A stretch of DNA of 64,000 bases, from NCBI RefSeq assembly GCF_003437035.1, contig NZ_QSRL01000003.1, positions 77,343 to 141,342 on the forward strand, in the 5' to 3' direction. Of this stretch, positions 1-64,000 are shown piece by piece (position 1 is the first letter of the stretch; the number at the start of each line of letters is the position of its first letter). A program made the translations under genes and the position numbers. A model generated the notes under the pieces. That model saw only the letters and a list, made by a program, of their open reading frames with translations. It ran no database searches and was not told where the DNA came from. The DNA is from Collinsella sp. TF08-11AT (lineage in GTDB: Bacteria > Actinomycetota > Coriobacteriia > Coriobacteriales > Coriobacteriaceae).

Positions 1-368
1 ATTACCTTGGCGTGACCGTTGACGAGGTGCTCGAAGCCATGGAATCGTCCTCGGCCTATACCTCGGTGCCCATCGAGGCTCCCGGCGCGTCCGACTCCGA
101 CGATGCTCCCTCGATTCTCGATCGCTATGCCGACGACGACAACGAGCTCGACTTTACCGATGACCGTCTGGTAATCGAGGAAGCCATCCGCGATTTCTCG
201 CCTCGCGAGCGCGAGGTTATCGAGCTGCGTTTTGTGAAGGGCATGACCCAGATCGAGATTGCCAAGAAGCTGGGCATCTCGCAGGTGCAGGTTTCGCGTC
301 TGCTGCGCCGCACGCTTAAGAAGATTCAAGATAAGATTGACCCCGACGGAGTGATGGTTCGTTCATGA
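1..368 (+). CDS. RNA polymerase sigma factor, SigB/SigF/SigG type (5' truncated by the window)
   Basis: Only the C-terminal part is in the window; the frame is open back to base 3, reading YLG before a GTG at 12 that is probably internal. Residues after about 60 form region 4: SPREREVIELRF followed by a helix-turn-helix with GMTQIEIAKKLGISQVQVSR, which reads the -35 element. The serine- and aspartate-rich stretch before it is the region 3-4 linker. The stop overlaps the next start in an ATGA, so the two genes are co-translated. Family assignment rests on the VSRLLRR helix and the LGVTVDEVLEAM stretch typical of stress/sporulation-type sigma factors. Which stress it serves cannot be read here. 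Confidence 0.85.
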   Translation, partial: YLGVTVDEVLEAMESSSAYTSVPIEAPGASDSDDAPSILDRYADDDNELDFTDDRLVIEEAIRDFSPREREVIELRFVKGMTQIEIAKKLGISQVQVSRLLRRTLKKIQDKIDPDGVMVRS

Positions 369-1777
369 GTGAGCACCCCCAACAAATCGACCGCACGCTT
401 CGCGATACCCGCATTCTGACGCTGCGTATTTGGGGCGTCGTCGGCTGCATTGTCATCGCTGCCGTCATCTTTAACCTTATGGGCATCCTGGCACCGGTCA
501 TCGAGTTTCTCTCTGTCGGTTCCATCATCGCTTTTGTGATGTCTCCGATCACCAACTGGCTCGAGCATCACGGCGTCGGACGTGGCCTCGGTTCGCTCAT
601 CGCGCTCATTGTGGTTGTTGCCGTGCTCGTCGGCGTCGTCTGCATCCTATCGCCTATTTTGCTCGGTCAAATCATGGAAGTCCTGAGCCGCCTGCCCGAG
701 CAGCTTCGTGTTGCGGGTGGCGATCTCAACGAGATGCTCTCGCACGCCAAGACGCTCAACAACACGCCGCTCAAGGAGTATCTGGACGACAATCTTTCTT
801 CGCTGGTTACCGTAGCGTCCAAGTACGTCTCGCAAATCGCTGCTGAGCTCGGCCGCGGTGTGTTTCCGCTCATTACCAACACGGCCTCGCAGCTGTTCGT
901 CATCTTCCTGGGTCTGGTGCTTGCCTACTGGCTTGCCTGCGATTATCCCCGCATGCACCACGAGGTCTGCACCATCATCGGGCAGGAAAAAGAGACCTCG
1001 TACCGCTTTATGGTGGCCATTCTTTCGCGTTCGGTCGGCGGATACATACGTGGCATGGTCATCACATCGATCTGTGGCGGTTTTCTTGCCTTTATTGGTT
1101 TTACGATCATCGGCCATCCGTATGCAGCACTCATGGCTATCTTTACCGGCATTATGCACTTGGTTCCGGTTGTCGGTCCCTGGGTGAGCGCGGCGATCGC
1201 CACGGTGCTCGGTTTTATGTTCAGCCCTATGCTGGCGTTATGGACGCTTGTCGTGACCATGGTGGCTCAAAACGTCACCGATAATGTCATTTCGCCCAAG
1301 GTCATGCAGAGCTCGGTGCAGGTGCATCCCGTCATGAGCCTTACGGCACTCGTTATCGGTTCGGCACTCATGGGTCCCATCGGCATGGTTATCGCCATTC
1401 CGCTGTGCGCGGCCCTCAAGGGCATTTTCGTCTACTACTTTGAGAACGAGACCGGTTGTCAGCTCGTGGCATACGACGGCGCCGTGTTTAAGGGCACTCC
1501 GTATCGCGATACCGAGGGCAACCCGGTCGCCGCCTACGACGCGCTTGGAGACGATACGTTCATCTATGAGTCCGAGCTCATCGGCAACGAGACAGCACCC
1601 GAGGCCAAGGCCATGCCCAAGCCCGAGCTCGATAATCCCTGGATCAAGCTCTCGGGGCTTCAGCCCGACGCGACAGGCTTTTTCAAGAACCCCTTCGCCA
1701 AGGATGACGATTCCAATACGGACGACGACACCAAAACCGGCATCGACGGCTCCATGGACGATTCGGATTCCAAATAG
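365..1777 (+). CDS. AI-2E family transporter (DUF20/UPF0118 permease)
   Basis: A 470-aa polytopic membrane protein with about seven or eight hydrophobic segments between residues 20 and 360, including paired helices near 22-60, a central amphipathic region and the family-typical GIMHLVPVVGPW and DNVISPKVMQ stretches. The last ~110 residues are hydrophilic and acidic (DDDSNTDDDTK), so they form a cytoplasmic tail longer than usual. Members export or exchange small molecules; the AI-2 substrate is proven only for a few. The start overlaps the sigma factor stop by 4 nt. Substrate here is unknown. Confidence 0.85.
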   Translation: MSEHPQQIDRTLRDTRILTLRIWGVVGCIVIAAVIFNLMGILAPVIEFLSVGSIIAFVMSPITNWLEHHGVGRGLGSLIALIVVVAVLVGVVCILSPILLGQIMEVLSRLPEQLRVAGGDLNEMLSHAKTLNNTPLKEYLDDNLSSLVTVASKYVSQIAAELGRGVFPLITNTASQLFVIFLGLVLAYWLACDYPRMHHEVCTIIGQEKETSYRFMVAILSRSVGGYIRGMVITSICGGFLAFIGFTIIGHPYAALMAIFTGIMHLVPVVGPWVSAAIATVLGFMFSPMLALWTLVVTMVAQNVTDNVISPKVMQSSVQVHPVMSLTALVIGSALMGPIGMVIAIPLCAALKGIFVYYFENETGCQLVAYDGAVFKGTPYRDTEGNPVAAYDALGDDTFIYESELIGNETAPEAKAMPKPELDNPWIKLSGLQPDATGFFKNPFAKDDDSNTDDDTKTGIDGSMDDSDSK

Positions 1778-1783
1778 GCCCTG

Positions 1784-2023
1784 TTAGCGTTTCTTGATGT
1801 TGTAAATAACAATAAACGCGATCAAAGCGATTGATAAGGGGCCAGCCACATAGAAAAAGATGGCGTCAATTGCGCTTAGGGTGTAATACGCTTTATCGCC
1901 AGATGTTACTGCGTACAATGCGTAGCCAAATCTCGGCTGGTTCACATACCAGCTCGAGTAAGCGAAGATTGCTAAAAGGGCTACCGAGATTAGTGCATTC
2001 ACGACAAACCGTTTGCTATCCAT
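1784..2023 (-). CDS. Small two-helix membrane protein, unknown function
   Basis: 79 aa reading MDSKRFVVNALISVALLAIF at the N terminus. The start at 2023 is preferred over an upstream one because AAGGAG lies about 8 nt before it. There are two hydrophobic segments, about residues 8-25 and 51-73, with a short external loop containing tyrosines, and a basic IKKR end. It lies between convergent or divergent neighbours with its own ribosome site and appears monocistronic. I do not recognise a family. A superinfection or envelope role would be guesswork. Confidence 0.6.
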   Translation of the reverse strand: MDSKRFVVNALISVALLAIFAYSSWYVNQPRFGYALYAVTSGDKAYYTLSAIDAIFFYVAGPLSIALIAFIVIYNIKKR

Positions 2024-2118
2024 CGATCGCTCCTTCCGGACGATTCTTATATGAAATTTTACCGAAATCATTTTTTTTCAAAGTATTTGACAGACCTAAA
2101 TAACGTGCACTTTCGCTG

Positions 2119-2148
2119 GAGGGTCGCTGTTTGGCGGCCCTCTTTTTT
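2119..2148 (+). terminator. Intrinsic terminator upstream of alaS
   Basis: A 9-bp stem (GAGGGTCGC with GCGGCCCTC, one G-T pair), a 6-nt loop and six T. It lies about 70 nt before alaS and just before a plausible alaS promoter. It more likely ends upstream transcription than attenuates alaS. No T-box consensus is visible. Confidence 0.6.
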
Positions 2149-2174
2149 GCACGGGGGCGGTTGGATGGTAATAT
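2146..2174 (+). promoter_or_regulatory. Candidate alaS promoter
   Basis: TTTGCA (2146-2151), a 17-nt spacer, then TAATAT (2169-2174). The leader would be about 40 nt. The -35 matches consensus at four of six bases. Confidence 0.4.
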
Positions 2175-2220
2175 CGTTACGTTTGAACTGTTTCGATGTG
2201 AAACCGAGGAGATTCCCTCT

Positions 2221-4878
2221 ATGAGTGCTGACTACCCGTCAATGACTACGGCCGAGATCCGCTCCAAGTTCCTCAACTTCTTTGAGGAGCGCGGTCTTAA
2301 GCTCTATCCTTCTTCGTCCCTCGTCCCCGACGATCCTTCGCTGCTGCTTGCCAACGCCGGCATGAACCAGTTTAAGGAGTACTACCAGGGCAAGAAGACC
2401 ATGAAGGAGATCGGCGCGATCTCCTGCCAGAAGTGTGTCCGCACCAACGACATCGACTGCATCGGTGAGGACGGCCGTCACCTGTCCTTCTTTGAGATGC
2501 TCGGCGACTTCTCCTTTGGCGGCGTCTCCAAGCAGCAGGCCTGCGCTTGGGCCTTTGAGCTCATCACCAAGGAGTTCAAGCTGCCGCTCGACCGCCTGTA
2601 CTTCACCGTCTTTACCGAAGACGACGAGACCCACGACGTGTGGCGCTCTCTGGGCGTTGCCGAGGATCACATCTCCCGCCTGGGCGAGGACGACAACTTC
2701 TGGGCCGCTGGCCCCACCGGCCCCTGCGGTCCGTGCTCCGAGATCTACTTTGACATGGGCGAGGAGGTCGGTTGCGGCAGCCCCGACTGCAAGCCTGGCT
2801 GCGACTGCGATCGCTTCCTTGAGTTCTGGAACCTCGTGTTTACCCAGTACGACCGCCAGGAGGACGGCTCCATGCCGGAGCTGCCGCACCGCAACCTCGA
2901 TACGGGCATGGGTCTGGAGCGCATGGCCGCTATCATGCAGCACAAGACCGCTAACTACGACGGCGATCTGATGCAGCACCTCATCAAGCTCGGTGAGAAG
3001 ATCAGCGGCAAGACCTATGACGCCGACGATTACTCCGGTGCCAGCCGCTCCCTGCGCATCATCGCCGACCACTCCCGTGCCGTCGACTTTATGATCTCGG
3101 ACGGCATCCTGCCCGGTAACGAGGGCCGCGAGTACGTCCTGCGCCGCCTGCTCCGTCGTGCCGTGTTCCACGGTCGTCTGCTGGGCATCGAGGGCGCCTT
3201 CCTGACCAAGTTTATCGACGAGGTCAACGCTCAGATGGGCGAGGCTTATCCCGAGCTGCTCAAGAACGTCGCGCTCGTTAAGGGCATCGTCGCCTCCGAG
3301 GAGGAGCGTTTCTCAACGACGCTCGATAACGGCCGCGTTTACCTGGACGAGGCCCTGGCCGCGCTCGCCGACGGCGCTGTCCTTCCGGGCGATGTTGCCT
3401 TTAAGCTTCACGACACCTTTGGTTTCCCCATTGACCTGACTGTCGAGATCGCCGGCACCGCCGGTCACGACGTCGACATGGATGGCTTTACCGCTTGCAT
3501 GGAGGACCAGAAGGCCCGCGCCCGCGCCAACGCTAAGGGCGATGCCTGGGGTAGCTTTAACGACGTGTGGGTCGAGCTTTCCGACAAGGTTGCCGCGACC
3601 GAGTTCGACGGCTATGACAACGACGTCATCGATGGCGCCAAGGTTGTCGCCATCGTGAGCAACGGCGAGTCCGTCGAGTCCGTTGCCGCCGGCGAGGACG
3701 TCGAGGTCGTGCTCGACCGCACCCCGTTCTATGCCGAGATGGGTGGCCAGCAGGGCGACGCCGGCGAGCTTTCCGCCGAGGGCGTTGCGCTGACCATTTC
3801 CGATACCAAGAACCACAACGGCCTGTATGCCCACGTCGCCCACGTCGCCGAGGGCACGCTGACCGTTGGTGCTACCGTGACCGCCGCGCTCGACGCCGAG
3901 CGCCGTGGCTTCCTGCGTCGCAACCACACCGCCACGCACCTGCTCGACGCCGCGCTTAAGCAGGTCCTGGGCGAGCATGTCTCCCAGGCTGGCTCGTTGG
4001 TGACGCCCGAGCACCTGCGCTTTGACTTCACGCACTTCGAGGCTCTGTCCTCCGAGCAGCTCAAGGCTGTCGAGGACCTGGTCAACCAGCAGATCTTCGC
4101 TTCCAAGCCGGTTGTGACCCGCGTCATGGGCATCGACGAGGCCAAGGCCGCCGGTGCTGTCGCCCTCTTTGGCGAGAAGTACGGCGACGTCGTCCGCGTT
4201 GTCTCCGTGGGCGCCGAGGACCAGCCGTTCTCCCGCGAGCTCTGCGGTGGCACGCATGCCGCCAACACCGCCGAGATCGGTCTGTTCAAGATCATCTCCG
4301 AGTCTTCCACGGGCTCCAACGTCCGCCGTATCGAGGCCGTGACCTCCAAGGGCGCCCTCGATTACATGGCCGACCGCCTGGCGCTCGTTGACGCCGCTGC
4401 CGCTGCGCTCAAGTGCCGCGTTGACGAGGTTCCCGCCCGCGTGGAGAACCTGCAGGCCGAGCTGCGCGAGACTTCCAACAAGCTCAAGAAGGCACTCACC
4501 GGTGGCTCTTCCGACGCCATCTCCGGCGCCATCGAGGGTGCCGTCGAGGTCAATGGCTACAAGCTCGTCGTCGCTGAGCTCCAGGGCCTTGAAGCTGCCG
4601 ACCTGCGCAACGTCTGGGATACCGTGCACCAGAAGGTCGCCGGCCCCGTCGCCTGCGTCGTCGCTAGCGTGACCGAAAAGGGCACCCCGGCCCTGCTCGC
4701 TGCCGGCTCCGATGACGCCGTCAAGGCCGGTTTCCACGCCGGTAACGTGATCAAGCAGATCGCGGGCCTGGTCGACGGTCGTGGTGGCGGTCGTCCCAAC
4801 ATGGCCCAGGCTGGCGGCAAGAATGCTGCCGGTATCGCCGATGCCCTCGCGGCTGCCAAGACCGCGCTCGGCGCTTAA
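2221..4878 (+). CDS. alaS: Alanyl-tRNA synthetase
   Basis: Charges tRNA-Ala with alanine in the cytoplasm. The 885-aa length is normal. The start at 2221 follows a GAGGAG site and gives the usual beginning (TAEIRSKFLNFFEERG). The class II catalytic domain shows LLANAGMNQFK and SFFEMLGDFSFGG. The editing domain has RRNHTATHLLDAAL and the metal-binding ELCGGTH. The DHHA1 C-terminal domain ends with GGGRPNMAQAGGKN. A gene-sized antisense frame covers it but is a codon-bias shadow. It is followed closely by ruvX and mltG, probably as one transcript. Confidence 0.97.
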   Translation: MSADYPSMTTAEIRSKFLNFFEERGLKLYPSSSLVPDDPSLLLANAGMNQFKEYYQGKKTMKEIGAISCQKCVRTNDIDCIGEDGRHLSFFEMLGDFSFGGVSKQQACAWAFELITKEFKLPLDRLYFTVFTEDDETHDVWRSLGVAEDHISRLGEDDNFWAAGPTGPCGPCSEIYFDMGEEVGCGSPDCKPGCDCDRFLEFWNLVFTQYDRQEDGSMPELPHRNLDTGMGLERMAAIMQHKTANYDGDLMQHLIKLGEKISGKTYDADDYSGASRSLRIIADHSRAVDFMISDGILPGNEGREYVLRRLLRRAVFHGRLLGIEGAFLTKFIDEVNAQMGEAYPELLKNVALVKGIVASEEERFSTTLDNGRVYLDEALAALADGAVLPGDVAFKLHDTFGFPIDLTVEIAGTAGHDVDMDGFTACMEDQKARARANAKGDAWGSFNDVWVELSDKVAATEFDGYDNDVIDGAKVVAIVSNGESVESVAAGEDVEVVLDRTPFYAEMGGQQGDAGELSAEGVALTISDTKNHNGLYAHVAHVAEGTLTVGATVTAALDAERRGFLRRNHTATHLLDAALKQVLGEHVSQAGSLVTPEHLRFDFTHFEALSSEQLKAVEDLVNQQIFASKPVVTRVMGIDEAKAAGAVALFGEKYGDVVRVVSVGAEDQPFSRELCGGTHAANTAEIGLFKIISESSTGSNVRRIEAVTSKGALDYMADRLALVDAAAAALKCRVDEVPARVENLQAELRETSNKLKKALTGGSSDAISGAIEGAVEVNGYKLVVAELQGLEAADLRNVWDTVHQKVAGPVACVVASVTEKGTPALLAAGSDDAVKAGFHAGNVIKQIAGLVDGRGGGRPNMAQAGGKNAAGIADALAAAKTALGA

Positions 4879-4887
4879 GTAGTCGCT

Positions 4888-5316
4888 GTGGTCGCGCTCG
4901 CGCTGGACATAGGGGAGACCCGGATTGGCATTGCCGTCTCTAGCCGTGATGGCAAGATGGCAATGCCCGTCAAGGTGCTCCCGGCTGCCGAGGTCACTGG
5001 CATGGCCAAGACGTTCCGTTACCTGGTTGAGGACTATGAGCCCGATATCCTGGTAAGCGGACGTCCCTTGACCATGGCCGGTGAGCCCGGCCCCCAGGCC
5101 GAGCGCGTTGCCGCCGTTGCGCAAAAGATTGCCCAAGAGCTCGATCTTCCGCTTGAGTTTGAGGATGAGCGCCTGTCCTCGCAAGAGGCAAAGCGTATCC
5201 TGCGCGAGCAGGGACTCAACGAAAAGCAGATGAGGGGCAAGATTGACATGATCGCCGCCAGCCTGTTCTTGCAGACGTGGCTCGATCGCAAAAACGAGGA
5301 GGTTTCGCATGCCTAG
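4888..5316 (+). CDS. ruvX: Putative pre-16S rRNA nuclease / Holliday junction resolvase-like YqgF
   Basis: 142 aa with an RNase H-like fold. ALDIGETRIGIAVSS carries the first catalytic Asp (residue 7), and DERLSSQEAKRIL the conserved late acidic motif; a final Asp lies in KIDMIAASLFLQ. The family matures the 16S rRNA 5' end. It starts with GTG nine nt after the alaS stop with only a weak ribosome site. The alaS-yqgF-mltG order is common in Gram-positive bacteria. Confidence 0.92.
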   Translation: MVALALDIGETRIGIAVSSRDGKMAMPVKVLPAAEVTGMAKTFRYLVEDYEPDILVSGRPLTMAGEPGPQAERVAAVAQKIAQELDLPLEFEDERLSSQEAKRILREQGLNEKQMRGKIDMIAASLFLQTWLDRKNEEVSHA

Positions 5317-6700
5317 CGCTTCCGATCCGCGCCAGCCGAATCGCCAGGGGCAGCCTACGCCGCGCCCTGTATCGTCCGGCCAGCGTCCGATGCAACCGAC
5401 GCAGCGTGCGGCTCAGCCTGCTGCTCGTCCCGCACAGCCCTCCTCTCGTGCAGCACAATCTGCTCAGCGTCCTGCCCAACAGCCCGCTGCCCGCGTAGCC
5501 CGGCCCGCAAGCGGTACCCGCTTTAAGCAGCAGGCGCCCACGCAGCGTGCGCAGGCGCCTCAATCGCATGCGCGTACACATCATGCTCACGGCACACATG
5601 GCGTAGCTCCGGCCACGCGCTCGAGCTATAACACGCATGCCCGCCGTGGCGTCCAAAAGAAAAGCTCTCCGGTGCCTATGATTATCGGTGGCGTCATCGC
5701 CGTGCTTGCACTTGTCGCGATCGTTTTCTTTGTCGTGCCAGCCGTCAAGGGCTTCTTTGCCGGCGAGGATGCGAAAGTTGCTGCTGGCCAGCAAGTTACT
5801 ATCACGATTCCCGATGGCGCCTCGGGTGATACCATCGCTTCGATTCTCTCCGAGAACCATATCGTCGAAGACCCCAAGGATTATTATGCGGCGGTCAAAA
5901 AGCTCAATGCCGATATGTCGCTTAAGCCTGGCGCCTACTCGTTTACCACGCTCATGGACGCGACCAAGGTTGTCCAGCAGCTCATGGAGGGGCCCAATGC
6001 CGGCTCCGATGCGCTGACTATCCCTGAGGGCCTAACGGTCGACCAGGTCGCCGATCGCGTGGCCGCGGCATACGACAGCATCTCCAAGGAAGACTTCCTT
6101 AACCAGGCCAAGGCGAGCAATTATGTGAATGATTACGCTTTCCTTAAAGATGCCGCGAACGATTCGCTCGAGGGCTTCCTATTCCCCAAGACCTATTCGT
6201 TGGGTAAGGACCCGTCTGCCGATGATGTGATTCGCGCCATGCTTGACCAGTTCAACGCCGAGTATAAGTCGCTTGACTTTGCCAGCTGCGAGGCCAAGAT
6301 CAAGGAGCGCTATGGCGTGGAGATGTCCGATTACGACATCGTTAACCTTGCCTCGATCGTCGAGCGCGAGGGCCTCAACGCCGATCAGCGCGCGCATGTG
6401 GCTTCGGTTTTCTATAACCGTCTGGCGGGCAAGCTCGATGGCCTGCGTTACCTCAATAGCGATGCGACCATGATGTATGTCACCGGCGGCGAGGTTACCG
6501 CCGACGACCTGCAGAGCGATAGTCCGTATAACACCTATAAGCATGAAGGCCTGCCGCCCACGCCCATCTGCTCTCCGTCGCTCGAGGCGCTCAAGGCTAG
6601 CCTTGAGCCGACCGACTCTGATGACCTGTATTTCTACATTACACAGGACGAGGAGTATTTCTCGAAGACCTACGAAGAGCACCAACAGTCTTGGAATTGA
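5309..6700 (+). CDS. mltG: Endolytic murein transglycosylase MltG (YceG-like)
   Basis: Cleaves nascent glycan strands at the outer face of the membrane. 463 aa: residues 1-120 are a cytoplasmic tail rich in Pro, Gln, Ala and Arg; one membrane helix at about 122-145; then a LysM-like region and the YceG catalytic domain. The catalytic Glu is in LASIVEREG (E352). The conserved RYLNSDATMMY and SPYNTYKHEGLPPTPI motifs follow. The start overlaps ruvX by 8 nt. The long low-complexity tail is larger than in most homologues. Confidence 0.93.
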   Translation: MPSASDPRQPNRQGQPTPRPVSSGQRPMQPTQRAAQPAARPAQPSSRAAQSAQRPAQQPAARVARPASGTRFKQQAPTQRAQAPQSHARTHHAHGTHGVAPATRSSYNTHARRGVQKKSSPVPMIIGGVIAVLALVAIVFFVVPAVKGFFAGEDAKVAAGQQVTITIPDGASGDTIASILSENHIVEDPKDYYAAVKKLNADMSLKPGAYSFTTLMDATKVVQQLMEGPNAGSDALTIPEGLTVDQVADRVAAAYDSISKEDFLNQAKASNYVNDYAFLKDAANDSLEGFLFPKTYSLGKDPSADDVIRAMLDQFNAEYKSLDFASCEAKIKERYGVEMSDYDIVNLASIVEREGLNADQRAHVASVFYNRLAGKLDGLRYLNSDATMMYVTGGEVTADDLQSDSPYNTYKHEGLPPTPICSPSLEALKASLEPTDSDDLYFYITQDEEYFSKTYEEHQQSWN

Positions 6701-6702
6701 TC

Positions 6703-7200
6703 ATGAGGATTTTTAGCCCCAAACGATATGTTGCCTCAGTTGACCGCATCGACCTCGATACCCTGTGGGCCGACGGCAAACGCGCCATTCTACTCGACCG
6801 CGATAACACTCTGGTGCCGCGCGATACCGAGCAGGTTCCCGCTGCGGTTTCAGCTTGGCTCGAAGCCGCCCATGCCAAGGGCTTTAAGCTGTGTATGGTG
6901 TCCAATAACTGGCATCGCGACCAGGTCATGGCATCGGCGCGCGAGCTGGGGCTCGAGGCTATCAGCCACGCCATGAAGCCCGCCCCGTTTGCCCTGAAGG
7001 CGGGTCTTAAGCGTCTGGGCGCCACGACAGACGAGGCGGTGCTGATCGGCGATCAGCTGTACACGGACGTGTGGAGCGGTAATTTTGCCGGCGTTGACAC
7101 TATTCTGGTCAAGCCGCAGGCGACCCAGGACCTGTGGTACACGCAGATCTTCCGTATCTTTGAGCGCCGGGCCCTGCGCGACCTTCCCTGCGAGGAATAG
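6703..7200 (+). CDS. yqeG: YqeG family HAD-IIIA phosphatase
   Basis: 165 aa. HAD motif I is LLDRDNTLVP (DxDxT), motif II is in MVSNNW, and motif IV is GDQLYTDVWSGN. YqeG proteins are small phosphatases of the haloacid dehalogenase superfamily, usually linked to phosphatidylglycerophosphate dephosphorylation or ribosome-related clusters. The ATG at 6703 begins 2 nt after the mltG stop, preferred over a TTG at 6691 that would overlap. It is followed closely by aroK. Confidence 0.88.
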   Translation: MRIFSPKRYVASVDRIDLDTLWADGKRAILLDRDNTLVPRDTEQVPAAVSAWLEAAHAKGFKLCMVSNNWHRDQVMASARELGLEAISHAMKPAPFALKAGLKRLGATTDEAVLIGDQLYTDVWSGNFAGVDTILVKPQATQDLWYTQIFRIFERRALRDLPCEE

Positions 7201-7208
7201 GTTTCGCC

Positions 7209-7742
7209 ATGTCTCAGCACATCAAACACGGCTGCGACCATATCTTCTTTATCGGCTTTTTGGGCGCGGGCAAGTCGACGCTTGCGCGCAACGTGGGCAC
7301 TATGTTCAAGCGTCGATTCGTCGATACCGATCGTTTGGTTGTGCGTCGATGCGGCAAGTCGGTGACCGAGATATTTGAGACCGAGGGCGAGGATCGTTTT
7401 CGTGAACTCGAGACCTCGGCACTCCGTTCGCTTCAAAGCGAGCGCAGCCTGCTGGTATCGTGCGGGGGTGGCATCGTCGAGACGCCGGTGAACATTGAGC
7501 TGATGCACGAGATGGGTACCTGTGTGTACCTCGAAGGCGACTTTGAGGACTCGTTGCGCCAGATTCGCCGCTCCGATACCCGGCCCGATTTCCGCTCGCC
7601 CGAGCACGCTGCGCGCCTGTTTGAGCATCGCCGTCCGCTGTATCGCCGGGCCGCCGATATTACCCTTGATATTCGCAACAAGTCCTTCGAGGACGTTTCC
7701 TACCTTTGTGCCGAGATGCTTTTGGAGCGTGGACTGCTATGA
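7209..7742 (+). CDS. aroK: Shikimate kinase
   Basis: Phosphorylates shikimate in chorismate synthesis. 177 aa with Walker A GFLGAGKST (16-24), the shikimate-binding D and R in FVDTDRLVV and EDRFRELE, and the GGG motif in SCGGGIVE. The LID arginine region is RRSDTRPDF. The start is an ATG just after the yqeG stop, and the stop overlaps the next gene by ATGA, so it is coupled to the aroB-like gene. Confidence 0.94.
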   Translation: MSQHIKHGCDHIFFIGFLGAGKSTLARNVGTMFKRRFVDTDRLVVRRCGKSVTEIFETEGEDRFRELETSALRSLQSERSLLVSCGGGIVETPVNIELMHEMGTCVYLEGDFEDSLRQIRRSDTRPDFRSPEHAARLFEHRRPLYRRAADITLDIRNKSFEDVSYLCAEMLLERGLL

Positions 7743-8848
7743 TTCGCCGTCAACTTATCAATTTCCAAAACCGCAGCGTCGATGTCCGCGTCGGATTGGG
7801 CGCGTTCGAGGAGCTGCCGCGCATGTTTGCCTCGGCTGTGGGCAAGCCCAAGCGCGCGATGGTGGTTTGGAACGACGCCACATCCGAGCGATTTGGCGAG
7901 GTTGTCGAGCATGCACTGGTTGACGCCGGTTTTGCCGTGTCGCTGCTCGTCCTCGAGGTTTCCCCTGCTGGTGCTACTCTTGCCGATGCCGATACCGTCT
8001 TTGGCGCCCTGTCGGCTAACGGCATTACCTGCGACGATCTCGTTGTCGCTGTCGGCGACACGGCGACCTGCTCGGTCGTTTGCTGGTGTGCCAATCAGTG
8101 GTGCGGTCGCACCGAGTGCGCCTTGCTGCCGACGACGTTCGACGCCATGCTCACGGTCGCGACGACCATGAAGCCGCTCGTCGCCTCGTCGGCGCATGCG
8201 CTTCCCGCTATCGCGTTCCGTCCCGAGCCGGGCTTGGTCGTGTGTGACCTCGACCTTGTACGCGAGGCGGACCCCGAGGATCTCAAGCTCGGCTATGCGG
8301 TGCTCGTTGTCACCATGCTTTCGAGCAGCAAGTCCCGCTGGAATCAGTTTACTGAGACCGTCCCCGAGATTCTCTCGGGCGAGGAGGTTGCGCTCGTCAA
8401 TGCCGTTCAGTGGTCTCAGACTGCCCGCAAGGACGTACTGATGGCCACGAACCCGAGCGCCCGCCATGCGCTCGATTTTGGCAAGACGGGGGAGCGCACC
8501 CTGCGCGCCTGCTTGGGCGATGCCGCTTCGCAGGTCCCTGCCTACCAGCTGTCGTCCGAGGGCATGCGCTTTGAGGCGCGCCTCGCCCATGATGCCTGCG
8601 ACTTCGATATCGATTACGTTTTTGAGGTCGATGACTGCCTGGAGGACTTTGGTATCGAGGAACTTGCCTTCGATCTGGAGCCTGTCGCATATATCGAGGA
8701 GTTCCGCAGGCAGCAGTTTGCCCGCTCAAACCGTAGCATGTTGCCGCTGCCCGCGGCACTCGGCGCCATTCGTCTAACGAGCGTTGAGGACGAGGTTCTT
8801 GAGCGCCATGTTCACGCCTACTTGGCTTCTCGCAAAGATCTTCTCTAG
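7739..8848 (+). CDS. Degenerate 3-dehydroquinate synthase-like protein
   Basis: 369 aa, the length of AroB and placed directly after aroK with a 4-nt overlap. Landmarks of the fold remain: LPTT (130-133), GLVVCDLDL (165-173) and LDFG (245-248). The catalytic set does not. The glycine-rich NAD loop reads GDTATC (106-111). The Zn-ligand Glu and catalytic Lys segment reads GYAVLVVT (185-192). The HTFGH motif reads KTGER. The third Zn ligand, in the usual LHGEA, is replaced in LSSEG (271-275). By eye all three metal ligands are lost. The frame is intact and uses normal codons, so this looks like a maintained non-enzymatic relative, not a decaying gene. Confidence 0.75.
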   Translation: MIRRQLINFQNRSVDVRVGLGAFEELPRMFASAVGKPKRAMVVWNDATSERFGEVVEHALVDAGFAVSLLVLEVSPAGATLADADTVFGALSANGITCDDLVVAVGDTATCSVVCWCANQWCGRTECALLPTTFDAMLTVATTMKPLVASSAHALPAIAFRPEPGLVVCDLDLVREADPEDLKLGYAVLVVTMLSSSKSRWNQFTETVPEILSGEEVALVNAVQWSQTARKDVLMATNPSARHALDFGKTGERTLRACLGDAASQVPAYQLSSEGMRFEARLAHDACDFDIDYVFEVDDCLEDFGIEELAFDLEPVAYIEEFRRQQFARSNRSMLPLPAALGAIRLTSVEDEVLERHVHAYLASRKDLL

Positions 8849-8885
8849 GATTTATTGACATCCATCGTCTTTCGTATCATGTTGA

Positions 8886-8950
8886 GGGGCGGGTTTTCAA
8901 TCGGTTGCGGATCGCATGCGATTCCGTCGTTCGGTTGAGACCCGTCCCGT
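8886..8950 (+). other. Long imperfect hairpin in the leader of the M24 peptidase gene
   Basis: The arms GGGGCGGGTTTTCAA and TTGAGACCCGTCCC pair with one bulge and enclose a second hairpin around TCGCATGCGA. No T-run follows, so a simple terminator is unlikely. A TTGACA at 8855-8860 lies just upstream and could be the -35 of the promoter. Confidence 0.45.
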
Positions 8951-8980
8951 CTATATAGAGACAACAAGAAAGGAAACTGC

Positions 8981-10111
8981 ATGTCTGAGTTTGCTGCCGG
9001 TCCTGCCGGTCGTATCGAGCGTGTCCGTGCCCTGATGGTCGAGCGTGGCTACGATGCCATCGTGGTGCGCGACGAGGCTAACCTTCGTTGGCTCACGGGC
9101 GTGAAGGGCGTCTTCGACTACACCTTCGAGTTCCCGCACGCCGCGTTTATTACGGCTGACCAGTGCCTGTTCCACACCGACTCGCGCTACCTCAACAGCT
9201 TTGAGGAGAACACGCCCGCCGGCAGCCCCTGGGTCTACGACATGGACGAGGGCACCATTCCCGGCTGGGTCGCCGGCAAGATCGCGGCCAACAAGTGCCG
9301 CGTCTGCGCTGTCGAGGATGACATGCAGATTAACTTCTACCAGGGCATTCAGCGCGGCCTGGAGGACCGCTCTGTCGCCTGTATGCTGCCGTTGATGCAC
9401 GACGACATCCGCAAGATGCGCGCCATCAAGGATGCCGAGGAGATCGAGCTCATGCGCCATGCGCAGTCGATCACCGATGCCGCCTTCCAGCATATGCTCG
9501 GCTTTATTAAACCCGGTATGACCGAGAAGCAGGTTCGCAACGAGCTCGAGAACTTTATGTTCGCCAACGGCGCCGACAGCCTGGCCTTCGGTTCCATTGT
9601 GGCGAGCGGTCCCAACACCGCCAACCCGCATGCCGTGCCGAGTGACCGTGTCATCGAGAAGGGCGACTTCGTCCTCATGGATTACGGCGCGGGCTACTGC
9701 GATTATCGTTCCGACATGACGCGCACTGTCGTGATGGGCGAGCCTACCCAGGAACAGCTCGACCTGTACGCGCTCGTGCGCCGTACGCACGAGGAGTGCG
9801 TCGCCGCCATCCATCCGGGCGTCGAGGGCAACGACATTTTCAAGCTTTCCAAGAAGATCATCGGCGATGCCGGTTATGGCGATTACTACAACCATGGCCT
9901 GGGCCACGGCGTTGGTATCGACATCCACGAGCTGCCCAACTTTAACCGCAGCAAGAACATCATCGAGGTCGGCTCGGTTGTCACCATGGAGCCCGGCGTC
10001 TACCTGCCCGGTGTGGGCGGCGTGCGCCTGGAGGACTACGGCGTCGTCACCGAGAACGGATATGAGCCCTTCACCAAGACCCCGCACGACCTGCACGTCA
10101 TCGATTGCTAG
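8981..10111 (+). CDS. M24 family Xaa-Pro aminopeptidase / proline dipeptidase
   Basis: 376 aa. An N-terminal creatinase-like domain (1-140) precedes the pita-bread catalytic domain. Dinuclear metal ligands are visible: D in LMDYGAGY, D in YRSDMTRTVV, H in GLGHGVGIDIHE, E in TMEPGVYLPG and E in GGVRLEDYG. It releases or cleaves before proline in peptides in the cytoplasm. Its place before efp is common in Gram-positive genomes, where peptidase and EF-P both concern proline. AAGAAAGGA precedes the ATG. Confidence 0.92.
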   Translation: MSEFAAGPAGRIERVRALMVERGYDAIVVRDEANLRWLTGVKGVFDYTFEFPHAAFITADQCLFHTDSRYLNSFEENTPAGSPWVYDMDEGTIPGWVAGKIAANKCRVCAVEDDMQINFYQGIQRGLEDRSVACMLPLMHDDIRKMRAIKDAEEIELMRHAQSITDAAFQHMLGFIKPGMTEKQVRNELENFMFANGADSLAFGSIVASGPNTANPHAVPSDRVIEKGDFVLMDYGAGYCDYRSDMTRTVVMGEPTQEQLDLYALVRRTHEECVAAIHPGVEGNDIFKLSKKIIGDAGYGDYYNHGLGHGVGIDIHELPNFNRSKNIIEVGSVVTMEPGVYLPGVGGVRLEDYGVVTENGYEPFTKTPHDLHVIDC

Positions 10112-10133
10112 CCCATTTCGATAGATTTTTGGG

Positions 10134-10176
10134 GCGGGGCGTCCGGAGCAATTCGGACGCCCCGCGTTCTCTTTTT
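10134..10176 (+). terminator. Intrinsic terminator after the M24 peptidase gene
   Basis: A 12-bp stem (GCGGGGCGTCCG with CGGACGCCCCGC), an 8-nt loop and a T-rich tail ending in TTTTT. Confidence 0.85.
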
Positions 10177-10207
10177 ATGCGCTCGCTGCAGGCGCCGTCT
10201 GCAAGTG

Positions 10208-10213
10208 TATAAT
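10208..10213 (+). promoter_or_regulatory. Candidate -10 element for efp
   Basis: A perfect TATAAT lies 58 nt before the efp start and just after the terminator. No good -35 sits at 17 nt. Confidence 0.45.
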
Positions 10214-10270
10214 TTCGGTCGTATGTAATTTGGACGCTTGTGCGTTCTGCCCATAACAAGAAAGGTCGCT

Positions 10271-10834
10271 ATGCCTACCATTTCTACCGCCGACTTCAAG
10301 AACGGCCTCGGTCTCCGCATTAAGGACAAGGTCTACACCATCGTCGAGTTCCAGCATGTCAAGCCGGGCAAGGGTGGCGCTTTTGTGCGCTACAAGACCC
10401 GCGACATCAAGAGCGGCCGCGTCGTCGAGAACACCTGCAACGCCGGCACCAAGTTCGAGAGCGTCATGCTCACCACCCGTGAGTTCCAGTACCTCTACAA
10501 CGATGGCACCGACTACATCTTCATGGACAACGAGTCCTATGAGCAGGTTCCCGTTCCCGACGACATGGTGGGCGAGAACTCCAAGTGGCTGCGCGAGAAC
10601 GACATTTGCCAGCTGCTCTTCGCCGACGATGAGCTCATGGGCGTGACCCCGCCGATGTTCATCGAGACCACCATCGTCCAGACCGACCCGGGCTTTAAGG
10701 GCGACACCGTCCAGGGTTCCACCAAGCCGGCCACGATTGACACCGGCGCTGTCATCCAGGTCCCCATGTACCTCAACGAGGGCGAGGTCATCAAGGTTGA
10801 CACCCGCGACGGCAAGTTCGTCTCCCGCGTCTAG
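10271..10834 (+). CDS. efp: Elongation factor P
   Basis: 187 aa, full length. EF-P binds between the P and E sites and relieves stalling at polyproline. The KOW-like N-terminal domain has the modified tip residue as Lys34 in VKPGKGGAF; OB domains II and III follow, ending KVDTRDGKFVSRV. ATG 10271 is chosen because AAAGGTCG precedes it and the sequence starts as in homologues (PTISTADFKNG). No EF-P modifying gene (epmA, ymfI) is seen nearby. Confidence 0.96.
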   Translation: MPTISTADFKNGLGLRIKDKVYTIVEFQHVKPGKGGAFVRYKTRDIKSGRVVENTCNAGTKFESVMLTTREFQYLYNDGTDYIFMDNESYEQVPVPDDMVGENSKWLRENDICQLLFADDELMGVTPPMFIETTIVQTDPGFKGDTVQGSTKPATIDTGAVIQVPMYLNEGEVIKVDTRDGKFVSRV

Positions 10835-10858
10835 CAACCAACTCTTCTAGGAGGACTC

Positions 10859-11221
10859 ATGCCCCAGGAAATCAAGATTGACGGCATCGGCATTTCGCCC
10901 GATGTTCTGACCGCCATCGTCTCGCGCGCCGTGTCGGATGTCGAGGGCATCGCCTCCGTTGGCGTCAAGGACCTTGCCACCAACCTTGTCTCCATGATGC
11001 TCTCGTCCAAGGCCCCGGCTTCCGAGCCGGCGGTCGAGACCGAGGTCGTCGGCGACAAGCTCGCACTCACCGTGCGCGTTGTGGTGTTCTTTGGCTATCC
11101 GTTCAAGAAACTCGCCGAGGCCGTTCGCGCTGCCGTGGTCGCTGCCATCGATGCCCAGGTGGGCGTTGAGGTCGAGCGCGTTGACGTTTGCATCGACGGC
11201 CTCGTTTTCCCCAAGGAGTAA
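10859..11221 (+). CDS. Asp23/Gls24 family envelope stress protein
   Basis: 120 aa of the Asp23 family, recognised by IDGIGISPDVLTAIVSRAVSDVEGIASVG at the N terminus (residues 5-33) and the C-terminal VVAAIDAQVGVEVERVDVCIDG. Family members are membrane-associated cell-envelope homeostasis proteins. It follows efp by 24 nt with an AGGAGG site and precedes nusB by 3 nt, which is the usual order in Gram-positive bacteria. Confidence 0.88.
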   Translation: MPQEIKIDGIGISPDVLTAIVSRAVSDVEGIASVGVKDLATNLVSMMLSSKAPASEPAVETEVVGDKLALTVRVVVFFGYPFKKLAEAVRAAVVAAIDAQVGVEVERVDVCIDGLVFPKE

Positions 11222-11224
11222 CCT

Positions 11225-11812
11225 TTGAGCCTTAAGGTTTATCGCGGGCGTACGCTTGCCCGCAGTCAGGCGCTGCAGCTGCTGTTCCAGGCCGAGGCCA
11301 CGGACAGCCCGCTCGAGCGCGTCCTCGAGGGCGATTTCCTGATCTCGAAGGGCCCCCTCGACCCCTATGCGCTGGAGCTGTGCCGCGGTGCCTACGAGCA
11401 TATCGATCGCATCGACTGTGCCCTGCGCGCCGTCGCCAAGAACTGGGATCTTATGCGCATGCCCGGCGCCGACCGCAATCTGCTGCGTATCGCCGTCTAC
11501 GAGATGCGCTTCCTCACCGACGAAGAGGTCTCGGACGCTATCGTGATCAACGAGGCCGTCGAACTTGCCAAGGCCTATGGCACCGACCAGTCCGCGTCGT
11601 TCGTCAACGGCGTGCTGGGCAAGATCGCGCGCAGCGAGGAGTTGCCGGGTGAGGACCTGTACCAGGAACTGCTGGCCGAGGATCGCGCTCGCGAGGAGGC
11701 CCAGGCTGCTGAGGCTGCCGCCAAGGTCGCTGCCGCTCAGGCTACCGCCGGTGTACTTGCCGAGGATATGGACGCTGCTGAGGCCGTCGAGGCCGACTCC
11801 GTCGAGGAGTAG
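11225..11812 (+). CDS. nusB: Transcription antitermination factor NusB
   Basis: 195 aa. The RNA-binding helical domain occupies about 1-145 (RTLARSQALQLLFQ; NLLRIAVYEMRFL; INEAVELAKAYG; FVNGVLGKIAR). It works with NusE/S10 on rRNA boxA. It starts with TTG at 11225 after AAGGAG in the asp23 stop region. A ~45-residue Ala/Glu-rich tail (about 150-195) extends beyond the normal NusB length and looks disordered. Confidence 0.92.
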   Translation: MSLKVYRGRTLARSQALQLLFQAEATDSPLERVLEGDFLISKGPLDPYALELCRGAYEHIDRIDCALRAVAKNWDLMRMPGADRNLLRIAVYEMRFLTDEEVSDAIVINEAVELAKAYGTDQSASFVNGVLGKIARSEELPGEDLYQELLAEDRAREEAQAAEAAAKVAAAQATAGVLAEDMDAAEAVEADSVEE

Positions 11813-11814
11813 CC

Positions 11815-12054
11815 ATGCCAGAGGGTTCTGTCCGTAACTTTGACGAGATCTCGGACCGTCTGGACCAGATCATCGCTACCGTTCGCTCCAAGGATACGTC
11901 CTTGGAGCGTTCACTCGATCTGTTTGACGAAGCGATTGAGCTGGGCTCCCGCGCGGTCGATATGGTCGACAAGTTTGAGCTGACGCCGCGTGAGGCCGAT
12001 AAGCTCGAACAGGAATACGATGAGGATGCGGCAAACGAATCCCAGGATAGTTAG
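11815..12054 (+). CDS. xseB: Exodeoxyribonuclease VII small subunit
   Basis: 79 aa with the XseB signature NFDEISDRLDQIIATVRS and SLERSLDLFDEAIELG, predicting two packed helices. It binds the large subunit XseA to make a single-strand exonuclease. It begins 2 nt after the nusB stop. The large subunit gene, usually immediately upstream, is not present in this window. Confidence 0.9.
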   Translation: MPEGSVRNFDEISDRLDQIIATVRSKDTSLERSLDLFDEAIELGSRAVDMVDKFELTPREADKLEQEYDEDAANESQDS

Positions 12055-12079
12055 CCGCATCTCCGGATACGAATGGTTG

Positions 12080-12892
12080 ATGGCATTCATGAAACGCGTG
12101 CGTCTTGATGACGAACTGATTTCACAGGGCATCTGCGCCGATCGCGCGGATGCCCTTCGCACTCTTATGGCCGGCCTGGTCTCGAGTGGCGGCGAGCGCT
12201 TGACTTCGCCGGGCCTTAAGGTGACCCCGGGCTTGCCTCTGCACGTGAAGGGGCGCATTCCGTACGTTGGGCGCGGCGGCCTTAAGCTCGAGGGTGCGCT
12301 CGATGCGTTTTGTATCGACCCGACGGGCCTTGTCTGCCTGGACGTAGGCTGCTCTACCGGCGGCTTTACCGATTGTCTGCTCAAGCGCGGAGCTGCGACC
12401 GTTGTCTCGGTGGACGTGGGTCGCGCCCAGTTTGATTGGTCGTTGCGTCAGGACGATCGCGTGACGCTGCATGAGCGCACAAACGTGACGCAGCTGCCTG
12501 AGCTTGGCTATGCCGGTGCCATCGACCTGGCTGTATGTGATGTCTCGTTTACCAGCATCGCGAATATCATCGACGCCGTGCTGGCGTGCCTGAAGCCTTC
12601 GGGTTCGTTCTGCGCGCTCGTAAAGCCCCAGTTTGAGGCGCCGGCTGCGCTGGTGGGCGACGGCGGTATCGTGACCGACTCCGCCGTCCGCCGCGATACA
12701 CTCGTGGCGGCGATTGAGCTTTTTGCCGCCAAGGGCCTGTTCCCGGTCGATGTGTGCGTGTCACCCATTCATGGTGCCAAGGGCAACGTTGAGTTTTTCC
12801 TGTACGGCACAAGGTTTGTCCCCGGGGAGCGCGCCGACGATGAGCTTCAATCCCAGGTATCGGCTTTGAGCGAGAAAGCTGCAACGCTATGA
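12080..12892 (+). CDS. tlyA: TlyA family 23S/16S rRNA 2'-O-methyltransferase (hemolysin A-like)
   Basis: 270 aa. N-terminal S4 RNA-binding domain (RVRLDDELISQGICADRADA), then an FtsJ-like methyltransferase with SAM motif CLDVGCSTGGFTDCLL, the catalytic-lysine segment near RGGLKLEGALDAF and DVSFTSIANI. TlyA methylates ribosomal RNA at sites that affect capreomycin sensitivity; the haemolysin name is historic. ATG 12080 is chosen; ATG 12089 is nearly as good, and neither has a strong ribosome site. Its end overlaps nadK by ATGA. Confidence 0.9.
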   Translation: MAFMKRVRLDDELISQGICADRADALRTLMAGLVSSGGERLTSPGLKVTPGLPLHVKGRIPYVGRGGLKLEGALDAFCIDPTGLVCLDVGCSTGGFTDCLLKRGAATVVSVDVGRAQFDWSLRQDDRVTLHERTNVTQLPELGYAGAIDLAVCDVSFTSIANIIDAVLACLKPSGSFCALVKPQFEAPAALVGDGGIVTDSAVRRDTLVAAIELFAAKGLFPVDVCVSPIHGAKGNVEFFLYGTRFVPGERADDELQSQVSALSEKAATL

Positions 12893-13749
12893 AGGTCTTT
12901 CTGGTCCCCAATTACTACAAGCAAGAGGCGGTCGAGAGCGGCCTGATGCTCGAGCTTTGGCTTTCGCGCCAGGGCTACGAGGTCGCATGGGCTGCCGACC
13001 AGCGATCGAAGATTCAAAGCACGCCTGATATTGATGGCTCCGATCTGGTCATTACGCTCGGCGGCGACGGCACGTTGCTGCGCGCTGCCCGCATCCTCAA
13101 CCATCGCGAGATTCCTATCCTTGGTCTTTCCTATGGTCACCTGGGCTTTTTAACTGCTGCGAGCCCCGAGGAGCGCGACATTCTGCAGGTTGTGAGCGAT
13201 GCTCTGTCCGGCGAGCTCCACGTGAGCCGCCGCGCCACCATCGCCGCGGATATTGTGTCCGTGCGCGAAGACGGCGCGAAGGATGTCGTGCGCACGTTTG
13301 CCCTCAACGATATGGCACTTACGCGCGGTCCCCTGTCCGATATGGTCGAATTTGACATCACGGTGTCCGGCCATCATATCGACCGCCTTCGCGGCGACGG
13401 TGTCGTTGTTTCGACGGCGACCGGCTCCACCGGCTACGCGCTTTCCGCCGGCGGCCCCATTGTCAGCCCCGATTACACGGGTATGGTCTGTGTGCCCATC
13501 GCTCCGCATACCATTCAGGCTCGCGCTTTTTTGACCTCGCCGAGTGATGTCGTCGAGATCTTTATGTCCGATGATCGCCCGAGCGTGCCGGCGATTGCCA
13601 TCGACGGGCAGTTTATTACCTGCGATGGCACGGTCGAGAGCGTGGCCGTGCGTCGTGGTCCCGGCGATGTGCTGCTGCTGGATTACGGCCCCGAGAGCTT
13701 CTATAACTCGGTGAGCCGCGTGTTCTACGGAGTGCGTCATGATCGATGA
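12889..13749 (+). CDS. nadK: NAD kinase
   Basis: Makes NADP from NAD. 286 aa with the GGDGTLLRAAR motif, the conserved ALNDMALTRG and the signature VVSTATGSTGYALSAGGPI. It is coupled at both ends: 4-nt overlap with tlyA and 11-nt overlap with recN. The tlyA-nadK-recN order is widespread in Gram-positive bacteria. Confidence 0.95.
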   Translation: MKVFLVPNYYKQEAVESGLMLELWLSRQGYEVAWAADQRSKIQSTPDIDGSDLVITLGGDGTLLRAARILNHREIPILGLSYGHLGFLTAASPEERDILQVVSDALSGELHVSRRATIAADIVSVREDGAKDVVRTFALNDMALTRGPLSDMVEFDITVSGHHIDRLRGDGVVVSTATGSTGYALSAGGPIVSPDYTGMVCVPIAPHTIQARAFLTSPSDVVEIFMSDDRPSVPAIAIDGQFITCDGTVESVAVRRGPGDVLLLDYGPESFYNSVSRVFYGVRHDR

Positions 13750-15367
13750 GCTGCAGGTTTCTAACATTGCACTCATTCGCGAGGCGACGTTGGTTCCGAG
13801 TGCTGGCCTGACTGTCCTAACCGGCGAGACTGGTGCCGGTAAGACCGCTCTGCTTTCGGCGCTCAAGCTCATATTGGGCGAGCGTGCAGATTCGTCGACG
13901 GTGCGCGAGGGAGAGGAGCTTGCCAGCGTCGAGGCGCGCTTGTTCGATGGCCCGCACGACTCGGAGGGTTTCACCGTGCAGCGCAGCCTTTCTGCCGAAG
14001 GCCGCAGTCGCGTCAGGATCGATGGCCGCATCGCCAGCGTGCGCGAGCTTTCCGAGCGCGTCGGCGTGATGATGGATCTGTGCGGCCAGCATGAGCACCA
14101 GCGCCTTCTCGATCCGGCGCATCATGTTGCCATGGTTGATGCCTGGGCTGGGCGCGCAGCGCTTGAGGCGCTCGAGAAGTATCGCGCCTGTTTTAAGGCT
14201 TCGCGTGACGCCGCCAAGGAGCTTCGCCGTGTGGAGGAAGCCTCGCGTGCGCAGGGGAGCCGTGTCGAGGAGGCTCGCTTTGCCCTCGAGCGCATCGGCG
14301 AGGTCGACCCCAAGCCGGGCGAGTATGAGGAACTCGAGGAACTGCTGCCGCGCTCCGAACATGCCGAGGTACTGGTTGCCACAGCTAACGATGCCCATGC
14401 ATCGCTTGCCGCCGAAGGTGGAGCGCTCGATGCCGTGAACAGCGCCGTGGCCGAGCTTTCCCGTATGGCTACCGTCGATCGCAAACTGGGCGACATTGCC
14501 GATGCGCTTTCGGATGCCTGCATCTCCCTTGAGGATAGCGCGAACGAGCTTCGTGCCTATCGCGATGGCGTCGCCTTCGACCCGCGCGAGCTCGCTCGCA
14601 TGCGTGAGCGGTATTCCGACCTCAAGGGCCTGTTGCGTCAGTGGGGTCCCACCATGGACGATGTTTTTGCCATGCGCGATCGCTCGCAAGAGCTGCTGTC
14701 CCTGGTCGATGATGGCGATGAGCAGATCAAAAAGGCGCGTGAGGCACTCGGGAGCGCCGAGCGCGAGCTGTTCGCTGCCGCCAAGGCGCTTAAGCGCGCT
14801 CGCAATACGGCGGCCCCGCGCTTCTGCCACGAGGTTGGTCGTCAGATGGCACGCTTGGAGATGGGCGGCGCCGAGCTCGTTTGGGAGTCGCGTGATCTTC
14901 CGCGCGCCGAGTGGACGCCGGCGGGTCCTTCAAGCTACGAGCTTTTGTATCGCAGCGGTGCCGGCTTGACGCCGCGTCCCCTGCGCCGCATTGCCTCGGG
15001 CGGCGAGCTCAGCCGCGTCATGCTGGCGAGCAAGGTGGTCTTGGGTAATGCTGACGGCGTCGACACACTGGTATTTGACGAGGTCGATGCCGGTGTCGGC
15101 GGCTCCACGGCTCGTGCTCTTGCTGGTGTGCTGGTCGATCTTGCCGCTACGCATCAAGTGATTGTCGTAACCCACTTGGCGCAAGTCGCCGTCGTGGCCG
15201 ACAAGCATTATGTTGTCAGCAAGGAGCCGGGCGATGTTCCCCAGACGCATTTGGACGAGGTAACCGGCGAAGCGCGTACCGCCGAGATCGCCCGCATGCT
15301 CAGCGGCGATCAGTCCGAGGCAAGCCTGGCGCACGCCAGGCAGATGCTTGCGGAGGCGCGTGCCTAG
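13739..15367 (+). CDS. recN: DNA repair protein RecN
   Basis: 542-aa SMC-like ATPase that acts at double-strand breaks. Walker A GETGAGKTALLSAL is near residue 28, a coiled-coil region lies around 150-350, and the C-terminal signature IASGGELSRVMLA, Walker B TLVFDEVDAGVGG and VVTHLAQVAVVADKH follow. All ATPase motifs are intact. It ends the housekeeping operon and is followed by a bidirectional terminator. Confidence 0.95.
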   Translation: MIDELQVSNIALIREATLVPSAGLTVLTGETGAGKTALLSALKLILGERADSSTVREGEELASVEARLFDGPHDSEGFTVQRSLSAEGRSRVRIDGRIASVRELSERVGVMMDLCGQHEHQRLLDPAHHVAMVDAWAGRAALEALEKYRACFKASRDAAKELRRVEEASRAQGSRVEEARFALERIGEVDPKPGEYEELEELLPRSEHAEVLVATANDAHASLAAEGGALDAVNSAVAELSRMATVDRKLGDIADALSDACISLEDSANELRAYRDGVAFDPRELARMRERYSDLKGLLRQWGPTMDDVFAMRDRSQELLSLVDDGDEQIKKAREALGSAERELFAAAKALKRARNTAAPRFCHEVGRQMARLEMGGAELVWESRDLPRAEWTPAGPSSYELLYRSGAGLTPRPLRRIASGGELSRVMLASKVVLGNADGVDTLVFDEVDAGVGGSTARALAGVLVDLAATHQVIVVTHLAQVAVVADKHYVVSKEPGDVPQTHLDEVTGEARTAEIARMLSGDQSEASLAHARQMLAEARA

Positions 15368-15412
15368 GCCGAGCCGCCACATGCATGTCCAACCCGGCCG
15401 CCACGAAATGGG

Positions 15413-15545
15413 TCCATCTACTACGTTTGGTAGGGCATCGGCAACCACGCCAAGAATTGCAAAAAGAAAACCGCAGGTAGAACGCCTGCGGTTTTCTCTA
15501 TTTTGGGTGTATGGTTGGCGGTTGCGGTTAAAACGTAGTAGATGG
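15413..15545. repeat. 15-bp inverted repeat flanking the recN/murR terminator
   Basis: CCATCTACTACGTTT (15413-15427) and its reverse complement (15531-15545) bracket the bidirectional terminator. The stretch encodes nothing obvious. It could be a small mobile palindrome that carried the terminator, or a stem extension. Confidence 0.6.
15465..15497. terminator. Bidirectional terminator between recN and the MurR/RpiR regulator
   Basis: A 13-bp perfect stem (AGAAAACCGCAGG with CCTGCGGTTTTCT) and 7-nt loop, with A-rich and T-rich flanks on either side. It serves both convergent genes. Confidence 0.88.
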
Positions 15546-15588
15546 GCGTGTTTCGTGACGAGAGGCGTCTATCGGCTCCCCAATTTAC

Positions 15589-16446
15589 CTACTCAACGAC
15601 CTTATCCGGCTGGATGAGCTCCTCGTAGTAGCTGATATGTTCGCGAGCGTCTTCAATCTCGGGCAGCAGGAAGTTGTAGATAACTTCGATGATCATCGTG
15701 GCGCTGATCTTGGAGAACGCAAAGTCACCCGTCGTCAGCAGCGCCTCGTGGTTGACGGTATTAAAAGTGTAGTCTGCCAGGCGCGCGAGTGGAGACTTGC
15801 TGTCGCTGCTGATGACGACTACGGTGGCACCGCAGTCGCGAGCCGCTTTTGCCATGCGATTCAGTCGGCGCGACTTGCCGGAGTTTGAGATGAGCACGAT
15901 GACGTCGCCGGGGCGTAGTGTGAGCGCAAAGCCGATTGATGTCTCGCTAATGGTGCTCGCCATGCAGCGCAGGCCCAGCTGCGAAAACTTAAACGTCGCA
16001 TCGAGCGCGACCGTGTTCGTATTGCCCACAGCCGCAAACTCAATAACCCCTGCATGCTTAAGGGCATGCACAACAGCCGCCAACGTATCGTGGTCGATCC
16101 CGTCGATGGTCGCATTAAGCTCGCTCACCTTGGCAGCCAGGATGTTCTTAAGGCTCTGCTCCATATTGTCGAGCGAGACCTCGTCAGTCAGGCCCTCGTT
16201 GCGCTGGCTTTCCAAATCCCTCGCCAGAGAAAACTGAAAGCTGCGGAAGCTACCAAAGCCCAGCTTGCGGCAGAAGCGCGAAACGGTCGCTTCGGACGTG
16301 GCAGCGGCGCGCGAGAGCTGAGCCGCCGTGAGGCGTGGCGCCTCGGACTGGTGCTCCAATATATAGTCGACAATACGCTGCTCGGACTCGCTGTATCCCT
16401 GATGGGTACTAATGAGGGAAAGTGCGCTCTTGCTACTATCGGTCAT
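15589..16446 (-). CDS. MurR/RpiR family transcriptional regulator
   Basis: 285 aa. N-terminal HTH_6 domain (LSRAAATSEATVSRFCRKLG) and C-terminal SIS sugar-phosphate-binding domain (VALDATFKFSQLG; VLISNSGKSRRLNRMAKAA). It is divergent from fruA, so it probably senses a fructose-derived phosphate and controls the PTS genes, as family members do for neighbouring sugar operons. ATG 16446 is chosen because AGGAG lies 7 nt before it. A candidate -10 (TATACT, reverse strand 16500-16495) lies upstream. Confidence 0.88.
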   Translation of the reverse strand: MTDSSKSALSLISTHQGYSESEQRIVDYILEHQSEAPRLTAAQLSRAAATSEATVSRFCRKLGFGSFRSFQFSLARDLESQRNEGLTDEVSLDNMEQSLKNILAAKVSELNATIDGIDHDTLAAVVHALKHAGVIEFAAVGNTNTVALDATFKFSQLGLRCMASTISETSIGFALTLRPGDVIVLISNSGKSRRLNRMAKAARDCGATVVVISSDSKSPLARLADYTFNTVNHEALLTTGDFAFSKISATMIIEVIYNFLLPEIEDAREHISYYEELIQPDKVVE

Positions 16447-16576
16447 GGATGGCTCCTGGTTGGCATGAAAATCGGACTCGTTTTGTAATGTCATAGTATA
16501 GGGGGATTTTCAATTACAAGATACACCTTGCCGTTTCAAGTGTTGATGGTAAACTTTCACCTACCGTTTACGGTTA

Positions 16577-16591
16577 TGAAAGAACCTTTCA
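16577..16591. promoter_or_regulatory. Candidate operator in the murR-like/fruA divergent region
   Basis: TGAAAG-AAC-CTTTCA is a perfect 6+6 palindrome in the 272-nt divergent region. A second spaced inverted repeat (GTAAAC ... GTTTAC) overlaps just upstream. Either could bind the MurR/RpiR protein; this is inference from position only. Confidence 0.4.
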
Positions 16592-16718
16592 CCGGAGAAT
16601 TGCGCCTTGTCTCTTCTCACGCGGACGGTAGGTTGGTATCTTTCAGTTGTGGAAAAGCGCGCAAGGACGCGCGTGTAGGGGAGCGCCTGCGGGCGCAGTA
16701 CTCAAGAAGGAGGGACAC

Positions 16719-18722
16719 ATGGCTAAGTTTGACATCATCGCCGCCACCGGTTGCCCGACCGGTATCGCGCACACCTTCATGGCGAAGGAGGCGCTAGAGA
16801 AGGCAGCTGCCGAGCGCGGTCTGACCATTAAGGTCGAGACCCATGGCCAGGTCGGTGTCGAGAACGAGCTCACCAAGAGCGAGATCGCTGGCGCCAAGGC
16901 CGTTGTCGTCGCAGCCGATAAGGATGTCCAGGCTGAGCGTTTCGCCGGCAAGCCCATGGTTTCCGTTGGTGTTTCCAAGGCCCTGTCTGTTGAGGCCGCC
17001 GGTAAGCTGATTGACCGCGCGCTCGCCGCCAAGAGCGACGGCACGGTTGCAGCCGCTGCCGATGTCGAGGACGAGGTCGAGGAGAAGGAGTCTATCGGCC
17101 ACGTCATCTATAAGCACCTTATGAACGGCGTCAGCCATATGCTGGTCTTCGTCGTTGCCGGTGGTGTTCTGACCGCCGTCTCGTTCCTGTGGGGCATTAC
17201 GTCTTTCGATTCGACTGCGTCTGACTACAACAGCTTTGCTGCGATGCTCAAGATCATCGGCGGCATCGCCATGAACCTCATGGTTCCGGTGCTTTCCGCC
17301 TACATCGCCGAATCCATCGGCAAGCGTCCTGCGCTCGTCCCCGGTTTTGTTGCCGGTATGATCGCCATCCAGGGCCTGCCTGTTAACGCCGAGACCGGTA
17401 TGATCGACGCCGGTGGCGCCGGCGTGGGTTTCGGCTTCCTGGGCGGCATCGTCGGCGGCTTCCTCGCCGGCTATGTCATCCTGCTGCTCGAGAAGGTCTT
17501 TGCCGGTCTGCCCAAGAACCTGGACGGCCTCAAGGCCATCTTCCTGTACCCGCTGTTCTCGACGGCTATCGTCGGCCTGGCCATGCTCGGTATTTCCGGC
17601 CCCATGGCTGCCATCAACACCGCCATGATGGACTTCCTCAAGGGCCTGTCCGCCTCTGGCGCCGTTGTCCTGGGTCTTGCCATCGGCTGCATGTGCGCCT
17701 TTGACATGGGTGGCCCGGTCAACAAGGCTGCTTACGTCACCGGTACCGCTATGCTCACCGAGGCACTGGCTGCTGGCGTTGGCACCGATACCTACAACTT
17801 CGGCACCAACTTCATGGCTGCCGTCTCCGCCGCTTGCATCGTTCCGCCGCTGATCACAACCTTCGCCGTCGTTGTCGGCAAGAAGTACTTCAGCCAGGAG
17901 GATCACGACGCCGGTATCGTCAACCTCATCCTTGGTTGCACCCACATCACCGAGGGCGCCATTCCGTTCATGACCAAGAACATCTGGCCCGTCATGCCCA
18001 TCATGATGCTCGGTTCCTCTATCGCTTCGATCCTGACCATTATGTTCAACGTTCACGACCCGGCGCCTCACGGTGGCTTCCTGGTCCTGCCCGTTGTCGA
18101 GAACGGTCCGCTGTGGGTCCTCGCGATCCTCATCGGCGCTGTGGTCGGTGGCATCCTGTTCGTGGCCTTCAAGAAGTACGACTTCGAGAAGAACCAGAAG
18201 GCCGCTCCTGCAGTCAGGCCGGTTGAGGCTCCCAAGGCCGCTGCCGTCGAGGCCCCCAAGGCCGAGGCTGCCGACTTCGTGAAGGTCGAGAATGTCTTTG
18301 TCGCCGAGGACTTCGCTTCTCGTGACGAGGCTCTGAGCTTCGTTTCCAACCAGGCCGTCAAGGCCGGTATCGCCGGCGACGCCGACGCCGTCATGAACGC
18401 CTTCCTGGCCCGCGAGGCCGAGGGCACCACGGGCATGATGGAGGGCTTCGCCATCCCGCATGCCAAGTCCGACGCCATTACCGAGGCTGCCGTCATCGTC
18501 GTCAAGGACGAGTCCGGCGTGACCGGTTGGGACACCATGGACGGCGCTCCCGTCAACGTGGCTATCGCCCTGCTCATCCCCGGTGCCCAGGCCGGCACTA
18601 CGCACCTCAAAATCCTGTCCAAGGTCGCCGAGGCGCTCATGGACGAGGACTTCCGTGCCACCGTCAAGGGTTCCACCGACGCCGCCGAGATCGCCAAGAC
18701 GATCAACGCTCGCCTGATCTAA
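16719..18722 (+). CDS. fruA: Fructose-specific PTS enzyme IIBCA
   Basis: 667 aa in domain order B-C-A. EIIB (1-100) has the phosphorylated Cys12 in ATGCPTGIAHT. EIIC (about 125-488) is the membrane channel. An Ala/Pro/Lys linker leads to EIIA (about 520-667) with phospho-His581 in FAIPHAKSD. It imports fructose as fructose 1-phosphate, the substrate for the kinases downstream. ATG 16719 follows AAGGAGGG; an upstream in-frame extension is not used. HPr and EI genes follow, so the phosphorelay is encoded together. Confidence 0.95.
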   Translation: MAKFDIIAATGCPTGIAHTFMAKEALEKAAAERGLTIKVETHGQVGVENELTKSEIAGAKAVVVAADKDVQAERFAGKPMVSVGVSKALSVEAAGKLIDRALAAKSDGTVAAAADVEDEVEEKESIGHVIYKHLMNGVSHMLVFVVAGGVLTAVSFLWGITSFDSTASDYNSFAAMLKIIGGIAMNLMVPVLSAYIAESIGKRPALVPGFVAGMIAIQGLPVNAETGMIDAGGAGVGFGFLGGIVGGFLAGYVILLLEKVFAGLPKNLDGLKAIFLYPLFSTAIVGLAMLGISGPMAAINTAMMDFLKGLSASGAVVLGLAIGCMCAFDMGGPVNKAAYVTGTAMLTEALAAGVGTDTYNFGTNFMAAVSAACIVPPLITTFAVVVGKKYFSQEDHDAGIVNLILGCTHITEGAIPFMTKNIWPVMPIMMLGSSIASILTIMFNVHDPAPHGGFLVLPVVENGPLWVLAILIGAVVGGILFVAFKKYDFEKNQKAAPAVRPVEAPKAAAVEAPKAEAADFVKVENVFVAEDFASRDEALSFVSNQAVKAGIAGDADAVMNAFLAREAEGTTGMMEGFAIPHAKSDAITEAAVIVVKDESGVTGWDTMDGAPVNVAIALLIPGAQAGTTHLKILSKVAEALMDEDFRATVKGSTDAAEIAKTINARLI

Positions 18723-18758
18723 TCCCACAGTTCGCGAATTTCATCGCCCCCTGTAACA

Positions 18759-18793
18759 AAGGCGAGGACTCCACCAGGAGCCCCCGCCTTTTT
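18759..18793 (+). terminator. Intrinsic terminator after fruA
   Basis: AAGGCG ... CGCCTT with an inner GGACTCC/GGAGCCCC stem, then TTT. It separates fruA from ptsH. Confidence 0.7.
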
Positions 18794-18794
18794 C

Positions 18795-18889
18795 TATGCC
18801 CTCCCATAAGTTACGGTGAAATGGGGACTGTTTAAACGATTCAACCCCAAATTCAGTCCCTATTTCACCGCAACTTACAAAAGGGCATA
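18795..18889. repeat. Palindromic element, AAGTTRCGGTGAAAT family, copy 1
   Basis: Outer arms TATGCCCT/AGGGCATA and long inner arms AAGTTACGGTGAAAT and ATTTCACCGCAACTT, then GGGGACTG/CAGTCCC. It directly follows the fruA terminator. A second copy lies at 50200-50273. It contains no ORF. Structure resembles REP or REPIN elements. Confidence 0.75.
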
Positions 18890-18943
18890 GAGTGGGCTGC
18901 CTATCGAGTCTTTGTCGCGAACAAGTCATCAGCCAGAATTCCG

Positions 18944-19168
18944 TTCGCACGATATTACTTTGGACCGACCGAGTTTCCGCAGCTTGCTCGCCCCGGACCC
19001 CGCGCGCGGGGGCCATGAGATTTATCGCGAGTTCCGCACGAGCCGAAGAGCACTTAATGTGCTCTTCGTGCGAGCAGGACTGTAGAGCAGGAAATCTCAT
19101 GGGTCCGCGCGCGGGGTACGGGGCGAGCAAGCGGACAGAACAGACAACTGTCCAACAATTCGTGCGAA
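18944..19168. repeat. Nested ~225-nt palindrome with conserved core (family P1, copy A)
   Basis: Nested inverted repeats: TTCGCACGA/TCGTGCGAA outermost, TTGGAC/GTCCAA, then ~40-bp near-perfect GC-rich arms (18977-19018 and 19093-19134), then a core at 19026-19091. The core reads GAGTTCCGCACGAGCC, a hairpin GAAGAGCAC-TTAAT-GTGCTCTTC, GTGCGAGCAGGACTGT and AGAGCAGG. Cores nearly identical outside the hairpin lie at 57358-57426 (reverse) and 28863-28929. No coding capacity; no transposase nearby. Confidence 0.85.
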
Positions 19169-19220
19169 ACACAATGAAAAACCGTTTGATGTGAGTTAAT
19201 ATAAACAACGTCGTGAATCT

Positions 19221-19270
19221 GACTCCTGCCACATGCATGACAGGGGTTAAACACAAAAAAGGAGTCAATT
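19221..19270 (+). promoter_or_regulatory. Possible Shine-Dalgarno-sequestering leader of ptsH
   Basis: GACTCC at 19221-19226 is complementary to GGAGTC at 19261-19266, which contains the HPr ribosome site; a CCTG/CAGG hairpin lies between. A TATAAA at 19200-19205 is a candidate -10. Pairing would hide the ribosome site. Confidence 0.4.
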
Positions 19271-19534
19271 ATGGTTTCTGAGAAGGCTACCCTCGTTAAT
19301 CCTCAGGGTCTGCACATGCGTCCGGCTGGTCTGTTCGCCTCCACCATGGGCAAGTACGCCTGTGACGTGACGGTCGTCACCCCCGAGAAGGAGGTCAACG
19401 GCAAGTCCCCGATGGCCCTCATGGCTGCTGGTATCCCCTGCGGTACCGAGGTCGAGGTCAAGTGCGACGGCGCCGACGAGGCCGAGGCTCTGGCTGCTGC
19501 CATCGAGCTCATCAAGAGCGGTCTTGGCGAGTAG
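19271..19534 (+). CDS. ptsH: Phosphocarrier protein HPr
   Basis: 87 aa, full length. The phosphorylated His15 lies in NPQGLHMRPAG and the regulatory Ser46 in NGKSPMALMAAG. It carries phosphate from EI to FruA and perhaps other EIIs. Ser46 suggests that HPr kinase regulation is possible, but no hprK is seen in the window. It has its own leader and a following terminator. Confidence 0.96.
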   Translation: MVSEKATLVNPQGLHMRPAGLFASTMGKYACDVTVVTPEKEVNGKSPMALMAAGIPCGTEVEVKCDGADEAEALAAAIELIKSGLGE

Positions 19535-19577
19535 AACTCAAACGGGTCGCATGTTGAACAACTAAGTTCATATTTGG

Positions 19578-19615
19578 GGGCGCAGTGACCTGTTGTAAGG
19601 TAGCTGCGCTCTTTT
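19578..19615 (+). terminator. Intrinsic terminator between ptsH and ptsI
   Basis: GGCGCAG with CTGCGCT, an inner ACCT/AGGT stem, then CTTTT. It would uncouple HPr levels from EI. Confidence 0.65.
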
Positions 19616-19667
19616 GTCATGGATATGGCAAAACGCTTTATCACATGACACGGAGAGAGGAATGGGA

Positions 19668-21371
19668 ATGTATCAGGGAGTCAACGCTTCCGAGGGCATC
19701 GGTATCGGCACCGTCATGGTCGCCGTCGATCCCGACTTGACGTTTGAGCCGCACGAGGTTGCTGATTCGGCAGCAGAGAAGGAGCGCTATCAGTCCGCTC
19801 TTTCGGTCTTCTGCGAGAAGACCCAGGCTCAGGCCGACCACATGAAGGAGACGGTGGGCGAGGCCGAGGCCGAGATCATGAGCGGACACATTGTCCTGGC
19901 TCAGGACCCGGGCATGACCGACGCCATCAACGCCGCCATTGACGGCGGCACCTGCGCCGAGCAGGCGCTCATGGACACCTCGACCATGTTCGAGAACATG
20001 TTCCTGTCCATGGACGACGAGATGTTCCGTCTGCGCGCGGCCGACATCGCCGACATCCGCACCGGTATTCTGGCCGAGCTGCTGGGCAAGGAGGTCGTCG
20101 ACCTCTCCGTCCTGCCCGAGAATACCGTCGTTGTCGTGCACGACCTCACGCCGTCCATGACCGCCACGATCGATAAGGCCCACGTTGCCGGTATCGTCAC
20201 CGAGACCGGTGGCCGCACGTCGCACTCCGCGATCATTGCGCGCGCCCTCGAGATCCCGGCTGTCCTTTCGGTTTCCAACAGCTGCACCGCGTTGCGCAAC
20301 GGTATGACCGTTGTCGTCGACGGTGGCAAGGGTATCGTCGAGGCCGATCCCGACGAGGAGACGCTCGCTGCCTACACCGCCAAGGCCGAGGCCTTCGCTG
20401 CCGAGAAGGCAGCCCTCGAGGCCTTCCGTGGCAAGCCGTCCGTGACTGCCGATGGCATCAAGAAGATCATCGCCTGCAACATCGGTAGCCCCGATGACGT
20501 GCCCAACGCGCTCGATCACGACGCCGAGGCTATCGGTCTGTTCCGCTCCGAGTTCCTGTTCATGGACTCTGCTGAGCTTCCTTCCGAGGAGGAGCAGTTC
20601 AACGCCTATCGTAAGGTCGCCAGCGCGCTCAAGGGTGCTCCGGTCATCATCCGCACGCTCGATGTGGGCGGCGACAAGGAGATTCCGTATCTGCACATGG
20701 TCAAGGAAGAGAACCCCTTCATGGGCTTCCGCGCCGTGCGTTACTGCCTGGCCAATCCCGACCAGTACAAGGTTCAGCTCCGCGCCCTGCTGCGCGCCAG
20801 CGCCTTTGGTGACGTCAAGATCATGATCCCGCTCGTCACCTGCGTCGAGGAGGTCGTGGCCGTCAAGGAGCTCGTCGAGCAGTGCAAGGCCGAGCTGACC
20901 GAAGAGGGTCGCAAGTTCAACGAGAACATCGAGGTCGGCATTATGGTCGAGACGCCTGCCGCCTCGCTGCTCGCTGACCGTCTGGCCGAGGTCGCCGACT
21001 TCTTTTCTATCGGCACCAACGACCTCATCGGCTACACCATGTGCGCCGACCGTGGCAACGACACCATCTCCAACCTGTACCAGGTGTACTATCCCGCCGT
21101 GCTCCGCTCGCTCAAGAACATCATCGAGAGCGGCGTGAAGGCCGGTATCATGGTCGGCATGTGCGGCGAGGCCGCTGCCGATCCGCTGCTTGAGCCGCTG
21201 CTGATCAGCTGGGGCCTGGAGGAGTTCTCGATGAGCGCTCCGTCCATCCTGCGCGCCCGCAAGACCATCAGCCAGTGGACCAAGGCCGAGTGTGACGAGC
21301 TCGCCGAGAAGGCACTCGCCTGCAACACTGCCGCCGAGGTCAAGGCGCTGCTCGAGTCTGCTGCTCGCTAA
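19668..21371 (+). CDS. ptsI: Phosphoenolpyruvate-protein phosphotransferase (PTS enzyme I)
   Basis: 567 aa. Starts the PTS relay by autophosphorylation from PEP on His186 (GGRTSHSAIIA). The PEP-binding TIM barrel shows IRTLDVGGDKEIPYL, EFLFMD and IGTNDLIGY, with the catalytic Cys in GMCGEAAAD. ATG 19668 sits about 7 nt after GAGAGG; ATG 19662 is an alternative two codons upstream. All catalytic residues seen by motif are intact. Confidence 0.95.
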   Translation: MYQGVNASEGIGIGTVMVAVDPDLTFEPHEVADSAAEKERYQSALSVFCEKTQAQADHMKETVGEAEAEIMSGHIVLAQDPGMTDAINAAIDGGTCAEQALMDTSTMFENMFLSMDDEMFRLRAADIADIRTGILAELLGKEVVDLSVLPENTVVVVHDLTPSMTATIDKAHVAGIVTETGGRTSHSAIIARALEIPAVLSVSNSCTALRNGMTVVVDGGKGIVEADPDEETLAAYTAKAEAFAAEKAALEAFRGKPSVTADGIKKIIACNIGSPDDVPNALDHDAEAIGLFRSEFLFMDSAELPSEEEQFNAYRKVASALKGAPVIIRTLDVGGDKEIPYLHMVKEENPFMGFRAVRYCLANPDQYKVQLRALLRASAFGDVKIMIPLVTCVEEVVAVKELVEQCKAELTEEGRKFNENIEVGIMVETPAASLLADRLAEVADFFSIGTNDLIGYTMCADRGNDTISNLYQVYYPAVLRSLKNIIESGVKAGIMVGMCGEAAADPLLEPLLISWGLEEFSMSAPSILRARKTISQWTKAECDELAEKALACNTAAEVKALLESAAR

Positions 21372-21388
21372 TTTGGTATCAGAGGTAA

Positions 21389-21418
21389 CCGCGTGGTTGG
21401 AATGGGCCAATCACGCGG
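21389..21418 (+). other. Hairpin between ptsI and the first PfkB kinase gene
   Basis: CCGCGTGGTTGG pairs with CCAATCACGCGG around a 6-nt loop. No T-run follows, so it may be a processing or stabilising structure rather than a terminator. Confidence 0.5.
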
Positions 21419-21445
21419 CCCTCACATATACAGGGGGTACTGTAA

Positions 21446-22378
21446 ATGTTCTACACGCTAACCGCTAACCCGGCTGTCGACATGACGGTTTCGAGCTCTC
21501 CGCTCGAGCCCGATGAGAACGTCCGCACCGGCTCGGCCAGCTACACGGCTAACGGCAAGGGCCTCGACGTGTCCTTCGCCTTTAAGAAGATGGGCGTCGA
21601 CACCGTCGCGCTCGGCTTCTTCGCTGGCTTCACGGGCAAGTTTATCGTCGAGGAGGTCATGAACCTGGGTTGCCTGTGCCGCCCGGTCTGGACCGACGGC
21701 ATCACGCGTATCAACACCTACGTCAACGATGGCCAGCACGAGTACGGCATCCTCAACCCCGGTGCTCCTATTACGCCGCAGCACCAGGAGGAGCTCTACA
21801 ACATCCTGGACACCGCGGGCGATCTTGAGTGCCTGATCGTCTCTGGCTCCGTGCCTCCCAAAGCTACGCCCGACTTCCTGGCTCAGGTCATGGAGCACGC
21901 TCAGGCCCGTGGCGCCGATGTCGTCCTGGACCTGTCCTCCGACAAGCTCAAGGAGCTCGCTCACAAGAAGCCGCTGCTCATCAAGCCGAACCATCACGAG
22001 ATGAAGGCTATCTTCGGCGTGCCGGTCGACACCGACGACGAGGTCCGCGTTGCCATGAAGATGGCTCACGACGCGGGCGTTCAGAACGTGCTGCTCACCC
22101 GTGGTAGCCGTGGCGACGCCTACTTCTCCAACGGCGAGGACATTTGGTACGCCAAGCGTGAGTTCAACATCAAGCTGGTCTCTTCCGTCTGCGCCGGCGA
22201 CTGCACCCTCGCTGCGTTCCTGCACAAGTGGTACAGGGATCGCGACAACGTCGAGGAGGCCATGAAGCTCGCTATGGCCACCGGCGCCAACGTCGCTGAG
22301 TCCGTCGGCATCGGCGACTTCGGTCACGTTGACGAGTACAGCAAGCGCGTTGCTGTCCGCAAGCTCGATCGTCAGTAA
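21446..22378 (+). CDS. PfkB family 1-phosphofructokinase (first of a tandem pair)
   Basis: 310-aa ribokinase-fold kinase of the FruK/LacC branch: TLTANPAVDMTV at the start, NGKGLDVSFAFKKMG, SGSVPPK and LIKPNHHEM. The active-site motif is CAGDCTLAAF; the catalytic Asp is present, with Cys where GAGDS has Ser. In this context it most likely makes fructose 1,6-bisphosphate from fructose 1-phosphate made by FruA. Tagatose-6-phosphate kinase is the alternative. The next gene is a close paralogue of identical length. Confidence 0.85.
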   Translation: MFYTLTANPAVDMTVSSSPLEPDENVRTGSASYTANGKGLDVSFAFKKMGVDTVALGFFAGFTGKFIVEEVMNLGCLCRPVWTDGITRINTYVNDGQHEYGILNPGAPITPQHQEELYNILDTAGDLECLIVSGSVPPKATPDFLAQVMEHAQARGADVVLDLSSDKLKELAHKKPLLIKPNHHEMKAIFGVPVDTDDEVRVAMKMAHDAGVQNVLLTRGSRGDAYFSNGEDIWYAKREFNIKLVSSVCAGDCTLAAFLHKWYRDRDNVEEAMKLAMATGANVAESVGIGDFGHVDEYSKRVAVRKLDRQ

Positions 22379-22406
22379 TCGAAACGCGACATATTCGTGC
22401 GCATGC

Positions 22407-22437
22407 GGCGCCCCGGTTTCGGCTGGGGCGCCTTTTT
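22407..22437 (+). terminator. Intrinsic terminator after the first PfkB kinase gene
   Basis: GGCGCCCC with GGGGCGCC, 10-nt loop, TTTTT. Confidence 0.85.
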
Positions 22438-22566
22438 GTTCCGCCACGGGGGAGAGGAGTCCTTCCGTACTTCATCGCTTCCACACCGTTCACCGAGTTG
22501 TCCTAGCCTTTTACCGATGCGTGGAATATACTTTCATTAACACGTTGCCTTGTGAAAGGAACATTC

Positions 22567-23499
22567 ATGATTTACACGCTCACTGCAAATCCCGCCATTG
22601 ACTACAACATCACCTGCGACGGTCTTGCTGCCAACACCGTCACGCGTACCCGCAACGCCGTCTACACGCCCAACGGCAAGGGCCTCAACGTCTCGTTTAC
22701 GCTCGACCACTACGGCGTCGACACCACGATCCTGGGCTTTTTCGCCGGTTTCTCGGGCGAGTTTATCGTTAAGGGCGCCGAGGCCCTGGGCGTGCCCGTC
22801 AAGCCCGTGTGGACCGACGGCATCACGCGCGTCAATGTGTTCCTCAACGCCGGCCCCGACACCGAGTACAACATGGTCAACGCCGGTGCCGCCATCAACG
22901 AGGCCAACGAGCGGGAGATGTTTGAGCTCATCGATTCGCTCGATGACATGACCTGCCTGGTCATCAGCGGCTCGCTGCCTCCCAACACTTCCGAGGGCTT
23001 CCTGGCCGAGGTCCTGCGCCGCGTCAAGGCCAAGGGGGCCGAGTTCGTGCTCGATATCTCGAGCCATCAGCTGGCAGACCTCATTGCCATGGAGCCGCTG
23101 CTGATTAAGCCCAATGACGACGAGCTGCTCGATATCTTTGGCATTAAGGTAAGCGGCGGCGACGATGAGTCCGTCAAGGGTGCCATGGCCGAGCTGCACG
23201 CCAAGGGCGCTAAGAACGTGCTGCTGACGCTCGGCGGCGCCGGTGCGTACTTCTCCAACGGCGAGCACATCTGGTTTGCCAACCGTACTTTTGAGGTTAA
23301 GCTGCTGTCGACGGTGTGCGCCGGCGATTCTTCGCTGGCCGCCTTCCTGTCCGTGTGGCACGACGCCCCGGAGCGCGTCGAGGACGCCCTGCGTCTCTCG
23401 ATGGCCACCGGCGCTAACGTGGTCGAGTGCCCCGGTCTGGGCGATTTTGCCAAGGTCGATGAGTATCAGAAGGGTATTGCAATCCGTCAGGTTTGCTAG
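22567..23499 (+). CDS. PfkB family 1-phosphofructokinase (second of the tandem pair)
   Basis: 310 aa, same length and frame landmarks as the preceding kinase: TLTANPAIDYNIT, NGKGLNVSFTLDHYG, VWTDGITRVN, SGSLPPN, LIKPNDDEL and CAGDSSLAAF, which is closer to the canonical GAGDS. ATG 22567 follows AAAGGA. A TATACT (22527-22532) gives it its own candidate -10, and terminators flank it, so it can be expressed apart from the first copy. Substrate division between the two is not visible. Confidence 0.85.
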   Translation: MIYTLTANPAIDYNITCDGLAANTVTRTRNAVYTPNGKGLNVSFTLDHYGVDTTILGFFAGFSGEFIVKGAEALGVPVKPVWTDGITRVNVFLNAGPDTEYNMVNAGAAINEANEREMFELIDSLDDMTCLVISGSLPPNTSEGFLAEVLRRVKAKGAEFVLDISSHQLADLIAMEPLLIKPNDDELLDIFGIKVSGGDDESVKGAMAELHAKGAKNVLLTLGGAGAYFSNGEHIWFANRTFEVKLLSTVCAGDSSLAAFLSVWHDAPERVEDALRLSMATGANVVECPGLGDFAKVDEYQKGIAIRQVC

Positions 23500-23532
23500 T
23501 TCCGGCACCTTGCCTGAATAGTTCAATTATTT

Positions 23533-23566
23533 CGCATCCGTCTTAGACCAGGACGGATGCGTTTTT
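23533..23566 (+). terminator. Intrinsic terminator after the second PfkB kinase gene
   Basis: CGCATCCGTC with GACGGATGCG, 9-nt loop, TTTTT. Confidence 0.88.
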
Positions 23567-23663
23567 GTTTATCGGACTTGCGTGTGCAGTGGAGGCTGTT
23601 TCTTGCTAGACTTCTTGCAGACGCAATCGATAGCCAATTTGATAGTCGCAGGAGGCCATAGGC

Positions 23664-25058
23664 ATGTGCAATGTTTCGCTCAACGGTACGCAGCCGACCG
23701 ATGCCTCTATCCGTGTCCTGCGTGCGCTTGAGGCAGCAGGTCTTGAGGCTTGGTACGTGGGTGGTTGGGTACGTGATGCGCTGATGGGATGCCCCAGCCA
23801 CGATGTCGACATGTGCTGCAGCGGCCTGTGGCTGGAGTCCAAGGCGGCACTCGAGGCCGCCGGCATTGCGGTAGTTGAGTCGGGCATTAAATTTGGCGGC
23901 ATTACGGCTATTTGCGATGGCGAGCGCATTGAGGTCACCACCTATCGCCTGGACGGCTTCTATACCGACGGTCGTCATCCTCAGAGTGTGGAGCGCGCCG
24001 CTTCGCTTGAGGACGATCTGGCGCGCCGCGACTTTACCGTCAATGCCATGGCGTGGCATCCCGAGCGCGGCCTTGTCGACCGCTACGATGGCCAGGGCGA
24101 CCTAGACCGCAAGCTGATTCGTGCCGTCGGAGATCCCAAGCGCCGCTTTAACGAGGATGCCCTGCGCATGTTGCGTGCGGTGCGTTTTGCCTGCCGCCTG
24201 GACTTTGTGATTGAGCCCGAGACCAAGTGTGCCCTTGCCGAGTGCGCGCCGCTGCTCGATGCCGTGGCGCGCGAGCGCGTGGGTATTGAGCTCGAGGGCA
24301 TTCTATCGACCGGCCACGGGGGAGACGCGATGCTGCGCTACCCCGAGCTCATCTGCGCCGCCGTGCCCGAGCTTGCGCCGGCTCGTGGGTTTGACCAGCG
24401 CAGTGTCTATCATGCGTTTAACGTCTACGAACATATCGCCCGCGTGCTGACGGTGGCAGGGGAGCTGGCGCTGTGCGATGGCGTGGCGCCTTCGCCGAGC
24501 TTAATGTGGGCAGCGTTTTTGCATGACGTCTCCAAGCCCGATTGCTTTACGGTCGATCACGCCGGCAGCGGCCACTTCTACGGTCATCCCGAGCTCGGCG
24601 CCAAGAAGGCGCGCGTCATTATGGATCGCCTGGCGCTCTCGCACGATTTGGTGCGCGATGTGTGCCTGCTCATCAAATACCATGACAAGCCGCTGCGCCC
24701 CGAGCGCTCCTGCCTGCTCAATATGATGCGCGCGCTTTCGGGCGAGGGCGTCGACACGCCGCGTCTGATGGACGAGCTCATGGATCTTAAGCGTGCTGAC
24801 ACACTTGGTAAGGCCCCGTCGTGCTTCTATTACGTCGAGACGATTGAGGAGATGCGCGCGATGGCGCACGAGCTGCTGAAGGCGGGGGAGCCCTATACGC
24901 TCAAGATGCTCGCCATTAACGGCGGCGACCTGATCCGCGCCGGTGTGAAGCCGGGGCCCGAGCTAGGCCAGCTACTCAACTCCGCCCTCGACGCCGTGAT
25001 CGAAGACAACATTTCCAACGAGCGCGAAGCTCTTTTGGTCCATCTCAACTTGAATTAG
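23664..25058 (+). CDS. cca: CCA tRNA nucleotidyltransferase
   Basis: 464 aa. The class II nucleotidyltransferase head has WYVGGWVRDALMG and the two catalytic Asp in HDVDM, then RRDFTVNAMAWHP and the DALRMLRAVRFACRL RNA-binding core. A C-terminal HD domain (VYHAFNVYEHIARV; AAFLHDVSKPD) is intact. It adds or repairs the 3' CCA of tRNAs. The tRNA-Glu genes just downstream already encode CCA, so repair may be its main job for them. The ribosome site is GCAGGAGG. Confidence 0.93.
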   Translation: MCNVSLNGTQPTDASIRVLRALEAAGLEAWYVGGWVRDALMGCPSHDVDMCCSGLWLESKAALEAAGIAVVESGIKFGGITAICDGERIEVTTYRLDGFYTDGRHPQSVERAASLEDDLARRDFTVNAMAWHPERGLVDRYDGQGDLDRKLIRAVGDPKRRFNEDALRMLRAVRFACRLDFVIEPETKCALAECAPLLDAVARERVGIELEGILSTGHGGDAMLRYPELICAAVPELAPARGFDQRSVYHAFNVYEHIARVLTVAGELALCDGVAPSPSLMWAAFLHDVSKPDCFTVDHAGSGHFYGHPELGAKKARVIMDRLALSHDLVRDVCLLIKYHDKPLRPERSCLLNMMRALSGEGVDTPRLMDELMDLKRADTLGKAPSCFYYVETIEEMRAMAHELLKAGEPYTLKMLAINGGDLIRAGVKPGPELGQLLNSALDAVIEDNISNEREALLVHLNLN

Positions 25059-25123
25059 CTACCCAGTTTACCTGCGCGTTCCATAACCTGCCGACAATTT
25101 TTTCGGCAATTTGGAATTTCTTC

Positions 25124-25152
25124 TTGCGCTGATGTTTTTTGTCCCGTAATAT
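25124..25152 (+). promoter_or_regulatory. tRNA-Glu promoter
   Basis: TTGCGC (25124-25129), 17-nt spacer, TAATAT (25147-25152). Transcription would start near 25159 in a GC-rich discriminator, as in stringently controlled stable RNA promoters. Confidence 0.6.
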
Positions 25153-25186
25153 ATGTCCTCGCAGCACGGCAGTGCAGATGTCATGT

Positions 25187-25263
25187 GGCCCGTTCGTCTA
25201 GCGGTTTAGGACGCCGCCCTCTCAAGGCGGAGATCACCAGTTCGAATCTGGTACGGGCTACCA
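25187..25263 (+). tRNA. tRNA-Glu (anticodon CTC), copy 1
   Basis: Acceptor arms GGCCCGT/ACGGGCT, anticodon stem CCGCC/GGCGG with loop CTCTCAA (anticodon CTC), and T-loop TTCGAAT. The discriminator A and CCA are encoded. It decodes GAG. Confidence 0.95.
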
Positions 25264-25285
25264 CTTCTTTTCTGCTGAGGTCTAT

Positions 25286-25362
25286 GGCCCGTTCGTCTAG
25301 CGGTTTAGGACGCCGCCCTCTCAAGGCGGAGATCACCAGTTCGAATCTGGTACGGGCTACCA
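25286..25362 (+). tRNA. tRNA-Glu (anticodon CTC), copy 2
   Basis: Identical in all 77 nt to the copy 99 nt upstream, separated by a 22-nt spacer and without its own promoter. A tandem duplication transcribed together. Confidence 0.95.
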
Positions 25363-25372
25363 CGCATCTGAT

Positions 25373-25404
25373 ACCCGGTCTTCCCATGGAAGGCCTGGTT
25401 TTTT
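25373..25404 (+). terminator. Intrinsic terminator after the tRNA-Glu pair
   Basis: ACCCGGTCTTCC with GGAAGGCCTGGT (one mismatch, one G-T pair), then TTTTTT. Confidence 0.8.
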
Positions 25405-25512
25405 ATTTTCAAACAACCGTCTGCAATTCCCGTTTGAACCAGAGCTTTGCGTTCTGCCTATGGCCCTTACGGGTACAATAACCAAGATATTTTGGCTGTT
25501 AGAAGGAGTCTC

Positions 25513-26820
25513 ATGACGGAGTCCTCTCAGCATACGTCTAAGCCCCAGGTCGAGGTTGAGGCCTCGGGCGGAGATGACAATAAGAGCGCACGCCGCGGCG
25601 CCATCTTTATCGGCGTCGTGCTGGTGGGTTATATCGTCTATCTGGTGGTAACCGGGCAGATGGGGCAGTTCTGGGCCGCTATGTCGAGCGTCCAGGCGCC
25701 ATGGCTCGTTATCGCGTGTCTTTGCATGTTCATGTATCTGTTCTTTGGCATTGTGGCCTATGCGATCGCCGTTTGGCTCGACCCTTATTCGCCCGTCGGC
25801 ATTCGCGACCTGATCTCGGTCGAGGCGAGCGGTATCTTCTTTGGCAACCTGACGCCCATGATGATGGGCTCTACGCCCGCCCAGATTTACCGCCTGACCA
25901 AGGCAGGCCAAAATGTCGGCGAGGCCGGTGCCACGCAGTTCACGCGCTTTATCGTGTATCAGTTTGGCCTCGTTGCCTGGGGCGCCATTCTGCTGCTTGC
26001 CCGAATGCCGTTTTTCGCCGAGCGCTATGGCGACATGACGCTGCTGTGCGTCTTTAGCTTTGGCGGTCACTGCTGCATTCTGCTTGGCATCTTTGCCGTC
26101 GCGCTCATGCCTAAGACCGTCACGCGCGTCGCGCACTGCATTATCAATTGGCTCGAGCGAATGGGCGTCTCGGCCACCAAGATTGAGGGCTGGCGTACGT
26201 TTGTCGACGGCGAAATCTACTCTTTCTCCGAGAAGTTCAAGCTTTCAGCCGGCCACTTTTCGTCCATGCTGCTCACGGTGGTCATCACCATGATGCAGCT
26301 CGCGTTTTTCTACCTCGTGCCGTATTTCCTGATGCTTGCCTTTGGCCACCACGAGGTCGACTTTTTCTCGGTCATGGCCGCGAGCGCCTTTGTCCAGCTG
26401 TTGAGCTCTGCGGTCCCCTTGCCCGGTGGAACTGGTGGCGCTGAGGGCGGCTTTGCATTGTTCTTGGGTCATTTCTTTGGGTCGGCTTCGACCGCCGGCT
26501 ATCTGCTGTGGCGCCTCATTACGTTTATTGCGCCGACCATTTTGGCTGCGCCCCTGTTGGGCCTTAAGAGCGCCCACAACGAGAGCATCCATGCGCGCTG
26601 GGATCGCGTGATGCGCATACTCGGCCGCACGCCTCAGACGCCCTCTGCGCCCACTAAGCCGCACCCCACGAATGCTGTTACCGTTGATCCCAAGAAGCAC
26701 GCTCAGAAGGCTTCTGGGACCGCTAAGCCGGCTCATAAAGCCTATGTGCGCCAGACAGGCGACGGTATTCGCGTATCTCCGTCGGCACTCAATAAGAAGA
26801 AGCACCCTAAGTCGCAGTAG
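25513..26820 (+). CDS. Flippase-like integral membrane protein (YbhN/UPF0104, MprF N-terminal type)
   Basis: 435 aa with about eight membrane helices from residue 35 to 370. Family landmarks are FFGNLTPMMMGSTPAQIYRL and PLPGGTGGAEGGFALFL. Homologues include the flippase half of MprF and YbhN-type lipid transporters. The start at 25513 follows AGAAGGAG. The C-terminal ~70 residues are basic and Pro/Lys-rich, cytoplasmic and probably disordered. The transported lipid is unknown. Confidence 0.85.
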   Translation: MTESSQHTSKPQVEVEASGGDDNKSARRGAIFIGVVLVGYIVYLVVTGQMGQFWAAMSSVQAPWLVIACLCMFMYLFFGIVAYAIAVWLDPYSPVGIRDLISVEASGIFFGNLTPMMMGSTPAQIYRLTKAGQNVGEAGATQFTRFIVYQFGLVAWGAILLLARMPFFAERYGDMTLLCVFSFGGHCCILLGIFAVALMPKTVTRVAHCIINWLERMGVSATKIEGWRTFVDGEIYSFSEKFKLSAGHFSSMLLTVVITMMQLAFFYLVPYFLMLAFGHHEVDFFSVMAASAFVQLLSSAVPLPGGTGGAEGGFALFLGHFFGSASTAGYLLWRLITFIAPTILAAPLLGLKSAHNESIHARWDRVMRILGRTPQTPSAPTKPHPTNAVTVDPKKHAQKASGTAKPAHKAYVRQTGDGIRVSPSALNKKKHPKSQ

Positions 26821-26936
26821 GGCAGTCGTGCGTTCTTCATATTGCCGGGCTTTTTTGTGCCGGATGGGGGATAATCCTCTTACGTAGATTATCTCTCATC
26901 TGTTGATGAATGCCCGCATATCGAAGGGACACGCCC

Positions 26937-27548
26937 ATGGCCACCAGCAAACCGCGTATTGATCGCCGCATCGTTCGCAGCCGCAATGCCATCCTTTCCG
27001 CTTTCGAGCGCCTGCTCATGGAAAAGCCGCTGGCAGACATTACGGTGAGTGCCATCGCGCGCGAGGCCAATGTCGACCGCAAGACCTTTTACGTTCACTT
27101 TGGTACGGTCGACGGCCTGCTCGATGCCATTGCCGTCGATGTGGTGGAGATGATTGTCGACTCGGTCGAGAAAACGCTTGCTTCAATGGACGGTGACACC
27201 AACGAGCGCGCCCTGGGAGCGGCGGCGACCTTCTTTAAAACCGTTAACGAGGCGTTATGCAACAACCTGGTGCTCAATCGTCAGCTGATCGAGAACATTC
27301 CGCTCGATGATTTTATGGCTCGTCTTCGTGCACCTCTCGAGCACGAGATTGCCGAGCGCAATCTGCTGCCCCATGGCCTTAAGGATGAGATGTTCGACTA
27401 CTATCTGGCGTTTTTGCTGTCAGGCATTATCGGTATCTATCGCACGTGGGCGCTGTCTGACGGCTCGGTTCCTATTGAGCGCGTCTCTGAGGTCGCCAAC
27501 GACCTGACTCTCAATGGCCTGTCGAGTCTGGAATCTCGCTTGGATTAG
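26937..27548 (+). CDS. TetR/AcrR family transcriptional regulator
   Basis: 203 aa. The N-terminal HTH reads ITVSAIAREANVDRKTFYVHF, typical TetR, followed by an all-helical ligand domain with a TetR_C-like end. ATG 26937 is chosen; an upstream start would only add nine residues. It stands alone at the left edge of the cobalamin island. Its neighbours do not reveal the target. A role in controlling the preceding flippase-like gene is possible. Confidence 0.85.
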   Translation: MATSKPRIDRRIVRSRNAILSAFERLLMEKPLADITVSAIAREANVDRKTFYVHFGTVDGLLDAIAVDVVEMIVDSVEKTLASMDGDTNERALGAAATFFKTVNEALCNNLVLNRQLIENIPLDDFMARLRAPLEHEIAERNLLPHGLKDEMFDYYLAFLLSGIIGIYRTWALSDGSVPIERVSEVANDLTLNGLSSLESRLD

Positions 27549-27551
27549 GCC

Positions 27552-27658
27552 TAATTGGGCTCGTCGGCGTGGAAATTCCTGTTCATGAAGTTCTCCGGCG
27601 CCTTGTAGACCTCGCCGCGTAGGAGCTGTAGCCTGAGGATCCTTAAAAGAAAGTCCAG
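27552..27658 (-). pseudogene. Unidentified ORF tail at the left edge of the cobalamin island
   Basis: In the 110 nt between the TetR gene and the ATPase gene, the reverse strand stays open for about 35 codons to a TAG, reading LDFLLRILRLQLLRGEVYKA and then PENFMNRNFHADEPN. It has no start codon of its own; the same frame enters the 3' end of the ATPase gene. It looks like the C-terminus of a gene cut by the island junction. I do not recognise the family. Confidence 0.35.
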
Positions 27659-27659
27659 T

Positions 27660-28976
27660 TTATCCTTCCCACTCCAATTGGGAATCCTCCGATGCGCCTT
27701 CGCACGCTTGCATGACCTCGATACCATGCGATCGTGCGAACTCGACGAGCTCTGCGTTGCGGGCGTTTATGGTGCCGAAGGCGACGGGGCACACGATAAG
27801 GCGCGCGCAGTGGACGAGGAGCTCTTTGGCGCGGGCTATGGTTTTATCCCCGATCGGCTCGAAGGCGCGCTCGACCACGCATTCCGCCGCCAAGTCGCGC
27901 GCGAGCTCGGAGTCGATGTCCCCTTCGTGCAGAACGCCCGCGTAGAACGCCTTGCCCTGCCGGATGAGCTGGCGAAACACAGCCGACCCCGTACCTGCGC
28001 CGGCGATGACGAACGTGTGCGCATCGCCGTGCGGGTGTCCAATTTCCACGCTGCCGAAGCGCTCGTTGAAGGTGCCATGCTGAAGGCCGTAGAGCTCGCC
28101 AATCGTCTCGCGCGTGAATATGTCCTCGGGTACGCCGGCGCGGAAGACCCGGCCGTCCTTCACGCAAATCACCTTGTCGGCGCTTTTCTGCGCGAGCTCG
28201 AGTTCGTGGATGGACATGATGACAGCCACATTCCGCGATTTCGCAAGGTGGCGAAGTATTCGCAGCAGGTCGATCTGGTAGCGGATATCGAGATACGACG
28301 TGGGCTCGTCGAGCACGAGCACACGCGGATCCTGCGCGATGGCGCGTGCGAGCATGACGCGCTGGCGTTGCCCGTCGCTTATCTGCATGAAGTCGCGCTC
28401 GGCGAGCTCTTCCACATGTGCGGTTTTCATGGCCTCGCCGACCCGACTATGGTCGTCGGGCGAGAGTGTGCCCATTCGTCCGGTGTAGGGATGCCTTCCC
28501 GCCTCTACGATATCGCGGCAGGTGAGGAGCTCGGTCCGGGGGCGATTTGTCAGCATAACGGCAAGGTTCCTTGCGAACTCCGCCGTCTTCCATCGGGAAA
28601 TCTCCCGCCCGTCGAGCTCGACCGCGCCGGCAAGCGGTGCCAGATGGCGTGTGATGGTTTTCAAGATGGTCGACTTGCCCGAGCCGTTCGGCCCGATGAG
28701 TGCCACGACGTCGCCCGCGCGAACCTCCAGATCGACGCCTTCTACTACGACCTTCTTGTCGTAGCCCGCCGACAGGTCGCTTATGCGGAAAAGCGGCGCT
28801 CCGTCAGCCTGCGTTTCGACCGGAGTTTCGAGGTTCGGCTCCGCTCGGAGGAGGCGTTCCGCGCGCAGTTCCGCACGAGCCGAAAGTGCCTTCTGGCGCT
28901 TTCGTGCGAGCTCAGGACTGTCTAAGCATAGAATGTCGCCTCCGAGCGTTTTGGGCCGCGGCACGAATTCCCCCAT
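27660..28976 (-). CDS. ABC transporter ATP-binding protein with N- and C-terminal extensions (siderophore/cobalamin type)
   Basis: 438 aa, against about 260 for a FepC/BtuD ATPase. The core (about 61-295) has Walker A GPNGSGKS (95-102), a variant signature ISDGQRQRVMLARA, Walker B VLVLDEPTSYLD and the H-loop MSIHELE. Residues 10-45 are encoded by a copy of the P1 palindromic repeat. Residues from about 300 form an extra Rossmann-like-looking domain (DAHTFVIAGAGTGSAVFRQL) of unknown role. ATG 28976 directly follows the permease stop, and no other plausible start lies between the repeat and the core, so the repeat is translated. Confidence 0.85.
   Translation of the reverse strand: MGEFVPRPKTLGGDILCLDSPELARKRQKALSARAELRAERLLRAEPNLETPVETQADGAPLFRISDLSAGYDKKVVVEGVDLEVRAGDVVALIGPNGSGKSTILKTITRHLAPLAGAVELDGREISRWKTAEFARNLAVMLTNRPRTELLTCRDIVEAGRHPYTGRMGTLSPDDHSRVGEAMKTAHVEELAERDFMQISDGQRQRVMLARAIAQDPRVLVLDEPTSYLDIRYQIDLLRILRHLAKSRNVAVIMSIHELELAQKSADKVICVKDGRVFRAGVPEDIFTRETIGELYGLQHGTFNERFGSVEIGHPHGDAHTFVIAGAGTGSAVFRQLIRQGKAFYAGVLHEGDIDSELARDLAAECVVERAFEPIGDKTIARAKELLVHCARLIVCPVAFGTINARNAELVEFARSHGIEVMQACEGASEDSQLEWEG
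28842..28948. repeat. P1 palindromic repeat inside the ATPase gene (copy C)
   Basis: Outer arms CGCTCGGAGG (28842-28851) and CCTCCGAGCG (28939-28948) enclose the P1 core (28863-28929): AGTTCCGCACGAGCC, hairpin GAAAGTGCC-TTCT-GGCGCTTTC, GTGCGAGCTCAGGACTGT. The hairpin differs from copies A and B in sequence, but pairing is kept by matching changes. It reads through in frame on the reverse strand without a stop. Confidence 0.85.
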
Positions 28977-30017
28977 CTATCTCACCCGCGTCTTCAACAT
29001 GAGCGCGATAACCACCGGAGCGCCGAAGATGGCGGTGACGGCGCTGATGGAAAGCTCGACGGGAGAGAACAGCGTGCGCGCGATCAAATCGCAGCCTGCG
29101 CAGAAGATGGCGCCTCCCAAGAAGCACGCAGGAATCACGCGGATGGGCTTCGACGACTTTAGCGCCGACTTCACGAGATGCGGAACCGCGATGCCTACGA
29201 ACGACACCGGACCAGCGAACGCGGTCACGCAGGCGGAGAGCATGCTCGCTAGAAGGACGAGCACCACGCGGAAGCGTTCGACGTTCACGCCGGCGCTTTT
29301 CGCGTAGGCTTCTCCCAGCTGGAAGGCGGAAAGGGGCTTCGATATCGCGAATACGCATGCGCTCACGGTGATCACCACGACCGCGATGACCGCGATGTCG
29401 TCCCAGCTCGAACCCGAGAAGCTACCCAAAGACCAGTTGTGCAGGTTCACGATGGACTGGTCGTCGGCGAAGGCGATGAGGAAGTTCGTCGCCGCCGAGC
29501 AGATGTATCCCACCATGACGCCCGCCACGATGAGCATGGCCATGGAACTTATGCGCCGTGCAATGAGGAGCACGAAACCGATGGTGATAAGCGAGCCCAG
29601 AAACGCTGCGGCCACCATGGCCGGCGAGGACATGGCCTGGTTTGCGCCCAGAAGTACGATCATCGTAAGCGCGACGACGAACTTTGCGCCCGAGGAGACG
29701 CCCAAGATGAACGGGTCGGCGATGGGGTTGTTGAAAAACGTCTGCAGCAGGAACCCGGAGAGCGAAAGTGCCCCGCCGAGAAGCACGGCTGAAAGTACGC
29801 GCGGCAGTCGAATCTCCCAGATGACCTGGCTTTCCATGGAATTGGCCGCGCCGCCCGAAAGGATGCCGGGGATGTGGTCTGCGGGCACGAGCACGCTCCC
29901 GATGCACAGGTTGGTCCCGATGAGCACGATGAGGGCAACAGCGAGCAGCGCCGTCACGACGCGACACCGCGCGGCGCGCCCCGATTCGTCGTATGCCATG
30001 GAAAGTCGGCTTCTCAT
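28977..30017 (-). CDS. FecCD/BtuC family ABC transporter permease
   Basis: 346 aa with about ten hydrophobic helices. Landmarks are RLPRVLSAVLLGGALSLSG near the N terminus and the coupling helix region FAGPVSFVGIAVPHLVK, which contacts the ATPase. It imports siderophores, haem or corrinoids with the downstream ATPase and upstream binding protein. Its TAG is followed directly by the ATPase ATG. Substrate is inferred only from the island: cobalamin, cobinamide or another tetrapyrrole. Confidence 0.9.
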   Translation of the reverse strand: MRSRLSMAYDESGRAARCRVVTALLAVALIVLIGTNLCIGSVLVPADHIPGILSGGAANSMESQVIWEIRLPRVLSAVLLGGALSLSGFLLQTFFNNPIADPFILGVSSGAKFVVALTMIVLLGANQAMSSPAMVAAAFLGSLITIGFVLLIARRISSMAMLIVAGVMVGYICSAATNFLIAFADDQSIVNLHNWSLGSFSGSSWDDIAVIAVVVITVSACVFAISKPLSAFQLGEAYAKSAGVNVERFRVVLVLLASMLSACVTAFAGPVSFVGIAVPHLVKSALKSSKPIRVIPACFLGGAIFCAGCDLIARTLFSPVELSISAVTAIFGAPVVIALMLKTRVR

Positions 30018-30021
30018 GGTG

Positions 30022-31593
30022 CTAGCCGAGCTTCCTCAGATAATGGAAGTCGCTCGTGTCATCGCCGGTGAACGCCCCGTGCAGCTCGTCGATAATGTCG
30101 GCGGTAGAAGTCATCTGCTGGTACATGTCGGCGCTTGTGACCCAGACGTTGCCGTTCCTCACGGCTTTGAACTGCGACAATAGCGCGTTTTTGCCTACGA
30201 AGTCGTTCAAGGTGGCAACCGATTCGTCGATGGTGCCGTTGTAGACGATGATGTCGGCATCCTTCGCTGTCGCGTAGAAGCGCTCCATTTCGAGCGTTAC
30301 TGACGAACCTGACGTCGACGCCGTCTGCGCGTCATCGAGCGCGTAGCTGCCGCCTGCAAGCTCGATCATCTGCGCCACGTAGTCGCCCGCCCGCCGCGTG
30401 ACGGCGGCCCCGTTCGAGTTAATGTAGAAATACGCCACGGTTTTACCTGACGACGCGAGCCCCGACGTTTGCTCGACGCGGGCCTTCTGCTCGTTGAACA
30501 GGTGCGTGGCCTCGTCTTCCTTGTCGAACAGGACGCCGAAAAGCTTAATCCACTCGACGCGCCCGAGTGCTTTGGGCTCGCTCGACGACTGTTCGGTGAG
30601 CACGACGAGCCCGAGCTTCTGCAGCTTTTCCTTCACATCGGGCGTGTGGTTGATCATGGTGTTCTCGATGGCGAGCGTGCAGCCCGAGGCCGATATTCGC
30701 TCGTAGTCGGGCGCGCTGTACTTGCCGCCGTAGGCGATCGCCCCACTTCCGAGCGCGCTTTTGAAGCCCGCGACCGAGCAATCGTCGGCTTTCGTGCCCG
30801 ACATTAAGATATTGTCGTTCGCATCGAGCGCGTCGACCAGGCACATCGTCGCCGACGACACGAGGTACACCTTGTCGGCGGGGCGCCTTATGACCGCGAT
30901 GTCGGAGCTTAACCCATCAGGTACCTTCGCATCTTGCGGCACCACGAGGAAGCGCTCCCCGTTCGAAACGCAGATAAGCCGCAGGCCGCCTTCGAACTCG
31001 TCGACAGTGAAGTGCTCGGCGTATTCAAGCTGAAGCGCCCCCGTCGGTTCCCAGCCGCAGCCCAAATCGGCGTTGTGGAAGTCGGCCGCGGCGCTTGAAG
31101 CCGTTCCCGCAGGGGAGCCGCTGCTTGCATCGTCGCCCGATTTCTCCTTCATGGTGGATGAGTCGAAGTGGAGCGTGTAGTCGATGGTGTGCGGCGTCGA
31201 CATGGCGACGGTCTCGGCCGACACGGCGATGTCCTCGTCGAGCGTGACGGGTATCTCGAACGTGGAGTTGCCGCCGTCGTTTACGGGCGCGTAGTCCACG
31301 CCGTCGATGGTCATCTTGTCGTAGTTCGAACTCGACCAGGTGATGGTCGCGGTGTAGGTGTCGCCATCCTTCACAATTGTGGTGGGTGAGGCGATGCTTG
31401 CGCGCCCTGACCCGCCGGAAAGCGAGACACTCACCGTGTATTCCTGAGAGCCCGCCGTGCCACCGGTCGCGTTCGGGCTCGCACTGCACCCCGCGAAGGG
31501 AAGCGCGAGCAGGGCGACGAGAACGCAGGCGATCGCGCGCGCCGCGATGCTGTGGCGCTTCCTGTTTTCCCCTTTGGGAAGAATCGACCGCAT
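30022..31593 (-). CDS. Substrate-binding lipoprotein with an N-terminal NEAT-like domain
   Basis: 523 aa. The signal peptide ends in the lipobox LPFAGC (Cys36). Residues about 45-145 form a beta-rich domain ending IDYTLHFDSS that resembles NEAT haem-binding domains and the domain of the next lipoprotein. The rest is a class III periplasmic-binding fold (AIENTMINHTPDVKEKLQKL; MELAGG-type start in MIELAGGSYALDD; VTSADMYQQM). It feeds the FecCD permease. A NEAT-like domain fused to a binding protein suggests a tetrapyrrole ligand; direct haem-ligand residues cannot be assigned by eye. Confidence 0.8.
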   Translation of the reverse strand: MRSILPKGENRKRHSIAARAIACVLVALLALPFAGCSASPNATGGTAGSQEYTVSVSLSGGSGRASIASPTTIVKDGDTYTATITWSSSNYDKMTIDGVDYAPVNDGGNSTFEIPVTLDEDIAVSAETVAMSTPHTIDYTLHFDSSTMKEKSGDDASSGSPAGTASSAAADFHNADLGCGWEPTGALQLEYAEHFTVDEFEGGLRLICVSNGERFLVVPQDAKVPDGLSSDIAVIRRPADKVYLVSSATMCLVDALDANDNILMSGTKADDCSVAGFKSALGSGAIAYGGKYSAPDYERISASGCTLAIENTMINHTPDVKEKLQKLGLVVLTEQSSSEPKALGRVEWIKLFGVLFDKEDEATHLFNEQKARVEQTSGLASSGKTVAYFYINSNGAAVTRRAGDYVAQMIELAGGSYALDDAQTASTSGSSVTLEMERFYATAKDADIIVYNGTIDESVATLNDFVGKNALLSQFKAVRNGNVWVTSADMYQQMTSTADIIDELHGAFTGDDTSDFHYLRKLG

Positions 31594-31597
31594 GGCG

Positions 31598-32131
31598 TTA
31601 CTTCAGTGCGTCGGCGCGCAGATCGACGCCGGCGGATTCGAACACAAGCGTGCGGTCGTACCACTGCTCTTTTCTAATACTCCACGCGGCGCAGGCGGTG
31701 TCCTCGTCGAGCGCTTCAACGGGCACGTCGTAGGTGTACTTGCCTTCCGCGTTTTCCACATAGGGGATGAAGTCGGCCTCGCTCGCGGCGGCAGCCTCGT
31801 CGCCCGTGCCCATGAAGAGCTTGCCGTAGCCCGTGCCGGAAAGCGTCATCACGCAGTGCATGGAGCCGTTTTCCACGATGAGCTGGGCGTCCACGATCCT
31901 GAACATGTTCGAGCTGGAATCTACGGTGATTGGATAGGTGCCGTCGGCCACCTTGTCGGCGGTGATGGGGGCAGCGCTTGCGCCCGCGGGCGCATCGGCC
32001 GCCTGTTCGGTCTTTTCCTGGGAATCGGCATCGCTTGCCTTTGCGCTGTCGATTGAATTTCCGGCGCAGCCGGCGAGCGAGAACGCGCAAAGCGCCGCCG
32101 ACAGGGCGAAGACGAGGGTTTTCTTCAACAT
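31598..32131 (-). CDS. Small NEAT-like lipoprotein
   Basis: 177 aa, signal peptide with lipobox SLAGC (Cys22), an Ala/Glu/Gln-rich spacer, then one ~105-residue beta domain: DGTYPITVDSSSNMFRIVDA, GTGYGKLFMG, GKYTYDVPVEALDEDTA and YDRTLVFES. The pattern (first strand GTYxI, SSSNMF, ending in a Phe/Tyr-rich strand) fits the NEAT family of surface haem-relay domains and matches the N-terminal part of the adjacent binding protein. ATG 32131 follows AAAGGA, preferred over a TTG upstream. Family call is by eye. Confidence 0.65.
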   Translation of the reverse strand: MLKKTLVFALSAALCAFSLAGCAGNSIDSAKASDADSQEKTEQAADAPAGASAAPITADKVADGTYPITVDSSSNMFRIVDAQLIVENGSMHCVMTLSGTGYGKLFMGTGDEAAAASEADFIPYVENAEGKYTYDVPVEALDEDTACAAWSIRKEQWYDRTLVFESAGVDLRADALK

Positions 32132-32194
32132 GGAGGGGGTTCCTTTCAATCGCTTCTACCGCCCGCGCCGTGCGGTGAGCGGTCGGGATGCGAA

Positions 32195-32242
32195 TGCAAC
32201 GGGCATGCGTCGTCAGTCGGGGAAAGGCGCATGCCCGTTGCA
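32195..32242 (-). other. 15-bp hairpin between cbiK and the small lipoprotein gene
   Basis: TGCAACGGGCATGCG (32195-32209) pairs perfectly with CGCATGCCCGTTGCA (32228-32242) around 18 nt. No T-run on either strand. It may be a processing or stability element that sets different levels of chelatase and lipoproteins. Confidence 0.6.
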
Positions 32243-32277
32243 CGGGGACGCGACCGGCGCCCCCGTGCGCGGCGAGT

Positions 32278-33204
32278 TTACAGCTTGGCGATGGCGTCGT
32301 CCACGTGCGAGACGTAGATGTCGTCGACCGCGACGTTCTGTCCCAGACCCTGGAGCAGGCACGTCACTTCGAAGCCGGCGGCCACGAACTTCGCAGCCCA
32401 GCTGTCGGGGTCGGTCTCGTCTGCCATGTCGTTGTTCGCGTGGTCGCCCGCGACCACCATGAACGGCGCGAGCACGGCCTTCTTGTAGCCTGCGGCGCTC
32501 GCGGCGGCGATAACATCCTCGCAGGTCGGTTCAGCCTCGACGGTGCCGACGAAGAACTGCGTCAAACCCTCGTTCTTGAACACTTCCTGCATCTTGGCAT
32601 AGTCGGCGTTGGAATCGGCTTCGGTGCCGTGGCCCATGAGGCACAGCGCCGTCTCGCCGTCGTCGAAGGACGCCATGTTCTCCTTAATGGCTGCGGCCAC
32701 CTTTTTGTAATCGTCGTCGGAGGTGAGCAGCGGGTCGCCGAGCGAGATCTTGTCGAACTTGTCGGCGTACTTGTCGAGCTCGTCTTTCACGTCGGCGTAT
32801 TCCAGGCCAGCCATGAGATGCGTCGGCTGCACGACGATTTCCTTCACGCCGTCTTCCACGCAGCGGTCAAGCGCCTCGGTCATGTTGTCGATCGTGATGC
32901 CGTCGCGCTTCTTCAGCTTGTCGATGATGATCTGCGCGGTGAAGGCGCGGCGGATGTCGTAGTCCTGCCAGTACTTCTCGCGGATAGCGTCTTCGATGGC
33001 GCCGATGGTGATGTGGCGCGAGTCGTTGTAGCTCGTGCCGAAGCTCGTGACGAGGATGACCGGCTTCGCGGCCTTCTCCTTTTCACTAGATTTCTCGGAA
33101 CTCGCGGAGGTGTTGGAGCAGCCCGCGAGCGCGACTCCGGCGAGCGCGACGGCTCCGGTTGCTGCGGCGCCCATGAAGCCGCGGCGTGACATCTGGTCGG
33201 ACAT
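32278..33204 (-). CDS. cbiK: Tat-exported CbiK-type sirohydrochlorin cobaltochelatase (lipoprotein)
   Basis: 308 aa. The N terminus has a twin-arginine signal (SRRGFMGAAATG) ending in the lipobox LAGC (Cys29), so the enzyme is predicted outside the membrane and lipid-anchored. The mature part is a CbiK: ILVTSFGTSYNDSR, QPTHLMAG, H192 in LMGHGTEAD, E223 in GTVEAEP and H255 in VVAGDHANNDM, matching the catalytic His-Glu-His of CbiK. Exported CbiK is known from Desulfovibrio (CbiK-P). It is first after the riboswitch. No cytoplasmic chelatase is present in the window. Confidence 0.88.
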   Translation of the reverse strand: MSDQMSRRGFMGAAATGAVALAGVALAGCSNTSASSEKSSEKEKAAKPVILVTSFGTSYNDSRHITIGAIEDAIREKYWQDYDIRRAFTAQIIIDKLKKRDGITIDNMTEALDRCVEDGVKEIVVQPTHLMAGLEYADVKDELDKYADKFDKISLGDPLLTSDDDYKKVAAAIKENMASFDDGETALCLMGHGTEADSNADYAKMQEVFKNEGLTQFFVGTVEAEPTCEDVIAAASAAGYKKAVLAPFMVVAGDHANNDMADETDPDSWAAKFVAAGFEVTCLLQGLGQNVAVDDIYVSHVDDAIAKL

Positions 33205-33662
33205 GGTTTTTCCTTTCCTCGGTTTGCCGGTCCCCCGGCGACAGTTGCTTGTCGGCACAAGCGAAAGAAAAGCGCACCCCTCGGGGTTCACAAGGAGCTA
33301 ACGCCACGGCGATGCCGTGAGGAAAAGGCGAAGCAGTCTGGCTTGGGGCGCGAGGCGGTTCGCCCGCGCGTCCTATACAGTAATGTCCCTTGCCCAGGAT
33401 TCCCACCTGGTTCCCTCCGCAAGCCAGCGCGGGCTGTGCAGGCGCCGCGCCGGTCATTTCCTTTTATCCGATTGTCATATGCTCGTTGCCGAAACTTTTA
33501 CTATGATAGTGGGCACTTGTGAACGTGTCAAAGCCAGCGCGGGCGGCATTGCGCCTCCTGCCTGCGTATTTGCGCCGATTGCCGCCGCAGGCGCCGTGTT
33601 TTGCCCGCTGCGCGAATGGCGGCGTAAACGGTTGCGATGAGAAACGGGAAGGGAAGGCTCGG
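33205..33662. other. 458-nt divergent control region of the cobalamin island
   Basis: Holds the reverse-strand riboswitch (about 33325-33440), a hairpin CACGGC-GAT-GCCGTG (33305-33319) and a short stem followed by TTTTCTTT on the reverse strand (33291-33262), then the leader of the + strand operon. The 14-mer AAGCCAGCGCGGGC occurs at 33421-33434, where it is part of the riboswitch closing helix, and again at 33531-33544. No convincing + strand promoter or second riboswitch is visible. Confidence 0.6.
33325..33440 (-). promoter_or_regulatory. Cobalamin riboswitch controlling cbiK and the transporter genes
   Basis: On the reverse strand the conserved order is present: GGGAACC, GGTGGGAATCC, ATTACTGT (in place of the usual CCACTGT), a GGGCGAACCGCC arm and AAGCCAGACTGC near the B12-box position. 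The closing helix pairs CTGGCTT with AAGCCAG (33421-33427 and 33338-33344). The downstream hairpin and a weak T-rich stem may form the expression platform. AGGAAAGG then leads to cbiK. Confidence 0.8.
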
Positions 33663-34454
33663 ATGATTCATATCGTTGGCGCAGGCTCGGGCGCCGCCGA
33701 CCTTATCACGCTGCGCGGGGCGCGCCTTCTGCGCGCGGCCGACGTAGTCGTTTGGGCGGGAAGCCTTGTGAATCCCGAGCTGCTCACCGAGTGCAAGGAA
33801 TCCTGCGTCGTCTACGACAGCGCGCACATGACCTTGGAGGAAGTGCTCGACGTGATGTGCGCGGCAGATGCGCGGGGCGAGGAAGTGGTGCGCCTGCACA
33901 CGGGCGACCCGTGCCTGTACGGCGCCATCCAGGAGCAGATGGACGCGCTCGACGCGCGCGGCGTGGACTACGAGGTGGTGCCCGGCGTGTCGAGCTTTTG
34001 CGGTGCCGCGGCGGCGCTTCGCCAGGAATACACGCTGCCGGGAATCAGCCAGTCGGTCGTGATCACGCGGCTTTCCGGACGTACCCCCATGCCCGCGGGC
34101 GAGGGCATGCGCACCATGGCGGAAAGCGGCTCGACTATGGTCATCTTCCTGAGCTCGGGTATGCTCGCCGAGCTTTCCGCCGAGCTTTTGGCCGCGGGCC
34201 GCAGCTCCGACGAGCCGGCGGCGCTCGTGTACAAGGCGACCTGGCCTGAGGAGCGCGTGGTGCGCTGCACAGTGGGCACGCTCGCCGATGCGGGCGCGCG
34301 AGAGGGCATCGACCGCACGGCGCTCGTGGTGGTGGGCCGCGTGCTCGGAGCTCGTGGCGGGCTTGCGCACAACGGCGCGCAAGCGGAGTCGTACGAGCGC
34401 AGCAAGCTTTACGACCCTTCGTTTGCCACGGGGTATCGAAAGGCGAGCAGCTAG
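33663..34454 (+). CDS. cbiF: Cobalt-precorrin-4 C11-methyltransferase
   Basis: 263-aa SAM-dependent tetrapyrrole methylase. HIVGAGSGAADLITLRGARL binds SAM, LHTGDPCLYGAIQEQM is the conserved GDP loop, and PGVSSFCGAAAALRQEYTLP is CobM/CbiF-specific. It methylates C11 of the corrin ring. It opens the + strand operon. ATG 33663 follows GAAGGGAAGG. CbiF is the better name than CobM because CbiD and CbiG mark the anaerobic route. Confidence 0.93.
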   Translation: MIHIVGAGSGAADLITLRGARLLRAADVVVWAGSLVNPELLTECKESCVVYDSAHMTLEEVLDVMCAADARGEEVVRLHTGDPCLYGAIQEQMDALDARGVDYEVVPGVSSFCGAAAALRQEYTLPGISQSVVITRLSGRTPMPAGEGMRTMAESGSTMVIFLSSGMLAELSAELLAAGRSSDEPAALVYKATWPEERVVRCTVGTLADAGAREGIDRTALVVVGRVLGARGGLAHNGAQAESYERSKLYDPSFATGYRKASS

Positions 34455-34455
34455 C

Positions 34456-35640
34456 GTGGCCTTCGAGCACTACATATATACCGGGACGACCCGCCTGCGC
34501 TGCGGCTACACCACGGGGAGCTGCGCCGCGCTCGCGGCGAAGGCGGCCTGCGAGATGCTCTTGTCACGAAAGCCCGTCGGCCGCGTGTCGATCGTCACCC
34601 CCGGCGGGCTGCCTGTCGAGACGGACGTGGTTGACGCATGTATCGGCGAGGGGTGCGCCCAGTGCGCCGTGCGAAAGGACGCAGGCGACGATGCCGATGT
34701 GACCGACGGCGTGCTCGTGTACGCGCGCGTGGAACATGCGGGGTCGGGCACGGGCGCTGCGGGCAGCAAGGGCGTGCCCGCGCGCGAATCGGAAGTTTCC
34801 GTCGATGGCGGCGTGGGCGTGGGGCGCGTGACGTTGCCCGGGCTCGAGCAGCCGGTGGGGTCGGCCGCTATCAACGCGACGCCGCGCGCGATGATCACTT
34901 CGGCGGTGCGCGAGGTGTGCGCCGCGCACGGCTTTTCTGGAAATATTGCTGTGACGATTTCGGTACCCGAGGGTGTTGCCCTTGCCGAAAAGACCTTCAA
35001 CCCACACCTGGGGATAGAGGACGGCATTTCCATCCTGGGCACGACGGGCATCGTCGAGCCGCGCAGCCTCGCTGCCTTGCGCGACAGTATCGAGCTCGAG
35101 ATCCGGCAGCATGCGGCTATGGGGCGGCGCGGAGTTGTGCTCACGCCCGGCAACTACGGCGCGCAGTTCATCTCGGGGCATTTTCACCTAAACGGTGCGC
35201 CGGTGGTCTTCATCTCCAACTTTGTGGGCGATGCGATTGATTGCTGCGTTCGCGAGGGATTTACCAATGTCCTTCTTGTGGGACACATCGGCAAGCTGGT
35301 GAAGGTCGCGGGCGGCATCATGGACACCCATTCGCGTACCGCCGACTGCCGCGCGGAGATTCTGGCCGCCCACGCGGCCTTGGCCGGCGCGGGCGCGAAG
35401 ACCGTGTGCGAGATCATGTCGTCGGTCACGACCACGGCGGCGCTCGAGGTAATCGAGGCCGCCGGCGTGGGGGACGCTGCGCGCGCCTCGCTCGCTGCGG
35501 CAATCGAGGACAGGTTGCGCCGCCGCGCGGCGGGCGCATGCGACATCGCCGCGGTCGTGTTCGACGCCGAGCGCTGCGAGCTTTTCCGCACGTCGGGCGC
35601 CGATGCAGTTATCGGGGAATTGGGGGCGACGTATGAGTAA
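34456..35640 (+). CDS. cbiD: Cobalt-precorrin-5B C1-methyltransferase
   Basis: 394 aa. The N-terminal CGYTTGSCAALAAKAA is diagnostic of CbiD; TVSVPEGVALAEKTFNPHLG-like and ILGTTGIVEPRS motifs follow (here VTISVPEGVALAEKTF). It methylates C1 in the anaerobic pathway. It starts with GTG one nt after the cbiF stop, and its stop overlaps cbiL by 8 nt. Slightly longer than average because of an inserted Gly/Ser-rich loop near residues 95-115. Confidence 0.94.
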   Translation: MAFEHYIYTGTTRLRCGYTTGSCAALAAKAACEMLLSRKPVGRVSIVTPGGLPVETDVVDACIGEGCAQCAVRKDAGDDADVTDGVLVYARVEHAGSGTGAAGSKGVPARESEVSVDGGVGVGRVTLPGLEQPVGSAAINATPRAMITSAVREVCAAHGFSGNIAVTISVPEGVALAEKTFNPHLGIEDGISILGTTGIVEPRSLAALRDSIELEIRQHAAMGRRGVVLTPGNYGAQFISGHFHLNGAPVVFISNFVGDAIDCCVREGFTNVLLVGHIGKLVKVAGGIMDTHSRTADCRAEILAAHAALAGAGAKTVCEIMSSVTTTAALEVIEAAGVGDAARASLAAAIEDRLRRRAAGACDIAAVVFDAERCELFRTSGADAVIGELGATYE

Positions 35641-36322
35641 AGGCGTGCTGTACGGGGTGGGCACGGGGCCTGGCGACCCCGAGCTGCTCACGATCAAGGC
35701 CGTCCGCACAATCGAATCGTGTCCGGTCATCGCCGCACCGCAGACGGCGGACGGGGTCATGGTCGCGCTCGACATCGTGCGCGGCGCCGTCGACCTTACA
35801 GGCAAGACGGTGATCCCCGTGAGATTCTCGATGACGCGCGACGTCGAGCGCCGCGCGGCCGAGCATGCCTCGCTTGTTCGCGAGCTTGTCGCGCACCTGG
35901 ATGCGGTCCGCGACGTCGCGCTGTTGAACCTGGGGGACCCGAGCATCTACGCCACCTTCCAGCGCATAGCGCCCGACGTGCGCGCCCGCGGGTTCGAGGC
36001 GCGCGCTATTCCCGGCGTGCCGAGCTTTTGCGCGGTCGCCGCGGCGCTCGAGCGCGACCTCACGCCCGAGATGTCGTCGCCTCTGCACATCGTGCCCGGC
36101 GGCTACGACGACGTGCGCCGCGCAATCGGCTGGCCGGGGACGAAGGTGGTCATGAAGGCGCGCCGCTCGTTTGCGGACACGAAGTGCATCCTTCGCGAGG
36201 AGGGCGCCTTCGATGGTGCCGAGCTCGTAGAGGACTGTGGGCTTCCGGGCGAGCGCGTGTACCGCTCGCTCGACGATGTGCCCGATCGGGGCAGCTACTT
36301 CTCGACGATGGTGGTGCGCTAG
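35633..36322 (+). CDS. cbiL: Cobalt-precorrin-2 C20-methyltransferase
   Basis: 229 aa. LYGVGTGPGDPELLTIKAVR, NLGDPSIYATFQRI and AIPGVPSFCAVAAALE are the SAM and substrate motifs of CobI/CbiL. It adds the C20 methyl, later lost in ring contraction. ATGAGTAA overlap with cbiD; the next gene begins directly after its TAG. It needs cobalt-precorrin-2 as substrate, whose synthesis genes lie elsewhere. Confidence 0.94.
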   Translation: MSKGVLYGVGTGPGDPELLTIKAVRTIESCPVIAAPQTADGVMVALDIVRGAVDLTGKTVIPVRFSMTRDVERRAAEHASLVRELVAHLDAVRDVALLNLGDPSIYATFQRIAPDVRARGFEARAIPGVPSFCAVAAALERDLTPEMSSPLHIVPGGYDDVRRAIGWPGTKVVMKARRSFADTKCILREEGAFDGAELVEDCGLPGERVYRSLDDVPDRGSYFSTMVVR

Positions 36323-37456
36323 ATGAGGGTTTCCTGCATAGCGTTCACTGAGAGGGGATATGCGCTGGCGGAGCGCACCGCACGCGCGCTTTCCGATTGC
36401 GCGCAGACAGGTGAAGATGACCCTGACTGGGACGTTTCCGTTTCGCGTGGGTTCGGCGAGGGGAAGGCCGACCTGCGCGCATGGACGGCGCTCGCGTGGG
36501 AAGCGTCGGACGCGCTTCTGTTCGTGGGCGCGGCGGGCATCGCCGTGCGGGCGATCGCGCCGCATGTCGCCTCGAAGGCAAACGATTCCGCGGTTGTGGT
36601 GATCGACGAGGCGGGGCGCTTTGCCATCCCGCTTTTGTCGGGGCATTTGGGCGGTGCGAACGAGCTTGCGCAAACCGTGGCACGCGCGGCAGGGGCCATC
36701 CCCGTCATCACCACGGCGACCGACGTCCGCGGCGTGTGGGCGGTGGATACGTGGGCGCGCTGTGCGGGGCTCGCAGTTTCGAATCCCGAGGCTATCAAGC
36801 GAGTGTCGGCGCGGCTGCTTTCGGGCGGGCGCGTGACGCTCTTTTCCGATATGCCGATTTCGGGACAGCCGCCTGAGGGGGTTGACATTGCGTCCGACCG
36901 CGCTCGGGCCGATATCGTCGTGTCGCCGTTCGCTGGCGCGAATGCGGGTGCGTTCGTTCGTGCGGCGGAGACAACGGGCGAGGTCTTACCCGCCGGTGAG
37001 ACGGGGAAGCCCGCGGGCGTGCGGGCGCAGGCGCCTGCGCCCGAGCCGCTTCGCCTTGTCGTGCCCTGCATCGTTGCGGGCATAGGGTGCCGTCGCGGTG
37101 CGTGCGCCGAAGCGATCGGGGAGGCGTTTCTTCTCGCGTGCGGGCAGGCGGGTATCTCGCCTTCTGCCGTGCGTGAGGTGGCGACGATCGACGTGAAGGC
37201 GCACGAGGAGGGTCTGCTCGCCTTCTGCCGCGCGCGCAATATCCCGCTTGTGACGTATTCCGCAGAGGAGTTGTCGCAGGTCGAAGGCAGCGTTTCGTCA
37301 TCTGATTTCGTGCGCGCGACGGTGGGGGTCGACAACGTGTGCGAGCGCGCGGCGCTCGCGGACGGGGGCAAACTTATCTTCCCGAAGCTCGCTCACGGCG
37401 GCGTGACCGTCGCGTTTTCCAAGGTAACTATCGAACTTTCGTTTAAGGAGCGGTGA
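36323..37456 (+). CDS. cbiG: Cobalt-precorrin-5A hydrolase
   Basis: 377 aa. The N-terminal domain contains ALLFVGAAGIAVRAIAPHV and LLSGHLGGANELAQTVA; the C-terminal domain contains CIVAGIGCRRGACAEAIG and ATIDVKAHEEGLLAF, joined by a Pro/Ala-rich linker. CbiG opens the ring lactone and releases acetaldehyde, a step unique to the anaerobic pathway. Begins immediately after the cbiL stop. Confidence 0.94.
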   Translation: MRVSCIAFTERGYALAERTARALSDCAQTGEDDPDWDVSVSRGFGEGKADLRAWTALAWEASDALLFVGAAGIAVRAIAPHVASKANDSAVVVIDEAGRFAIPLLSGHLGGANELAQTVARAAGAIPVITTATDVRGVWAVDTWARCAGLAVSNPEAIKRVSARLLSGGRVTLFSDMPISGQPPEGVDIASDRARADIVVSPFAGANAGAFVRAAETTGEVLPAGETGKPAGVRAQAPAPEPLRLVVPCIVAGIGCRRGACAEAIGEAFLLACGQAGISPSAVREVATIDVKAHEEGLLAFCRARNIPLVTYSAEELSQVEGSVSSSDFVRATVGVDNVCERAALADGGKLIFPKLAHGGVTVAFSKVTIELSFKER

Positions 37457-38199
37457 TGGGAAAGCTCTTCGTGGTGGGGATCGGCCCGGGCGGCCCCGAC
37501 GGCATGACGATTGCGGCTCGGCGTGCGCTCGAGGCGGCCGACATCGTTGTTGGGTACACGAAATACGTGGAGCTCGCGCTCGCCGCCGTACCCGACGCGG
37601 CGCATCTCGCGACGCCGATGATGCACGAGGTCGAACGGTGCCGCCTGGCGCTTTCGCGCGCGCAGAGTGGAGAAGCCGTGGCGCTCGTGTGCAGCGGTGA
37701 CGCGGGCGTGTACGGCATGGCGAGCCCCGTGCTGGAGCTTGCGGAGGACTACCCCGATGTTGACGTGGAAGTTATCGCCGGGGCCACCGCGGCTCAGAGC
37801 GGGTCGGCGGTGCTCGGCGCCCCGCTTGCCCACGACTTCGCGGTCGTGTCGCTCTCCGACCTGCTCACGCCGTGGGAGGTCATCGAGCGCAGGCTCGCCG
37901 CCGTGGCGAGCGCCGACTTCTGCATCTGTTTGTACAACCCGCGCAGCAGAAAGCGCGCCGACAGGCTCTCGCGCGCGGCGAAGATTATGCTCGAATGGAA
38001 GGCCCCTGACACGCTCTGCGGCTGGGTACGCAACATCGGGCGCGAGGGGCAGCAGTCGGGCATGTGCAGGCTCTCCGAGCTGGGGGAGTTCGACGCCGAC
38101 ATGTTCACCACCGTGTTCGTCGGCAACGCGGACACGAAGCGCGTGGGCGGCCGTATGGTTACGCCGCGCGGGTATCGGGAGATTCCATGCGAAAGGTAA
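37456..38199 (+). CDS. cbiH: Cobalt-precorrin-3 C17-methyltransferase
   Basis: 247 aa. VVGIGPGGPDGMTIAARRAL, SGDAGVYGMASPVLEL and AGATAAQSGSAVLGAPL are CobJ/CbiH motifs; the ring-contraction methylase acts before CbiF. AAGGAG is 5 nt before ATG 37456, with an overlapping GTG one codon upstream as alternative. The 3' end overlaps cbiE by 13 nt. Confidence 0.93.
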   Translation: MGKLFVVGIGPGGPDGMTIAARRALEAADIVVGYTKYVELALAAVPDAAHLATPMMHEVERCRLALSRAQSGEAVALVCSGDAGVYGMASPVLELAEDYPDVDVEVIAGATAAQSGSAVLGAPLAHDFAVVSLSDLLTPWEVIERRLAAVASADFCICLYNPRSRKRADRLSRAAKIMLEWKAPDTLCGWVRNIGREGQQSGMCRLSELGEFDADMFTTVFVGNADTKRVGGRMVTPRGYREIPCER

Positions 38200-39659
38200 C
38201 GATCATCGGGGCGGGGCCCGGAAACCCCGACTTGCTCTCGCGCGCGGCGCTCGACGCGATCGACATCGCCGACGTGGTCATCGGCGCTCATCGCGCGCTT
38301 GCCGGCATTGACGTGCCGCCCGACGTGGTGAGATACGAGCTCGTGAAGACGGCGGACATTGTCGCCGCGCTCACCGATGCGGCGTCGTGGCAGCGCGCCG
38401 TGGTCGTGATGACGGGCGATGTGGGGCTGTTCAGCGGCACGCGCCGCCTGGTGGAGGCGCTCTCCGGCGATGCGCAGGTTGACGTGCGCGTCATTCCCGG
38501 CATAAGCTCAGCGTCGTATCTCGCCGCGCGCCTCGCGCGTCCATGGCAGGATTGGCGCTTCGCGAGCGCTCACGGCGTGGCGTGCGACATCGTGGCCGAG
38601 GCCGAGCGCGCAGGTGAGCTCTTCCTCGCCACGTCGGGCGGGGAAGACCCCTCGCGGCTTTCGGGCGAGCTTGTGCAGGCGGGCTTCGGGGACGCGCGCG
38701 TGACGGTGGCCGAGCGCCTGTCGTACCCCGACGAGCGCATCACCTGCGCGACCGCAAGTGAAATCGCAGGTCAGACGTTCGACGACTTGAACGTAATGCT
38801 TATCGAGTTCGCAGGCGGCGCCGGGTCGCCTGCGGGCTCTAGCGCAGCCTCCGAGGCGACGGCCGGCGCGTCTGCGCCCGCGGCGGCATCTTCCGCGGCG
38901 GACTCTGCGGGCGCATCCCGCGCCGCGAGCCCCCGCTGGCCGTACGCTTCCTCGGGTATTCCCGACGCGCTCTTCATCCGCGGCGACGTTCCCATGACCA
39001 AGCAGGAGGTGCGCGCCGTCGCGCTCGCGAAGCTGCGCCTTACCGCGACCGACACCGTGTGGGACGTCGGCGCCGGCACGGGGAGCGTGTCGATCGAGGC
39101 GGCGCTCGTCGCGCGAGCGGGGTCGGTATGGGCGGTCGAGCGCAACGCGGCCGGCGTGCGGCTCGTTCGAGAGAACGCGGATGCATTCGGGTGCGGCAAC
39201 GTGCATGCGGTCCCCGGTGTCGCCCCCGAAGCGCTCGCGAAACTGCCCGTCCCCGACGCCGTGTTCGTCGGCGGGAGCGCGGGCGAGCTTCCCTCCATCG
39301 TGGAGGCGGCGCTCGAGAAGAACTCGCAGGTTCGCCTGTGCGTGCCATGCGTCACCGTTGAGACGTTCACCGAGGCGTGCGCGCTCCTCTCGGGTTCGCG
39401 CTTTAAGGGGTTCGAGGCGTGCCAGGTGTCGGCCGCCCGCGCCGAGGCTGTAGGCTCGCACCATCTTATGAAGGCGCAAAACCCCGTGTTCCTCGTCAGC
39501 GCGCGTGGTGCGGGCGCGGATGCCGAGGAGCTTACCGAAGTCGGGGCGCTTGCTGAGTCGCCTGTCGGGGAGGACCCCTCTGCCGAGGGGAACCCATCCG
39601 TTGAGGTGGTCTCGCTTGCTAACTGCAACGCCGCAGGTGGGGAAGGCGGCGCCCGGTGA
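38187..39659 (+). CDS. cbiET: Cobalt-precorrin-6B/7 methyltransferase-decarboxylase, CbiE-CbiT fusion
   Basis: 490 aa. CbiE (about 1-208) starts TIIGAGPGNPDLLSRAAL and carries VIPGISSASYLAARL. A ~45-residue Ala/Ser-rich linker follows. CbiT (about 256-435) starts GIPDALFIRGDVPMTKQEVR with SAM motif VWDVGAGTGSVSIEAAL. An acidic tail of ~50 residues ends it. Fusions of this type act as CobL: C5 and C15 methylation plus C12 acetate decarboxylation. The stop overlaps the next gene as GTGA. Confidence 0.93.
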   Translation: MRKVTIIGAGPGNPDLLSRAALDAIDIADVVIGAHRALAGIDVPPDVVRYELVKTADIVAALTDAASWQRAVVVMTGDVGLFSGTRRLVEALSGDAQVDVRVIPGISSASYLAARLARPWQDWRFASAHGVACDIVAEAERAGELFLATSGGEDPSRLSGELVQAGFGDARVTVAERLSYPDERITCATASEIAGQTFDDLNVMLIEFAGGAGSPAGSSAASEATAGASAPAAASSAADSAGASRAASPRWPYASSGIPDALFIRGDVPMTKQEVRAVALAKLRLTATDTVWDVGAGTGSVSIEAALVARAGSVWAVERNAAGVRLVRENADAFGCGNVHAVPGVAPEALAKLPVPDAVFVGGSAGELPSIVEAALEKNSQVRLCVPCVTVETFTEACALLSGSRFKGFEACQVSAARAEAVGSHHLMKAQNPVFLVSARGAGADAEELTEVGALAESPVGEDPSAEGNPSVEVVSLANCNAAGGEGGAR

Positions 39660-41038
39660 GCACGTCCATCCCGCGCTTCATGGTCGCTGCGCCCTCGAGC
39701 GGGAGCGGCAAGACGATCGTAACGTGCGCGCTCCTGCGCGCGCTCGCGCGCCGCGGCCTTGCATGCGCGGCCTTCAAATGCGGCCCCGACTACATTGACC
39801 CGCTCTTTCATCGCCGCGTCGTGGGTGCGCGCTCGGGCAATTTAGACGGCTTCTTCACCGACGCCCCGACGCTGCGCGCCCTGCTCGCACGCGGCGCCGC
39901 GGGCGCGGATGTCGCGGTGCTCGAGGGGGTTATGGGCTTCTACGACGGCATGGCTCCCGGCGTGGCCGACGCGAGCAGCTACCAGGTTGCGCGCGACACG
40001 GAAACGCCGGTCGTTTTAGTGGTGAACGGGCGCGGGGCGTCTTTATCGCTCGCCGCCTTAATCCGCGGCATCGCCGAGTTCCTGCCTTGTGCGAACGTGC
40101 GCGGCGTCGTGCTGAACAAGACGAGCGCCGCTGCCTGCGCCTACGCGGCGCCTGCGATCGAGAAGCACACGGGCGTCGCGGTTTTGGGGAATATCCCCGC
40201 CGACGAGGCGTTCTCGCTCGAAAGCCGGTATCTGGGGCTTGTGACCGCCGACGAGGTCGAGCAGCTCTCCGCGCGCATCGACAAGATGGCCGAGCTGGTG
40301 GAAAAGAGCGTCGAGGTCGATCGCTTGCTCGAAATAGCGGCGACGGCACCCGATATCCGCGAGGAACCTTACCGGTTGGAGCTGATCGCGGGAGCGCGGC
40401 CCATCGTCGCCGTCGCACGTGACGAGGCGTTCTCGTTCTACTACGAGGAGAACCTGCGCGCGCTCGAGGACCTTGGTTGCGAGCTGGCCTTTTTCAGCCC
40501 CCTGTGTGATAGCGAGTTGCCCCGGGGGACAAGCGCCCTCTATCTGGGGGGCGGCTACCCGGAGCTCCATGCGCGGCAGCTCTCCGAGAACGCGCCGATG
40601 CGCGAAGCGGTGCGGCGCGCGGTGGAATCCGGCATGCCGACGGTCGCCGAATGCGGTGGGTTTCTGTACCTGCAGCGCGAAATCGCCGATAGCGAGGGGC
40701 GGCGCTGGCCTGTTGCGGGCGCCCTTGAGGGCGCAAGCGAGAACGGGGGAAGGCTGTCCCATTTCGGGTACGTGGAGCTCACTTCCCAACGCGACGGGCT
40801 CTACGGGCCGCGCGCAACACGCATCCACGCGCACGAGTTCCACTACTGGCAGTCCACCTGTCCGGGCGGCGACTTCTGGGCGCAGAAGCCCCGGCGCGAC
40901 AAGGGCTGGCCGTGCATGACGACCACCCCGACCCTGGTGGCGGGCTTCCCGCATGTGTACTATCCTGCTAACCCCGACGTTGCGCGCGCGTTCGCGTCTG
41001 CCGCAGCGTCGTTCGCAGAGAGGAGATGGCATGGCTGA
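39656..41038 (+). CDS. cbiA: Cobyrinate a,c-diamide synthase
   Basis: 460 aa. N-terminal dethiobiotin-synthetase-like ATPase with P-loop APSSGSGKTIVTCAL and FKCGPDYIDP; C-terminal type 1 glutamine amidotransferase with LGGGYPELHARQLS, nucleophile Cys in VAECGGFLYL and His in HAHEFHYW. Amidates the a and c side chains using glutamine. GTG start overlaps cbiE-T by 4 nt. Confidence 0.94.
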   Translation: MSTSIPRFMVAAPSSGSGKTIVTCALLRALARRGLACAAFKCGPDYIDPLFHRRVVGARSGNLDGFFTDAPTLRALLARGAAGADVAVLEGVMGFYDGMAPGVADASSYQVARDTETPVVLVVNGRGASLSLAALIRGIAEFLPCANVRGVVLNKTSAAACAYAAPAIEKHTGVAVLGNIPADEAFSLESRYLGLVTADEVEQLSARIDKMAELVEKSVEVDRLLEIAATAPDIREEPYRLELIAGARPIVAVARDEAFSFYYEENLRALEDLGCELAFFSPLCDSELPRGTSALYLGGGYPELHARQLSENAPMREAVRRAVESGMPTVAECGGFLYLQREIADSEGRRWPVAGALEGASENGGRLSHFGYVELTSQRDGLYGPRATRIHAHEFHYWQSTCPGGDFWAQKPRRDKGWPCMTTTPTLVAGFPHVYYPANPDVARAFASAAASFAERRWHG

Positions 41039-42173
41039 AGCAACCGAAACCGCGCTTGCCTGCATCCGCGAGGAAGTCGGGCGCGCGTTCTCGTCGGCGC
41101 CGGGCGCCGTGCTCGAAGCCGCGCTCTCCCGGATCGCGCCCGCAGACGAGTGCGCCCGCGCCGCCGCGTACGCCGCGTGGGACTCCGTCGCGCACCCCTT
41201 GGGGGGATTGGGCGACTTTGAAGACGCCGTCGCGTGTATCGCCGCAGCTCAGGGGAGCGCCGAGGTGGCCGAGTTCCCCCGTGCGCTCGCGGTATTCTTC
41301 TCCGACAACGGGGTCGTTGCCGAAGGCGTGTCGCAAAGCGGGCAAGATGTGACGCGAGCCGTCGCGCGCAACATGTGCGAGGGGGCCGCGAGCGCCTGCC
41401 GCATGGCGGCGTTCGCGGGTGCCGAGGTCGTGCCCGTCGACGTGGGTATGGCCCGGGGCATAGAAGACGCGCGCATGGTGCGCGCGAACGTGCGGCGGGG
41501 GAGCGGCAACATCGCTCTCGGCTCCGCTATGTCTCGCGATGGGGCCGTGCGCGCGATCGAGGTCGGAATCGCCGTCGCGTGCGGGCTTGCCCGCGCCGGC
41601 GTGCGCCTTCTCGCCGCGGGCGAGATGGGCATCGGCAACACGACCACCTCGGCGGCGGTGGCCGCAGTGCTCATCCGGGCGGACGCGCGGAGCCTTGTCG
41701 GGCGCGGCGCGGGGCTCTCGGACGCCTCGCTCGCGCGCAAGCGCGACGTGGTCGAGCGCGCTATCGACGCGAACTCGCCCGATCCCGCCGACCCGATCGA
41801 CGTGCTCTCGAAGGTGGGCGGCTTCGACATCGCTGCGATGTGCGGCTTCTACCTGGGGGCCGCGGTCTCGAAGGCGCCGGCGCTCCTCGACGGGGTCATA
41901 TCCTGCACGGCGGCCCTGTGCGCGGCGCGCCTGTGCCCCAACGCCTTGGGCTACCTCGTGGGCACCCACGCATCAAGCGAACCCGCAAGCCGGGAGCTCC
42001 TTCGCGAGCTCGGCATAAAGGCGCCCCTCGACGCAGGCATGCACTTGGGCGAGGGCGCGGGCGCCATGGCGTATCTCCCCCTTCTGGATTCGGCGCTGCG
42101 CGTGTACCGGGATGGGAAGACGTTCACGGCGACTGGCATGGCTGCTTACGAGCATTTCGAGGCCGGGAAATGA
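41031..42173 (+). CDS. cobT: Nicotinate-nucleotide-dimethylbenzimidazole phosphoribosyltransferase
   Basis: 380 aa. Recognised by VFFSDNGVVAEGVSQSGQDVT, AAGEMGIGNTTTSAAV and the catalytic Glu in MHLGEGAGAMAYLPLLDSA. It activates the lower-ligand base as alpha-ribotide. No DMB synthesis gene (bluB or bza) is in the window, so the base is imported, made elsewhere, or is another azole. Overlaps cbiA by 8 nt. Confidence 0.94.
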   Translation: MAEATETALACIREEVGRAFSSAPGAVLEAALSRIAPADECARAAAYAAWDSVAHPLGGLGDFEDAVACIAAAQGSAEVAEFPRALAVFFSDNGVVAEGVSQSGQDVTRAVARNMCEGAASACRMAAFAGAEVVPVDVGMARGIEDARMVRANVRRGSGNIALGSAMSRDGAVRAIEVGIAVACGLARAGVRLLAAGEMGIGNTTTSAAVAAVLIRADARSLVGRGAGLSDASLARKRDVVERAIDANSPDPADPIDVLSKVGGFDIAAMCGFYLGAAVSKAPALLDGVISCTAALCAARLCPNALGYLVGTHASSEPASRELLRELGIKAPLDAGMHLGEGAGAMAYLPLLDSALRVYRDGKTFTATGMAAYEHFEAGK

Positions 42174-42718
42174 CGGTGACGCTCGTCATCGGCGCCGCCG
42201 CGAGCGGCAAGAGCGCCTACGCCGAGTCCCTGTGCCTCGGGCACGACGGCCCTCGCGTATACCTGGCAACGATGGAGCCCTTCGGGGAAGAGGGCGCCCG
42301 CCGCATCGCGCGCCATCGGGCGCTGCGCGAGGGCAAGGGGTTTTCCACCCTCGAGCGAACGCGTGACGTGGGCGCCGCAGTGTCCGGGCTTCCGCGCGGC
42401 TGCGCGCTTCTTTTGGAGGACGTGGGCAACCTGGTTGCGAACGAGCTTTTCGCGGAAGGCGGCTTGTCCCCACGTGACCCCGACGCTGCGGCGCGCGAGG
42501 TGCTCGGAGGCATCGAACGGCTCGCTCAGGCCGCTGCGTATACGGTGGTGGTCACCGTCGACGTGTTCGCCGATGAGATGCGCTACGATGAGGGGACCGA
42601 GGCATGGAGGCGCGCGCTCGCGCGCGTGAACGCGGGCGTGGCGGCGCTGGCCGACCGCGCAGTCGAAGTGGTATGCGGGATTCCCGTGTGGATGAAAGGT
42701 GAAGGACCTACAAGGTGA
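42170..42718 (+). CDS. cobU: Adenosylcobinamide kinase/guanylyltransferase-like protein, stand-alone copy
   Basis: 182 aa. P-loop LVIGAAASGKSAYAES, guanylylated-histidine segment RIARHRALRE (His49), LLEDVGNLVANELF and CGIPVWMKG. The motif that in CobU reads VSNEVGxGIVP is here altered (VTVDVFADEMRYDEG). It phosphorylates adenosylcobinamide and attaches GMP in nucleotide-loop assembly. A second CobU-like domain lies two genes downstream, fused to a phosphatase. Confidence 0.88.
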   Translation: MTVTLVIGAAASGKSAYAESLCLGHDGPRVYLATMEPFGEEGARRIARHRALREGKGFSTLERTRDVGAAVSGLPRGCALLLEDVGNLVANELFAEGGLSPRDPDAAAREVLGGIERLAQAAAYTVVVTVDVFADEMRYDEGTEAWRRALARVNAGVAALADRAVEVVCGIPVWMKGEGPTR

Positions 42719-43482
42719 AGATAGCAGAGGCAATCGGCGCGGCGTTCGGAACGTTCTCGCGCATCCCCGTCCCGAAATCGGCCTGGACCGATTTCGGGTC
42801 AACCCATGCGCTTGCCGCGTTTCCCCTGGTGGGCCTTGCGGAAGGGTTCCTCATGACGGCGTGGGGACACGTTGCGAACCTGCTCGGCGTGCCCGCGACC
42901 ATCGTCGCGGCCGTGCTCGTGGCGCTGCCTGTGGCGGTGACGGGAGGCATCCACCTAGACGGGCTCTGCGACACCTCCGATGCGCTTGCAAGTTGGGCCC
43001 CGCGCGAGCGAAAGCTCGAGATCATGCACGATCCGCGGGCGGGCGCCTTCGGGGTTATCGGTGTTGTTGTGTACCTTATTCTGCAGTTTTCCCTGTTCAC
43101 CGCGCTGCCGCTTACGGCGGGGGCGTTCCTCGCGCTTCTGTGCTCGCTCGTGTTCTCCCGCTCGCTTTCGGGGCTCGCCGTTGAATGCTGGCCTGCCGCG
43201 CGGGCGGACGGCATGGCCGCGGGGCTCTCGCCTGCGAAGAAGCGCGCGGCGATCGTCGTGCCGCTTTGCGCTTTCGCTGCGGCTTCGGCTGCAGGGATGG
43301 TCGCGTGCGCTCAGGCCGTCGGCGCCCTTATGGCGGTGGCGGGGCTTTTGGCGCTCGCGTGGTACCGCCATGTTGCCCTGTCCCGCTTCGGCGGGGTGAC
43401 GGGGGATTTGGCCGGATGGTTTCTGCAATGGGCCGAGCTCGCGATGCTTGCCATGCTGGTGGTGGGGGGCATGCTCCTATGA
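42715..43482 (+). CDS. cobS: Adenosylcobinamide-GDP ribazoletransferase (cobalamin synthase)
   Basis: 255 aa, a polytopic membrane protein with about six helices. GGIHLDGLCDTSDALASW contains the conserved metal-binding Asp pair, and MHDPRAGAFGVIGVVVYLI is the other signature. It joins adenosylcobinamide-GDP to alpha-ribazole phosphate. GTG start overlaps cobU; its stop overlaps the fusion gene. Confidence 0.94.
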   Translation: MKIAEAIGAAFGTFSRIPVPKSAWTDFGSTHALAAFPLVGLAEGFLMTAWGHVANLLGVPATIVAAVLVALPVAVTGGIHLDGLCDTSDALASWAPRERKLEIMHDPRAGAFGVIGVVVYLILQFSLFTALPLTAGAFLALLCSLVFSRSLSGLAVECWPAARADGMAAGLSPAKKRAAIVVPLCAFAAASAAGMVACAQAVGALMAVAGLLALAWYRHVALSRFGGVTGDLAGWFLQWAELAMLAMLVVGGMLL

Positions 43483-44480
43483 TGCTCGTGGTAGGTGGCG
43501 CGCATTCGGGGAAGAGGACCTTCGTGCGCGAAAAGCTCGGGTTTGCGGCGGACGATTTCGTCGACGCGGCGCAGCTTGCGGAGGGCGGCGTGCCCGCGGC
43601 TTTTGCCGGCCGCGTCGCATACCGTGCTGAGGAACTCGTACGCGCGCTCGACGCTGACCGGGCGCTCGAGCGGCTGATCGGCTTCGACGCAGTGATTCTG
43701 CCCTTGGTCGGCTCGGGAGTCGTCCCCATGCGTGCGGAAGACGCCCAATGGCGCGAGCGCGCGGGGCGCCTGGGATGCGCGCTCGCTGCGCGCGCCGACG
43801 TCGTCGTGCGCATGACGTGCGGGATTCCCCAGGTCATCAAAGGAAACCTTGCCGATGCGCCTCGAGGGACGCAGGGCGCGGGTGCGCCTTTGGAAGTCGT
43901 CTTCGTGCGCCATGGTGCCACGGCGGGCACGGAAGACCATCGCTACAGCGGGGCGGGCACCGACGAGCCCCTGTCGAGCGCGGGCGAGAGCGCTTTGCGC
44001 GACCTCGCGTGCTATCGTGACGTGTTCCGTGTTATCACGAGCGGCATGGCCCGCACCGATCAGACGGCGCGCATCCTCTTCCCGAACGCGGAGCTTATGG
44101 CGTGCCCCGGTCTGCGCGAGATGGATTTCGGCGACTTCGAGGGGCGAAGCGCCGCCGAGCTTAAAGAGGATGCGCGATACCGCGCCTGGGTAGACTCCTG
44201 GTGCGAGACGCGCTGCCCGCATGGCGAGGACAAGAGCGATTTCACCCGCCGCGTCGTCGCGGCGTTTCGGGAGGCGTGCAAATCGGAGCGCGCCCAGGGG
44301 AGCGGGCGCGCCGTCTTCGTCGTTCACGCGGGTACCGTGAAAGCGCTGCTCTCCGAGCTAGCTGTCCCGAAAATGGGATACTTTGACGTGCATACCGAGC
44401 CGGGCGGCGCATGGGCCGCCACCTGGGATGGGCGCTGCCTTCGCGACGTTCGCCCCGCTTCGGGGGGCGATGCCCGGTGA
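43479..44480 (+). CDS. CobU-like domain fused to CobC-type histidine phosphatase
   Basis: 333 aa. The N-terminal half (about 1-140) is a second CobU module: LVVGGAHSGKRTFVRE, LPLVGSGVVP and CGIPQVIKGN, but with no RHR histidine for guanylylation. The C-terminal half is a histidine phosphatase of the CobC/alpha-ribazole-phosphatase type: VVFVRHGATAGTEDHRYSG, SGMARTDQTARILF, MDFGDFEGRSAAEL and VVHAGTVKALL. It probably removes the phosphate from ribazole or cobalamin phosphate. The two CobU modules appear to hold complementary motif sets. Confidence 0.85.
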   Translation: MMLVVGGAHSGKRTFVREKLGFAADDFVDAAQLAEGGVPAAFAGRVAYRAEELVRALDADRALERLIGFDAVILPLVGSGVVPMRAEDAQWRERAGRLGCALAARADVVVRMTCGIPQVIKGNLADAPRGTQGAGAPLEVVFVRHGATAGTEDHRYSGAGTDEPLSSAGESALRDLACYRDVFRVITSGMARTDQTARILFPNAELMACPGLREMDFGDFEGRSAAELKEDARYRAWVDSWCETRCPHGEDKSDFTRRVVAAFREACKSERAQGSGRAVFVVHAGTVKALLSELAVPKMGYFDVHTEPGGAWAATWDGRCLRDVRPASGGDAR

Positions 44481-45454
44481 TGACGATTCTTGCCGTCGCC
44501 GCCGGGTTCGCGGCCGACCTTGCCTTCGGCGACCCGCGCTGGCTTCCCCATCCCGTCGTCGCCATGGGGCGCGCGATCACGTGGGCCGAAGGCCGCCTGC
44601 GGGGCGCATTCCCGCAAACGTCCGCGGGCACGCGCGCCGCAGGGCTTGTGCTCGCCGTGGCGCTTCCGCTTACGTGTGGACTTTTGACCTGGGGAATCCT
44701 GCATGTTTGCGGCATGGTTCACTCCGGCTTGCGCTTCGTGGCCGAGGCATGGGCGAGCTATCAGATTCTCGCGGCATGCGAGCTGCGCCGCCAGAGCCTG
44801 GCCGTTGCCCGCGCGTTCTCGAAGGGCGGCCTTGTCGCGGCGCGCGAAGCCGTCGGGCTCATCGTGGGACGTGATACGTCTGTTCTCGACGAGCAGGGCG
44901 TCGCGCGCGCCGCCGTGGAAACGGTGGCGGAGAACGCGAGCGACGGTGTCATCGCGCCGCTTTTCTACCTTATGATCGGGGGTGCGCCCTTGGGCATGGC
45001 GTACAAGGCGGAGAACACGCTCGACAGCATGGTGGGCTACAAAAACGAGCGCTACATCGACTTCGGCTGCGCTTCGGCGCGCCTCGACGATGCGATGAAC
45101 TGGATTCCCTCGCGCTTATCGGCCCTGCTCATGATCGCCGTGTGCCCGATCGTCGGGCTCGACGCGCGCGGGGCGGCGCGCATCTGGCGCCGCGACAGGC
45201 GTCGCCATGCGAGCCCGAACGCGGCGCAGACCGAGTCAGCGTGCGCGGGCGCGCTCGGGCTGCGCCTGGCAGGACCCGCGGTGTATTTCGGCAAGCTCGT
45301 TGAGAAACCGACGATAGGAGACGCGTCCCGCGAAATCCAGTGGGGCGACATCGCCCGGGCGACAAGGCTCATGCTCGCTGCGTCCGTATGCGCGCTCGTC
45401 GTCTTCGGCGCCGCGCGCGCGGCGGTCGTGCTCGCCGTGGGGGCGATGGCATGA
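44480..45454 (+). CDS. cbiB: Adenosylcobinamide-phosphate synthase
   Basis: 324-aa membrane protein. LAFGDPRWLPHPVVAMGRAI and ENASDGVIAPLFYLMIGGAP, YKAENTLDSMVGYKNERY and FGCASARLDDAMNWIPSRLS are CbiB-specific. It condenses cobyric acid with (R)-1-amino-2-propanol phosphate. ATG 44480 is chosen; a GTG one codon earlier would give a 4-nt overlap. It is coupled to cobD, which makes its amine substrate. Confidence 0.94.
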   Translation: MTILAVAAGFAADLAFGDPRWLPHPVVAMGRAITWAEGRLRGAFPQTSAGTRAAGLVLAVALPLTCGLLTWGILHVCGMVHSGLRFVAEAWASYQILAACELRRQSLAVARAFSKGGLVAAREAVGLIVGRDTSVLDEQGVARAAVETVAENASDGVIAPLFYLMIGGAPLGMAYKAENTLDSMVGYKNERYIDFGCASARLDDAMNWIPSRLSALLMIAVCPIVGLDARGAARIWRRDRRRHASPNAAQTESACAGALGLRLAGPAVYFGKLVEKPTIGDASREIQWGDIARATRLMLAASVCALVVFGAARAAVVLAVGAMA

Positions 45455-46674
45455 GGGAAGACCACGCCGCGCCCCGGGCTGCCGGGGGAATCCTGCGCGC
45501 CCGTACGCATGGGGGCAGCGCGCAATCGCTCGGTATCGCTTGCGAAGGGGGCGCCTCTGACCTCATCGACTTCTCGGTGAACGTGAATCCGGCAGGCCCC
45601 TCGCCGCGCGCCGTCGCCGCAGCTTGTAAGGCGCTTTCTCGAATCGACGCCTACCCCGATAGGGAAAGCCGCGCCCTCGTTCGCGCCCTAGCGCGTGCCC
45701 AGGGCATTCCCGAAGATACTATCGTCTGCGGCGCGGGCGCGTCCGACATCATCTGGCGGCTCGCCGCGGCGGTGCGCCCGAAACGCATCGTCGTGTGCGC
45801 GCCGACGTTCTCTGAATATTCGGAGGCGGCATCGTACTACGGCGCATGCGTGCAGGAGTTCCCGCTCTCCGAAGCGGACGACTTCGACGTGCCCGCCTCC
45901 TTCGCCCGCGCGATCGAGGGGCCGGGAGACGTGGCGTACCTCTGCAATCCGAACAACCCGACGGGGCGCCTCGTCGACCCCAGCGTGATCGAGGCCGCGG
46001 CTTGCCGCTGCGAGCAGGTGGGCGCGCTGCTCGTCGTGGACGAGTGCTTCCTCGGATTTGCGCCCGACGCCCGCGAAAGGAGCGTGGCCGCACGCGCCGC
46101 GTGTTCGCGCCATGTGGCCGTGCTCTCCGCGTTCACCAAGCTCTACGGAATGGCGGGGTTGCGGTTGGGATATCTGATCAGCGGAAACGCCCAACTCATC
46201 GAGGGGATTCGCCGGGCGGGGCAGGCGTGGCCCGTCTCCTCGGTCGCCGAGGCCGCGGGCATTGCCGCCCTGGAAGACGTCGAATACGTCTCGCGCACGC
46301 GCGACGTATTGGCGGGCGAGCGAGCGTGGCTTTCCCACGAGCTCTCCTCGCTCGGGCTTTCCGTCGTGCCGTCGGATGCGAACTTCCTTTTAGTCCGCAC
46401 GCCGGCGAAAGACATCCCCGAGCGCCTGTATAATCAGGGTGTTTTGGTCCGCACTTGCGACTCGTTTTCGGTACTGTCCCGTTTCTGGTGCCGCGTCGCG
46501 GTGCGCACGCACAAGGAGAACGCCCGGCTTGCGATGGCGTTCAGCCGCGCGCTTCGGGCGGAAGGTGCATCGGGCGAAGGCGAACCCGACGAACGGGGCG
46601 GCGCTTCTTGCGGCGGCGCTATGGCGGGCGCGGATGGCCGAGGCTTGGCGAAGGAGGTCGATACCCGTGGGTAG
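45451..46674 (+). CDS. cobD: L-threonine-O-3-phosphate decarboxylase
   Basis: 407-aa fold-type I PLP enzyme, a HisC relative. IDFSVNVNPAGPSPRAVAAA, CNPNNPTGRLVDPS, VVDECFLGFAPDA and the PLP-lysine segment SAFTKLYGMAGLRLGY are present. It makes aminopropanol phosphate for CbiB. ATGA overlap with cbiB. The last ~45 residues are Gly/Glu-rich and carry the ribosome site for cbiP in their code. Pathway role inferred by family and neighbours. Confidence 0.92.
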   Translation: MREDHAAPRAAGGILRARTHGGSAQSLGIACEGGASDLIDFSVNVNPAGPSPRAVAAACKALSRIDAYPDRESRALVRALARAQGIPEDTIVCGAGASDIIWRLAAAVRPKRIVVCAPTFSEYSEAASYYGACVQEFPLSEADDFDVPASFARAIEGPGDVAYLCNPNNPTGRLVDPSVIEAAACRCEQVGALLVVDECFLGFAPDARERSVAARAACSRHVAVLSAFTKLYGMAGLRLGYLISGNAQLIEGIRRAGQAWPVSSVAEAAGIAALEDVEYVSRTRDVLAGERAWLSHELSSLGLSVVPSDANFLLVRTPAKDIPERLYNQGVLVRTCDSFSVLSRFWCRVAVRTHKENARLAMAFSRALRAEGASGEGEPDERGGASCGGAMAGADGRGLAKEVDTRG

Positions 46675-48166
46675 GGCCAAGCCCATCATGATCCAGGGCA
46701 CCATGTCGAACGCGGGGAAGAGCCTGCTTGCGGCGGGGCTGTGCCGCGTGCTTTCGCAGGACGGCCTGCGCGTGACTCCCTTCAAGAGCCAGAACATGGC
46801 ACTCAACAGCGGTGTCACGGCCGACGGGCTCGAGATGGGGCGCGCCCAGATCATGCAGGCCGAGGCGTGCGGCATCCCGCCCGACGTGCGCATGAACCCC
46901 ATCCTGCTCAAGCCTGAAAGCGGCCACCGAAGCCAGCTCATCGTGGCCGGCAAGGCGCAGGGAGCCTTCGCTGCGAGGGACTACTTCGCGCGAAAGAAGG
47001 CGCTCATGCCGCAGATTTTGGAGGCGTTCCATTCGCTCGCGGAGGAAAACGACGTCATCGTCATCGAGGGCGCCGGCAGCCCCGCCGAAATCAACCTTGC
47101 CGAAAATGACATCGTCAACATGGGGCTCGCGCGCGCCGTGTCCTCCCCCGTGCTGCTTGCGGGCGACATCGACCCGGGCGGGGTATTTGCCCAGCTCTAC
47201 GGCACGGTCGCGCTCCTTGCTCCCGAGGACCGCGCGCTTTTGCGGGGGCTTGTGGTGAACAAGTTCCGCGGCGATGTGGAAATCCTGCGCCCGGGTTTGG
47301 CCCCGCTCGAGAAGATGTGCGGAGTTCCCGTCGTGGGTGTCGTGCCGTATCTTACGCTCGACCTTGACGACGAGGACTCGCTCGCGCCGCGCCTATCTGC
47401 CCGCGAGGCGCGCGGCGTCATCGACGTCGCCGTCGTGCGCCTTCCGCATTTGTCGAATTTCACCGACTTCGACCCGCTTTCGCGCGTGCCCGGCGTGGGC
47501 GTGCGCTACGTTTCCTCGACGACCGATCTGGGCCGACCCGACCTGGTGGTGCTTCCCGGCTCGAAGACTACGCTCGACGACGCGCGCTGGCTTGCGGCTA
47601 GCGGCATCGGAGCCTGTGTACGCGCGCTTTCGGGCGCGGGCACGCCGGTGCTCGGCATATGCGGAGGCTACCAGCTTTTGGGAGACGAGCTTTCCGACCC
47701 GCACGGCAGGGAAGGCGCTGGCACCGCGCGCGGGCTCGGGCTCATCCCTGCAAGTACGGTGTTCAAGGAGGAAAAGCGCCTCGCCCAGTCGGAGCTGCGC
47801 ATCACGGGCGCCCAAGGCGCGTTCTCGGCGTGGAACGGCATGACGGCGCGCGGGTACGAGATTCACGACGGCGAAACGACCGTCTCCTGCGCCCCTGCGG
47901 GCACAATTGGTGGCAAACCAGAAGGCGCGGCCTGCGGAAACGTGTTCGGAACCTATCTCCACGGCCTGTTCGACGAACCGGGGGTGGCGCTCGCCCTCGC
48001 GCGTTCACTCGCGCGCATGCGCGGCCTGCCCGAGAACGTCGTGGGTGCTGCGGGCGCGGCGTCCGCGGCCGATCACCGTGCGCGCGAGTTCGACCGCCTG
48101 GCCGACGTCGTGCGCGGGGCGGTCGACATGGAGTATGTCTACCGCATTATCGAGGAGGGCGTATGA
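46667..48166 (+). CDS. cbiP: Cobyric acid synthase
   Basis: 499 aa. N-terminal ATPase IMIQGTMSNAGKSLLAAGLC and FKSQNMALNS; C-terminal amidotransferase with GSKTTLDDARWL, Cys in VLGICGGYQLLG, and His in RGYEIHDGET. Amidates side chains b, d, e and g. GTG 46667 follows AAGGAGG at a 9-nt spacing and overlaps cobD by 8 nt. Confidence 0.95.
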   Translation: MGRAKPIMIQGTMSNAGKSLLAAGLCRVLSQDGLRVTPFKSQNMALNSGVTADGLEMGRAQIMQAEACGIPPDVRMNPILLKPESGHRSQLIVAGKAQGAFAARDYFARKKALMPQILEAFHSLAEENDVIVIEGAGSPAEINLAENDIVNMGLARAVSSPVLLAGDIDPGGVFAQLYGTVALLAPEDRALLRGLVVNKFRGDVEILRPGLAPLEKMCGVPVVGVVPYLTLDLDDEDSLAPRLSAREARGVIDVAVVRLPHLSNFTDFDPLSRVPGVGVRYVSSTTDLGRPDLVVLPGSKTTLDDARWLAASGIGACVRALSGAGTPVLGICGGYQLLGDELSDPHGREGAGTARGLGLIPASTVFKEEKRLAQSELRITGAQGAFSAWNGMTARGYEIHDGETTVSCAPAGTIGGKPEGAACGNVFGTYLHGLFDEPGVALALARSLARMRGLPENVVGAAGAASAADHRAREFDRLADVVRGAVDMEYVYRIIEEGV

Positions 48167-48678
48167 TCCACGTGTATCATGGCGACGGCAAAGGCAAGAC
48201 CACGGCGGCGATGGGCCTCGCCCTTCGCATGCTCGCTGCAGGCCGCCGCGTCGTCGTCGTGCAGTTCCTGAAAGACGGCGAAAGCGGGGAGGTGCGCCTG
48301 CTCGCTGAGCATTTCGGCGTGCCCGTGTTCGCGGGGAAGGTGTCGGACAAGTTTACCTGGTCGATGACGTCGGTAGAACTTGCCGCGACGTGCGAGCTGC
48401 ATGATGGGAACCTCGCTTCCGCGCTCGCCGAGCTCGAGGGCGCGCAGGAGGGGCTGCTCGTGCTCGACGAGGCGCTCGACGCGCTTTCGAAGGGGCTTGT
48501 CGACGAGGCGCTCGTGGACCGCGCGCTCGATATGTCCGCGCGCGGCGTCGAAGTAGCGCTCACCGGGCGCGCGCCTTCCCGCAAGATCGTGGAGAAGGCC
48601 GATTACATAACCGAGATGCGGTGCGAGAAACACCCCTACGCTCAGGGGATATGTGCAAGAGAAGGAGTGGAGTACTAG
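48163..48678 (+). CDS. cobO: Corrinoid adenosyltransferase (CobA/CobO type)
   Basis: 171 aa. P-loop HVYHGDGKGKTTAAMGLALR, VVQFLKDGESGEV and LLVLDEALDALSKGLVD with ALTGRAPSRKIVEKADYITE. It transfers the adenosyl group of ATP to cob(I)yrinic acid diamide or cobinamide. ATGA overlap with cbiP; the next ATG follows its TAG directly. Confidence 0.94.
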   Translation: MIHVYHGDGKGKTTAAMGLALRMLAAGRRVVVVQFLKDGESGEVRLLAEHFGVPVFAGKVSDKFTWSMTSVELAATCELHDGNLASALAELEGAQEGLLVLDEALDALSKGLVDEALVDRALDMSARGVEVALTGRAPSRKIVEKADYITEMRCEKHPYAQGICAREGVEY

Positions 48679-49320
48679 ATGGATTCCAAGGAGATGGCGC
48701 CTGGCGACATCGAGCGGCGCAGCTTCGAGATCATCACCGAAGAGCTCGGCGGCCGCACGTTCCCGCCGTTCGAAGAGCCCGTCGTGAAGCGCGTCATCCA
48801 TACCACTGCCGACTTCTCGTACGCCGATTCCCTCGTGTTCACCCATGACGCCGCGCACTGTGCGCTCGACGCACTGCGCGCAGGGGCCACGGTGCTCACC
48901 GACACGAACATGGCGCTCGCAGGCATAAGCAAGCCCGCGCTCGCGAAGCTCGGCTGCAAGGCCGTGTGCTTCATGGCCGACCCTGATGTCGCCGCGGCTG
49001 CGCGCGCCGCGGGCACGACTCGCGCCGTTGCGAGCATGGACAAAGCTTGCGGCATCGAGGGTCCGCTCATCGTGGCCGTCGGCAACGCTCCCACAGCACT
49101 TCTGCGCCTCGCCGAGCTCATGGACGCGGGGAAGATCGCGCCCGCGCTCATCGTTGGGGTGCCGGTCGGGTTTGTGAACGTGGTCGAGGCGAAAGAGGAG
49201 CTACTCGCGCGACGCGTGCCGGCCATCGTCGCGAGGGGTCGCAAGGGCGGCTCGACCGTGGCGGCCGCCATTATGAACGCGCTACTCTACCAGATCACGC
49301 GCACAGGCGGCCCGAAGTGA
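48679..49320 (+). CDS. cbiC: Cobalt-precorrin-8 methylmutase
   Basis: 213 aa. The catalytic His is in VIHTTADFSYAD; LTDTNMALAGISKPAL and VGNAPTALLRLAELM, VGVPVGFVNVVEAKEEL are CbiC/CobH landmarks. It moves the C11 methyl to C12, giving cobyrinic acid. It is placed late in the operon, apart from other ring-modifying genes. Confidence 0.95.
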   Translation: MDSKEMAPGDIERRSFEIITEELGGRTFPPFEEPVVKRVIHTTADFSYADSLVFTHDAAHCALDALRAGATVLTDTNMALAGISKPALAKLGCKAVCFMADPDVAAAARAAGTTRAVASMDKACGIEGPLIVAVGNAPTALLRLAELMDAGKIAPALIVGVPVGFVNVVEAKEELLARRVPAIVARGRKGGSTVAAAIMNALLYQITRTGGPK

Positions 49321-50072
49321 CGGCGCTGCGCATCTTCGCCGGGACCACCGAGGGCCGCCTTCTGTGCGAATGGGCGAGCGGGGTGGGCATCCCCGCCCGT
49401 GCCTACGCGGCAACCGAGTACGGAGGCGAGCTTTTGGGCGAGCTTCCGGGCATCGAGGTGCATGCGGGCAGGCTCGACGAGGCCGACATGGATCGCGAGC
49501 TTTCCGGCGCGCGCATCGTCGTCGACGCCACGCACCCCTTCGCTACGCTCGCAAGCGGCAACATCCGGGCCGCTTCGCTCGCCGTGGGTGCACAATGCCT
49601 GCGCCTTGCGCGCCCGGTCGAGGCGCTGCCCAAAGGCGTCGTGTCGGTCGCGTCGATCGCCTGCGCGGCGCGCTTTCTCTCCGAGAACCCGGGTCGTGTT
49701 CTTCTCACGACGGGGAGCAAGGAGCTTGCTCCCTACACGCGCGTCCCCGATTTCGCGGAACGCTTCTTTGTGCGTGTGCTCCCGCTGCCCGGTGCTATAA
49801 CGAAGTGCATCGACGCGGGGTTTTCGCCGTCGCACGTCATCGGCATGCAGGGGCCCTTCACCCGCGAGCTCAACGAGGCGATGCTTCGGCAGGTGGGCGC
49901 CCAGTGGCTTGTGACCAAGGACTCGGGAACCGTAGGCGGCACGGCTGAGAAGCTCGCCGCAGCGCGCGCCGTGGGAGCGCGCTGCATCGTGGTCACCCGT
50001 CCCGCTGAGGGAGGCGGGGCCCTTTCGCTTCGGGAAGTGGAAGACGCGCTCTTACGGGAGTTCGCGCGCTAG
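49317..50072 (+). CDS. cbiJ: Cobalt-precorrin-6A reductase
   Basis: 251 aa. RIFAGTTEGRLLCEWASGVG at the N terminus, VVDATHPFATLASGNIRAAS in the middle and WLVTKDSGTVGGTAEKLAAA near the end are CbiJ/CobK landmarks. Reduces the macrocycle with NADH or NADPH. GTG start overlaps cbiC by 4 nt. It is the last gene of the operon. No terminator is obvious behind it. Confidence 0.94.
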   Translation: MTALRIFAGTTEGRLLCEWASGVGIPARAYAATEYGGELLGELPGIEVHAGRLDEADMDRELSGARIVVDATHPFATLASGNIRAASLAVGAQCLRLARPVEALPKGVVSVASIACAARFLSENPGRVLLTTGSKELAPYTRVPDFAERFFVRVLPLPGAITKCIDAGFSPSHVIGMQGPFTRELNEAMLRQVGAQWLVTKDSGTVGGTAEKLAAARAVGARCIVVTRPAEGGGALSLREVEDALLREFAR

Positions 50073-50079
50073 GCGCTTG

Positions 50080-50199
50080 CCGCGCCTGCGCGCCCTCCCG
50101 CCCGCGAGGAGGAGCGCCCCGAGCAAGCTCGACCCGTACAAGCCCGTCATCCATCAATAGCTCGAGGACGACGCCCAGAACTGGCGCAAACAGCCCTTC
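50080..50199 (+). pseudogene. IS21-type transposase remnant at the right edge of the cobalamin island
   Basis: After cbiJ, one + strand frame reads RRRSAPSKLDPYKPVIHQ, a stop (TAG at 50158-50160), then LEDDAQNWRKQPFNKL. SKLDPYKP followed by an acidic helix is the linker region just after the HTH in IS21 IstA transposases. No start and no remainder are present. This is a short remnant; the call is by motif memory only. Confidence 0.45.
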
Positions 50200-50273
50200 A
50201 ATAAGTTGCGGTGAAATAGTGTCTGTTTTTGCTGCTAGATAGCATATTCTGTCCCTAATTCACCGCAACTTGT
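50200..50273. repeat. Palindromic element, AAGTTRCGGTGAAAT family, copy 2
   Basis: Arms AAGTTGCGGTGAAATAG and TAATTCACCGCAACTT, then GTCTG and CTGTCCC nearer the centre, around an AT-rich centre. Same family as 18795-18889. It separates the cobalamin island from the 3' end of the MacB-like permease gene. Confidence 0.7.
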
Positions 50274-50283
50274 TGGTGGTGGC

Positions 50284-51498
50284 TTACTGGTAGCGTAGGC
50301 ACTCCACCGGGTTGAGCTTTGCCGCGCGGCGAGCGGGGTAGAAGCCAAAGATTACGCCGATGCCGACGGAGACGGCGAAGGCCAGCAGTACCGTGGCGAT
50401 TGAAAAGCTCGGTGTGATTTGCCCGCTGGCGCCGAGCTCACTGAGAACCCCTGATCCTGCGGCAAACATCGCGAGGCCCCAGGCCAGCAGATAGCCAATC
50501 AGGACACCCAGCAGGCCACCGGTGACGCACAGTGCCGAGGATTCGGCCAAAAACTGAGAGGTGATATCACGTCGGCTTGCACCAAGCGCGCGGCGAATAC
50601 CGATCTCGCGGATGCGCTCAGTCACGTTGGTGAGCATCATATTCATAATGCCGATTCCGCCGACAAGCAGTGAGATACTGGCGACAGCGCCCATGATGAG
50701 CGAGAAGGCGCCCATAAACGAGTTGAGTGCATCGATGGCGCTTTTCATGGAGGTCGCCGATACGCTGTCGTACTCATCATCCTCCGAGATGCCCTTCATC
50801 GCTCGCACCTTAGACTCGATGGTCTTGCAGAGCTCGTCCATGTCTGTGCCCTCGGCGGCAAGTGCCGTCACGCTGGGGAATGAAGGATTCTCGTCGCCAA
50901 ACAGGCCGGAGATGGTTTCGCGTGGCATATACAGCGTGAGCGAGCCCATGGAGTCGCTGCCGCCATCAATCACGCCTACAATCTGCACCTCGCCGTTGGA
51001 CACCTTGATGGTTTTCCCCAGCGCATCCTGTTCGTTGCCGTAAAGCTGATCGGCGCCGCCGCGGCTGATGAGCGCCACGCGCGAGCCTGATTGAGACTCT
51101 GCCTGTGAATAGACACGTCCTGCAACGAGCTTGCTGGCACCCACGGCGTCGAGCATGTCGCTGTCGACACCCTGTGCCATGACGGTATAGCTTTTATCGC
51201 CAGACTTGTACTCGGTATACGCGCTGTCGACAATCCCGATCTGCTCTATCTGCGGCACCAGTTTTTGAAGCTTCTGGACGTCAGAATCAGTGAGTTCTTG
51301 GGACGAATAGATCTGCACCATGCGGGCTGCATTGAGCCCCAAGCTGTTGACCAGGCTGTTTTGTATGCCGCCGATGAGCGAAGTCATGGCGATGACCGAT
51401 GCGATGCCGATGACAATGCCCAGGATGGTGAGCAGGCTGCGCCCCTTGTTGGCCTCGAGCGAGTGAAGGGCTTCTTGGACAAGATCGCGGGTGCTCAT
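50284..51498 (-). CDS. MacB-like FtsX-domain ABC transporter permease
   Basis: 404 aa. First membrane helix near residues 20-40 (ILGIVIGIASVIAMTSLI), a MacB periplasmic-core domain (about 50-250), then three helices near 270-390 with GGIGIMNMMLTNVTERIREI and IGIRRALGASRRDITSQFL, the FtsX signature. With the following ATPase and adaptor genes it forms a tripartite-type exporter of peptides, lipoproteins or drugs. ATG overlaps the ATPase stop by 4 nt. Confidence 0.92.
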   Translation of the reverse strand: MSTRDLVQEALHSLEANKGRSLLTILGIVIGIASVIAMTSLIGGIQNSLVNSLGLNAARMVQIYSSQELTDSDVQKLQKLVPQIEQIGIVDSAYTEYKSGDKSYTVMAQGVDSDMLDAVGASKLVAGRVYSQAESQSGSRVALISRGGADQLYGNEQDALGKTIKVSNGEVQIVGVIDGGSDSMGSLTLYMPRETISGLFGDENPSFPSVTALAAEGTDMDELCKTIESKVRAMKGISEDDEYDSVSATSMKSAIDALNSFMGAFSLIMGAVASISLLVGGIGIMNMMLTNVTERIREIGIRRALGASRRDITSQFLAESSALCVTGGLLGVLIGYLLAWGLAMFAAGSGVLSELGASGQITPSFSIATVLLAFAVSVGIGVIFGFYPARRAAKLNPVECLRYQ

Positions 51499-52268
51499 GC
51501 CTTCGCTCCTTTCGGCTGATTGGTGGTTGCAGAAATCGCGGGCAGGTTTTTGACGGCCCCGCGTAACGTATTCGGTGTATGCGCGACATATGCGCCGTCA
51601 TGGATTCGCCCGTCACGGATGGTCACGGCTCGATCGGCCTCGGCGGCGATGCCGGGGTCATGCGTGATGAGTACGATGGTCTTGCCGCGTTTCTGGAGCT
51701 TGTGGAAGGTTTCCATGACGAGTGCCCCGGTTGTCGAGTCTAGATTTCCCGTTGGCTCGTCGGCCAAAATGATGGGCGGATCGTTGACGAGGGCGCGTGC
51801 GATGGCGACACGCTGCATCTGGCCGCCCGAGAGCTCGGATATGCGGTGGTCCCAATGGTCGACGGGCAGCGTGACGGCCTGCAGCGCGTGCACGGCGCGC
51901 ATTTCGCGCTGGCTACGGGGTACGTTGGTGTAGGCCAGCGGCAGCATGACGTTTTCGATAACCGACAGGCGCGGCAGCAGGTTGAAGCTCTGAAAGACAA
52001 AGCCAATGCTCAGGGCGCGAACTTCGGTGAGCTCGTCATCGTCAAGCTCGGCCACGTTGAGCCCTTGCAGGTAGTAGTCGCCCGCCGTCGGCTTATCCAG
52101 GCAGCCTAGGATGTTCATGAGCGTCGACTTGCCCGAGCCCGAGGGGCCGGTAATGGCGACGAACTCGCCGGGATCTACCGCTAGGCTCACGTTGTGCAAG
52201 ATGTGGGCGCAACCCGCTTCGCTCTCAAAAATGCGGTGCACGTTGCGGATGTCGATGACGGGACGCAT
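51495..52268 (-). CDS. ABC transporter ATP-binding protein, MacB/LolD type
   Basis: 257 aa. Walker A ITGPSGSGKSTLMNILG, signature LSGGQMQRVAIARAL, Walker B PPIILADEPTGNLDS and H-loop VLITHDPGIA. The LolD/MacB-type X-loop context RLSVIENVMLPL is present. All motifs intact. It shares 1 nt with the adaptor stop and 4 nt with the permease start. Confidence 0.94.
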   Translation of the reverse strand: MRPVIDIRNVHRIFESEAGCAHILHNVSLAVDPGEFVAITGPSGSGKSTLMNILGCLDKPTAGDYYLQGLNVAELDDDELTEVRALSIGFVFQSFNLLPRLSVIENVMLPLAYTNVPRSQREMRAVHALQAVTLPVDHWDHRISELSGGQMQRVAIARALVNDPPIILADEPTGNLDSTTGALVMETFHKLQKRGKTIVLITHDPGIAAEADRAVTIRDGRIHDGAYVAHTPNTLRGAVKNLPAISATTNQPKGAKA

Positions 52269-53695
52269 TACATACCCTCGTCGGCAGACATACTGTCCGA
52301 ATCCGCGCTGTAGCCGCCGTCAGCCGTTGCGCCCGCTCCGGTGTCCATGACGAGGGTGTCACCGTCGCGCAGTTTGGTTGTGGGCACGCCAGGATTGATT
52401 TCGTTGCCCTGGTCGTCGCGCTTGACCTGCGTCTTACCGACTACAGCCTCGTTGTCGTTTTGCGTCACGACGGTCACCTTCACGCGGCGCGTCTTCTTGC
52501 CTTCCGAATCGGTGGCCAGATTGACGTAATAGTGCTCGCCATCTTCGGTCATCAGCGCCATGGTCGGCACCATAACCACGTCGTCGAGCTTCTCGGTCAC
52601 TACCGAGACCTCGGCAGTCATACCCGGCTTAAGGCGACTGTCGGGTGCTTCGATGAGGATGTCGACGTTAAAGGTCACGCTGCCGCCGCTACCGGAGCCG
52701 GAGTCAGAGTTTGCCACCGAGGCGATAGCCGTGACGGTGCCCTGGCTCACGATATCGGGAAACGCGGGATAGGTCACGTTGGCGCTTTGGCCCACGGCAA
52801 TTTTGGCGATATCCTTTTCGCCCACCTGAACCGTCACCTTCATCTTGGACAGGTCGGCGATTTGCATGCACTGCTTGCCGCCGCTCGTGTCGCCTTCGCC
52901 CATGATCGTGCCTCCGGTCACCGTGGCACCGACTTTGGCGTTGAGCTCGACGATGTTGCCCGAACTGGGGGCCTTTACGGTGCGCTCGGCCGCCTTTGCA
53001 GTTGCCTGCTCCAGCGTTGCCTGGGCCGAGGCGAGGTTGCGCTGGGCGGTCGAGACGGCATTTGCGTTGGCGTTTGCGTCCGATGGGCCGGTCGATCCGT
53101 CACTGTCCGTTGTCGGTGCGGCCTGTGCGGCCGCGAGTGCCACCTTTGCATTGTTCAGGTCTTCCTGGGCGGCCGCGACCGCGCGCTGCGCCTCGGAAAC
53201 AGCGCTATCGAGCGCGTCGTTCTTAATGGTCATGAGTACGTCGCCCTCGTTGACGCTCTGTCCGGCCTGCACGTTGATCTTTTCAACCGTACCGTCGACA
53301 GAAGGGGAGACGACCGATGCCGAGATGGGCTTAAGCTGCCCCTTGGCTTCGACTGTGGTGGTAAACGTGCCTTCGGTGACCATGTCGGTCACCGGTCCGT
53401 TGGTGCCTGCGGGTTGCGCGTTGATGACCAGCGTTGCGATGATGGCAATGAGCGCGATGGCAACAACGACACCGACGGCGATACCGCATCGGATGAGCTT
53501 TTTGCGCCGACGCTCGGCACGCTTTGCCTTGAGCTTTGCATAGGCTTCTTCATCGGAGATATCGGTCGAATCGTCGAGACTCGTTTGGGGCTGCTTGGTG
53601 TCTGCAGCGCTGATAATCGGCAGGGTCTCGGTGGCATCTTGGGGCATGCGATCGGAATCGTCAGGACCCGGATTGATCGTGGGGACCTTGGACAT
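52268..53695 (-). CDS. HlyD/MacA-like membrane fusion protein
   Basis: 475 aa. Cytoplasmic acidic-then-basic N-terminus, one helix near residues 69-92, then lipoyl half (GTVEKINVQAGQSVNEGDVL), an Ala-rich coiled-coil hairpin (about 160-240), second lipoyl half (VKAPSSGNIVELNAKVGATV) and beta-barrel domain. It is the adaptor partner of the MacB-like pair. AAAGGAG precedes ATG 53695. The C-terminal ~20 residues are Ser/Asp-rich. Confidence 0.9.
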   Translation of the reverse strand: MSKVPTINPGPDDSDRMPQDATETLPIISAADTKQPQTSLDDSTDISDEEAYAKLKAKRAERRRKKLIRCGIAVGVVVAIALIAIIATLVINAQPAGTNGPVTDMVTEGTFTTTVEAKGQLKPISASVVSPSVDGTVEKINVQAGQSVNEGDVLMTIKNDALDSAVSEAQRAVAAAQEDLNNAKVALAAAQAAPTTDSDGSTGPSDANANANAVSTAQRNLASAQATLEQATAKAAERTVKAPSSGNIVELNAKVGATVTGGTIMGEGDTSGGKQCMQIADLSKMKVTVQVGEKDIAKIAVGQSANVTYPAFPDIVSQGTVTAIASVANSDSGSGSGGSVTFNVDILIEAPDSRLKPGMTAEVSVVTEKLDDVVMVPTMALMTEDGEHYYVNLATDSEGKKTRRVKVTVVTQNDNEAVVGKTQVKRDDQGNEINPGVPTTKLRDGDTLVMDTGAGATADGGYSADSDSMSADEGM

Positions 53696-53725
53696 AGCGT
53701 CTCCTTTATCGATATGGCTCCGATA

Positions 53726-53759
53726 AGTATATACGCCCGTCGCGATAGGCGGGCGTATA
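53726..53759 (-). promoter_or_regulatory. Palindrome and -10 element before the MacA-like gene
   Basis: TATACGCCCG (53730-53739) and CGGGCGTATA (53750-53759) form a perfect 10-bp inverted repeat, and the reverse-strand TATACT (53731-53726) overlaps one arm. A regulator binding the palindrome would block the promoter. Alternatively the palindrome is a weak terminator for the transpeptidase gene, but no T-run follows. Confidence 0.4.
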
Positions 53760-53827
53760 GAAGTTGCGGATGACGGTACTGTAAGTTTTGTCGCCGTGCT
53801 GTTTACTTGTTGTAGACGTTAGCTGCG

Positions 53828-55552
53828 TTACGAGTGCACGACCACGCAGAGGCCGACTTTGATGCGCTCGTGGAGCGACTTGGCATCGGCCAGACGCAGG
53901 TTGATACAACCGTGGCTACCGCACCACTTGTACGATTCGGCGTTATCGAAACTCGAATCGTTTTGCCAGGTGGCGTCGTGGAATCCGACCATATTGCCCT
54001 CGAACGGCATCCAGTAGCTTACCGGGCTCTCGTATTTGGGCTTGCCGGTCTCGGGGTCCTTGGCACCGATGAGTTTGCTGGCGCCATCGTTGCTGTTGAT
54101 CTGCCATACGCCCTCGGGGGTGGCGTCTTCACCCGGTTTGCCAGAAATAAAGTTGGCCTCCCACACGATGTTGCCGCTCTCGTCGTAGTAGCGCGCATGC
54201 TGCTCGGACAGGTCGACGTCGATATAGGCCTTCCAGTCGGGCTCGCCCTTGGCGGTAAATGTGTCGGCCTTCTGGGAGTACTTGATCTCGATTTCGCCGG
54301 TCTGCTTGTTGTTAATGGCGTCCTCGACTTGCTTGGCGAGCGAGCTGCTGTCGATGGACCAACCAAAGTCGCCGCCTTCGACGGCGCACTGCTTGCCATC
54401 GGCGCGCGTCCACCAGCGAGTGGAGCCCACGGTATTAAAGCCGTTGGCGAGCTCGGCTGCCCAGCTGCTGATCTGCGACGTATCGAGCGTGGGGTTGGCC
54501 GGATCGGCAAAGCTGATCCACTGCAACACGGAGCTGCCATCAACCTTGCCGGCATCCTCGCCGTTGAGCTTGAGGGTCACGTTGACGCCCAAGAAGTTGT
54601 TGGCGGCATCGCATGCAGACTGAATCTGATCATCGGTCAGCGTTCCATTGAGCGGCTCATAGGCATCGTTGCCGAGCTTGGAAAGATCTACGGTCTCGGC
54701 CAGCGAGGCAAGCTCGAGCTCGGCATACTTAATGACATGCTCGCGGTTGAGTTTTTCGTTGGAGCGCGCCTTCTCGACGGTAAACTTGCCGGCCTGCTCG
54801 TCATAGGAGCTATTGGCCTCGAACGCGCCCGAACGCCCCTCGTTAAACTCGTCGACGGCGGCGCCCAGATCCTTCTCAAACTGCTTTTGGTCAAAGGTGT
54901 CGGAGAGCATGGACAGGTCGACGTCTTGATCAAGATCGACTTCGTTGGAGCTAGCGGTTGTTTTGGTCTTGCCGCTTAAGGATTCTACAAGGCGAACCGG
55001 CCATACAATGGCTTCGTTGCGGCTGATAATCTCTTTTGCGGCAGCTTCGCCGTCGACAATGGGCTCATCGGACTCGGGCTGATAGGTCCAGCTAAAGTCA
55101 TCGCCTGTCACGGTGAGCTTATAGTGCTTCCACGCCGAGTTGACCTTGGTGGCGGCAGACGATGCGTTTGAGAACGAGACGTCGACGCCGGCGATGGTGG
55201 TGTTGGGGTAGGCTACCTGCGAAAATGCTACGGCGCCTACGATATAGACAATGACGATAAGACCCAGGAGGACAAAGAGCGTCGTCTTTTTGCCCGACTT
55301 ATTGTTCCCGGTGGGTTTGCGCGCGGGGCCGCGATCGCCTCGACCGTGCGTGGGGGGCTGCTTGGGCGTATTGCCGTTTGCCTGGCGCTGCTGACGTTGC
55401 TGGCGCTGCTGGTTCGGGCGTTGCGAAGCGTTTGCCGCACCACGCTGCTGACCGTGGCTCGGCGCGATAGGACGCGGCGACTGAACGCCGCCGGTGTGCC
55501 TGCTCGGCTGCTGCGGATCGGGAATCAGTTGAGTTCGATCGTTTTGCGACAT
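53828..55552 (-). CDS. L,D-transpeptidase (YkuD) with PG-binding repeats
   Basis: 574 aa. A Gln/Arg/Pro-rich cytoplasmic tail of ~90 residues, one helix near 95-117, two PG-binding-4 (YkuD-associated) regions, and the YkuD domain at the C terminus with active site SHGCINLRLADAKSLHE and upstream HDATW. It makes 3-3 crosslinks or attaches proteins to peptidoglycan outside the membrane. ATG 55552 gives the better ribosome-site spacing; ATG 55561 is three codons upstream. The single-domain layout resembles ErfK proteins of Actinobacteria. Confidence 0.9.
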   Translation of the reverse strand: MSQNDRTQLIPDPQQPSRHTGGVQSPRPIAPSHGQQRGAANASQRPNQQRQQRQQRQANGNTPKQPPTHGRGDRGPARKPTGNNKSGKKTTLFVLLGLIVIVYIVGAVAFSQVAYPNTTIAGVDVSFSNASSAATKVNSAWKHYKLTVTGDDFSWTYQPESDEPIVDGEAAAKEIISRNEAIVWPVRLVESLSGKTKTTASSNEVDLDQDVDLSMLSDTFDQKQFEKDLGAAVDEFNEGRSGAFEANSSYDEQAGKFTVEKARSNEKLNREHVIKYAELELASLAETVDLSKLGNDAYEPLNGTLTDDQIQSACDAANNFLGVNVTLKLNGEDAGKVDGSSVLQWISFADPANPTLDTSQISSWAAELANGFNTVGSTRWWTRADGKQCAVEGGDFGWSIDSSSLAKQVEDAINNKQTGEIEIKYSQKADTFTAKGEPDWKAYIDVDLSEQHARYYDESGNIVWEANFISGKPGEDATPEGVWQINSNDGASKLIGAKDPETGKPKYESPVSYWMPFEGNMVGFHDATWQNDSSFDNAESYKWCGSHGCINLRLADAKSLHERIKVGLCVVVHS

Positions 55553-55655
55553 CGTATGCATATCCTTCGGATTTCGCCTTGCGGCTCATCGTGTTTTTAC
55601 TGGGCTTGCATTATAGCGATTACCTAGTTGATTGTGGTATGGAAACGGTGGCATT

Positions 55656-55683
55656 CAAAAGAGGTGGGACATTTGTCCCACCT
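55656..55683 (-). terminator. Intrinsic terminator after sdaA (GGGACA palindrome)
   Basis: On the reverse strand AGGTGGGAC and GTCCCACCT pair around AAAT, followed by CTTTT. Its arms resemble the GGGACAAA palindrome at 60802-60902. Confidence 0.75.
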
Positions 55684-55701
55684 TCGAGTCGTTCTTTGTC
55701 G

Positions 55702-57309
55702 CTATCCGCACACACCGCATTTTGCACAGGCCGAAAGTGCGGCCGGAGCCTGCGCGATGCCGCCCTTTGCCGTCTCGCGCAGCGTGGCCGGCAACGCGTG
55801 GCCCACCGAGAGCACGACGTGCGCCATCTGGTCAAACGGCACCAGGCTCTTAATGCCGGCGAGGGCAAGCTGTGCGGAGCTAAAGGCGGCTGCCACACCG
55901 ATGGCGTTGCGGTTTTGGCAGGGCACCTCCACGAGGCCACCGACGGGGTCACAAACGAGGCCCAGCAGATTACTCAGCGCGATGGAACTGGCATCGAGCG
56001 CCTGCTCGGGTGTGCCGCCGAGCATCTGCACCAGCGCGGCGGCAGCCATGGCGGCCGCACTTCCTACCTCAGCCTGACAGCCGCCCTCGGCGCCGGCAAC
56101 GCAGGCGCTCGTGGTGAGGTTGAGGCCGATGGCGGCGGCGCAGTAGAGCGCGTCCATCACCTGCTCGTCGTCGAGCTGCAGGTGGTCGGCGAGTGCCAGC
56201 ACACAGCCGGGGACGACGCCTGCGGATCCTGCCGTCGGAGCTGCGACGATCACGCCCATGGTGGCGGAGCGCTCGAGTACGGCCATGGCGCGGGCCACGG
56301 CGTCGGTCTGGACGGCGCCCATCAGGCTTATGCTCAGATCGTTTCGGCTGGTGGCATCGACAAGCTTTGCCTCGCCGCCGATGAGGCCGCCGAGCGAGCG
56401 CTGTGGATTGGAAATGGGGGCTGTGCTCTCTTCGCGCATGACGTCGAGTACGCGGCGCATGGCGGCGATAGCGTGTGCCTCGCCGGTCAGACGTGCCTCG
56501 CGCACGGCCATGACGGCGCCGATGTTGAGCCCCAGTTCTTCGCACGCATCGAGCAGCTGCTCGCCGTCGTCGAAGATTTCCTTTGCTGAGACGCCGGGAG
56601 AGAGCGACGAGGCAGAACCGGGGAGCTCGATAAAGGTCGCGTAATCGACATTGTCGAGCTTGCGCAGCATAGGGACGACGGTGTCGTCGGGCGCGCCGTC
56701 GGTCTCGAAGACGGAGTAGGCCTGGCCGCCCACTTCGGTGCGGTAGGTGCGGCAGAAGGCGATGTTCACGTGTGCGTAGGCGAGCAGGTTCGTGAGCGCG
56801 GCGAGCACGCCGGGGACGTCGTAGTGCGCCACGAAGAGTGTGGAGTACATGCCCGAGATGTCGACGCCGACGCCGTTAATGCGGCTGATGCGCATCTTGC
56901 CGCCGCCCAGGCTCTCACCGCGGACCTGGGCCGTGGCGCCCGTGTCGTCGACCATGTCGATGTCGACGGTGTTGGGGTGGATGGAGGCGTCGTCGCCCTT
57001 GATGTCAAAGTGATATTCGAGGCCCTGCTCGTGCGCGAGGTCGAAGGCCTGCTTGATGTTCTCGTCATCGGTGTCGAGGCCCAGGATGCCCGCGACGAGC
57101 GCACGATCGGTGCCGTGGCCGCGGTAGGTGTGGGCAAAGGAGTTCCACAGGCCAAAGGTGACCTTAGTGATGCGGCCTTCCAGCAGGCTGGCGGCAACTT
57201 GGGCGCAGCGCAGGGCGCCGGCGGTGTGCGAAGAACTGGGGCCGACCATGACGGGGCCCAAGATCTCGAATGCCGAGGTCGTAGCTAGTGTTTGCGGCTT
57301 GCCTGCCAT
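55702..57309 (-). CDS. sdaA: L-serine ammonia-lyase, single-chain iron-sulfur type
   Basis: 535 aa. Order beta domain (GPVMVGPSSSHTAGALR), ACT-like region (VPGVLAALTNLLAYAHVNIA), alpha domain. The [4Fe-4S] cysteines are in SACVAGAEGGCQAEVG and LVCDPVGGLVEVPCQNRN. Converts serine to pyruvate and ammonia. The last eight residues add CAKCGVCG, three extra cysteines. The protein is oxygen-sensitive by family, in line with an anaerobe. A P1 palindrome lies just upstream of its start. Confidence 0.93.
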   Translation of the reverse strand: MAGKPQTLATTSAFEILGPVMVGPSSSHTAGALRCAQVAASLLEGRITKVTFGLWNSFAHTYRGHGTDRALVAGILGLDTDDENIKQAFDLAHEQGLEYHFDIKGDDASIHPNTVDIDMVDDTGATAQVRGESLGGGKMRISRINGVGVDISGMYSTLFVAHYDVPGVLAALTNLLAYAHVNIAFCRTYRTEVGGQAYSVFETDGAPDDTVVPMLRKLDNVDYATFIELPGSASSLSPGVSAKEIFDDGEQLLDACEELGLNIGAVMAVREARLTGEAHAIAAMRRVLDVMREESTAPISNPQRSLGGLIGGEAKLVDATSRNDLSISLMGAVQTDAVARAMAVLERSATMGVIVAAPTAGSAGVVPGCVLALADHLQLDDEQVMDALYCAAAIGLNLTTSACVAGAEGGCQAEVGSAAAMAAAALVQMLGGTPEQALDASSIALSNLLGLVCDPVGGLVEVPCQNRNAIGVAAAFSSAQLALAGIKSLVPFDQMAHVVLSVGHALPATLRETAKGGIAQAPAALSACAKCGVCG

Positions 57310-57333
57310 GGGTGCTCCTGTTCTATCCCGTCG

Positions 57334-57454
57334 TTCCGAGGGCTTTGGTATTTGGTCGCCTGCTCTACAGTCCTGGCTCGCACGGAGGCCACATTAAGTG
57401 GCCTCCGGCTCGTGCGGAACTCGCGACCGACCAAATACCAAAGCCCTCAGAACT
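57334..57454. repeat. Nested palindrome between sdaA and metK (family P1, copy B)
   Basis: Outer arms GAGGGCTTTGGTATTTGGTCG (57339-57359) and its complement (57429-57449), unrelated to the outer arms of the other copies. The core (57358-57426) is in reverse orientation: read on the reverse strand, GAGTTCCGCACGAGCC, hairpin GGAGGCCAC-TTAAT-GTGGCCTCC, GTGCGAGCCAGGACTGT, AGAGCAGG. Apart from the hairpin and one inserted base it matches the core at 19026-19091. The remaining intergenic sequence to 57550 shows nothing else. Confidence 0.88.
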
Positions 57455-57550
57455 TAGGATACATGGTTGGAGTGGCTGGATGTCAATATTTATCAGCTGG
57501 GGACGTGCTGTTCATTGCGCATCGAAATATTCACACCACCGTGTAAATAA

Positions 57551-57583
57551 AAAGAAGTACCGGTTGGGGCCGGTACTTCTTTT
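57551..57583 (-). terminator. Terminator after metK
   Basis: AAGAAGTACCGG with CCGGTACTTCTT, 6-nt loop; on the reverse strand TTTTTATTT follows. It could also act in the + direction (TTTT). Confidence 0.85.
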
Positions 57584-57621
57584 GGTTCTAATGCTTTGCT
57601 GTCTGGGCTCTGCGAACTTAT

Positions 57622-58902
57622 TTACAGGCCGCAGGCTGCTTTGAGTTCTTCGACTCGGTCGGTATTCTCCCAGGTGAAGTCGGCGTCTTCGCGGCCGAAG
57701 TGACCATAGGCTGCCGTCTTTTCGTAGATGGGGCGACGCAGGTCTAGGTCGCGGATGATTGCGCCCGGGCGCAGGTCGAAGGTCTTCTCGACGGCCTCGA
57801 CGATCTTGTCCTCGGCAACATGCGCGGTACCGAAGGTGTCGACCATGATTGAGAGGGGCTTGGAAACGCCGATGGCGTAGGCAAGCTCGACTTCGCAGCG
57901 GTCGGCCAGGCTGGCGGCGACCACGTTCTTGGCGACCCAGCGCGCGGCATACGCGGCGGAGCGGTCAACCTTGGTGCAGTCCTTGCCGCTAAAGGCGCCG
58001 CCGCCGTGACGGCCGTAGCCGCCGTAGGTGTCGACGATGATCTTGCGGCCGGTGAGGCCTGTGTCGCCCATGGGGCCGCCCACGACAAAGCGACCGGTGG
58101 GGTTCACGTAGATGTCCGCGTTGTCCCACGGCATGTTCTCGGCGGCCATGACCGGGGTGATGACGTGTTCGATGAGGTCGGCCTTGATCTTGCCCATGTC
58201 CTCAATCTCGGCGGCGTGCTGCGTGGAGATGACGATGGTCGTGACCTCCACGGGCTTGCCTTCCTCGTAGCGCACCGTGACCTGGGTCTTGCCGTCGGGG
58301 CGCAGGTAGGGCAGGGTTCCGTCATGGCGCACGGCAGCCAGGCGCTCGGCCAGGCGGCTTGCCAGGTAGTGCGGCATGGGCATGAGGGTCTTGGTCTCGT
58401 TGGAGGCATAACCGAACATCATGCCCTGGTCGCCGGCGCCGATCAGGTCGATCGGGTCGGTGGTAGCGCCGGTCTGGGTCTCGAAGGACTCGTCAACGCC
58501 CTGGGCGATATCGGGCGACTGCTCGTGGATGAGGCTCATAACGCCGCAGGTGTCGCAGTCAAAACCGAACTTGGCGCGGTTGTAGCCAATGCGGCGGATG
58601 ACGCCGCGGGCGATTTCCTGTACGTCGACGTAGGCCTGGGTGCGAATCTCGCCGGCGACGATGACCGTGCCGGTGGTCACGAGGGTCTCGCAGGCGCAGC
58701 GGACGTTCTCCACGTTGGCGGGCACACCGTTGGACGCAATATAGCCCTGCTCCTGCAGCTCTATTTCTTTGGCGAGGATTGCGTCGAGGACGGCGTCACT
58801 GATCTGATCAGCGATCTTATCGGGATGACCTTCGGTCACCGACTCCGACGTAAAAACAAAGGACCCGTGTTGGAGTGGGATGGAACGAAGTTCTTCTGAC
58901 AT
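57622..58902 (-). CDS. metK: S-adenosylmethionine synthase
   Basis: 426 aa. [19 protein letters not shown] at the N terminus, [22 protein letters not shown] and [19 protein letters not shown] are canonical; catalytic His is in EGHPDK. It makes SAM, needed by at least six methylases of the corrin operon in this window. About 30 residues longer than typical, mostly in a loop (residues 35-75). AAAGGA precedes the ATG. No SAM riboswitch is visible in its leader. Confidence 0.96.
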
Positions 58903-59006
58903 GATTGTCCTTTCAAAAACGTGTCCCAGCGACCGTTACCATTCCGCCGGGCTCTCTATGCAAGGGCACATCATAGCGCGTAAATCAAACATTCACACCC
59001 TTTCCG

Positions 59007-59168
59007 CACCTACTCATTGGGGACAGACTTAAATGACCAGCCAATAGGAAAACTCTTACGGCACCTGAGGACGTTCCTTATGTGCCGGCAGTTTGGGACA
59101 CTCCTCCATTTGCCCGCTGTAAGTCTGCCCCAACGAATGGTCATTTAAGTCTGTCCCCAATGAGTGGG
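59007..59168. repeat. Large palindrome between metK and gltX with GGGGACAGACTT arms
   Basis: Arms CATTGGGGACAGACTTAAAT (about 59014-59033) and its complement (about 59137-59161), extended on both sides to 28-30 bp, with an inner hairpin GGCAC-TGAGGA / TTCCTTA-GTGCC and a partial extra arm AAGTCTGCCCCAA. It fills most of the 347-nt gap. GGGGACAGA-type palindromes are typical of REP elements linked to RAYT transposases, but no transposase is in the window. Confidence 0.8.
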
Positions 59169-59203
59169 TCGGTGCCCTTTGTGCGGAGGTTGCTTTGATG
59201 CTT

Positions 59204-59209
59204 TATACT
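59204..59209 (+). promoter_or_regulatory. Candidate gltX -10 element
   Basis: TATACT lies 40 nt before the gltX start, immediately after the palindrome. No good -35 is seen at 16-18 nt. Confidence 0.4.
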
Positions 59210-59249
59210 GGTGCGGTTAGACATCCATCCTGCAATCGAGGAGATTTCC

Positions 59250-60725
59250 ATGGCATCAGACGTTCGCGTCCGCTTTGCACCCTCACCGACGGGCAAGCTG
59301 CACATCGGCGGCGCCCGCACCGCTATCTATAACTGGGCTTTCGCCCGCGCAAACGGCGGCACTTTCATCCTGCGCATCGACGACACCGATCCCACCCGTT
59401 CCACCGACGAGAATACGCAGATCATCCTGCGCGCCATGCGTTGGCTGGGCCTGGATTGGGACGAGGGTCCCGAGGTGGGCGGCGACTATGGCCCCTATGC
59501 CCAGACCGAGCGCCTGGACCTGTACAAGCAGGCCGCCCAGAAGCTTTGGGACGAGGGCAAGGCCTATCCCTGCTTCTGCACCAAGGAGCAGCTCGACGCC
59601 GACCGCAAGGCCGCGCAGGAGCGTAAGGACCCCTTCCAGGGCTATCAGCGCCGTTGCCGCGATCTTGATCCCGAGGAGGCCCGCCGTCGCATCGAGGCCG
59701 GCGAGTCCTATGTCCTACGCATAAAGGTGCCCGAGGACCGCGGCGACGTCGTCATTCACGATGCCGTCCACGGCGAGGTGACCTTCGACGCCAAGGAGCT
59801 CGACGACTTTGTCATCTTCCGCTCCGATGACACGCCCACGTACAACTTCGCGACCGTCGTCGACGACGCCATGATGAAGATCACCCATGTCATCCGCGGC
59901 GACGACCACCTGTCCAACACCCCGCGTCAGGTCATGGTCTACGAGGCCCTCGGCGCCCCCGTGCCCACGTTCGCCCACATCTCCATGATCCTGGGCGCCG
60001 ACGGCAAGAAGCTCTCCAAGCGCCATGGCGCCACCTCGGTGGAGGAGTACCGCGACGCTGGTTACCTGTCCGACGCCTTCGTCAACTACCTGGCGCTGCT
60101 CGGCTGGTCGCTCGACGGCGAGACCACAATCATCCCGCGCGATGTCCTGGCCAGCAAGTTCTCGCTCGACCGCATCTCCAAGAACCCGGCGACCTTCGAC
60201 CCCAAGAAACTCGACTGGGTCAACGCCGAGTACATCAACGGCATGTCCGATGCCCAGTTTGCCGACGAGATCATGGTCCCCGAGCTGCACGAGGCGGGTC
60301 TCATCGAGGGCAACGTCGAGTACGGCGAGGACTGGATCGACGCGCTTGCCGCAATCGTCAAGCCGCGCACCAAGATGCCGGCCGACGCCGTGACCGTCGC
60401 CGCTCCCATCTTCGCTACGGCCGAGACGCTCGAGTATGACGAGAAATCCGTTAACAAGGGCCTGGCTAAGGAAGGCATGGGCGTCATTCTGGATGCCGCC
60501 AAGGCCGCGCTCGAGGGCGTGGACAAGTGGACTGCCGAGGCCATCGACGCCGCGCTTGAGCCGCTGCCCGAGCAGATGGACCTTAAGAAGCGCGTGGTGT
60601 TCCAGGCCGTGCGCGTCGCCGTCTGCGGCAACATGGTGAGCCCCCCGCTGGGCGAGACCATGGCGCTTGTCGGCCGCGACGACTGCCTGGCACGCATCGA
60701 CCGCGCCCGCACGATGGCGCTATAG
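59250..60725 (+). CDS. gltX: Glutamyl-tRNA synthetase
   Basis: 491 aa. Class I HIGH motif in FAPSPTGKLHIGGARTA and KMSKS variant in ADGKKLSKRHGATS. The catalytic domain includes LRIDDTDPTRSTDENTQIIL; the C-terminal anticodon domain is helical. ATG 59250 follows GAGGAG and gives VRVRFAPSP, the usual start. It charges tRNA-Glu, including the two tandem CTC tRNAs in this window. Confidence 0.96.
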   Translation: MASDVRVRFAPSPTGKLHIGGARTAIYNWAFARANGGTFILRIDDTDPTRSTDENTQIILRAMRWLGLDWDEGPEVGGDYGPYAQTERLDLYKQAAQKLWDEGKAYPCFCTKEQLDADRKAAQERKDPFQGYQRRCRDLDPEEARRRIEAGESYVLRIKVPEDRGDVVIHDAVHGEVTFDAKELDDFVIFRSDDTPTYNFATVVDDAMMKITHVIRGDDHLSNTPRQVMVYEALGAPVPTFAHISMILGADGKKLSKRHGATSVEEYRDAGYLSDAFVNYLALLGWSLDGETTIIPRDVLASKFSLDRISKNPATFDPKKLDWVNAEYINGMSDAQFADEIMVPELHEAGLIEGNVEYGEDWIDALAAIVKPRTKMPADAVTVAAPIFATAETLEYDEKSVNKGLAKEGMGVILDAAKAALEGVDKWTAEAIDAALEPLPEQMDLKKRVVFQAVRVAVCGNMVSPPLGETMALVGRDDCLARIDRARTMAL

Positions 60726-60748
60726 TAGACGCGTAAACGCATGTATCC

Positions 60749-60780
60749 GAGCCCCGTTCCCCCGAGCGGGGCTCTTGTTT
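60749..60780 (+). terminator. Intrinsic terminator after gltX
   Basis: GAGCCCCG with CGGGGCTC, 10-nt loop, then TTGTTT. Confidence 0.8.
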
Positions 60781-60786
60781 CTGTAC

Positions 60787-60905
60787 CGATGAGTGGGTTG
60801 CTGGGACAAAATAATCAGTAGTGTTTGTCCCATGTTCGAGTGACGCAACGAGCTCGACACTCGTATCGGCCATGGGACAAACTCTACTGATTATTTTGTC
60901 CCACC
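60787..60905. repeat. Double palindrome between gltX and priA with TGGGACAAA arms
   Basis: TGGGACAAAATAATCAGTAG (60802-60821) and its complement (60884-60903, one mismatch in the extended arm) form long arms; each arm is itself a palindrome, TGGGACAAA ... TTTGTCCCA. The loop holds a smaller GAGTG/CACTC repeat. It fills the gltX-priA gap. No ORF. Confidence 0.8.
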
Positions 60906-60935
60906 CCTTTCAGGTCCGTTCGTTAGAGGTGGCGT

Positions 60936-63389
60936 ATGGCTCAACAACTGTCGCTGTTTGGTTCGCCGGAACCGGAGGAAGCTCCGGTGAAGCCCAAGCC
61001 TGCCGCTGCCTCGGCTCAGTCTAAGCCTGCGCCCGAGCCCCCTGCCGCCTACGCGAGCGTGGTCCTCGACATCCCCACCCGTGCGCTGTCGGAACCGTTT
61101 GCTTACGGCATCCCCGAGTCCCTTGCCAACGAGGTCCAGATCGGATCCACGGTCCTGGTTCACTTTGGTAACCGTGCCGCCGCGGGCTATGTCGTCGACA
61201 TTGCCCCTGAGCTGGGCGACCTGCAGGGCAACAACGCCCTCGACCCCGCGCGCATTAAACCCATCGAGGCCATCCTCAGCAAACCGCTCTTTACCGCCGA
61301 GGCTGCCCGCATCGCACGCTGGATGAGCCGCGAGTATGTCGCGACGCTTTCCGAGTGCCTGCGCCTGTTTTTGCCCCCGGGCGGCAGCCCGCGTGTGGTC
61401 AAGGGCGACGACGATGCGTGGACTGTTGAACGGCCCGCCGTCAAGCCTATCCAAAATCGTTGGGTGATGCTTACGCCCGAAGGCTTTGACTATACGCCGC
61501 CCAAGACCGCGGTCCGTCAGCGCCAGCTCATCGAGGCGCTGCAGTGCGGCCCGGTTACGACTCGCGACCTTAATCTTCTCTATAACAGCATGTCGGCGAC
61601 CATCAAAGCGCTCGAAAAGCGCGGCGTCGTGGTGGTGGAGGAGCGCCGCGCCTGGCGTGGCTGCAGCGAGCAGACCACGCTGTCCTCGGCAAGCGGCAAG
61701 GCGCCGGTCTCCCTTACCAACGGCCAGCAACAGACACTCGCGCAGATTGAGCGCGCCCGTCTGGACGCTCATGGCGACGTGGTGTTGGTCGACGGCGTCA
61801 CCGGCTCCGGCAAAACCGAGGTTTACCTCTCCGCCATCGAGCGCGTGCTCGCAGCCGGTCGCTCTGCCTGCGTGCTGGTGCCCGAGATCTCGCTGACGGC
61901 CCAGACCGTCGGCCGCTTCCGCTCGCGCTTTGGCGAGACGGTGGCCGTTTTCCATTCGCGTCTTTCTGCTGGCGAGCGTCTCGACCAGTGGGATATGGTC
62001 GCCAGCGGTGCGGCCCGCGTGGTGGTCGGCGCCCGCTCGGCGCTCTTTTGCCCGCTCAGCGACTTGGGCCTCATCATCATCGACGAGGAGCACGAGACTA
62101 GTTACAAGCAGGGCTCCAGTCCGCGCTACCATGCGCGCGAGGTGGCAGCCGAGATGGCGCGCCGCTATCGCTGCCCGCTCGTGCTGGGGTCGGCCACGCC
62201 TTCTGCCGAGGCCCTCGACCACTGCCGCCATGGAACGTATAACGGCACCACTTGGACGCGCGTCGAGATGCCCGAGCGCCCGGGACACGCCGTGCTGCCC
62301 GAGGTCCGCATTGCCGACCTGCGCCGCGAGTTTTCGCACGGTAGCCGCTCCATGTTCTCAAAACCCTTGATGGAGGGATTGGAACGTGTGGCCGAGCGCC
62401 GCGAGAAGGCCGTGTTGCTGCATAACCGCCGTGGCTTTGCGCCGTTCCTGATGTGTCGCGAGTGCGGCTGCGTTCCCACCTGCAACCACTGCTCCACAGC
62501 GCTTACGTATCACGAGCGCACGCACACGCTGCAATGTCACACCTGCGGTTCGTCTTGGCGCGTGCAGCCGTATCCCGCGCCCACGAGTCGTTGCCCCAAA
62601 TGTGGCAGTCGCTACCTGGCAAAAATGGGGCTGGGCACGCAGCAGATCGAGGACGCACTGCACCAGATGCTGCCCGAGGACGTCGCCATCATCCGCATGG
62701 ATGCCGATTCCACGCGCGGCAAGGATGCGCACAAAAAGCTGCTCGAGCAGTTCGATGCGGCCGATTGCGCCGTGTTGCTGGGCACCCAGATGATCGCCAA
62801 AGGCCTCGACTTTCCCGAGGTCACGCTCGTGGGTGTGGTCAATGCTGACTTCGCCCTCAAGCTGCCGGATTTCCGCGCAGGGGAGCGCGCCTACGATTTG
62901 CTGGAGCAGGTCGCCGGTCGCGCCGGTCGCGGCGATCGCCCTGGCGAGGTCATCATCCAGACGTATCTGCCCGAGGATCCGGTCATCCGCGCCGTCGCCG
63001 AGCACGATCGCTCGATCTTTACCGACTACGACCTGGACCAGCGCCGCGACGCACTGTATCCGCCGTTCGTGCGCCTGGTTAACATTTTGGTGTGGTCTGC
63101 AAACCGCGACGATGCGCAGGATTATATCGGGCGCATCGCAAAGCTTCTTAAGCGCCGCTGGCATGCCGCCGCGCCCGATTTTTTGCGGGCGGGGAGTGCC
63201 GTGCCGCAGGTGCTGGGCCCGGCTTCGTGTGTAATCGAGAGAGCCAAGGACCGTTACCGCTTCCATCTGCTTGTGAAGTCGCCCGTGGGGTACCATGTCT
63301 CTGATGATATCGACGCCTGCCTCAAAGAGGTGGGCTCCGTGCGCGGCGTGAGCGTGAGCGTTGACGTCGACGCCTATGATTTGATGTAA
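60936..63389 (+). CDS. priA: Primosomal protein N' (replication restart helicase)
   Basis: 817 aa. N-terminal 3'-DNA-binding domain (about 30-140), winged helix, then a DExH helicase with Walker A VDGVTGSGKTEVYLS and DEEHETSYKQ. Eight cysteines for two zinc sites: CRECGCVPTCNHC and CHTCGSSW, CPKCG. Then VTLVGVVNAD and QVAGRAGRGDRPGEV. All motifs intact. It starts a priA-def pair with 18 nt between them. Confidence 0.95.
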   Translation: MAQQLSLFGSPEPEEAPVKPKPAAASAQSKPAPEPPAAYASVVLDIPTRALSEPFAYGIPESLANEVQIGSTVLVHFGNRAAAGYVVDIAPELGDLQGNNALDPARIKPIEAILSKPLFTAEAARIARWMSREYVATLSECLRLFLPPGGSPRVVKGDDDAWTVERPAVKPIQNRWVMLTPEGFDYTPPKTAVRQRQLIEALQCGPVTTRDLNLLYNSMSATIKALEKRGVVVVEERRAWRGCSEQTTLSSASGKAPVSLTNGQQQTLAQIERARLDAHGDVVLVDGVTGSGKTEVYLSAIERVLAAGRSACVLVPEISLTAQTVGRFRSRFGETVAVFHSRLSAGERLDQWDMVASGAARVVVGARSALFCPLSDLGLIIIDEEHETSYKQGSSPRYHAREVAAEMARRYRCPLVLGSATPSAEALDHCRHGTYNGTTWTRVEMPERPGHAVLPEVRIADLRREFSHGSRSMFSKPLMEGLERVAERREKAVLLHNRRGFAPFLMCRECGCVPTCNHCSTALTYHERTHTLQCHTCGSSWRVQPYPAPTSRCPKCGSRYLAKMGLGTQQIEDALHQMLPEDVAIIRMDADSTRGKDAHKKLLEQFDAADCAVLLGTQMIAKGLDFPEVTLVGVVNADFALKLPDFRAGERAYDLLEQVAGRAGRGDRPGEVIIQTYLPEDPVIRAVAEHDRSIFTDYDLDQRRDALYPPFVRLVNILVWSANRDDAQDYIGRIAKLLKRRWHAAAPDFLRAGSAVPQVLGPASCVIERAKDRYRFHLLVKSPVGYHVSDDIDACLKEVGSVRGVSVSVDVDAYDLM

Positions 63390-63407
63390 CAACCTGAAAG
63401 GATGGCC

Positions 63408-63944
63408 ATGGAAGCCAACGGAATCGTACTGTCGCCCGACCCTCGTTTGCGCCAGGAGTGTGCCGTCATCGAGGAGATCACCCCGGCGATCGAGGCGCTT
63501 GCCGAGAAGATGAAGAAGATGATGTTCGACAACGGCGGCTGCGGCCTGGCTGCTCCGCAGATCGGCGAGCTTATTCAGCTCGTCACCATCGACTGCGACT
63601 ACAGCGACAAGAACGACTACGACCCGTACGTGCTCATTAACCCCGTCATTGTTGAGCAGAGTGACCATCTGGTGCCCTTTAGCGAGGGCTGCCTTTCCAT
63701 CCCTGGCATTAGCTGCGAGATCGAGCGTCCCGACCATGTCGTCGTCGAGGCGTACGACTTGGATGCCAACCTGATTCGCTACGAGGCTTCGGGCGACCTG
63801 TTCTGCGTGTGCCTGCAGCACGAGATCGATCACCTGCACGGCAATACCATGTTCGAGCGACTCAAGCCGATGCAGAGGATCAAGGCAGTCAAGGAGTACC
63901 AGGACGCCCTGGCCCGCGGCGCTCGACCGGGCGAGACGGAGTAG
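63408..63944 (+). CDS. def: Peptide deformylase
   Basis: 178 aa. Motif 1 GCGLAAPQIG, motif 2 EGCLSIPG (metal-binding Cys), motif 3 QHEIDHLHG (two metal-binding His and catalytic Glu). It removes the formyl group from new proteins. ATG 63408 is preferred over ATG 63402 because AAAGG then lies about 8 nt upstream. The priA-def(-fmt) order is common; fmt would be expected just beyond the window end. Confidence 0.95.
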   Translation: MEANGIVLSPDPRLRQECAVIEEITPAIEALAEKMKKMMFDNGGCGLAAPQIGELIQLVTIDCDYSDKNDYDPYVLINPVIVEQSDHLVPFSEGCLSIPGISCEIERPDHVVVEAYDLDANLIRYEASGDLFCVCLQHEIDHLHGNTMFERLKPMQRIKAVKEYQDALARGARPGETE

Positions 63945-64000
63945 GTTTGTCTGTCCCCGGGGCGCCCGCCTATATCATCCCGTGCTCAAACATTCTCGCT

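Follow-up and report, generated by a model that had tools for sequence, protein, structure and literature searches.

Short mobile palindromes dispersed in the Coriobacteriia, with outer arms that appear to be host-derived and maintained by template switching

Several kinds of small palindromic repeats are known from bacterial genomes. The Rickettsia palindromic elements (RPEs) are short mobile palindromes found in frame in unrelated protein genes as well as between genes (PMC10969869), REPs are small, mostly extragenic palindromes that often form inverted doublets (PMC3116915, PMC8266576), and MITEs carry terminal inverted repeats common to their copies and usually target duplications (PMC10969869, PMC3116915). 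Judged by these descriptions, the palindromes of the class Coriobacteriia considered here resemble RPEs in being mobile, short and located both in frame in genes and between genes, but they differ in host phylum, in outer arms that are different at every locus, in the use of several frames, and in an arm of one copy (copy 2 below) that is partly an inverted copy of its flank. With REPs and REPINs they share the small palindromic form and the mostly extragenic location, whereas their core is ~60 nt long with two conserved loop strands, and no link to a Y1 gene was found at the 30 Y1 genes inspected; a constant GTAG or CGTC foot was not noticed (visual inspection showed GTAG in only a portion of the alignment), and PMC3733652, when its text was searched for four Coriobacteriia genus names and 'Actinobacteria', contained none of these. 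Like MITEs, they are non-coding, short, multi-copy and built as inverted repeats; unlike MITEs, they vary at their ends, the outer arms differing between loci rather than forming conserved terminal inverted repeats, and show no adjacent duplications at the 108 loci compared.

A fourth point of comparison is template switching at quasi-palindromes, for which arm homogenisation and spacer inversion (PMC8604942) as well as the creation and repair of perfect stems (PMC8794818) are described. Arm homogenisation, spacer inversion and reverse-complement copies are all encountered in the Coriobacteriia elements (cf. PMC8604942, PMC8794818). Known switching, however, acts on any inverted repeat, whereas here it would act on a dispersed family and would shape most of the sequence outside the core. 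The family apparently behaves much like RPEs and REPs, with outer arms that would be host-derived and maintained by template switching.

The window, i.e. the whole stretch of 64,000 nt of Collinsella DNA that was analysed, contains GTTCCGCACGAGCC without mismatch at three sites only (19031 and 28868 on the + strand, 57407 on the - strand), and the split pattern of GTTCCGCACGAGCC, 15-30 arbitrary nucleotides and GTGCGAGC three times, compared to 0 in 100 shuffles, which confirms the three copies with an exact split core proposed in the original prediction. From the outside inwards, each consists of a long locus-specific stem, an asymmetric loop, one strand of which reads roughly GCGAGTTCCGCA and the opposite one AGGACTGTnnGAGC, and finally an inner stem of 9-12 bp with a short loop. 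The inner stems are as had been reported for all three copies, different yet paired: GAAGAGCAC/GTGCTCTTC in copy 1, GAAAGTGCC/GGCGCTTTC in copy 2 (with one G.T pair) and GGAGGCCAC/GTGGCCTCC in copy 3. The outer arms (~55, 27 and 27 nt, respectively) are likewise paired, yet of a different sequence in each copy, again as predicted, and the folding z-scores amount to -11.2, -4.4 and -10.7 (200 shuffles). The features are as follows, R1 being the covariance model of the family introduced below:

18982..19132, + strand: complete hairpin of copy 1, from the outer arms through the conserved loops to the inner stem; R1 match 19001-19113, E 5.9e-21
19031..19075, + strand: core of copy 1 (type A) with the GAAGAGCAC/GTGCTCTTC inner stem
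27660..28976, - strand: host ORF of copy 2, an ABC transporter ATPase adjoining a FecCD permease, open across the insertion
28843..28938, + strand: copy 2, an exact 96-nt insertion (32 codons) by empty-site comparison; R1 match 28837-28951, E 1.3e-19
28843..28851, + strand: outermost left arm of copy 2, GCTCGGAGG, equal to the pre-existing right flank, inverted
28939..28947, + strand: right flank of the host, CCTCCGAGC, which the empty allele also has and which acts as outer right arm of copy 2
57338..57450, - strand: copy 3 hairpin, intergenic between metK and the L-serine ammonia-lyase gene; R1 match, E 1.2e-23
57376..57420, - strand: core of copy 3 (type A) with the GGAGGCCAC/GTGGCCTCC inner stem

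Two copies are therefore intergenic and one lies in a gene, as had been stated: copy 1 has a PTS gene (EIIA, IIB and EIIC domains) on one side and a gene with an HPr domain on the other, copy 3 ends ~25-28 nt ahead of the start codon of the L-serine ammonia-lyase gene, and copy 2 is located in the N-terminal part of the ABC ATPase.

Further copies, also predicted, are abundant. The model R1 was built from 105 aligned elements chosen for diversity from 175 non-identical ones (114 when near-identical elements are merged), and it matches the three window copies with E-values of 1e-19 to 1e-23. At E<=1e-4 it matches 161 of 296 Coriobacteriia genomes, the copy numbers per genome being lower bounds, since no more than 12 candidates were scored in each. 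E-values under 1e-15 were reached, among the genomes listed, only in three taxonomic families (f1, f3 and f5), all in one order by the classification used for these genomes, and the weaker matches outside these may be ordinary hairpins. The matches listed include copies in Collinsella, Gordonibacter, Adlercreutzia, Slackia, Paraeggerthella, Ellagibacter, Olsenella and Tractidigestivibacter; in the NCBI taxonomy Collinsella and Olsenella belong to the Coriobacteriales and Gordonibacter to the Eggerthellales, all of the class Coriobacteriia. The nearest genome has 9 copies of the type-A pattern, which occurs in 39 of the 65 genomes of the taxonomic family, a few of them by chance (a reversed control pattern gave 0-3 matches per strand and genome). 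Rfam at the curated threshold returned two tRNAs only for the whole window, leaving the hairpins without a match, and nothing for five 8-kb loci with copies, while a relaxed search with copy 3 gave matches far under the gathering scores. A search of phages with copy 3 as sole query gave no match; a match to a viral contig (L199), and those to a Proteobacteria MAG (L080) and to L031 and L033, were rejected as chance matches without arms. The open-licence literature, to which the search was confined, yielded no description of the family. The three window copies belong to a large, dispersed family of mobile DNA palindromes in this class, which are short and have conserved GCGAGTTCCGCA/AGGACTGTnnGAGC loop strands.

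That the elements are mobile, as the original prediction held, follows from an exact empty site at the copy 2 locus, where exactly 96 nt are present in 12 relatives and missing from 4, at 96-98% identity of the matched stretches (the strict motif recognises 9 of the 23 loci, the 12 filled ones having been assigned by eye). The empty allele reads GACTCC directly followed by CCTCCGAGCG, while in the filled allele GCTCGGAGG and the core stand between the two halves. From this comparison it is evident that the left outer arm is new and equals the right flank, inverted; in a control, a 9-mer pair of the kind formed by GCTCGGAGG and host CCTCCGAGC occurred at that distance at 21 of 474,858 positions (in loci that themselves contain elements). 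The host ORF is lengthened by 32 codons and stays open. In four more distant relatives (G018, G024, G044 and G045) the interval between the flanking matches is 111-141 nt versus 262-286 nt in the window, and the empty state is therefore probably ancestral. An Ellagibacter record shows the copy 2 locus with fully paired arms of 18 bp (L089), which reflects either transfer or a stray contig.

An exact empty site with an inverted flank copy was found at this one locus only. Adjacent target duplication was not found at 108 loci (out of the 114 merged elements, after score filters): adjacent repeats of 3-4 nt are present at 4 of them, with a mean length of 0.12 versus 0.09 expected, while the longest word common to both flanks measures 4.17 nt versus 4.01 nt by chance (sd 0.07, i.e. 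~two sd above). Flank motifs obtained by expectation-maximisation scored above composition-only shuffles (e.g. 71.4 versus 20-24), but they consist of A/T-rich words without a constant position, so that no fixed flank motif was found in this way.

The pairing itself is very well conserved. In the 105 aligned elements, 99.5% of the core-stem cells are standard pairs, compared to 81.4% in shuffled and at most 48.2% in slid alignments, and 276 cells are changed on both sides versus 78, which bears out the prediction that the central stems are base-paired and covary; the count of additional pair types stands out less (24 versus 21.2, reached by 12 of 500 shuffles), and the patterned letters are invariant by construction because the 105 elements were picked by pattern. 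The inner stem is 98.2% Watson-Crick, and its 9 G.U versus 2 A.C in 945 cells lean slightly towards RNA. The outer arms show no such lean: in 2246 pairs from 107 elements (of the 114 merged ones, after a score filter) the mismatches comprise 55 G.T and 47 A.C (p=0.49). In addition, 239 elements were regrouped, upon which the 25 loci that offered two or more usable orthologues were kept and pairs of elements with more than 8 changed pairs were skipped. At these loci 68 double Watson-Crick changes were found (37 transversions and 31 transitions), next to 70 single changes (26 G.T, 24 A.C and 20 other) and 8 other changes, so that G.U is not in excess over A.C in the variable arm pairs of either set. 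A selected RNA should tolerate G.U and change by way of it, whereas the arms show no G.U route, and the covariation, although real, does not look like RNA selection. The original prediction thus stands as far as mobility, further copies and stem covariation are concerned, but its explanation, that selection on the structure (as an RNA, or as the hairpin of a Y1 enzyme) keeps the pairing, is not supported: the Watson-Crick changes in the arms are strand-symmetric, the core can be inverted, and copies occur in both orientations and in coding frames.

Comparison of single loci gives an indication of what else may be acting. Two species (L347 versus L348) have the core of the copy 1 locus in opposite directions, and it is reversed at 1 of the 13 loci with a recognised core there; at the L047 locus the middle of both arms has been replaced symmetrically in one species (L274); 11 of 19 copy 1 loci and 16 of 21 L047 loci were left out of this comparison as their flank anchors failed or were reversed. 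Double changes including transversions, inversion of the spacer and an inverted flank copy are hence all observed, the last two at one site each. The symmetric mismatches and double changes, together with the inverted core, are signs of template switching.

It therefore seems rather probable that the elements are mobile palindromes whose outer arms are of host origin and are repaired by template switching, although both the growth of arms from flanks in general and template switching as the agent are inferred. The part transmitted would be the core, i.e. GCGAGTTCCGCA/AGGACTGTnnGAGC as loop strands, an inner stem-loop that can be exchanged, and inner arms of roughly 8-12 bp (judged by eye from alignments), while the outer arms would be host DNA. 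At or after insertion, DNA polymerase would switch template at the inverted repeat and copy one flank as reverse complement on the opposite side, leading to a longer palindrome; later switches would repair arm mismatches, through which both sides change together, and would occasionally invert the core. A more tentative proposal is that the insertion itself makes the inverted flank copy, in that a folded single-stranded core moves and its end primes copying of the target flank, as a result of which each insertion would build a locus-specific palindrome. If true, this priming would be a mode of insertion distinct from the cut-and-paste, Y1 and retro-type modes, and it may be coupled to the gene ends of translation and amino-acid genes. 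More generally, the elements provide a natural set of palindromes throughout a class, the textbook compensatory changes of which appear to stem from template switching and not from RNA selection. This calls for caution in covariation-based RNA discovery, where a test of strand symmetry (G.T versus A.C, transition versus transversion) can separate the two.

Genes around the copies were called with a basic codon-usage script rather than a published gene finder; by these calls, 94 of the 114 elements are intergenic, 14 lie inside gene calls and 6 have no gene on one side. Both orientations occur. Only 2 of the 94 intergenic copies lie between divergent genes, versus 86 of 540 intergenic stretches of at least 60 nt (loci L079 and up). 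Where the 3' side faces a convergent gene, the distance from the core to the stop codon of that gene is 38-73 nt in 43 of 51 copies, and where it faces a start codon, 19 of 43 lie no more than 75 nt away. The 5' side is seldom as near a gene end (0 of 33 and 7 of 61), an asymmetry for which the reading preferred here does not account. The frames of the 14 in-gene copies are open by construction of the gene calls, and translation of 12 of these places, 60 residues to either side, gave no stop. Insertion into protein genes is thus in frame, with several frames being used, and by NCBIfam the hosts include HisH (three proteins, which exceed the curated cut-off), helicase-like proteins and an RNase R/II-like one; in the Coriobacteriia, which are common gut bacteria, mobile elements hence lengthen proteins such as HisH. 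Following the reading preferred here, insertions would survive mainly directly behind a stop codon, directly ahead of a start codon, or where they keep the frame of a protein.

It is ahead of start codons that a structured RNA, i.e. a class-wide cis-regulatory or mRNA-stabilising UTR hairpin with stems selected for RNA pairing, has to be considered. Copies lie close ahead of the start codons of thrB, cysS, leuS and the L-serine ammonia-lyase gene and, by reading of the sequences, also ahead of leuD, serA, ilvC and valS; amino-acid genes appear to be enriched. The leuS copy is situated between a promoter-like TTTGCTAGAAT (by reading) and the start codon, and the orientation is constant wherever the motif was found at thrB (25 of 30 loci) and leuS (22 of 30). 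Such an RNA would also fit the very strong covariation, the asymmetric conserved loops and the G.U pairs of the inner stem (9 versus 2 A.C). Against it, the arms have no G.U preference, copies occur behind convergent genes and within coding sequence, the core is inverted at one locus, Rfam gave no match, and the element is absent from some species at thrB (L224, L229) and leuS (L253, L254, L259). It is therefore unlikely that an RNA underlies the family as a whole. A regulon of amino-acid genes behind the element was considered too but not retained, the adjoining genes being, by reading, housekeeping genes of many kinds. Still, the class-wide conservation of the core and its constant orientation at thrB and leuS could mean a function, and the conserved core letters may be recognised by something.

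The distance to stop codons (43 of 51 copies at 38-73 nt) raises another explanation, in which the core inserts into the loops of existing hairpins such as terminators and the outer arms are old host stems rather than copies. A second polymorphic site, L063, is in line with this: relatives without the core have a short hairpin, the stem of which is identical to the outermost arms of the filled allele. Of 14 loci, 8 were extracted there (1 filled and 7 without core), both alleles form hairpins with the outermost stem in common, and the filled one has ~85 further nt on its 5' side. Because the outer arms are common to both alleles, L063 does not separate flank copying from insertion into an existing hairpin. 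At copy 2, in contrast, the empty allele does not contain the left arm. Nor did visual inspection of a number of loci show T-runs next to the arms, for which reason intrinsic terminators were rejected, and arms that pair perfectly over 25-60 bp seem rather long for a terminator. Insertion into existing hairpins is thus improbable as the general route. Three other species have a reversed short variant at L063, two of which are recognised by the motif.

Recognition of the hairpin by a Y1 (REP/RAYT-like) or other single-strand transposase, with pairing being kept as only hairpins move, would agree with hairpin DNA, the lack of adjacent target duplication and the Y1 domains in 128 of 296 Coriobacteriia genomes, but seems very unlikely, since PF01797 (E<=1e-5) is absent from 5 of 30 copy-bearing genomes (G019, G021, G074, G125 and G178, with at least 8-12 copies each), the locus-specific outer arms are left without account, and no copies were found around 30 Y1 genes (99,768 bases; a weak negative, with about one copy expected by density). 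The Y1 link that had been sought was therefore not obtained, nor was a helper gene found.

The core itself occurs in several forms (types A, B and C), which differ in the letters beside the inner stem. Types A and B swap at the same locus, with 11 A and 14 B among the 30 thrB loci and 9 A and 13 B among the 30 leuS loci. Within 400 kb of one complete genome, R1 matches 4 places strongly and another 3 more weakly; of the latter, two belong to a related family with the core ATTCCGCAG..CGAGGACG and locus-specific arms of its own, and the third is a short variant.

A second hairpin family, related to the main mobile palindromes of Coriobacteriia, has the conserved strands ATTCCGCAG and CGAGGACG, and was read at two places in fetched loci:

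L374, 13855-13929, (-) strand: second-family hairpin
L379, 10361-10430, (+) strand: second-family hairpin

At these two places the hairpins have unlike inner stems as well as unlike outer arms; besides L374 and L379, the family was found in 15 more fetched loci.

Copies of the main family also occur as head-to-head pairs, spaced about 100-280 nt apart (in loci L008, L011, L021, L039, L046, L052, L069, L070 and L167), some of which are flanked by convergent genes, with the 3' sides of the copies pointing outward. The 5' outer arm is generally rich in G, which exceeds C in 86 of the 107 main-family elements counted (versus 14 with more C than G), a bias that contrasts with a palindrome having no intrinsic strand. 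In one copy, at L067 (genome G007), the arms do not match: compared by eye with L002 and L027, its 5' side is similar to one locus and its 3' side to a different element, a pattern that recombination between two copies, with the exchange inside the core, would give.

Within the window, a further long hairpin (AAGTTACGGTGAAATGGGGACTG / CAGTCCCTATTTCACCGCAACTT) lies at 18807-18877, with 23 paired bases, one mismatch and a DNA-fold z-score of -5.4, and copy 1 of the main family follows ~100 nt downstream. The stretch 25187-25362 holds two adjacent genes for tRNA-Glu (CTC), both of which score the same against the model.
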